DNA of 24,604 nt from IMG/VR virus record IMGVR_UViG_3300026097_000101, positions 1-24,604 of that record; one strand, 5' to 3'. Both the position numbers and the translations under genes were made by a program. The notes below the pieces were generated by a model. That model saw nothing but the letters and a program-made list of their open reading frames with translations. It did not search any database and was not told the DNA's origin. The stretch comes from a virus. This document shows, piece after piece, positions 1 through 24,604 of this stretch; position 1 is the stretch's first letter, and every line of letters starts with the position of its first letter.

Positions 1-1
1 C

Positions 2-277
2 TACAAGAACTTGAAAACACAGCTGTACTTCAAGCTGGCAGAGAAGGTGAATGATAACCAGGTGAAGTGTGTACCAGAAACACACAAGGATGAAATGATT
101 GAGGAGCTTCAAGTGGTTAGGCATAAGCCAACTAATAAGGTGGGCAAATTAGAGATGGTTGATAAGGGTGAGGTTAAGAAGCTATTGGGTAGGTCTCCCG
201 ATTTCTCTGATGCAATGGCTTACAGAATGAGGTTTGAATATGGGTCTTCAGGCACCAAAACATTCAAGATAATTTAA
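2..277 (+). CDS. terL: Terminase large subunit, C-terminal fragment (5' end outside window)
   Basis: The large terminase is the ATPase/nuclease motor that packages DNA through the portal. Only the last 91 codons are visible; the frame is open to the left edge, so no start is present (a TTG at 11 is internal). The segment around residues 58-72 of the fragment, LGRSPDFSDAMAYRM, is the typical C-terminal signature of the RNase H-like nuclease domain, in which the Asp helps bind metal. The ATPase motifs lie outside the window. A 48-bp gap holding a promoter-like element separates it from the tail assembly chaperone gene. Identification rests on this motif and on position at the head of a structural module. 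Confidence 0.85.
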   Translation, partial: YKNLKTQLYFKLAEKVNDNQVKCVPETHKDEMIEELQVVRHKPTNKVGKLEMVDKGEVKKLLGRSPDFSDAMAYRMRFEYGSSGTKTFKII

Positions 278-281
278 ACAC

Positions 282-315
282 GAACAGATTAGCATAATAT
301 ATATTGATAATAAAA
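282..315 (+). promoter_or_regulatory. Candidate phage late promoter, copy A
   Basis: GAACA (282-286), 15 nt, then TATTGATAATAAAA (302-315), 24 nt before the ATG at 326. The same two blocks at the same 15-nt spacing recur at 7209, 12128, 15752 and 18221, with a weaker copy at 15066, each in a gene leader. It differs from the Bacteroidota housekeeping promoter (TTTG ... TAnnTTTG). Promoter function is inferred from recurrence, spacing and position. An AGAAGGA ribosome-binding-like stretch follows before the start codon. Confidence 0.65.
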
Positions 316-325
316 TAGAAGGAAA

Positions 326-946
326 ATGATAGAATTGAATTTAGAGATTGATGGAAAGGCCAAGAGCTATAACATTCCAGCAGGATGGGACGAGGTAACA
401 CTTGGGCAAGCTGCAGATATGAATGATTTAAAGGATGATGATTCAACGGTGATCGTCCAGGTTGTTAAGTTGCTTAAGATATTGGCACCAGATATTAACG
501 AGGATGATATTATGATGATGTCTCCAGAGCAATTTACTCAAGTTACAGAAGCACTTCAGTTTGTTTCTGATGAAGTAGAAGGAGAGCTTGTAGAATACGT
601 TGAGATTGAAGGTGAGAAGTATTACCTCAAGAAGGACTTTGAGAAGCTTACGATGGGTGAGATCATTTCAATTGATTCGATAATGAAGCAAACAAGCAAC
701 GATATTACCAAGGCACTTCCAAAGGTGATGTGCATCTTCCTTAGAAAGAAGAATGATGATGGAGAATTGGAAAGCTTTAGAAATAGTTTCATGGAACGTG
801 AGGAGGCTTTCAGGAGCATTATCATAACGGATGTATATAAGTTGTTCGCTTTTTTTTTAGATGGAGAGGATTTATCGCAAAACAGTACGCAGGAATCTTC
901 CCCAAGAAAAAAGAGTCCAAAAAGCGAGATAGGTTCGAAAAGCTAA
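326..946 (+). CDS. Tail assembly chaperone, short (unshifted) form, gpG-like
   Basis: 206 residues, mostly helical and acidic (for example DDDSTVIV, INEDDIMMM), ending in a basic serine-rich tail. It lies early in the tail module. What identifies it is the arrangement: a T9 run near its 3' end and a second, overlapping open frame in the -1 register that ends just before the next gene. This is the architecture of lambda gpG/gpGT and of tail assembly chaperones generally, which coat the tape measure during tail assembly and are absent from the mature virion. The sequence itself does not resemble a family I can name with certainty. The start at 326 has an AAGGA-type ribosome-binding site 5 nt upstream. 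Confidence 0.75.
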   Translation: MIELNLEIDGKAKSYNIPAGWDEVTLGQAADMNDLKDDDSTVIVQVVKLLKILAPDINEDDIMMMSPEQFTQVTEALQFVSDEVEGELVEYVEIEGEKYYLKKDFEKLTMGEIISIDSIMKQTSNDITKALPKVMCIFLRKKNDDGELESFRNSFMEREEAFRSIIITDVYKLFAFFLDGEDLSQNSTQESSPRKKSPKSEIGSKS

Positions 947-1137
947 ACGGCCCATCAGAAATCTCAGATGATTTCAAAGTGTTTGGTTTGATTCAAACAT
1001 TTATTGATAGGCTGAATATGACGGAGCAACAAGTGTACGAAAAGAACTATATAAGCTGCTTGAACTGGTTATCATATTGGTACCAGGAGCAGAAGGTTCA
1101 AGAAGCAAAACAGAATAGTAAAAGTAAAGTAGTATAA
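326..1137 (+). CDS. Tail assembly chaperone, frameshifted form (gpGT-like), -1 shift at 853-859
   Basis: Predicted fusion: codons 326-859 are read in the first frame (178 residues), then ribosomes slip back one base on T TTT TTA and continue from 859 to the stop at 1135-1137, giving about 270 residues. The extension (RWRGFIAKQYAGIF..., later VFGLIQTFIDRLN and SCLNWLSYWYQEQ) is clearly protein-like: hydrophobic helices, no stop for 92 codons and no good start of its own before a late internal ATG at about 1018. It ends 2 nt before the ATG of the next gene. In lambda the equivalent T domain recruits the tape measure and tube protein. The shift is inferred, not measured. Confidence 0.75.
853..859 (+). 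promoter_or_regulatory. Programmed -1 ribosomal frameshift site
   Basis: A run of nine T (850-858) followed by A gives the canonical heptamer T TTT TTA in the register of the 326 frame (codons TTT 854-856, TTA 857-859). Slipping back one base enters the open frame that ends at 1137. I did not find a convincing long stem-loop immediately downstream, so the stimulator, if any, is unresolved. Confidence 0.7.
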
Positions 1138-1139
1138 AA

Positions 1140-1616
1140 ATGGCAAACAGAATTGTAACATACAACGAGATAATAGATAAGATGAGGGACTTCGTTGCAG
1201 CACATCCGAACCTAAGGTTCTTTGGCTCAGGTCCAACATCAGAGATTGCTACATCAGAGGAAATGGATTTCCCATATATGTGGGCAACACACGAGCAAGA
1301 TTCTAATTTTATAATTTCAAACAAGAACATTACGCCTGAGCTGAACTTCACAATTATGTTCCTTGATAAGATCAACGATCAAGAGAATGTAGAGAACGCA
1401 GTAGGTGATGATTCAGATAATACACAGGATGTTCTATCAGATGCATTCCAACACATTCAAGATTTCCTTAATGAGGTGCTTGTAAACTGGGGACTAACTG
1501 GTATATCATTCTCAGAGGATTTGATTACAGCATTCCCAGTGTATGATGAAACAACTGATAAGGTATCAGGATGGGCCGTTAGAATAGCATTAAGAATGAA
1601 ATACTACAACTGCTAA
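1140..1616 (+). CDS. Tail terminator/tail completion-like protein
   Basis: 158 residues with an alternating helix/strand pattern: an N-terminal helix (VTYNEIIDKMRDFVAAHPNL), a conserved-looking FFGSGPTSEI loop, a central strand (FTIMFLDKI), a long helix (SDAFQHIQDFLNEVL) and a C-terminal strand ending YYNC. Size, fold pattern and its place directly after the assembly chaperone fit a tail terminator, which caps the tube and joins it to the head. Similar proteins are common beside gp10-like genes in Bacteroidota phages. The family is recalled from pattern, so the functional name is moderate confidence. The gap to the preceding stop is 2 nt and to the next start 3 nt, indicating one transcript. 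Confidence 0.5.
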   Translation: MANRIVTYNEIIDKMRDFVAAHPNLRFFGSGPTSEIATSEEMDFPYMWATHEQDSNFIISNKNITPELNFTIMFLDKINDQENVENAVGDDSDNTQDVLSDAFQHIQDFLNEVLVNWGLTGISFSEDLITAFPVYDETTDKVSGWAVRIALRMKYYNC

Positions 1617-1619
1617 GAG

Positions 1620-2078
1620 ATGAGCAAGAACGAACTTTTTGAAGATCAGAATTATATTGATTATGGCAGAGATTACATTAAGGTAATTGCCAAGCTTCTT
1701 ATGAAGGCAGGTAAAGATGCCTCTGGAAAGCTCATTAGGTCTTTATCAGATAACGTTCAGGATGATGCTTCAAAGGTTCAGCTTATAATCGAATCAGAGG
1801 ATTACTTCAAGTATGTAGATGAAGGTAGAAAGCCAGGCAGCTTTCCTCCTATTAGCGATATAGAGAAATGGACAAAGCTAAAAGGTATTCCACAAGCAGC
1901 AGCATTCCCTATCGCAAAGAGCATATACAAGTTTGGTATAAAGCCAACCAATATAATTGAGAAATCAATTAAACAATTTGAGCCACAACTGATACAAGAT
2001 ATTGAGGAGGATGTGACCTATAATGTAGAAGAGGATGTATTTAACAACATTGAAAAGAACTTTAAAGATATAAAATAA
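1620..2078 (+). CDS. HK97 gp10-like minor tail/head-tail joining protein
   Basis: 152 residues. The central segment YFKYVDEGRKPGSFPP followed by KWTKLKGI and AFPIAKSIYKFGIKP matches the general pattern of the HK97 gp10/tail-completion family, in which an aromatic, a G-R/K-P stretch and Pro-Pro precede a helix and a FGIxPTN motif. The N- and C-terminal parts are helical and charged. Members act at the head-tail interface or tail terminator complex. The stop overlaps the start of the next gene (TAATG), implying translational coupling. Family assignment is good; the exact role in this phage is inferred. Confidence 0.6.
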   Translation: MSKNELFEDQNYIDYGRDYIKVIAKLLMKAGKDASGKLIRSLSDNVQDDASKVQLIIESEDYFKYVDEGRKPGSFPPISDIEKWTKLKGIPQAAAFPIAKSIYKFGIKPTNIIEKSIKQFEPQLIQDIEEDVTYNVEEDVFNNIEKNFKDIK

Positions 2079-4225
2079 TGAGCTACTCAGCAATAACTCA
2101 ACCACATACTTACGTGAATGGATATTCATTCATACCTCTTAGAATTGAGGATACAACAGTTGGCAGCGTAAACAGCTACCAATACATCGTTAACATTCTC
2201 TACAAAGAGAGAACCTTCAGCACAACTTCAACGGTTAGCTATGAGGGTAATGTATTCACAGAGGTAACATTCACAGAAGATCACCCTTTCAATAGAGGTG
2301 ACATTCTATTCGTATCAGATTCAACTGGAACATACACAAACTACTACACAGTAATGAGCGTTGTAGATTCAAGCAAGGTCATTATAGATTTAGAAGTAGG
2401 CCAGGCAATATCAGGTACACTTACAGCATCGAACGTTCTTAAATACAAGGTGGCTCCAAATCCAGATGGAGAGATTAAGCTTGATCTTTCAAACACAATA
2501 AAGGATTTCGTTTCACAGGACCTTGAAGATTCAAATGATATATACTTAGCTCCTAATACATACTTTGATTATAACCTTAAATGTGGCCACGAGGGTACAG
2601 CTCTATTTGATTTTGAAGATAACAGGTTTGAATCAGGTAATGTTGGGTTTGTTAACTCTACATTAACAGCAACTACTCAGGTTGATTTTGAGATTGGTGA
2701 TCAGATAATCATTCAACAAGATTTATATTCTTGGGATTATGATGATAATTATTTCTCTTCAGGTAATGTAGGATTCACAGGTTCTACGTCTCACATATTT
2801 GAATCAGGTGATACAGTAACAATCACAGGGCAGATAACCAATCCGTCTTATAATGGGGTTACTACAATCACATCTGTAGATACAAACTCAATAGTAACAG
2901 ATAAGCCTTGGGGTAGCAATACACCAGTAGAGCCAGGTACAATATATGGTGTGCCAGTTCCAGAGTACAATACTACAGCAACCATTACTAACATCTACTA
3001 CTCAGCAGGTACAGGTGTTGTTATTGTAACTGATGTAGGATTCCAAACTTCAACTCCAGCAATCGGAGGTACAATAAAGCATGCTGATGGAAAGATCATA
3101 ACAGATTATAACGAGCTTAATATAACAGGGCTTACAGCATACAACTCGTATGTGAACCAACTTAACTACTCTATTGATGAGTTTGATAAGTATGTATGCC
3201 AGGACAGAGCTTCAAGTGAAAACAACATATCAACTATTTTTGGAAACACAAAAAGATATAGAATTGAACCTTCAACAAAAAGCTGGTTGCTTGCTCACAC
3301 TTCTGGTGGCATGTGGGAACCAAGGCTAACATTCTATGATGCATCAGGAACATTCCTATCACAGTATAAGCTTGATTACCCATACACATATGGACCAACA
3401 GTAAACATTAACACATACATTAACAACGGTGGTGATGTTAGATTAGATGGTACATCAGCTCATGGTGCATCCGTTGGTGATTTTGTTGAGATCGTAGGTG
3501 GGCCATACGCAGGCATAGCTGAAGTAACTCAAGTTAACTCTTCAACTGATGTTACAGTGGATGTTACATTTACAACAGGTTTACCAGTAGGGGGCGAAAC
3601 ATTTAAAGTGATTGAGAATCACTCTAGCAAGTATGATTACTATTTCCCAGTTGGAGTAGATCAAATAGATAATGCATCAAACAAAACGCTTCTATCAGGG
3701 TCATCAATCTCTTCAATCAAGAGCCAGATAGAATACTATGATGTGAACCTTGAATATGAAGGTGCAGTAAATACCAACACAATAACATTTGAGATTAATG
3801 ATGATTGCTCAAGATACGAATTATACCACATTATGTGGAAAGATGCTAGAGGTTCTTGGATAAGCTACCCATTCAAATATGTGTCTCAGGATACAATTGA
3901 TGTAGATAGAAAGAACTACTACCAAACAGAAGGTACTTGGAGCAGCAACTCATTCGGCTTTGATTCATTTGGAAGGGGTGAGAAAACATTCTTTGCAAGA
4001 TCAAGGAAGAAGGTGAGAGTTACATCAGGATGGATTGAGCAGTTTGAGAATGATTTACTTGTTGATATGATGAAATCTGCAGCTGTTTATGTCCAGCTTC
4101 CAACAGGAGAGGTTATAGCTTGTACATTAGAAGATGATGATATTACGCCTGGTAAAAACATAAACGAACAGATATGGAACTACACATTTACTGTAGTTTA
4201 TTCTAACGATGAAATAAGATTATAA
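2078..4225 (+). CDS. Large beta-rich distal tail protein
   Basis: 715 residues, rich in Thr, Ser, Tyr, Asn and beta-prone segments, without signal peptide or membrane segment. A small beta domain with the core pattern GD.v.i....Y.G...V.sV appears to recur around residues 57-107, 225-279 and 452-505, with a partial copy near 181-215; two of these begin with the near-identical ESGNVGF / SSGNVGF. The C-terminal part (about 600-715) looks different and may be the tail-binding domain: it contains RSRKKVRVTSGWIEQFEND and ends in a beta hairpin. Position between the gp10-like protein and the 992-residue hub-like protein suggests a distal-tail or baseplate component. No nuclease or peptidase motif was seen. 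Starts on TAATG. Confidence 0.55.
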   Translation: MSYSAITQPHTYVNGYSFIPLRIEDTTVGSVNSYQYIVNILYKERTFSTTSTVSYEGNVFTEVTFTEDHPFNRGDILFVSDSTGTYTNYYTVMSVVDSSKVIIDLEVGQAISGTLTASNVLKYKVAPNPDGEIKLDLSNTIKDFVSQDLEDSNDIYLAPNTYFDYNLKCGHEGTALFDFEDNRFESGNVGFVNSTLTATTQVDFEIGDQIIIQQDLYSWDYDDNYFSSGNVGFTGSTSHIFESGDTVTITGQITNPSYNGVTTITSVDTNSIVTDKPWGSNTPVEPGTIYGVPVPEYNTTATITNIYYSAGTGVVIVTDVGFQTSTPAIGGTIKHADGKIITDYNELNITGLTAYNSYVNQLNYSIDEFDKYVCQDRASSENNISTIFGNTKRYRIEPSTKSWLLAHTSGGMWEPRLTFYDASGTFLSQYKLDYPYTYGPTVNINTYINNGGDVRLDGTSAHGASVGDFVEIVGGPYAGIAEVTQVNSSTDVTVDVTFTTGLPVGGETFKVIENHSSKYDYYFPVGVDQIDNASNKTLLSGSSISSIKSQIEYYDVNLEYEGAVNTNTITFEINDDCSRYELYHIMWKDARGSWISYPFKYVSQDTIDVDRKNYYQTEGTWSSNSFGFDSFGRGEKTFFARSRKKVRVTSGWIEQFENDLLVDMMKSAAVYVQLPTGEVIACTLEDDDITPGKNINEQIWNYTFTVVYSNDEIRL

Positions 4226-4226
4226 G

Positions 4227-7205
4227 ATGAATCAGTATAGTATAATTGCATACGAAAACGGAGGTGTTGAACTTGATACGTTTGGGGATATAGATGTGTC
4301 CCTTAACTATCAGATTGATGATATATTTGATGTATCAAAAAGGAACACGTCTTTCTCTAAAACAATAAAGCTCCCTGGAACTTCAAAGAACAATAAATTC
4401 TTTAAAGGGATATTCGATGTTAATATTGATGGTGTATACTTCAACCCACTTAAGAGAATCCCAGTTGTTGTAAGGATTGGTACCAACGATGTACTTCGTG
4501 GTTACCTGCAGCTCATGGATATTAAAACTGTAAACAAGCAGGTTGAATATGAGATTTCAATTGCAGGCTCTTTAAGAAACATATTCTCAGAGATTGATGA
4601 TTACGCTTTGGCAGCATTAGATTTATCAGAATATAATCACAATAGAACCAAAACAAACATACAGAACTCTTGGGAGTACAAGGTGCAGAAGAATGGCTCT
4701 ACTGTAGATAAGGGAGGCCCAGGTGATGGATATGTTTACCCATACATCATCAACGGTAATTCAACTGGTATATGGAACAACATCTATAGTTATGATATGT
4801 TCCCAGCTCCATACGTTAAAACTGTATTGGATAAGATATTTGAATTTGCAGGATTTACCTATACTTCAGAATTTCTAAACTCAGAATACTTCAAGAAACT
4901 AATCCTTCCATTCAACGGTGATAAGCTTGAGCTATCTGATGAGCAGGTAGAAGAGCGTACAGTAAGGGTTGGTGTAACAGGGCCAAAAGTATCAATAACA
5001 CCCTGGAGGCAGAATGGTACATCTTGGTATTACAACTATATGAATGGTTATGGCATCGGTCTTACAAGAGAATCTGGTACCGTAAACGATTCTAGTGGTG
5101 AACTTACATTTACAGATGATTTGGACCAGTGGAATGAATTCAGTTACTTCACTTGCCAGAACACAGGTTACTATGATATAAACTTCGTAGGAAAGGCATT
5201 TATAGGCTATCTACGCTCTAATGGTAATGATATAAGGTGGAATGGTAATTCGCTTGAATATATCTACGCTATGGAGCTTGTGAAGCCAGGTGTTGGAGTT
5301 ATAACTCTTGCATCTTCAAATGGTACAAAGTTGATCACACCATCAGATGGTTTAGAGCACCCATCACCTTGGTATGATACAGCTAATCCTCTTCCTATGA
5401 ATATGAATGCAACAAACGTTGCTATGGAGCCAGGAGATTACATTAGAATAGTTGCAGGTCATAGGCACCCAGGTATTGTAAACTGGCAAGGTATTGATGG
5501 GCAGATGTCATCAAAGCTATTCCTTGCAAGGCAATTGGATGGTGATTATACAAAGCTTACGGTAACCCCTTCAAGTAATCAACTTATGGGTAATGAGCTT
5601 GTTGATATGAATCAGATACTTGATAGGAAACTTAAGATGAAGGATTTCTTAATGGATATTATGAAGATGTTCAACCTTGTGCTTCAAGATAACCCAAACA
5701 AATCTAACGATGTATTGATCGAGCCAAGGGATGATTTCTTTAAGTCTCGAAGAAGGGTGCTCAACTGGGATGAGGAAAAGAAGCTGGATAATGATTCAGA
5801 AGTAATCCTAACTCCCATGAGTGACTTAGATTTCAAAAACTATAACTATACCTATACTAATGATGGTGATTACTTTAATGAGGAGTATACTGATGAAACA
5901 GGAAGGATATATGGTGATTATGAGATCGCAGTAGATAATGATTTCTCTGATGAGGATAATGAGCTGAAGATTAAGTTTGCACCAACGCCTAACTCATCAC
6001 AGTGGATTGATTCAAGGTGTGCACCATTCTTTGCTGATTATGATGATGAAGAATTAAATCCAAAGAAGGTAAAGCCAAGGATTCTATTCTACGGTGGATT
6101 GGTTGATATGTATCAAGGCTCTGTATTGTATGTTAGAGATTATGAAAACGAACCAACATCAACTGCACTTAACCTAACATCATATCCATATTGTGGAATG
6201 TGGGACCACCCTAATACACCACAGTATGATTTAGCGTTTGGTAGAACAGATAAGATATATTGGGATTCATTTAATGTTGCGCCAAATAACAACTTATTCC
6301 AGCAGTTCCATAAGCAAACGATTAGAAACATAATCAACCCAAATGCCAAGCTACTTGAGTGTACAGTTCATTTAACACCAAGGGATATAGCTGAGTTTGA
6401 TTTTAGAGATATTGTATTCTTGCTGGGTAGTTACTGGAGGGTGAATAAGATAATTGATTACAACCCAGTTAGAACAGATAGGCTTACAAAGGTGGAGCTT
6501 TATAAGATTGTTGATATTGATATTATTGATAAATATACAGTTGAAGTACCAACCTCTAACAAAGGATGTCCTAATGATTTGGTCTCTAAGAAGAGCCCAA
6601 AGCTTGGTGTTATAATCGTATCAGCTTCAGGAAAAGAAGTAACTGATGATTGTTGTAAGCAATACGGTGGTACACTTGTAGATGGAATCTGTACTGTAAG
6701 GCCATTCAAGCCAGGTCCAATCGGAGTTGAATATGCTGATGCTGTAATAAGCAAAAGGCCATATGATACAGGTGGTATTGATGTGGTTCCAATTGCTGAT
6801 ACAAAAGGTCCTATTGCTTTGAGCAAGGATTTAACTTCAAGGAATACGCTTGGGGTTAAGAGTTATGGTAGTAGTAACTACATTCCAGAAGGAGCTTTAC
6901 CAGGAGCTATCTTTGGTAACAATTCAACAATTGTTGATGGTGTAGAGAATGCTTATGTGTTTGGTGATAACATATCGGCAAGAGAATCTGGAAGCTTATA
7001 CTTTGGTAATATACAGATCACTGAGAATGGCGTGATCAAGCAAACAGGCATCAACATAATTGATGGAGGTGAGGATGAGGTCTTTAATGTAGGCAAAACA
7101 AACCCTATTGATATAATTGATGGTGGTGAGGATTCGGTAAGAAATCCTGGAGGAGATTCAAAGGCAAGGCCAATAATTGATGGTAGCCAGAACCCTGGAG
7201 TTTAA
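4227..7205 (+). CDS. Tail hub/baseplate-like protein with repetitive C-terminus
   Basis: 992 residues. The N-terminal ~110 residues (IDVSLNYQIDDIFDVSKRN, then SFSKTIKLPGTSKNN) look like the tail-attached domain at the start of many Bacteroidota-phage hub proteins. The middle is beta-rich and aromatic (YxWNN, DDFFKSRRRVLNWDEEKK around residue 510), consistent with a Tal/Dit-type hub. The end is modular: a four-Cys patch (GCPND, then DDCCKQYGGTLVDGIC) near residues 776-823, a short beta-solenoid-like stretch (IFGNNSTIVDGVENAYVFG), then three IIDG units at the extreme C-terminus. It begins 1 nt after the preceding stop and is probably the platform on which the following fibre genes assemble. Confidence 0.55.
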   Translation: MNQYSIIAYENGGVELDTFGDIDVSLNYQIDDIFDVSKRNTSFSKTIKLPGTSKNNKFFKGIFDVNIDGVYFNPLKRIPVVVRIGTNDVLRGYLQLMDIKTVNKQVEYEISIAGSLRNIFSEIDDYALAALDLSEYNHNRTKTNIQNSWEYKVQKNGSTVDKGGPGDGYVYPYIINGNSTGIWNNIYSYDMFPAPYVKTVLDKIFEFAGFTYTSEFLNSEYFKKLILPFNGDKLELSDEQVEERTVRVGVTGPKVSITPWRQNGTSWYYNYMNGYGIGLTRESGTVNDSSGELTFTDDLDQWNEFSYFTCQNTGYYDINFVGKAFIGYLRSNGNDIRWNGNSLEYIYAMELVKPGVGVITLASSNGTKLITPSDGLEHPSPWYDTANPLPMNMNATNVAMEPGDYIRIVAGHRHPGIVNWQGIDGQMSSKLFLARQLDGDYTKLTVTPSSNQLMGNELVDMNQILDRKLKMKDFLMDIMKMFNLVLQDNPNKSNDVLIEPRDDFFKSRRRVLNWDEEKKLDNDSEVILTPMSDLDFKNYNYTYTNDGDYFNEEYTDETGRIYGDYEIAVDNDFSDEDNELKIKFAPTPNSSQWIDSRCAPFFADYDDEELNPKKVKPRILFYGGLVDMYQGSVLYVRDYENEPTSTALNLTSYPYCGMWDHPNTPQYDLAFGRTDKIYWDSFNVAPNNNLFQQFHKQTIRNIINPNAKLLECTVHLTPRDIAEFDFRDIVFLLGSYWRVNKIIDYNPVRTDRLTKVELYKIVDIDIIDKYTVEVPTSNKGCPNDLVSKKSPKLGVIIVSASGKEVTDDCCKQYGGTLVDGICTVRPFKPGPIGVEYADAVISKRPYDTGGIDVVPIADTKGPIALSKDLTSRNTLGVKSYGSSNYIPEGALPGAIFGNNSTIVDGVENAYVFGDNISARESGSLYFGNIQITENGVIKQTGINIIDGGEDEVFNVGKTNPIDIIDGGEDSVRNPGGDSKARPIIDGSQNPGV

Positions 7206-7208
7206 TCC

Positions 7209-7243
7209 GAACAAAATGAAGTTTAACATATTGATAAATAAAA
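7209..7243 (+). promoter_or_regulatory. Candidate phage late promoter, copy B
   Basis: GAACA (7209-7213), 15 nt, TATTGATAAATAAAA (7229-7243), 19 nt before the ATG at 7248. Same layout as the element at 282. It would start the fibre/adhesin transcript. Confidence 0.65.
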
Positions 7244-7247
7244 GAAC

Positions 7248-8600
7248 ATGGCAATAGCTACAGAATATAGTAGATTAGTTTGGAAGCGTTCAACTGAAAC
7301 AGGAGTTGAGCCAACCATTCCAACTGCAACTACAATAGATAACACTTGGCTGGATACGGACCTACTTATAGGAGAAGGTTTTTTAAATACAGCAGATGAT
7401 AAATTTTGGTTCAGAACAGATAATGGATTGGTTGAGCTTTCACTATCTGGAATATCTTCAGATAACTATTACACAGATGCTGCATATCTTTCTGGAAATA
7501 CAATCGTATTTGATAGGACTGATACAGAGGAAGCATATGCTGTTGATTTAAGCCCAGTTCTTTCTGGTTTAACTGGTGATTATCTTCCGCTTGATATTAC
7601 TGAAAACACTGTAATTAATTATTCAGGTTTTTCTGTAACATTATCTGGTGACCCAGGTGGAGCTTCAGTAGGGCATGCATGGGAATATGCAGCAGATTAC
7701 TCTTCAAACTATACTGATAGATCACTTGTAGATAAAGCATATGTAGATGCCAACGGTGGAGGTACTTTTACAGGAGGTTCAATTACAGGTGATGTAACAT
7801 TTGAAACTAAAGCATTATTTAAAGATGATGTTGAGATGCAGGAACTTTCAGCAATAACTTTATCTGTTCTTAATTCAGGCGCAACATCAAGAGATTACTT
7901 TGATTACTCTTCAAACACAATTGAAACTGATGTAACAAACTCTGCAATTGTAGCAGGGAGTGGTAATACAATACCTTCTGGGCTTACTAATGTATTTGTA
8001 TCGGGAGTTGATCTAACGGCAGATACAGATGACACAGCATACTTCAGCAATATAAGAGTAGATTCAAACATTCAAGGTGCTACTTCAGGGCTAATGACCT
8101 CTCCTGCATCTGATACAAATGGTGTAATCATAAGCTCAAACGATTGTAGAATAAACCCTTCTGTAGTGAACTCTGTAGTTATGGCATCTACTGGAAGAAC
8201 TGCATCTGCTAACAATACATTATACCTTGAGAATTTAGATGTTAATGGTAGCTCTGTAGGCATACCATATGACTATTCTTTTGCAGTAACTGATGAAACT
8301 ACTGCGATAACATCTGGAAGCTCTCTAGTGGCTTTATATGCGCCTAGAGACTTCGCAATAGAAAAGGTTAAAGTATCTCTATCAACATCTGGTTCATCAA
8401 CAACAACTGTGGATGTGAATGTAGGAGGTTCAAGCATTCTCACTTCGCCAATTGATCTTGCATCAGGAGTGTTTGTTAATTCAACCACATCACTTTCAAC
8501 GAGTGATATACATGAGGATGATAGAATCACTGTGGATATAGATGCGGCAGGCTCAGAAGGAAAAGGATTAAAAGTTTACTTAATAGGAAAAAATAGATAA
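7248..8600 (+). CDS. Tail fibre protein with beta-solenoid-like repeats and shared C-terminal domain
   Basis: 450 residues, Ser/Thr/Gly-rich. The N-terminus (residues 1-75) contains TIDNTWLDTDLLIGEGFLN, a likely tail-anchoring part. The middle (about 195-340) has loosely repeated segments of the form N.I..g..n.fv.G...(Y)f.Ni, as in left-handed beta-roll fibres. The last ~105 residues, from FAVTDETTAIT to VDIDAAGSEGKGLKVYLIG, are paralogous to the C-terminus of the 379-residue fibre at 10985. This domain type is common at the ends of phage fibres and is probably a trimeric surface- or sugar-binding tip. First gene of a fibre cluster, with its own promoter-like element. Confidence 0.65.
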   Translation: MAIATEYSRLVWKRSTETGVEPTIPTATTIDNTWLDTDLLIGEGFLNTADDKFWFRTDNGLVELSLSGISSDNYYTDAAYLSGNTIVFDRTDTEEAYAVDLSPVLSGLTGDYLPLDITENTVINYSGFSVTLSGDPGGASVGHAWEYAADYSSNYTDRSLVDKAYVDANGGGTFTGGSITGDVTFETKALFKDDVEMQELSAITLSVLNSGATSRDYFDYSSNTIETDVTNSAIVAGSGNTIPSGLTNVFVSGVDLTADTDDTAYFSNIRVDSNIQGATSGLMTSPASDTNGVIISSNDCRINPSVVNSVVMASTGRTASANNTLYLENLDVNGSSVGIPYDYSFAVTDETTAITSGSSLVALYAPRDFAIEKVKVSLSTSGSSTTTVDVNVGGSSILTSPIDLASGVFVNSTTSLSTSDIHEDDRITVDIDAAGSEGKGLKVYLIGKNR

Positions 8601-8603
8601 AAC

Positions 8604-9308
8604 ATGGCACCATTTTTAATTAACCCATACATATACGCAGAAGCGGGTGGCTGTTCAGGTAATCTAATAGATACAACAGGTCTTGGAGGATATTGGAAGT
8701 TTGATGGTGATTATACAGATTCATCTGGTAATGGTCACACATTAACAGCTTATAATTCACCAACTTTTACAACAACTGATATTAAGCTTGATTATACAGG
8801 TAATGAAGGCGTTGAATTTGATGCATCTACAAAACAAAGATGCTCTGCATCTTATTCATCTGATTTCGATTCATCTGGCGGAACATTTAGCTTTTTTGCT
8901 TGGGTGAAGGTAAACTCATTTGCAACTGAAGGAAATCCAGTTTTAGCTGGTAAAAGAACTGGAGCTAATGGTTGGAGAATTCTGCCAAGAGCAAATGATA
9001 TATTGTTTTCTAACACAGCAAATGCTTCAAGATCAACAACAAATTCAACTGGTGTATGGTATCATATTGGGTTTACGCTTAATGGTTCAACAATTAAAAT
9101 TTGGAAAGATGGCTCACAGTTAGGTGCAGATGTTACAGGAATATCAAGTTTTGATATTTCTTCTTTACTTGCTATAAACGCAAACCCACTTAATTTAACA
9201 TCATCTAATGGTGATCTTGAAATTGATGAAGCTTACTTATTTAGAAGAGAACTTTCATCATCTGAAATATCAACACTTGCATCATCAACTTGTCCACTTG
9301 ATGCTTAA
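8604..9308 (+). CDS. LamG/concanavalin A-like lectin-fold adhesin
   Basis: 234 residues forming essentially one LamG-like jellyroll. Diagnostic segments are GGYWKFDGDYTDSSGNGHTL (residues 28-47), GTFSFFAWVKV, the GVWYHIGFTLNG...IKIWKDG strand pair and the terminal IDEAYLFRRELSSSEI, the classic concanavalin A-like ending. Such domains bind carbohydrate or surface protein. A short N-terminal peptide (MAPFLINPYIYAEAGG) is typical of phage structural proteins carrying this domain and may attach it to the fibre. It starts 3 nt after the previous stop. A host-receptor-binding role is inferred from the family and its position in the fibre cluster. Confidence 0.8.
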   Translation: MAPFLINPYIYAEAGGCSGNLIDTTGLGGYWKFDGDYTDSSGNGHTLTAYNSPTFTTTDIKLDYTGNEGVEFDASTKQRCSASYSSDFDSSGGTFSFFAWVKVNSFATEGNPVLAGKRTGANGWRILPRANDILFSNTANASRSTTNSTGVWYHIGFTLNGSTIKIWKDGSQLGADVTGISSFDISSLLAINANPLNLTSSNGDLEIDEAYLFRRELSSSEISTLASSTCPLDA

Positions 9309-9318
9309 AAATAAAGAT

Positions 9319-9516
9319 ATGGAAACTACATTAACAACAACATACACTCAAGCAGAACTTGATGGGAACTATGGAGATGATCTATTTGCTCACGATGATC
9401 TAACTAATCAATTCAAAGAAGATAATCCAGATGCAAATATAACATCAACAGTTGGCAGTTCTGAGGATAATGAAGATGGAACTTATACTTATACAATAAC
9501 AATAAGATACGAATAA
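9319..9516 (+). CDS. Small acidic protein in the fibre cluster
   Basis: 65 residues starting METTLTTTYTQAEL and ending in a beta hairpin (DGTYTYTITIRYE). The frame is open further upstream to 9208, but that part overlaps the end of the LamG gene and reads as noise; the ATG at 9319 follows a short A-rich leader and gives a compact, protein-like product. It is acidic (DDLFAHDDL, EDNEDG). Function unknown. Position suggests a fibre-associated or chaperone-like role, but nothing in the sequence proves it. Confidence 0.55.
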   Translation: METTLTTTYTQAELDGNYGDDLFAHDDLTNQFKEDNPDANITSTVGSSEDNEDGTYTYTITIRYE

Positions 9517-9519
9517 GAA

Positions 9520-10251
9520 ATGAGTATAATTAGAAATGGGATAATGACAAGCGGCCTAATGGCTGGAGATAACTATGAGGAAGTGGTATACATTTATTCA
9601 GGTACCAGTACTTCATATGTAATTCCAGATAATGCTACAAACTTAATACTTGAAGCTTGGGGCGCTGGTGGTAAAGGTTGGGGTGATGATTCTTCGCCAA
9701 GTGTGGACCGCCAAGGATACCCAGGTGGTGGAGGTGGAGCTTATGTAAAAACTACACTGGAAAGCCCAGGTGGTGGTACATTATCTATAAGCGTTGGAGC
9801 AGGCTCAACAACACAAGGAGTAGCAGGAGGTTCAAGTACAATATCTTCTGGAGATACTAGCTTATGTATTGCTGCTGGTGGTAATTCTCCAACATCTCAA
9901 GGTACTGGTGGTAGTGGCGGACAGGCCGCTGATTGTATTGGTGACCTTATATATATTGGTGGAAACGGTGGAAGTGGTGATGATACCCTTAGTCCAGGAG
10001 AGCCAGGTGGTTCTGGTGGTGGGGCAGCTGGTTCTACAGGAACAGGTTCTGGAAGTGTTGGTACAGCTGAATTTGGTGGTAACGGTGGCTCTGGTGGTGT
10101 ATACCCAGCAGGCCCTCCTTTCGCAGATGATGGTAACCCAGGAAGCAACTACGGTGGTGGTGGTGGAGGTGGTACCTCATATGGTGACCCTTCTGTAGGT
10201 GGTAACGGTGCCAAAGGATTAATAAGAATAACATACACAGTAATATCATAA
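9520..10251 (+). CDS. Glycine-rich tail adhesin
   Basis: 243 residues. After about 35 residues comes an entry motif seen in phage glycine-rich domains (YVIPDNATNLILEAWGAGG), then roughly 170 residues dominated by GG/GGS repeats with runs such as YGGGGGGGTSYG, ending KGLIRITYTV. Glycine-rich domains of this kind occur in phage fibre tips and adhesins, where polyglycine-II-like packing presents variable loops between glycine stretches. The long frames on the other strand and in another plus frame here are by-products of glycine codons. The stop overlaps the next start (TAATG). Likely host-binding, by family. Confidence 0.75.
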   Translation: MSIIRNGIMTSGLMAGDNYEEVVYIYSGTSTSYVIPDNATNLILEAWGAGGKGWGDDSSPSVDRQGYPGGGGGAYVKTTLESPGGGTLSISVGAGSTTQGVAGGSSTISSGDTSLCIAAGGNSPTSQGTGGSGGQAADCIGDLIYIGGNGGSGDDTLSPGEPGGSGGGAAGSTGTGSGSVGTAEFGGNGGSGGVYPAGPPFADDGNPGSNYGGGGGGGTSYGDPSVGGNGAKGLIRITYTVIS

Positions 10252-10430
10252 TGGACCCAATAATAAACAGATACAATTTCTTCAAGAATATAAAGCTCAC
10301 AGAAGAGGGTTATGTAGAGGTTGTGCTTGAGCCTTATGTAGCACCCCAATCAAGTGGTGTATCTCAATATGATACGTTCAAAGTGATAGGTTTAGATAGT
10401 GAAGGTAGATTAAAAATAACGCAGAAGTAA
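10251..10430 (+). CDS. Small fibre-cluster protein (59 aa)
   Basis: 59 residues, MDPIINRYNFFKNIKL... ending GRLKITQK. It is tied to both neighbours by TAATG overlaps (10249-10253 and 10428-10432), strong evidence that it is translated. Its segment NFFKNIKLTEEGYVEVVLE resembles the N-terminus of the next protein (DFFKAVQLDDDGNLLVSIV), so the two share a short attachment-like module. Probably a minor fibre component or adaptor. Confidence 0.7.
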   Translation: MDPIINRYNFFKNIKLTEEGYVEVVLEPYVAPQSSGVSQYDTFKVIGLDSEGRLKITQK

Positions 10431-10981
10431 TGAGTGAAAATATTTCATCGCAGTTTGATTTCTTCAAGGCAGTACAGCTTGATGATGATGGAAACCTATT
10501 GGTTTCTATTGTTAATGGCGGTTCTGGCACAACAGCAGATGTATCATTTACTGCAGTTACATTTCTTGATTGTAGCAGCGCTGTAGCAGGCTCTGTTGAG
10601 ATAGCTTTAGATTCGAATGGTGCTGATGAAGTAGGGTTTGAATACAACGCTGATGGTGGGTTCTGCGGAGGAGTTCCAACCCCAGCTAAGGAACATCCTT
10701 ACAAAGTTGATAGAAGTGCAAACAGTGCTTATACTTTCTCTGGAGAAATAAATGTGTTATCTATTTCTGAGCTTACACAAGATGCTGCAGTTACACTTCC
10801 AGAATATCCTGTAAGAGATTTCTACGTGGTTAAAGATAAAACAGGAAACGCTGGAACATATGAGATCACAGTAAGTGCAGGAGATAAAACTATAAACGGA
10901 GAGAGCAATTATATAATTAATACAGGAACCAAACCCTCAGTAACATTCTTATGGGATGGCGAGGAATACATAACAATTTAA
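10430..10981 (+). CDS. Fibre-associated structural protein
   Basis: 183 residues. The N-terminal ~30 residues (FDFFKAVQLDDDGNLLVSI) form a short module often found at the start of Bacteroidota-phage fibre proteins and related to the previous gene. A middle section has a Cys pair (GGFCGG at about residues 75-80), and the C-terminal ~90 residues form a beta domain (FYVVKDKTGNAGTYEITVS, DKTINGESNYIINT, VTFLWDGEEYITI) resembling fibre-tip domains of other phages. Starts on TAATG; the next gene begins 3 nt after its stop. Specific function unknown. Confidence 0.6.
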   Translation: MSENISSQFDFFKAVQLDDDGNLLVSIVNGGSGTTADVSFTAVTFLDCSSAVAGSVEIALDSNGADEVGFEYNADGGFCGGVPTPAKEHPYKVDRSANSAYTFSGEINVLSISELTQDAAVTLPEYPVRDFYVVKDKTGNAGTYEITVSAGDKTINGESNYIINTGTKPSVTFLWDGEEYITI

Positions 10982-10984
10982 GAA

Positions 10985-12124
10985 ATGGCAATAACAAGAA
11001 TAAAATTAAGAGGAGATACAGCAGCCAACTGGACGAGTGCTAATCCAGTACTTGCCGAAAGAGAAGTAGGCCTTGAAATAGATTCCCAAAAAATTAAAGT
11101 AGGTGATGGCTCACTTGCCTGGAATTCCCTGGACTATTATATTCCAGATACAATTTCATATACATCTTTATCAGCTACAACTTTTTACTCAGGCTCAACA
11201 AATCTTGAAACTGTAATAAACGACTTAGCTGGTAGCGATATAACAAGAATACAAGGAGGTACAAACATATCTACTGGTGGCACAGCTAATCAACCAATAG
11301 TGAACTTAAATGCTGATATTGATGTGACATCTCTTTCAGCTGATACGATTTATTCTGGGTCAACAAATCTTGAAACTGTAATAAATGACCTAGCTGGTAC
11401 CGATATAACAAGAGTACAAGGAGGTACAAACATATCTACTGGTGGCACAGCTAATGAACCAATAGTTAACTTAAATGCTGATATTGATGTGACATCTCTT
11501 TCAGCAAACACAATCTATTCAGGTTCAACAGATGTATCAACCCTGTTCAAAAACTGGACATTACAGATAGATTTTGATGCTCACACAGGAGATACTTCAA
11601 ACCCTCATAATGTAACAGCAGCTCAAATAGGAGCTCCTACACTCTCAGGAATGACTGCTCTTCTTGATACGAAGGCTGATCTATCAGGAGATACATTTAC
11701 AGGGACTATTGATGCTCCAACTATTTTGAGTGGAGGTACTGATCTGTATAGTATATTTACTACTTCAGATGATATACCTACAACATATCCATATGATTTG
11801 ATTGTAGCAGCAAGTGACGAAACTACAGCAATAACAACAGGTGTAGCTAAAGCAACTTTTATTTCACCTGCTGATTTTACACTTACAGCTGTGACTGCAA
11901 GTTTAACTACAACAGGTTCAACAGATTCTGTAGTTGATGTTAATTACAACGGAAGCTCTGTATTTGCATCTCCGATCACTATTTCTTCTGGCGATTACTA
12001 CCAGGAAGAATCCACTTCAACTTCAGCTATAAGCAAGTACAATACGTTCACTGTTGATATTGATACAGCAGGTACAGATGCAACTGGCCTTAAGATAATG
12101 CTTCTTGGATATAGAGATATTTAA
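10985..12124 (+). CDS. Tail fibre protein, Mtd/hyaluronidase-type N-terminus with tandem repeats
   Basis: 379 residues. Residues 1-56 (IKLRGDTAANWTSANPVLAEREVG, then KIKVGDGSLAWNSLDYY) match the fibre N-terminal domain known from Bordetella phage Mtd and many fibres with the pattern RRGT..W...NPvL..GE.G...D...iKiGDG...WnsL.Y. Two nearly identical 55-residue repeats follow, then a partial third, a short DAHTGDTSNPHNVTAAQIGA trimerisation-like motif, and a C-terminal domain (about 272-379) shared with the fibre at 7248. No reverse transcriptase is visible, so there is no sign of a diversity-generating system despite the Mtd-like start. Probable receptor-binding fibre. Confidence 0.7.
   Translation: MAITRIKLRGDTAANWTSANPVLAEREVGLEIDSQKIKVGDGSLAWNSLDYYIPDTISYTSLSATTFYSGSTNLETVINDLAGSDITRIQGGTNISTGGTANQPIVNLNADIDVTSLSADTIYSGSTNLETVINDLAGTDITRVQGGTNISTGGTANEPIVNLNADIDVTSLSANTIYSGSTDVSTLFKNWTLQIDFDAHTGDTSNPHNVTAAQIGAPTLSGMTALLDTKADLSGDTFTGTIDAPTILSGGTDLYSIFTTSDDIPTTYPYDLIVAASDETTAITTGVAKATFISPADFTLTAVTASLTTTGSTDSVVDVNYNGSSVFASPITISSGDYYQEESTSTSAISKYNTFTVDIDTAGTDATGLKIMLLGYRDI
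11162..11545 (+). repeat. 165-bp in-frame tandem repeat within a fibre gene
   Basis: Unit 1 is 11162-11326 and unit 2 is 11327-11491. Both encode the 55-residue block beginning TSLSA and containing GSTNLETVINDLAG and RxQGGTNISTGGTAN. A partial third unit covers 11492 to about 11545. The two full units differ at only a few bases over long stretches (for example AGGAGGTACAAACATATCT is identical), implying recent duplication. Confidence 0.9.
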
Positions 12125-12127
12125 GCA

Positions 12128-12161
12128 GAACGATTTTGATCTTTGAATATATATAAAAAAA
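12128..12161 (+). promoter_or_regulatory. Candidate phage late promoter, copy D
   Basis: GAACG (12128-12132), 15 nt, TATATATAAAAAAA (12148-12161), 18 nt before the tape measure ATG. Same spacing as the other copies, but with TATATATAA in place of TATTGATAA. Confidence 0.6.
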
Positions 12162-12165
12162 CAGC

Positions 12166-15087
12166 ATGGCTAAATCAGCACAAATTAACATATCAATAAA
12201 TACTCAGAATGCAATAAAAAGCATGGCTGATCTTAACAATGAAATTGGAGATTCTGTAGTAACTATACAGGATTTAAGAATGACGGTTGATGCTTTAACT
12301 CAAGAACTTGAATCTACCGAGTATGGTACTGATAGATGGAATGAGTTGAAAAGAGCTGTTATTGATGCGAACACAGAGCTTAAAAACTATGAGTTATCAG
12401 TTGAATCTTTGGACCACGAGCAAGTAGCTACTGAGATTAAATCTGTAGTTGGTGGTCTTACAGATATGGCAGGAGGTATGGCTCTTGTTGGAGCATCTGG
12501 CGAGAGCATGGAGAAGATCGTTCAATTGTTTGCACAAGTAGAAGGTGTTTCAAAGATTGCAACTGGAGCTATGGAAGGATATACTTCTATGATGAAGTTA
12601 TCTGGAACTATTACAAAAACTCTAACAGGATGGCAAACTGCGCTTGCTGCAGCTCAATTAAAAGGTGGTATAACATCTAAGGCTGCTGCTGTTGGTATGC
12701 GTATCTTAAACGCTGCTATGAATGCTAACCCTGTATTCTTGATCATTACAGGTATTACTGCTTTGATTGGTGGATTAGCTTGGTTTGTAACTTCAACTAA
12801 TGAAGCAGCAGAAGCTCAGGGAGAACTAAACTCTGAGATGGAAGCTCAGAATAAAATAATGCAATCCACAAGGAAGCTTAGGAATGCTATGCTTACTGAG
12901 CAAACAAGTGCTAATGATGTTAAGATAAAGCAAGAACAGGCAACGTTAAATATATTAAAGCTTGAGCTTAAAAACTTGCAGAAGAAAATTGATTTAAACC
13001 AGGAGCTAACAGAAGATGAGCAGATGAGGTTTGAAAGGTTACCTGGATATATTCAAGCTGCAGAAGATTCAATAGAAAGGTTAACCTTCAAAAACTTTAA
13101 CAAAAGAGTTAATGCCGCAAGAGCAACTGTTGAAGAGAATTCAGGTGCTATGGAGGATAAGTTTGAATCCTTAAGGCTAGCAATCCAGGCTACAAGAAAT
13201 GAAGATTGGGGTGATGAGGATATAAACTACACCGCAATGATCGGAAGAATTACAGCTGCTGAAGGAGCTTTTAAAAAGCTTCAAGAAAGAATGGAGACTG
13301 GTGATGTAACAACTGCGTTTTATCAGAGAGAAGTTAGAATGCTAACTGAAGATATTGCAAATCTTAATGCGGATATTGGAAAGCTTGATGGTACATTTGG
13401 TAATGATGGTACTGAGGAGTGGAAGAAAGCAATTGATGCTGTTGGAGAATTAGATAAAGGATTAGCGGATGTAGTTCAAAGTGCTGTTGATTATAACAAA
13501 GTTCAAAGAGAAGGTTTTGATTTAGATAAGGAGTTTGGAATGTTTGCTGATAACTTGGATAAGCAACAAACAAAACAAGAGGAGCTTGAGGCTCTCGAAA
13601 AATCTATTGCAGAAAACAGAAAAAGAAGATTAAAGCAAAGGCAAGATAAGCTTAAGCAGATATTAGAATTATTAGGTAGAGAAGAAAATTCTACAAAAGA
13701 ATTGGCAAGAACAAAAGCAGAACTTGCTAATGATGAAATAGAACTCATCAACATTTCTTATGGAGAGGAAAGAGAAAAGATAATTAATTCTGCTATTGCT
13801 CGTGAGGAGGCTTTGCTTCAGCAAAAGTTTATAGATGGAAAGCTTAATGAGAAAGAGCTTAAAGAAGCACTCATTGATCTTAACGAGAACTATGAAGATT
13901 ATCTACTTGATTCTGAGAAAGAGCTATTAGAAGCAAAAGAGGAATTGCGTAAACAAGAGATTCAATCAATTCAAGAAAGATACAACCAAGAGAAAAAGAT
14001 TAGCAAAGAATCAAGGGATGTTATAATTACAAGCAGAAGATTATCTACTCTACAGTTCGAGAAGGAAATGGAATTAATGACAGCTAGAACCGAAAAGGAG
14101 AAGCTTGCCATTAGAGAGAAGTATTTAGTATTTGAGATTCAAGCGATCAAAGATAACCTTGTTGAGCAGAAAGAACTATTAAAGGTTCAGCTTGAAGCTC
14201 AACTTGCTAATGAGAAATTAAGTCTTGAGGAGAAGAAAAGATTAAGAGAGCAATATCTATCAGATGTAAAAGCTCTTGAGCAAGAGGCAGCAATTGCAAT
14301 CCAATCGCTTACCAACCAAACCACTCAAGGAGTTGAGCACATGAATGGCAAAGTTGGACAGTGGGCTGAAGGTATACTTGAGTTTTATGATAAAATAGCA
14401 TCAACCGTTCAAACTACTTTGAATACAATTCAAATGGCTTGGGACGTTGCTGCTGAGAATCAAACTGCGAAGCTTGAGCAAGAATATGCAAATCAAGTAC
14501 AAGCAGCTCAGGATGCTTATGGTGAGCGTTTAATATCTGAACAAGAGTTTGCCAACCAGGTTCAAGCTATTGAAGAGGAGAAGGCTGATAAGGAGCGTGC
14601 TTTAAGAATGAAATCATTCAAGCAGCAGAAGGCTATGAATATTGCAAATGCTGTAATTAATGGAGCACAGGCCGTGCTTCAAGCACTTGCTAGTATGCCG
14701 CCTCCACTTTCTTATGTACTTGCTGCAGTTAACGCTGCACTTGCGGGTGTACAAGTTGGTATCATTTCTTCTCAGAAGTTTACAGGTAACCGTGGTGGTA
14801 AAGTGCCAGGACAACCTTCAACTGTGGATTCAGTAGATGCACTGCTTGCGCCAGGTGAAATGGTGATCAACGCACAATCATCAAGTATGTTCCCAGAACT
14901 TCTATCTGATATTAATCAGGCAGGTGGTGGTATACCATTAGCACCAGAAAGCCCAAGCACTCAGAAGAACTCAGGCAACAATACATTTAAAGAGCAAGGG
15001 CCACTACAAGCTTATGTAGTTGAATCACAGCTAAGCCAAACAAGCAAGAGAGTAAGAAGAATGCAGAACGCTGCTACATTCGGATAA
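12166..15087 (+). CDS. Tail tape measure protein
   Basis: 973 residues, the second-longest gene here. The N-terminal ~180 residues are helical with Ala-rich stretches. A hydrophobic segment at about residues 190-211 (NPVFLIITGITALIGGLAWF) is the membrane-type helix usual in tape measures. Residues ~430-700 are long, highly charged coiled coil, and a second hydrophobic helix lies near 830-870. Residues ~875-905 carry the hallmark ending GGKVPGQPSTVD...LLAPGEMVINAQ. Tape measures set tail length and are ejected with the DNA; at about 1.5 angstrom per residue this one predicts a tail near 145 nm. Unusually, it lies downstream of the fibre cluster rather than directly after the assembly chaperone. 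Confidence 0.93.
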   Translation: MAKSAQINISINTQNAIKSMADLNNEIGDSVVTIQDLRMTVDALTQELESTEYGTDRWNELKRAVIDANTELKNYELSVESLDHEQVATEIKSVVGGLTDMAGGMALVGASGESMEKIVQLFAQVEGVSKIATGAMEGYTSMMKLSGTITKTLTGWQTALAAAQLKGGITSKAAAVGMRILNAAMNANPVFLIITGITALIGGLAWFVTSTNEAAEAQGELNSEMEAQNKIMQSTRKLRNAMLTEQTSANDVKIKQEQATLNILKLELKNLQKKIDLNQELTEDEQMRFERLPGYIQAAEDSIERLTFKNFNKRVNAARATVEENSGAMEDKFESLRLAIQATRNEDWGDEDINYTAMIGRITAAEGAFKKLQERMETGDVTTAFYQREVRMLTEDIANLNADIGKLDGTFGNDGTEEWKKAIDAVGELDKGLADVVQSAVDYNKVQREGFDLDKEFGMFADNLDKQQTKQEELEALEKSIAENRKRRLKQRQDKLKQILELLGREENSTKELARTKAELANDEIELINISYGEEREKIINSAIAREEALLQQKFIDGKLNEKELKEALIDLNENYEDYLLDSEKELLEAKEELRKQEIQSIQERYNQEKKISKESRDVIITSRRLSTLQFEKEMELMTARTEKEKLAIREKYLVFEIQAIKDNLVEQKELLKVQLEAQLANEKLSLEEKKRLREQYLSDVKALEQEAAIAIQSLTNQTTQGVEHMNGKVGQWAEGILEFYDKIASTVQTTLNTIQMAWDVAAENQTAKLEQEYANQVQAAQDAYGERLISEQEFANQVQAIEEEKADKERALRMKSFKQQKAMNIANAVINGAQAVLQALASMPPPLSYVLAAVNAALAGVQVGIISSQKFTGNRGGKVPGQPSTVDSVDALLAPGEMVINAQSSSMFPELLSDINQAGGGIPLAPESPSTQKNSGNNTFKEQGPLQAYVVESQLSQTSKRVRRMQNAATFG

Positions 15088-15099
15088 ACAATAATAAAT
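15066..15099 (+). promoter_or_regulatory. Weak candidate late promoter, copy H
   Basis: GAACG (15066-15070), 15 nt, then AAACAATAATAAAT (15086-15099). The second block keeps only ATAATAAA of the consensus, in the same register, 22 nt before the ATG of the prohead protease. The first block lies inside the end of the tape measure gene. Chance occurrence is possible. Confidence 0.35.
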
Positions 15100-15107
15100 A
15101 AATAGAT

Positions 15108-15767
15108 ATGGAAAATTACATACCAATATTTGAAATAGTGATTGATGAGGAGGCTGAGGATTCAGGTTTCATCAGGAACTCTTTCGTAGAGAACCCAGCT
15201 GTTGAGGTTGAGAGGTTTGCATTCTCAAAGCAGGATAAAATGATCTTTTCACAAAATGAGAAGGAGCAGATATTTACATCTGTTTCAATTTTAGCTGATA
15301 CACCAATCCTTAGAGAAGGACCAAATGGAGAACCATTTTACGTGGTCTTTACTAAAGACGTGATCAGAAAGATAAGAAACAAGCTGGTTAAAGATGGGAA
15401 GGCAAATGATATTTCGCTCTATCACGATGAGAACGAAGTACAAGATGGAATCTATATGGTAGAGAACTACATCACAAACAAAGATAGAGTTGAATCTAAA
15501 TTGTTTGATGTTCCAGAAGGTTCACTGATCACTTCATACTGGGTAGAGGACCCAGAGCACTACGAGAGATTGCTTGAGGACGATAAGTTCAAAGGATTCT
15601 CAATAGAGATAAATGCGAAGATTTCACAGATGTTCTCTAACACTTTTAAGGAAATGTATTCAGAGAGCGAGAAGATAGCGAGAATCAAAGATATAGCCTT
15701 CTCAGAGGACATGAGTGACGAAGATAAAGAAAAAAAGATTAGAAAACTATTGAACAGTTTTGAATAA
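15108..15767 (+). CDS. Prohead protease, XkdF/Peptidase S78_2-like
   Basis: 219 residues. The pattern of the XkdF-type serine protease is present: a conserved N-terminus with FVENPAVEVERFAFS (residues 26-40), a His in LYHDEN (His106) and the late segment DVPEGSLITSYWVEDPEHYERL followed by KGFSIEIN, with Ser165 the likely nucleophile. Family members mature the prohead by cleaving scaffold and sometimes capsid protein. The neighbours fit: a scaffold-like gene follows and then the major capsid protein. The charged C-terminal tail (DMSDEDKEKKIRKLL) may itself be scaffold-like. Catalytic residues are assigned by pattern. Confidence 0.75.
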   Translation: MENYIPIFEIVIDEEAEDSGFIRNSFVENPAVEVERFAFSKQDKMIFSQNEKEQIFTSVSILADTPILREGPNGEPFYVVFTKDVIRKIRNKLVKDGKANDISLYHDENEVQDGIYMVENYITNKDRVESKLFDVPEGSLITSYWVEDPEHYERLLEDDKFKGFSIEINAKISQMFSNTFKEMYSESEKIARIKDIAFSEDMSDEDKEKKIRKLLNSFE

Positions 15768-15786
15768 TAAATATATATAAAAAAAG
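15752..15786 (+). promoter_or_regulatory. Candidate phage late promoter, copy E
   Basis: GAACA (15752-15756, inside the last codons of the protease gene), 15 nt, TATATATAAAAAAAG (15772-15786), 21 nt before the scaffold ATG at 15793. It would drive the scaffold and major capsid genes up to the terminator at 17562. Confidence 0.65.
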
Positions 15787-15792
15787 AACAAC

Positions 15793-16566
15793 ATGAGTTT
15801 AATCAAAAAGATAAAGGCTGTATTTAACGAAGCCGAAGAAAATAAAGAGGAAACATCTATGGAGTTTGTAGATGTTAAAACAAAGGATGGACGTATTATG
15901 CGTGTTCCTGATTTAGCAGTTGAAGCTCCAGTAGTAGAGATCACAGAAGATGGCGAGGTAGCTGTTGAAGATGGTGACTACGAATTAGAAGATGGGACTG
16001 TACTCAAAGTTGTTGGTGGATTAATTGCAGAGATTATGCCAGCAGCAGAAGAAGATGAGGATGGTGAAGTTGTTACTGAGGAAATGAATAAAACTGAAAA
16101 GTTCTATGATGTATTCCTTAAGAACGGTGGAAAGGCTCACGTAATCAACACAGAGGAAGGTAAGATGAACGAAGGAGATAAGATGGTTATCGAAGGCGAA
16201 GAAGCCGCTCCAGGTGAATACGAACTTAACTCAGGCGAAACATTAACAGTAGGAGAAGAAGGAGTTATTGATTCAATCAAAACTGCTGATGAAACTGTAG
16301 AAGATGACGCTAAGAATGCTGCTGAAGAAGCAGTGGAAGAAGCTGATGAAGAAGTTCAAGGAATTGTAAATAACTTGAAGGACTTGGTTAAGCAGATCAA
16401 AGATTTGAAATCTCAGTTCGAAAAGATTGAGAACGAAAATAAAGAGCTCAAGGAACAATTCAGCAAGTTTGCTGATGCTCCATCTGATGAGCCAACGAAT
16501 ACAAAGGTGGACTTCAAAGCTGCAAGCAAAGAAGAGAAGCTTAAGTTTTTCAGAAAAAGAGGATAA
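15793..16566 (+). CDS. Head scaffolding-like protein
   Basis: 257 residues, very acidic in the middle and coiled coil at the C-terminus (about 190-225, NNLKDLVKQIKDLKSQFEKI), ending in a basic stretch (KLKFFRKRG). Acidic plus coiled-coil composition, the location between prohead protease and major capsid protein, and a basic tail that could contact the capsid shell all fit an internal scaffold. It contains two related small beta modules: EDGDYELEDGTVLKVVGG near residues 57-75 and APGEYELNSGETLTVGEEG near 137-156. It would be assembled inside the prohead and removed by the protease. Sequence family not recognised beyond this. Confidence 0.7.
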   Translation: MSLIKKIKAVFNEAEENKEETSMEFVDVKTKDGRIMRVPDLAVEAPVVEITEDGEVAVEDGDYELEDGTVLKVVGGLIAEIMPAAEEDEDGEVVTEEMNKTEKFYDVFLKNGGKAHVINTEEGKMNEGDKMVIEGEEAAPGEYELNSGETLTVGEEGVIDSIKTADETVEDDAKNAAEEAVEEADEEVQGIVNNLKDLVKQIKDLKSQFEKIENENKELKEQFSKFADAPSDEPTNTKVDFKAASKEEKLKFFRKRG

Positions 16567-16604
16567 GAAATAACAAGAATATTAACAAATAAAATTTAAA
16601 ACAA

Positions 16605-17537
16605 ATGAGTTTAAATGTAAGCGGATTAGCAGCATATACTGATGAGCAGAAAATGCCTCTAATCAAGAAATCAATCTTGGAAGGACGTACTATTCAATAT
16701 ATTACAGTTCAGCCAGATATTAAATCAACAGCTTCAATAAACATTATGGATTCTACACTTTCCCTTCAAGCGGGTTCTTGTGGATTCACTGATGCAGGAA
16801 GCACAAGTTTAACACAAAGAGATTTGAGCGTATGCCCACTTAAGGTAAACGAATCAATCTGTTTGGATACACTTGAGTCATACTACACTCAAGCGATGAT
16901 GCAACCAGGTAGCTACAACGAGGACATTCCTTTCGAGCAGCTTTACGCTGAAGATAAGGCAGAGAAAATTGCAGCAGCTATCGAGGATAACGTTTGGAAA
17001 GGTAACTCTCCAGATTTCACAGGACAAACTGCTTGTGATGGTTTCCTTAACGTGTTTGAAAACACAGCAGCTTCAGGTTCAACTGTAGCAGGTAACTCTT
17101 CAAGTGCAACTGCAATTACTGCAGCTAACGTAATTGGTCTTGTAGATGATGTAGCAGCAGCTATTCCTACAGATATAATTGATTCTGATGATCTTGTATT
17201 GTTCATGGGATATGATACATACAGATTGTGGGCAACTGCACTTAGAAATGCAAACCTTTTCCACTACGATGGAGCAGAGAATCAAGGAGATAACTTCTCT
17301 CAAATGATTCCAGGAACTAACATCAGAGTAATCGCTGTTAGAGGACTTAACGGAACTGATAGAATGTTTGCTTCAAGAGCATCTAACTTCTACTTCGGAA
17401 CTGATTTGCTTAACGATTGGGAGAACTTCTCTATATTCTACTCTATGGATAACCAAGAGGTAAGATTTGTAGCTAAGTTCAAGATCGGTGTAAACGTAGC
17501 ATTCCCTGGGTTTGTCGTTGCATTCAAATTAGCATAA
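16605..17537 (+). CDS. Major capsid protein
   Basis: 310 residues, a normal length for an HK97-fold capsid protein. The N-terminal arm (residues 1-45) is followed by a likely E-loop region and a long helix (FEQLYAEDKAEKIAAAIEDNVWKG, residues ~105-128). Further on, LVLFMGYDTYRLW, then IRVIAVRGLNGTDRMFASRASNFYFGTDL is the typical A-domain/P-domain ending where such proteins carry the 'name the virion coordinate frame' strand order. It follows protease and scaffold, and its own strong terminator is consistent with high expression. Leader AATATTAACAAA is shared with the next gene. The shell forms around the scaffold and is filled by the terminase through the portal. Confidence 0.85.
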   Translation: MSLNVSGLAAYTDEQKMPLIKKSILEGRTIQYITVQPDIKSTASINIMDSTLSLQAGSCGFTDAGSTSLTQRDLSVCPLKVNESICLDTLESYYTQAMMQPGSYNEDIPFEQLYAEDKAEKIAAAIEDNVWKGNSPDFTGQTACDGFLNVFENTAASGSTVAGNSSSATAITAANVIGLVDDVAAAIPTDIIDSDDLVLFMGYDTYRLWATALRNANLFHYDGAENQGDNFSQMIPGTNIRVIAVRGLNGTDRMFASRASNFYFGTDLLNDWENFSIFYSMDNQEVRFVAKFKIGVNVAFPGFVVAFKLA

Positions 17538-17561
17538 TCGTAAGATTGAAATAAGAAACTT

Positions 17562-17596
17562 AAAAGGCTGCTGCAATTGGTAGCGGCCTTTTTTTT
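17562..17596 (+). terminator. Intrinsic terminator after the major capsid gene
   Basis: 11-bp stem AAAAGGCTGCT (17562-17572) with AGCGGCCTTTT (17582-17592), one T-G wobble, 9-nt loop, T8 run at 17589-17596. Confidence 0.9.
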
Positions 17597-17629
17597 AAAA
17601 GAAATATTAACAAAATTAAAACATAAGAA

Positions 17630-18145
17630 ATGAGTTGTATAATTGATAACGGATATACTTTAGGTTGTGCTTCAATCGGTGGTGTTGAGAGAGTTTGGAT
17701 AGGAACATATGATGCTGATGCAACATATACTATGGATTCTGGTAACACTATTACTGCGGCAACATCAGCTTCAACAGTATATTTATTCGAGCAAGATATG
17801 GAGTACGCTGGTCTTAACCAGAACGGAGTATTCACAAGAGAAAACGGAACGGTTCACTATGAATCAATCCTTTCAGTAAAATTCACTAACCTAGATGCTG
17901 ATCTTAGAAATACAGTATTAGCACTTGGTAAAGCACCAATCGTTGCGGTTGTAAAATCTAACGAAGGTGATTACTACATAGCTGGAGTTGAATCTGCTGG
18001 TAGAGCTACAACTGGAGCTGCGTCTCTAGGAGTTGCAATGAGTGATATGAACGGAGCGAACTTAGAGTTCACGTTTAAATCTAAAAACGGAATCTATCTA
18101 ATGGATGGTTCTTTGATTGGAACAGATATTCCTTTGGGAGCATAA
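17630..18145 (+). CDS. Major tail tube-like structural protein
   Basis: 171 residues, predominantly beta, with MSCIIDNGYTLGCASIGGVE at the start. A central segment (FEQDMEYAGLNQNGVFTREN, residues 51-70) precedes a long strand-helix unit (VHYESILSVKFTNLDADLRNTVLAL), and the C-terminal part (ANLEFTFKSKNGIYLMD) resembles tail-tube folds of Bacteroidota phages. It sits alone between two intrinsic terminators, immediately after the capsid gene, as expected for a very abundant virion protein. An alternative is a head decoration protein. No late-promoter element precedes it, so it is probably read through from the capsid transcript. Confidence 0.6.
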   Translation: MSCIIDNGYTLGCASIGGVERVWIGTYDADATYTMDSGNTITAATSASTVYLFEQDMEYAGLNQNGVFTRENGTVHYESILSVKFTNLDADLRNTVLALGKAPIVAVVKSNEGDYYIAGVESAGRATTGAASLGVAMSDMNGANLEFTFKSKNGIYLMDGSLIGTDIPLGA

Positions 18146-18165
18146 GAGTTTCCCTTCTAATAATT

Positions 18166-18208
18166 AATGGGCTATGGCTGGCAATTCTGCTGCTTAGCCC
18201 ATTTTTTT
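18166..18208 (+). terminator. Intrinsic terminator after the tail-tube-like gene
   Basis: 9-bp perfect stem AATGGGCTA (18166-18174) with TAGCCCATT (18195-18203), 20-nt loop, T7 run at 18202-18208. Confidence 0.88.
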
Positions 18209-18220
18209 ATGCTATAACTT

Positions 18221-18254
18221 GAACAAAAAAGAGTTTTCTATATTGATAATAAAA
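18221..18254 (+). promoter_or_regulatory. Candidate phage late promoter, copy C
   Basis: GAACA (18221-18225), 15 nt, TATTGATAATAAAA (18241-18254), 18 nt before the ATG at 18259 and 13 nt after the preceding terminator's T run. The second block is identical to copy A. Placement directly after a terminator and before a new gene run is strong contextual support for a promoter. Confidence 0.75.
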
Positions 18255-18258
18255 AGCT

Positions 18259-18498
18259 ATGGCATATAGATTAAAACAAGGAGTATCAGGTTCAAGGATA
18301 CTTAAAGGTTCTGAAGTGATAGTTCTTTCAGATGAGTTAACTCAAAAGCAATTACAAAGCCTTCACAGAACATTACCATCATACATTGAGGAATTCGATG
18401 AGAAGCTTGATAAAGTTGAGAAAGAAGTTGAAGCTTATACCAAATCAAAGAGAAAGAAACGAAGAAAGAAGAAAGATGCTAAAGATAACGAAGAATAG
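18259..18498 (+). CDS. Small basic-tailed protein of the head module
   Basis: 79 residues: a short beta-like N-terminus (MAYRLKQGVSGSRILKGSEVIVLSDEL), a helix and a strongly basic lysine/arginine tail (KSKRKKRRKKKDAKD). Family not recognised. The basic end could contact DNA or the acidic scaffold. First gene after copy C of the promoter-like element and overlapped by the next gene, so probably a minor head component. Confidence 0.6.
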   Translation: MAYRLKQGVSGSRILKGSEVIVLSDELTQKQLQSLHRTLPSYIEEFDEKLDKVEKEVEAYTKSKRKKRRKKKDAKDNEE

Positions 18499-18871
18499 TA
18501 TAAACGAATTATATGTAACAGTTACGGAGAACACAACTCTGGACCCAGCATATTACTTGATGTCTCTATATTCTAAAGATAATGTAGATACACGAGTTGT
18601 ACGTTTCTCTGGTGATTCAAGTACGAACACCCAGAGGTGGAATATATTCTCACTTGAGGAAACTACTGCAGCAAACGAGGACCTAGAGGATGCTAAGATC
18701 AATCTAATTGCAGGTGGCCAGTATGATTATGTCATCTACGAAACATCTGCCCCAACTGGTACATCAATTACAAATGCAGGCGTGGTAGAAAAGGGTTTGC
18801 TTAAAGTAGAGAACCCAGCTAATAGCGGTTCAACATATAGCGATTCAAATAACATCATCACATTTATTTAA
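18476..18871 (+). CDS. Hypothetical virion-type protein
   Basis: 131 residues from the ATG at 18476, which gives MLKITKNSINELYVTVTENT; the open frame continues upstream to 18386 but that part is the out-of-frame reading of the previous gene. The protein is beta-rich with FSGDSSTNTQRWNIFSLEE and the strong pattern AKINLIAGGQYDYVIYETSA, a motif I associate with small structural proteins common beside portal genes in Bacteroidota phages. It overlaps the preceding gene by 23 nt. Function unknown; head completion or fibre-related roles are both possible. Confidence 0.6.
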   Translation: MLKITKNSINELYVTVTENTTLDPAYYLMSLYSKDNVDTRVVRFSGDSSTNTQRWNIFSLEETTAANEDLEDAKINLIAGGQYDYVIYETSAPTGTSITNAGVVEKGLLKVENPANSGSTYSDSNNIITFI

Positions 18872-18877
18872 TAGATC

Positions 18878-20290
18878 ATGGAAGATAATAAAAAGAAGGA
18901 TAATAAAGAGCAAGCAAAGAGCAAGCAAACATTTAAGATTCTTAACTTCAACGAGGCCTATGAGCCACCAAAGATGAAGCTAAACAAGAAGCTTAACATC
19001 ATAGAGTGGGGAGATAAGAATCTGTATCCAGATTACATTCTGAATACCTACAATACTTATGGCTCTTCTATGCACAAGAATATCATTAACAAGAAAGCAA
19101 AGCTTGTAGCTGGTAAAGGATTCAAAGATATTGAGTCTCCAGAGCTTCAAGAGTTTGTTGAACTTAACGAGCTAGAAGGAGAGGTTAAGAAAGCAGAGCT
19201 TGATTATGAGTTGTTTAATGGATTCGCTTTTGAGATTATCTGGAACAACGCAGGTACAAAGATTGTATCTGTAAAACATATACCACTTTCTAAACTTAGA
19301 ATAGGTATTGAAGATGAAGATTACAACTTCCCTCATATGTGGTTCTCAAACAACTGGGAGAAGTATAAAAAGGAAGAGTATGCTCCAGAGCTTATAAGAA
19401 GCTTTAATCCACTTATCAAGAAAGGAAAGCAGATTCTATTCTATTCGGAATATAACCCTGCTAATGACGAACTATACCCTATACCTGGGTATTCTACTTC
19501 ATTCAACTGGATTGAGCTTGAGTACCAGATCAGCGTTTTCCACCTGAATCAGGCAAAACAAGGTTATGCTCCTTCATTTATTTTAAACTTCTCAACAGGA
19601 ATTCCTACTGAAGAAGAGATGGACCAATTCAACCGTGAGTTTAAGCGCAATTATTCTTCAACTGAAAATGCAGGAAAGATCATCATAACTTACTCAGAAG
19701 GAGTAGATGGTGCTCCAGTACTAACACCTATTCAATTGAATGATTCTGATGAGCGTTTTGTTAATCTTATGGACCAGATAGAGAATCAAATTGTGGCAGG
19801 TGCAGAGATTCCACCACAATTGATTATTCTTACGCCAGGTAAACTAGCTTCTACTTCTGAAAGGAATGAGCTTATGAATGAGTTCCAACAAAGTTACATT
19901 GGACCAAGGCAAAATAATATTGAAGCTGTACTTAAAAAAATTACTAAAGCATCAGGCTATGATGAAGAGCTTAAACTAGAAACTTTCGTAGAGGAAGATG
20001 CTCCTAAATCAAATGATAAAGAAGCAGATGCTAGGGCCCAGCTCCGTGGAAGTGTAGGAGGTGTGCAAGGGATTATACAGATTCAACAATCCGTTGCTCA
20101 AGGCTTAACAGATAGAGGAAGTGCTGCAGCTCTATTAGAGCTCATATACGGCTTTAAACCAGATCAAGCTCTAAGATTACTAGGAGGAGTACAAGAAGGC
20201 TCTAGTGGGCAAGCAAATAGCCCTGAGCAGGAAGCTCCTATAAGCCCAGAGTTACAGAAACAGATTGATGATATTAAGAAAAAGTTATAA
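18878..20290 (+). CDS. Portal protein
   Basis: 470 residues, in the portal size range. Residues ~45-60 (IIEWGDKNLYPDYILNTYNT) and ~62-80 (SSMHKNIINKKAKLVAGKGF) are the typical portal start seen in Bacteroidota phages. PPQLIILTPGKLASTSERNEL near 310-330 precedes the crown/stem helices, and the C-terminal part has ADARAQLRGSVGGVQGIIQI and AALLELIYGF. The N-terminal lysine-rich stretch is probably flexible. The portal is the dodecameric vertex through which terminase packages DNA. It is notable that the gene lies ~18 kb downstream of the terminase instead of beside it. Confidence 0.85.
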   Translation: MEDNKKKDNKEQAKSKQTFKILNFNEAYEPPKMKLNKKLNIIEWGDKNLYPDYILNTYNTYGSSMHKNIINKKAKLVAGKGFKDIESPELQEFVELNELEGEVKKAELDYELFNGFAFEIIWNNAGTKIVSVKHIPLSKLRIGIEDEDYNFPHMWFSNNWEKYKKEEYAPELIRSFNPLIKKGKQILFYSEYNPANDELYPIPGYSTSFNWIELEYQISVFHLNQAKQGYAPSFILNFSTGIPTEEEMDQFNREFKRNYSSTENAGKIIITYSEGVDGAPVLTPIQLNDSDERFVNLMDQIENQIVAGAEIPPQLIILTPGKLASTSERNELMNEFQQSYIGPRQNNIEAVLKKITKASGYDEELKLETFVEEDAPKSNDKEADARAQLRGSVGGVQGIIQIQQSVAQGLTDRGSAAALLELIYGFKPDQALRLLGGVQEGSSGQANSPEQEAPISPELQKQIDDIKKKL

Positions 20291-20299
20291 CTTTGAGTT

Positions 20300-20908
20300 A
20301 TGAATAATTATTATGTATACATGCACGTTAAAGAATCTGATGGAACCCCATTCTATATTGGAAAGGGTAAAGGTTATCGTGCTACCTCTAAATCAGGTAG
20401 GAGTAGAATATGGAATAATTATGCTAATAAATATGGATTTGATGTTATTTTAATTGAGCAAGGCTTGCTTGAAGAAGAAGCTTTTGAAAAAGAAATTTAC
20501 TGGATTGATAGGGTTGGTATGAAGAAAAGTGGTAATGGTCCACTTGTTAATTTTGAACGTGGTGGTAGAGGTACTTCTGATATAAATAAAGGAAATTGTT
20601 TTAGAGGGAAATCAATATATATAGATGACATTAAATACGATTCTATAACAGAAGCATCAAATGCTCTTGAGATTAACTACAACACTCTTGCAAAAAGAAT
20701 AAGAGTAACTGGTGAAAACAAAGCAACTCCTCAAAGATTTGGAAATGGTATTAGAAACCCCCAATCAAAAATGATTATTGATTTAGAAACTGGTATTTTT
20801 TATGAATCAATATCATCAGCTGCAAAAGCAAAAGGTATAAATAGAAGCACCTTGAGCGCTCAACTTACTGGGCAAAACAAAAAAACTATAAAATTAAAAT
20901 ACATTTAA
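20300..20908 (+). CDS. GIY-YIG homing endonuclease, free-standing, with NUMOD-like repeats
   Basis: 202 residues. The N-terminal ~90 residues carry the nuclease signature YYVYMH...PFYIGKGKGYRA, with the usual Arg, and a conserved Glu-rich helix (EEAFEKEIYWIDRVG). Two DNA-binding modules of NUMOD1/IENR type follow: IYIDDIKYDSITEASNALEI (about 110-135) and IDLETGIFYESISSAAKAKGINRSTL (about 155-195). Such enzymes cut intronless alleles and spread into neighbouring genomes. It lies between the portal and connector genes with only short gaps and no visible intron, so it is an insertion between genes. Its base composition is more AT-rich and its codon use looser than its neighbours, fitting recent arrival. 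Confidence 0.88.
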   Translation: MNNYYVYMHVKESDGTPFYIGKGKGYRATSKSGRSRIWNNYANKYGFDVILIEQGLLEEEAFEKEIYWIDRVGMKKSGNGPLVNFERGGRGTSDINKGNCFRGKSIYIDDIKYDSITEASNALEINYNTLAKRIRVTGENKATPQRFGNGIRNPQSKMIIDLETGIFYESISSAAKAKGINRSTLSAQLTGQNKKTIKLKYI

Positions 20909-20909
20909 C

Positions 20910-21464
20910 ATGACTAACGTAAAATTTATTTCTTGCGAATACGTAAAGGATAATACAATTATAGAGATGAATGTGGATGATGCAAAGATCAACCCAACCA
21001 TCTTCAAAGTGCAGCGTGTTTATTTACAGCAGATACTTGGTAGTTATTTCTATGACCACCTATCAGAGGCTGTAGCTAACTCAACACTTACAACTGCAGA
21101 AGAAAACTTGATCAGGAATTACATTCAGAATATGCTTGCAGAATATGTTGTATATGAGCTATTCCCATTCTTGAATTATAAGAGTACAAACAAAGCGGTC
21201 TCTAAAGAATCATCTGAGTATTCACAACCAGCTGATTTAGATGAAATAAAGTACCTTAGAAGCAATGTAAAGGATATGGCTGAGTTCTTCTCAAGAAGAT
21301 TGGCTAAATACTTATGTGATCACCAGGAGGATTTTCCTGAGTACCAATCACCAGAGGTTCCAGAGAATCTTCCAAAGAACAATAGAAGCTACTTCAATGG
21401 AATCTATATGCCAAGAAAAGGGCCTGAAGGAATAGAGAAATGGGATGAACCTTTTGAAGATTAA
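20910..21464 (+). CDS. Head-tail connector-like protein (DUF6712 type)
   Basis: 184 residues, mostly helical. The segment FKVQRVYLQQILGSYFYDHL (about 32-51) and the following helices (IRNYIQNMLAEYVVYELFPFLNY) fit the small helical connector (gp6/gp15-like) proteins of Bacteroidota phages that sit under the portal. The proline-rich end (SPEVPENLPKNN) is typical too. It begins 1 nt after the stop of the homing endonuclease and presumably followed the portal gene directly before that insertion. Family recall is good; function is by analogy. Confidence 0.65.
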   Translation: MTNVKFISCEYVKDNTIIEMNVDDAKINPTIFKVQRVYLQQILGSYFYDHLSEAVANSTLTTAEENLIRNYIQNMLAEYVVYELFPFLNYKSTNKAVSKESSEYSQPADLDEIKYLRSNVKDMAEFFSRRLAKYLCDHQEDFPEYQSPEVPENLPKNNRSYFNGIYMPRKGPEGIEKWDEPFED

Positions 21465-21469
21465 GAGTT

Positions 21470-21679
21470 ATGGAAATAGGAGAATTACTACAATACATAT
21501 CACAGTTCGGAGTGCTTCCTATTCTATTGATCATAGTGTATAAACTATGGCAAAAGATTGGTGTGCTTGAAACTCATCTTGAAGAAAAGAACGAAGAGAT
21601 CAGAGAGATCGAGAAGGAAAACACGGGGCTTATGTACAAAATGCTTGCTGCCATTAAAAAACTAAAGGGAGATGAGTAA
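21470..21679 (+). CDS. Small membrane protein with coiled coil, holin candidate
   Basis: 69 residues: one N-terminal membrane helix (about residues 9-26, ISQFGVLPILLIIVYKLW) followed by a charged coiled coil (ETHLEEKNEEIREIEKEN). This layout matches small BhlA/UviB-like holins and also spanin- or anchor-type proteins. It lies just before the M15 peptidase, which favours a lysis role. It overlaps the next gene by 8 nt. Confidence 0.6.
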   Translation: MEIGELLQYISQFGVLPILLIIVYKLWQKIGVLETHLEEKNEEIREIEKENTGLMYKMLAAIKKLKGDE

Positions 21680-21884
21680 AGAAAGAGTAAATAATAAACT
21701 ACGAAAAGCATTAAAAGAAGAGCTAAACGAAGTATTTACTCTGTATGTGAATGGTGAACTTCAAATGACAAGGGATGAAATACGAGAGCATATTGAAACA
21801 CTTAAGGATATGGATATACAAGATATACGAAAAGAGAAGTGCAAGCTCAGAGGAGAAATTGAAAAGATGTTGCCAGATGAATAA
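21672..21884 (+). CDS. Small helical protein in the lysis region
   Basis: 70 residues, entirely charged helix (KLRKALKEELNEVF, DEIREHIETLKDMD), without membrane segment or cysteines apart from one. Family not recognised. Overlaps of 8 nt with the genes on both sides suggest coupled translation with the holin candidate and the peptidase. Confidence 0.6.
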   Translation: MSKERVNNKLRKALKEELNEVFTLYVNGELQMTRDEIREHIETLKDMDIQDIRKEKCKLRGEIEKMLPDE

Positions 21885-22308
21885 CTACTTTACCATATCA
21901 GAACTATGCATCAGCGATGAGGATATACCACAGCATGTGGCTGATAAATTACTCAAGCATCACATTTTACAAATGAATGTTGTAAGAGAAAAGCTTGGTG
22001 CACCTATATGGGCCAGCCAGAATTCTGGTTATAGGCCATACACTTGGGAGATTGCAAGAGGTAGAAGTGGTAGATCACAGCATACGTTTGGTGATAAGGG
22101 CGCAGTAGATTGGACTTGCTCTGATTTGAAGGAGCTATTTAAACTGCTATTAGAGCACACTTCTTACACAAGGATAGCTGTATACCCATCTGATGAGGGA
22201 AACTTTATACACTGCGATCACAAGGCAAGCAGCAGGCAGTTATTCTTAAGTGACTCAGGAAGTGATTGGAAGTTATCTACTGAAGCACAGATATTAGAAA
22301 AACTATAA
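21877..22308 (+). CDS. Peptidase M15 family, endolysin candidate
   Basis: 143 residues from the ATG at 21877. The frame is open further upstream, but the extension is an out-of-frame reading of the previous gene, and MNNYFTISELC is the usual N-terminus of this family. Signature residues: SGYRP (50-54), SQHTFG with His69, GAVDW with Asp78 and FIHCDH with His112, the zinc-ligand pattern of M15_3 D-Ala-D-Ala-type peptidases. It probably cuts peptidoglycan cross-links during lysis. No signal peptide is seen, so release would depend on a holin such as the upstream membrane protein. It overlaps the previous gene by 8 nt. Confidence 0.82.
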   Translation: MNNYFTISELCISDEDIPQHVADKLLKHHILQMNVVREKLGAPIWASQNSGYRPYTWEIARGRSGRSQHTFGDKGAVDWTCSDLKELFKLLLEHTSYTRIAVYPSDEGNFIHCDHKASSRQLFLSDSGSDWKLSTEAQILEKL

Positions 22309-22318
22309 ATTAAATATT

Positions 22319-22522
22319 ATGCCAATTAAAAGATGTACATCAGATGATAAGCCTGGATATAAGTGGGGCGATGAGGGAAAGTGCTATACTTATAACACAG
22401 ATGATGAAGGTTCAAGAAGAGAGGCTGAGAAGAAGGCAAGGATTCAAGGAATAGCTATCGGTGAATATTGGAATGTTATAGGTTCCTCTGGAGATTATCC
22501 ATCAGAACCAAGTGATAAGTGA
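22319..22522 (+). CDS. Small conserved phage protein, CTSDDKPGYKWG...GKCYTY motif
   Basis: 67 residues. The pattern C....KPGYKWG..GKCYTY followed by a helix (SRREAEKKARIQGIAI) recurs in small proteins near head or lysis genes of many phages. The two cysteines (6 and 22) may pair or bind metal. Function unknown. Its stop overlaps the start of the next small gene (TGATG). Confidence 0.7.
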   Translation: MPIKRCTSDDKPGYKWGDEGKCYTYNTDDEGSRREAEKKARIQGIAIGEYWNVIGSSGDYPSEPSDK

Positions 22523-22596
22523 TGGATGTAGCAATATGTATAGTAATAGTATGCTTGATTGTTTTTTATGCGGCATACTTAGATAGAAAACAATAG
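22522..22596 (+). CDS. 24-residue single-pass membrane peptide
   Basis: 24 residues: Met-Asp, a hydrophobic helix (VAICIVIVCLIVFYAAYL) and a charged DRKQ end. Start ATG overlaps the previous stop by one base (TGATG), a strong sign of coupled translation. Last protein gene of the late operon. Candidates are a lysis regulator or antiholin-like peptide, but no homology can be claimed at this length. The final base of its stop codon is the first base of the tRNA-like RNA. Confidence 0.55.
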   Translation: MDVAICIVIVCLIVFYAAYLDRKQ

Positions 22597-22664
22597 GGGC
22601 TGAACGGCTATAGATTTCAATTGATTGATTGAAACACCTGAGTTCAAATCTCAGCAGCTCCACA
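22596..22664 (+). ncRNA. tRNA-like RNA with tmRNA-type acceptor and T arm
   Basis: GGGGCTG (22596-22602) pairs over all 7 bp with CAGCTCC (22655-22661), including a G3-U70 wobble, the alanine identity pair of tmRNA. Position 8 is A, as in tmRNA and unlike elongator tRNAs. The T arm is exact: 5-bp stem CTGAG/CTCAG (22638-22642, 22650-22654) with loop TTCAAAT. The 35 nt between hold no D stem and only one hairpin, TTTCAA (8-nt loop) TTGAAA, too short for D plus anticodon arms. The discriminator is A and the encoded end is CA rather than CCA. It therefore resembles the tRNA-like domain of tmRNA with its P2 helix closed by a short loop. It could instead be a decayed tRNA-like relic or an attachment-site copy. 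Confidence 0.6.
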
Positions 22665-22768
22665 AATAACAACGAAAGTATGGCAATGGCTGCGTAAGAC
22701 GTAGCGTTGCAAGTGGAAACACGATCAAGAAACCTTGGGACATAACCCAACCGAAAGGGGCCGTTATG
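22665..22768 (+). ncRNA. Structured RNA segment downstream of the tRNA-like domain
   Basis: Several hairpins follow the tRNA-like element in the same untranslated tail. GCAAT-G-GCTGCGT (22683-22695) pairs with ACGTAGCGTTGC (22699-22710), about 12 bp with one bulge; GTG-GAAA-CAC (22713-22722) carries a GNRA loop; CATAAC (22741-22746) pairs with GTTATG (22763-22768) around CC-GAAA-GG (22751-22758). TTGGG (22735-22739) could alternatively pair with CCCAA (22746-22750), a possible pseudoknot. The frame 22665-22697 reads NNNESMAMAA-stop, reminiscent of tmRNA tags that end ALAA. The segment is probably part of one transcript with 22596-22664. Confidence 0.45.
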
Positions 22769-22780
22769 TTACAAACAAAA

Positions 22781-22807
22781 GGAGAGGCAAAACACCTCTC
22801 TTTTTTT
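22781..22807 (+). terminator. Intrinsic terminator closing the late operon
   Basis: GAGAGG (22782-22787) and CCTCTC (22795-22800), 7-nt loop CAAAACA, then T7 (22801-22807). It ends the plus-strand transcript just before the convergent minus-strand genes. Confidence 0.92.
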
Positions 22808-22818
22808 AATTGTTGTGA

Positions 22819-22902
22819 CTAAGTTGAGAACACCTCCCTTTTCGTGACCATTACAACCTGAGTGGTTATGATCTTGGAGTGCTTGCCGATTGGTTTTTCC
22901 AT
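22819..22902 (-). CDS. Possible 27-residue basic peptide
   Basis: Start at 22902 (MEKPIGKHSKIITTQ...), stop at 22819-22821. Upstream in frame is a stop four codons away, so this is the full ORF. The product is basic and plausible, but short; no ribosome-binding site stands out. Listed as tentative. Confidence 0.3.
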   Translation of the reverse strand: MEKPIGKHSKIITTQVVMVTKREVFST

Positions 22903-23032
22903 CTTCTACACTTTGTTTTTCAAAAGTCTCATAGCTCCAGGTCTCTCAGCTTTGGGCTGCTCAACCAGCCCTCTCTATATAAATAAAGAACTTTTATACT
23001 AAGTAATACGCAGCTAATTTAAAAATGTTACA
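22903..23032. other. Intergenic stretch with a perfect hairpin
   Basis: Between the convergent gene blocks. The clearest structure is GGGCTG-CTCAAC-CAGCCC (22954-22971), 6 bp with a 6-nt loop and no T run on either side, so not an ordinary terminator. On the minus strand it lies 50-70 nt before the tentative 27-residue ORF and could be leader structure. No longer ORF seen. Confidence 0.5.
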
Positions 23033-23206
23033 TCATCTGCAAAATTTATTAAATATCTGCTCCTCCAAAACCAAAATATCAACCTGTAACTCTTCGATCT
23101 GCACCCTGGCTCTGATCTCTTCCATCTCGCCTGGAGTGATGAATAACGTCATCAACTCAGCCATATCATCAGCATCATCGTAATCATCTGTTAAATTACA
23201 AGACAT
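23033..23206 (-). CDS. Small acidic protein (57 aa)
   Basis: 57 residues, start 23206. The N-terminus is rich in Asp (DDYDDADDMAELM), and the rest is amphipathic helix (EEIRARVQIEELQVDILVLEEQ) that could dimerise. Only 3 nt separate it from the stop of the gene upstream, so the two are probably cotranscribed and coupled. Family not recognised. Strong acidity might suggest a DNA mimic or partner of a basic host protein, but this is speculation. Confidence 0.6.
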   Translation of the reverse strand: MSCNLTDDYDDADDMAELMTLFITPGEMEEIRARVQIEELQVDILVLEEQIFNKFCR

Positions 23207-23209
23207 AGC

Positions 23210-23383
23210 TTACATTATTTCTGGATATATTGCTTCTAAATTTAGAGAGAAATCCTCTATTACTATTTCATCATCAACGAACTGAGTGATCAAATCTTCC
23301 ATTCCTTCTCTCATTCCAAGATCATCTACGATTCTCTTGATCATTTCGTTATCTTCTATGAACTGTTTTACCTTATCTTCCAT
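23210..23383 (-). CDS. Small acidic helical protein (57 aa)
   Basis: 57 residues, start 23383 (MEDKVKQFIEDNEMIKRIVDD...), stop 23210-23212. Helical and acidic; the C-terminal half contains VDDEIVIEDFSLNLEAIYPE. Same length as the next gene, 3 nt away. Upstream lie A/T-rich bases and the structured terminator at 23438-23500; a weak promoter TATTTTATAATA may be present, or there is read-through. Function unknown. Confidence 0.6.
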   Translation of the reverse strand: MEDKVKQFIEDNEMIKRIVDDLGMREGMEDLITQFVDDEIVIEDFSLNLEAIYPEIM

Positions 23384-23437
23384 ATATTTTTATTATAAAA
23401 TAGTCATAAAAAAAGTAAAATCGAATAGTTATGAAAT

Positions 23438-23500
23438 AAAAAAAGGCAAGCAAAGCACTTTACCAGGGAGAGCGACCACCCTTTCAAAACTTTACTTGCC
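23438..23500 (-). terminator. Structured intrinsic terminator (minus strand)
   Basis: On the minus strand, an 11-bp stem GGCAAGTAAAG (23500-23490) with CTTTGCTTGCC (23455-23445) and one wobble encloses an inner 4-bp hairpin (23465-23468 with 23479-23482), followed by U7 (23444-23438). The large multi-part loop is unusual for a simple terminator and may mark a small RNA 3' end. It follows the gene ending at 23560. Confidence 0.8.
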
Positions 23501-23559
23501 AATTTATATGCCTGAAAACAAAAAAAACGTAATGTAAAAACCAGGTGCACATAAATATA

Positions 23560-23832
23560 TCAAATGACCACACTCTTCTTTTTCATCTCAAACTCAGATG
23601 CTATTGCCTCCATCCCAAGATGATCAATAACTTCCGTTATGAGAAATTTTGTCCCTATAAATTTGCCTTCGAAATTTATTCTATCACCAGCTTCAATAAG
23701 CATCTGCTCTTTCTGGTGTCTCTTGTAGTAACATACCTTTCCTCCACGGAACCATATTTCATAGGTGTAATTACCCAGTGGGTCCAGGTTTGCTTGCCTT
23801 ACACTTTCAACTTTACCGCTGTAAATTCTCAT
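23560..23832 (-). CDS. Small beta-barrel (OB-like) protein
   Basis: 90 residues from the ATG at 23832 (MRIYSGKVESVRQAN). The frame runs back to an ATG at 23883, but that region contains the promoter, so the shorter start is preferred. Strand-rich pattern (YTYEIWFRGGKVCYYK, DRINFEGKFIGTKFLITEVIDH) suggests a small OB- or SH3-like barrel. Family not recognised; nucleic-acid binding is possible but not shown. A structured terminator follows. Confidence 0.65.
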   Translation of the reverse strand: MRIYSGKVESVRQANLDPLGNYTYEIWFRGGKVCYYKRHQKEQMLIEAGDRINFEGKFIGTKFLITEVIDHLGMEAIASEFEMKKKSVVI

Positions 23833-23852
23833 ATCGCTCTTTTTGTTTAACA

Positions 23853-23884
23853 CAAATCTACAGCAAAATAATAATTCGTGCAAA
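23853..23884 (-). promoter_or_regulatory. Host-type Bacteroidota promoter
   Basis: On the minus strand TTTG (23884-23881), 20 nt, TAGATTTG (23860-23853), matching the Bacteroidota -33 TTTG / -7 TAnnTTTG consensus. Transcription would start about 15 nt before the ATG at 23832, which decides the start of that gene. Confidence 0.75.
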
Positions 23885-23983
23885 TTATTTCTGATCTTTT
23901 TTTTCGATCAGCTTGAACTTCATGGTCCATTCGCCATTTTTCTCGTTGAAGCTCCACACTTTTTTATACACCTTATTCTTCAT
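23885..23983 (-). CDS. Small protein (32 aa) overlapping the Zn-ribbon gene
   Basis: 32 residues, MKNKVYKKVWSFNEKNGEWT then MKFKLIEKKDQK. Start 23983 lies inside the end of the upstream gene (11-nt overlap), and its stop abuts the TTTG of the next promoter. Basic, one beta hairpin plausible. Function unknown. Confidence 0.45.
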   Translation of the reverse strand: MKNKVYKKVWSFNEKNGEWTMKFKLIEKKDQK

Positions 23984-24602
23984 AATCAAAATCGTATTCC
24001 CAAATGAAACCAAACGCCTGCTTATATTGTCCACTTGCACAACTAGATATACCTCCTACTGCTTTTACATCGTCTCTTATGGCGATGCTGGCGTGCTCAA
24101 GTGACTCATATGTCTTGATGTGCTCTCCTTCAATAGATATTTGTTTTATGGGGTGCTTATACCCTTTTTCTGCTTTGTTCATATTATATGTGTGTCTCCG
24201 CTCCAGCATCATATCTTTTAACATATCATAATCATAGTCTTCAGATGATACATTGAATCTCTTCTCTACTTTTGTAAGCTGTTGCAGGAATCTCTTCTCT
24301 CGATATGCATGCATAAGCTCAGGCATAACACTTTCTAATTCTGATAGAAGAAGTGGATGGCCCATTTTCTCGAAGTAATCATATACTTCCCAGGCTACTT
24401 CATCTACTCCAGCTGTAGTTAACTGAGCCCTGCATCTACGCATCTTATTTTTAAGGTTGATTTCAGCTTTGTTTCTTTTTTTTCTGTACGCCTTGTCGCA
24501 ATTCTTGCAGGCGTATCTTTTGCCATCAGGGTTTTTGGCCTCATTATAATAATCATCTAATGACTTGATCTCTTCACATTTGGTACATTTCTTCTTTTCC
24601 AT
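23973..24602 (-). CDS. Zn-ribbon protein with NUMOD1-like C-terminus, possible homing-endonuclease relative
   Basis: 209 residues from an ATG at the window edge; the gene could begin further upstream. N-terminal zinc ribbon: Cys6-Cys9 and Cys32-Cys35 around FYN-like spacing (SLDDYYNEAKNPDGKRY), as in phage HNH-type proteins. A basic linker (YRKKRNKAEINLKNKMRR) follows. The middle is helical (about 60-145) with no HNH or GIY-YIG motif that I can see. The C-terminal ~55 residues (IKQISIEGEHIKTYESLEHASIAI ... GFIWEYDFD) match NUMOD1/IENR DNA-binding modules. It looks like a DNA-binding protein from a homing-endonuclease lineage, perhaps without nuclease activity. Confidence 0.65.
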   Translation of the reverse strand: MEKKKCTKCEEIKSLDDYYNEAKNPDGKRYACKNCDKAYRKKRNKAEINLKNKMRRCRAQLTTAGVDEVAWEVYDYFEKMGHPLLLSELESVMPELMHAYREKRFLQQLTKVEKRFNVSSEDYDYDMLKDMMLERRHTYNMNKAEKGYKHPIKQISIEGEHIKTYESLEHASIAIRDDVKAVGGISSCASGQYKQAFGFIWEYDFDYEE

Positions 24603-24604
24603 AT

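Follow-up and report, generated by a model that had tools for sequence, protein, structure and literature searches.

A fixed-spacing element before late genes of tailed, probably Bacteroidota-infecting phages, a candidate promoter for an ECF-like phage sigma factor

Late-gene leaders of the window

The window, i.e. the whole stretch of 24,604 bases analysed here, is an incomplete viral contig (an IMG/VR fragment) whose left end lies inside the gene of the terminase large subunit (Table 1). The related terminase of record G016, to which the truncated reading frame was assigned, matches both Pfam Terminase_3 and the PHROG terminase large subunit. The plus strand carries the virion genes, among them the portal gene, genes that match tail and tape-measure proteins and others that are protease- or scaffold-like; only 3.7% of positions 1-22522 are free of coding sequence. 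Judging from its position and conservation, the conserved 310-aa gene at 16605-17537 probably encodes the major capsid protein; the structure model of this capsid-like protein has a pLDDT of 33.

Five leaders on this strand share a bipartite element, consisting of GAACA or GAACG (block A), a spacer of exactly 15 nt at all five sites, and TAT(TG/AT)ATAA (block B), which starts 18-24 nt before the ATG. Exact matches to GAACR-N15-TATNNATAA are found at these five positions, each directly upstream of a late gene, and nowhere else on either strand of the window, while 100 dinucleotide-preserving shuffles gave none at all. With the spacing left free between 8 and 23, one further match was added to the five. 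The leaders with identical spacing are hence exactly where a first-pass annotation, made from the sequence, had reported them, and the observation that one of them directly follows a terminator also holds, as a terminator-like hairpin with a T-run precedes element 5. Element 4 overlaps the final 16 bases of the preceding reading frame. A weaker copy at 15066-15099, proposed in the same annotation, was dropped: it has two mismatches and lies mostly within the reading frame 12166-15087, and about eight matches with up to two mismatches are expected by chance.

The minus-strand genes at the right end of the window are preceded by a promoter of the Bacteroidota housekeeping type, in agreement with the earlier assignment, and this promoter served as the contrast class. 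TAnnTTTG, the -7 box that together with an upstream TTTG-type box characterizes Bacteroidota sigma-A promoters, is present in none of the five elements, which differ from the housekeeping consensus as had been claimed.

Table 1. Features of the window. Element coordinates start with block A and stop at the last base of ATAA; the last column gives the gene that follows and the share of records in which its family carries the element.
Feature	Position	Strand	Evidence	Following gene
Terminase large subunit, C-terminal end (truncated ORF)	2..277	+	phmmer to G016 terminase, E 8e-35	
Element 1	282..310	+	GAACA 282-286, N15, TATTGATAA 302-310; exact pattern match	ATG 326, 206-aa gene after terminase; orthologous family, 11/19 records
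Element 2	7209..7237	+	GAACA-N15-TATTGATAA; exact pattern match	ATG 7248, 450-aa gene, tail region; merged tail cluster, 17/22 records
Element 3	12128..12156	+	GAACG-N15-TATATATAA; exact pattern match	ATG 12166, 973-aa tape-measure-like gene (PHROG tape measure match); 6/23 records
Element 4	15752..15780	+	GAACA-N15-TATATATAA; exact pattern match	ATG 15793, 257-aa head-region gene; 16/23 records
Terminator-like hairpin (GGGCTA...TAGCCC) with T-run	about 18167..18208	+	read directly; element 5 directly follows	
Element 5	18221..18249	+	GAACA-N15-TATTGATAA; exact pattern match	ATG 18259, 79-aa gene, then gene at ~18476; family of the latter, 16/23 records
Bacteroidota housekeeping-type promoter, TTTG-N20-TAGATTTG	~23853..23884	-	read in the sequence; TAnnTTTG flagged by script; consensus from PMC9723704	

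A sister element in related phages

Relatives were gathered with the capsid-like protein as bait, which yielded 80 viral contigs, with more than 500 candidate stretches encoding a relative. With the portal protein as bait no viral relatives were found; two further baits each added a single relative, one of which (L158) contributes two more leaders of the type described below. The exact GAACR form was rejected as a family-wide motif, because relatives show only single matches to it, and no close relative with the exact GAACR/TATTGATAA variant was found among those examined. A search for GAACA-N15-TATTGATAATAAA over all viral contigs gave 24 contigs, mostly with a single match and none with more than two, which we judged to be mostly chance.

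On reading the leaders of the relatives a sister form, AAACA-N15-TATTTA, was recognised; many of these relatives, which are aquatic phages, have some version of the element. Across the 79 records counted (1.08 Mb), all from relatives, the two boxes occur 128 times at a spacing of 15, compared to ~9 times in shuffled sequence (~14-fold), while each of the other spacings from 8 to 23 gives 0-19 occurrences. Of the 80 sites in the fuller relatives, a count that leaves the window aside, 74 fall between genes and have the orientation of the capsid-like gene, i.e. that of the late strand. Nearly all sites end 3-32 nt upstream of an ATG, the median distance being close to 13. Late leaders aligned on AAACA alone reveal ATATTTA at +19 to +25 with 78-90% per base; aligned on TATTTA alone they reveal AAACA, with its C at 76% against a background of 10%. 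The anchor test is not circular. The 15 positions of the spacer carry almost no information in these alignments, and an uninformative spacer between two boxes that each recover the other is as expected for contacts of RNA polymerase. Enrichment upstream of late genes, named as a test in the first-pass annotation, is thus seen in the relatives at exactly one spacing and at orthologous positions; a shared element of fixed spacing before late operons, above chance, is what marks phage sigma-dependent late promoters.

The element recurs before the same gene families in different records, in 58-77% of records for the best four families. It was found neither before the capsid-like gene (0/24) and the gene that follows it (0/24), nor before the terminase (0/18) or the sigma-like gene described below (0/20). 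Divergent relatives keep the first box AAACA and one preferred spacing and have a second box of their own: TGTTTTATAA in G023 (six sites, none in shuffles), TATATNATAA in G013, TATAT in G014 and, more weakly, CTTATA in G029, while G027 has the form AGACA-N16-TATTTA. No clear element was recognised in G022, and few were found in G002. At the leader orthologous to that of element 5, the closest relative of the window phage (L010, capsid-like protein 72% identical) carries GAACA-N15-TATTTATTA; GAACR/TATTGATAA of the window is one such lineage variant. The positions of the element are conserved while the second box drifts, and lineage-specific second boxes would be expected if the reader is encoded by the phage and co-evolves with them. 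Any co-variation of motif and sigma-like protein is, however, confounded by general phylogeny, as the divergent sigmas of G026 and G028 go with a TATTTA that has yet been kept.

Among cultured phages only the Nonlabens phages P12024S/L match the portal protein of the window well. Late leaders of P12024S contain AAACA-N17-GTTA(A/C)TA at five places directly upstream of ATGs, and one further late leader has a spacing of N16; in the predicted leaders the second box reads GTTAATATA. Scoring P12024S with the family boxes of the relatives was negative, but it was positive with the phage's own second box. The first box thus recurs in a distant phage that can be grown, where both the second box and the spacing are different. 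We infer that the host of the window phage belongs to the Bacteroidota. Cycloclasticus was rejected as a host: the genome collection gave a single match, a contig of 3.2 kb assigned to a Cycloclasticus MAG, probably by mis-binning.

Sigma-like proteins of the relatives

No sigma gene was found in the window, which is explained by the window beginning inside the terminase. A scan of the relatives with Sigma70_r2 gave matches in 12 of 33 records, with those to the family described here below the cut-off. Iterated profiles identified one sigma-like family of 170-224 aa in 20 records, including all 16 of at least 26 kb. The gene lies on the terminase strand and, in 16 of the 18 records with the terminase in view, 0.9-4.3 kb upstream of it; in the other two it lies downstream. 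Of the families present in all 16 long records this one alone has best matches that indicate a role in transcription; the others are mostly virion or packaging families, and some have no assigned function. The expectation of a sigma-like gene, raised by the first-pass annotation, is hence borne out in the relatives, whereas the truncated window does not reach the place where the gene would be expected.

By sequence, the family matches PF08281 (Sigma70_r4_2) with a best E-value of 1.7e-4 (2/17 members), PF04542 (Sigma70_r2) with 0.036 (3/17 members) and a PHROG annotated as 'RNA polymerase sigma factor' with 1.5e-4; the member of G016 has no convincing sigma match. As the curated Pfam cut-offs for Sigma70_r2 and Sigma70_r4_2 are not reached, we name the protein ECF-like rather than a member of the ECF group. 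P12024S encodes a protein annotated 'Sigma-70 region 2' (B617_gp33) 0.85 kb upstream of its terminase, which aligns with the universal family colinearly and end-to-end (hhalign E 1.6e-4).

The AlphaFold2 model of the universal protein (pLDDT 84.5) consists of two helical domains connected by a low-confidence linker (residues 85-96), corresponding to the ECF architecture, in which a flexible linker connects region 2 to region 4 and further domains are absent. Sigma factors dominate the Foldseek and VIA-align lists, with M. tuberculosis SigL, AlgU and E. coli sigma-E as top matches in the PDB, at global Foldseek E-values of about 0.04 or worse. Region 4 of the model superimposes on region 4 of sigma-E with a TM score of 0.7 and 2.2 A. 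Sequence and model together give good but not conclusive support for a sigma-like protein.

Many relatives have a second, variable sigma-like gene, so that the reader of the element is not uniquely pinned down. The second protein is of the canonical sigma-70 type in G011, G015, G016, G020 and G022 and ECF-like in G006, G008-G010, G012, G017-G019 and G024.

A candidate late promoter and its reader

We consider it likely that the element is a bipartite promoter for the late operons (virion genes) in a large tailed-phage family of Bacteroidota, read most probably by an ECF-like phage sigma factor on the host core enzyme. Block A (AAAC-A; here GAAC-A/G) would form the -35 box and block B (TATTTATAA in the family; TATTGATAA or TATATATAA here), exactly 15 nt away, the -10 box, contacted by sigma region 4 and region 2, respectively. 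The reader would be the phage protein of ~170-224 aa with region 2 and region 4 only, acting with host core RNA polymerase, and its gene in the window phage would be expected just upstream of the terminase, beyond the left end. As the sigma-like gene itself lacks the element, its expression would precede that of the late genes and use an early promoter or one of the host type. Transcription would start ~7 nt past the -10 hexamer, so that 5' leaders of ~6-12 nt are predicted for the window, and hardly any leader for those sites of the relatives that lie 3-5 nt from the ATG. We infer from sequence and position that the element is a promoter with these start sites, that the window phage has a sigma gene, and that the universal phage sigma reads the element. 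The earlier proposal, that these leaders form a late-promoter class of their own and may depend on a phage sigma factor, is strengthened by the enrichment, the orthologous positions and the sigma-like gene of the long relatives, and a sigma gene within the window is the part that is missing; the 'modified host polymerase' offered beside it is not needed as an explanation.

The reader could instead be another factor, namely the second sigma-like protein of the relatives, a host ECF sigma, or a host sigma with a phage activator. Second sigma-like genes do exist in many relatives, and flavobacteria have several host ECF sigmas (PMC9723704). However, AAACA-N15-TATTTA is found in identical form with both of the unrelated types of second sigma, and in G026 and G028 with no second sigma detected, so that the second sigma does not follow the occurrence of the element. 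The element corresponds to none of the six promoter classes mapped in F. psychrophilum and described in PMC9723704, and the change of box B by lineage argues for a phage-borne reader; we therefore regard a reader of this kind as rather unlikely. Much less probable still is an element that acts at the RNA level, enhancing translation or directing the processing of late leaders. It would fit the location very near start codons, where Bacteroidota, lacking Shine-Dalgarno sites, initiate translation with the help of A-rich sequence (PMC6847099), but the capsid-like gene and its downstream neighbour, which should need strong translation, have A-rich leaders and no element. The spacing is fixed over an uninformative spacer, the leaders have no consistent or stable shared fold, an Rfam search gave no matches, and the element often stands directly 3' of a terminator-like hairpin. 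The A-run just upstream of the ATG also occurs in leaders that lack the element, and it therefore probably serves translation independently of it.

That the leaders contain a variant host housekeeping promoter, or simply reflect their composition, is hardly credible, even though the DNA is AT-rich and the second block TATA-like. The enrichment over dinucleotide shuffles is confined to a single spacing and the spacing statistics contradict such an origin, the C of box A rises far above background in alignments anchored on box B alone, and host-type TAnnTTTG boxes, which are present, lie mostly on genes other than the element-bearing ones.

Beyond the assignment as a phage-sigma late promoter, we see an even balance for and against a family-wide switch of Bacteroidota phages, with a highly diverged ECF-like sigma that belongs to the few genes common to all members, near-leaderless late mRNAs, a fixed -35 box (AAAC-A) and a -10 box rewritten by lineage. 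Bacteroidota are a dominant phylum in aquatic and gut habitats with non-standard promoters, and late-gene activation in their phages is little described. With the element, promoters could be annotated directly in many uncultured phages and, if the assignment is true, naturally diverged pairs of sigma factor and promoter become comparable, with P12024S in Nonlabens as a testable cultured case. Leaders in F. psychrophilum have a median of 24 nt, and 5.5% of mRNAs are leaderless (PMC9723704); if starts fall as predicted, the late phage mRNAs would stand out by their short leaders in a phylum where most genes have one. A report of a phage sigma factor with its late promoter in Bacteroidota phages was not found in open-access full texts, a scope that leaves out most subscription journals. 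The kind of system is known, while the variant and the clade appear to be new.

Redirection of the host polymerase to late genes by phage sigma-type factors occurs in T4 (gp55, late) and SPO1 (gp28 and gp33/gp34, middle and late). T4 late promoters have only a -10 box of the TATAAATA type and require the sliding clamp, unlike the bipartite element described here. An AAC-type -35 box is common among promoters of the ECF type. In F. psychrophilum the mapped classes comprise TAnnTTTG variants, sigma-54, TAnnTTGY and an ECF class with a CGT box (PMC9723704); the same host polymerase is likely to be used, but neither the sigma-A box TAnnTTTG nor the CGT -10 box of the described host ECF class equals AAACA-N15-TATTTA. 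In phiEco32, phi32_gp36 on the host core reads middle and late promoters with a single element, tAATGTAtA, and no -35 box (PMC8948821). The likeness lies in a lineage-specific promoter sequence and a phage sigma, here a putative one, on host core, and the difference in a conserved -35-like box, which is the most constant part of our element. The late promoters of phage 7-11 (GTAAtg-16-aCTA; eight identified, with starts 6-9 bp from the element) are read by the phage sigma SaPh711_gp47 with host core (PMC8948821) and are likewise bipartite, of fixed spacing and upstream of late genes. Phage 7-11 is an Enterobacteria podophage, and its boxes and spacing differ from those of our sequence-based assignment, in which the relatives' sigma is far diverged and the predicted leaders are very short.

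Leaders and hairpin around the capsid-like gene

The late promoter element, two boxes 15 nt apart, is absent upstream of the gene 3' of the capsid-like gene (a conserved 310-aa gene) in all 24 records. In the window the leaders of both genes are instead of another A-rich kind, AATATTAACAAA...TTAAAACA, which replaces the late element; the corresponding leaders of the relatives read AATAAACAAA-TTAAAAA. Between the two genes lies a terminator-like hairpin with no late element behind it, an arrangement that may set expression ratios via read-through.

Insertion and RNA-like segment in the right part of the window

A homing-endonuclease-like ORF sits as an insertion between the portal gene and the DUF6712 gene, which directly adjoin in the relatives G006 and G016. 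Further right, an RNA-like segment is highly structured (z of -4.4 versus shuffles), opens with a tRNA-like acceptor stem and T-arm, GGGGCUG...GUUCAAAUC...CAGCUCC, and ends in a strong terminator. ARAGORN and Rfam gave no match over the whole window, this segment included, and no homolog of it was found in the retrieved relatives.

Coordinates of the features in the window and in viral relatives (G numbers)
Feature	Record	Position	Strand	Remark
A-rich leaders	window	16575-16604, 17600-17629		capsid-like gene and next gene
Terminator-like hairpin	window, also in relatives	17560-17630		between capsid-like gene and next gene
Homing-endonuclease-like ORF	window	20300-20908		match to phrog_314
RNA-like segment, unannotated	window	22595-22810	+	strong predicted structure
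Second sigma-like gene	G016	25992-26669		8992-9669 of its stretch L097, minus strand there
Second sigma-like gene	G006, G008-G012, G017-G019, G024 and others
Second promoter-like class	G016	25582	-
Second promoter-like class	G016	27637	+
Second promoter-like class	G020	1054
Second promoter-like class	G024	27763
Second promoter-like class	G011	3136
CCTACACACTATAAT copies	G006 (L092/L093)	upstream of 1157, 14604/14785, 21096, 25283
Late promoter/TATATTTG-like box overlaps	P12024S (L156, NC_018271)	5379, 23929, 2998

Sigma-like genes and further promoter-like sequences in relatives

In many of the relatives there is a second sigma-like gene, and it belongs to one of two unrelated types, either a compact canonical sigma-70 or an ECF-like form with a C-terminal extension. 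A second promoter-like class, TGACTTTT-C-AAA...GATATTTATTAGTATA, occurs in several relatives and precedes small early-region genes close to sigma genes. G006 contains CCTACACACTATAAT repeated in both orientations, with some copies adjoining late promoters; this repeat is possibly an operator or a recombination site.

In the distantly related cultured Nonlabens phage P12024S, some late promoters are overlapped on the opposite strand by a host-type TATATTTG-like box belonging with divergent small ORFs, and this overlap possibly constitutes an early/late switch.
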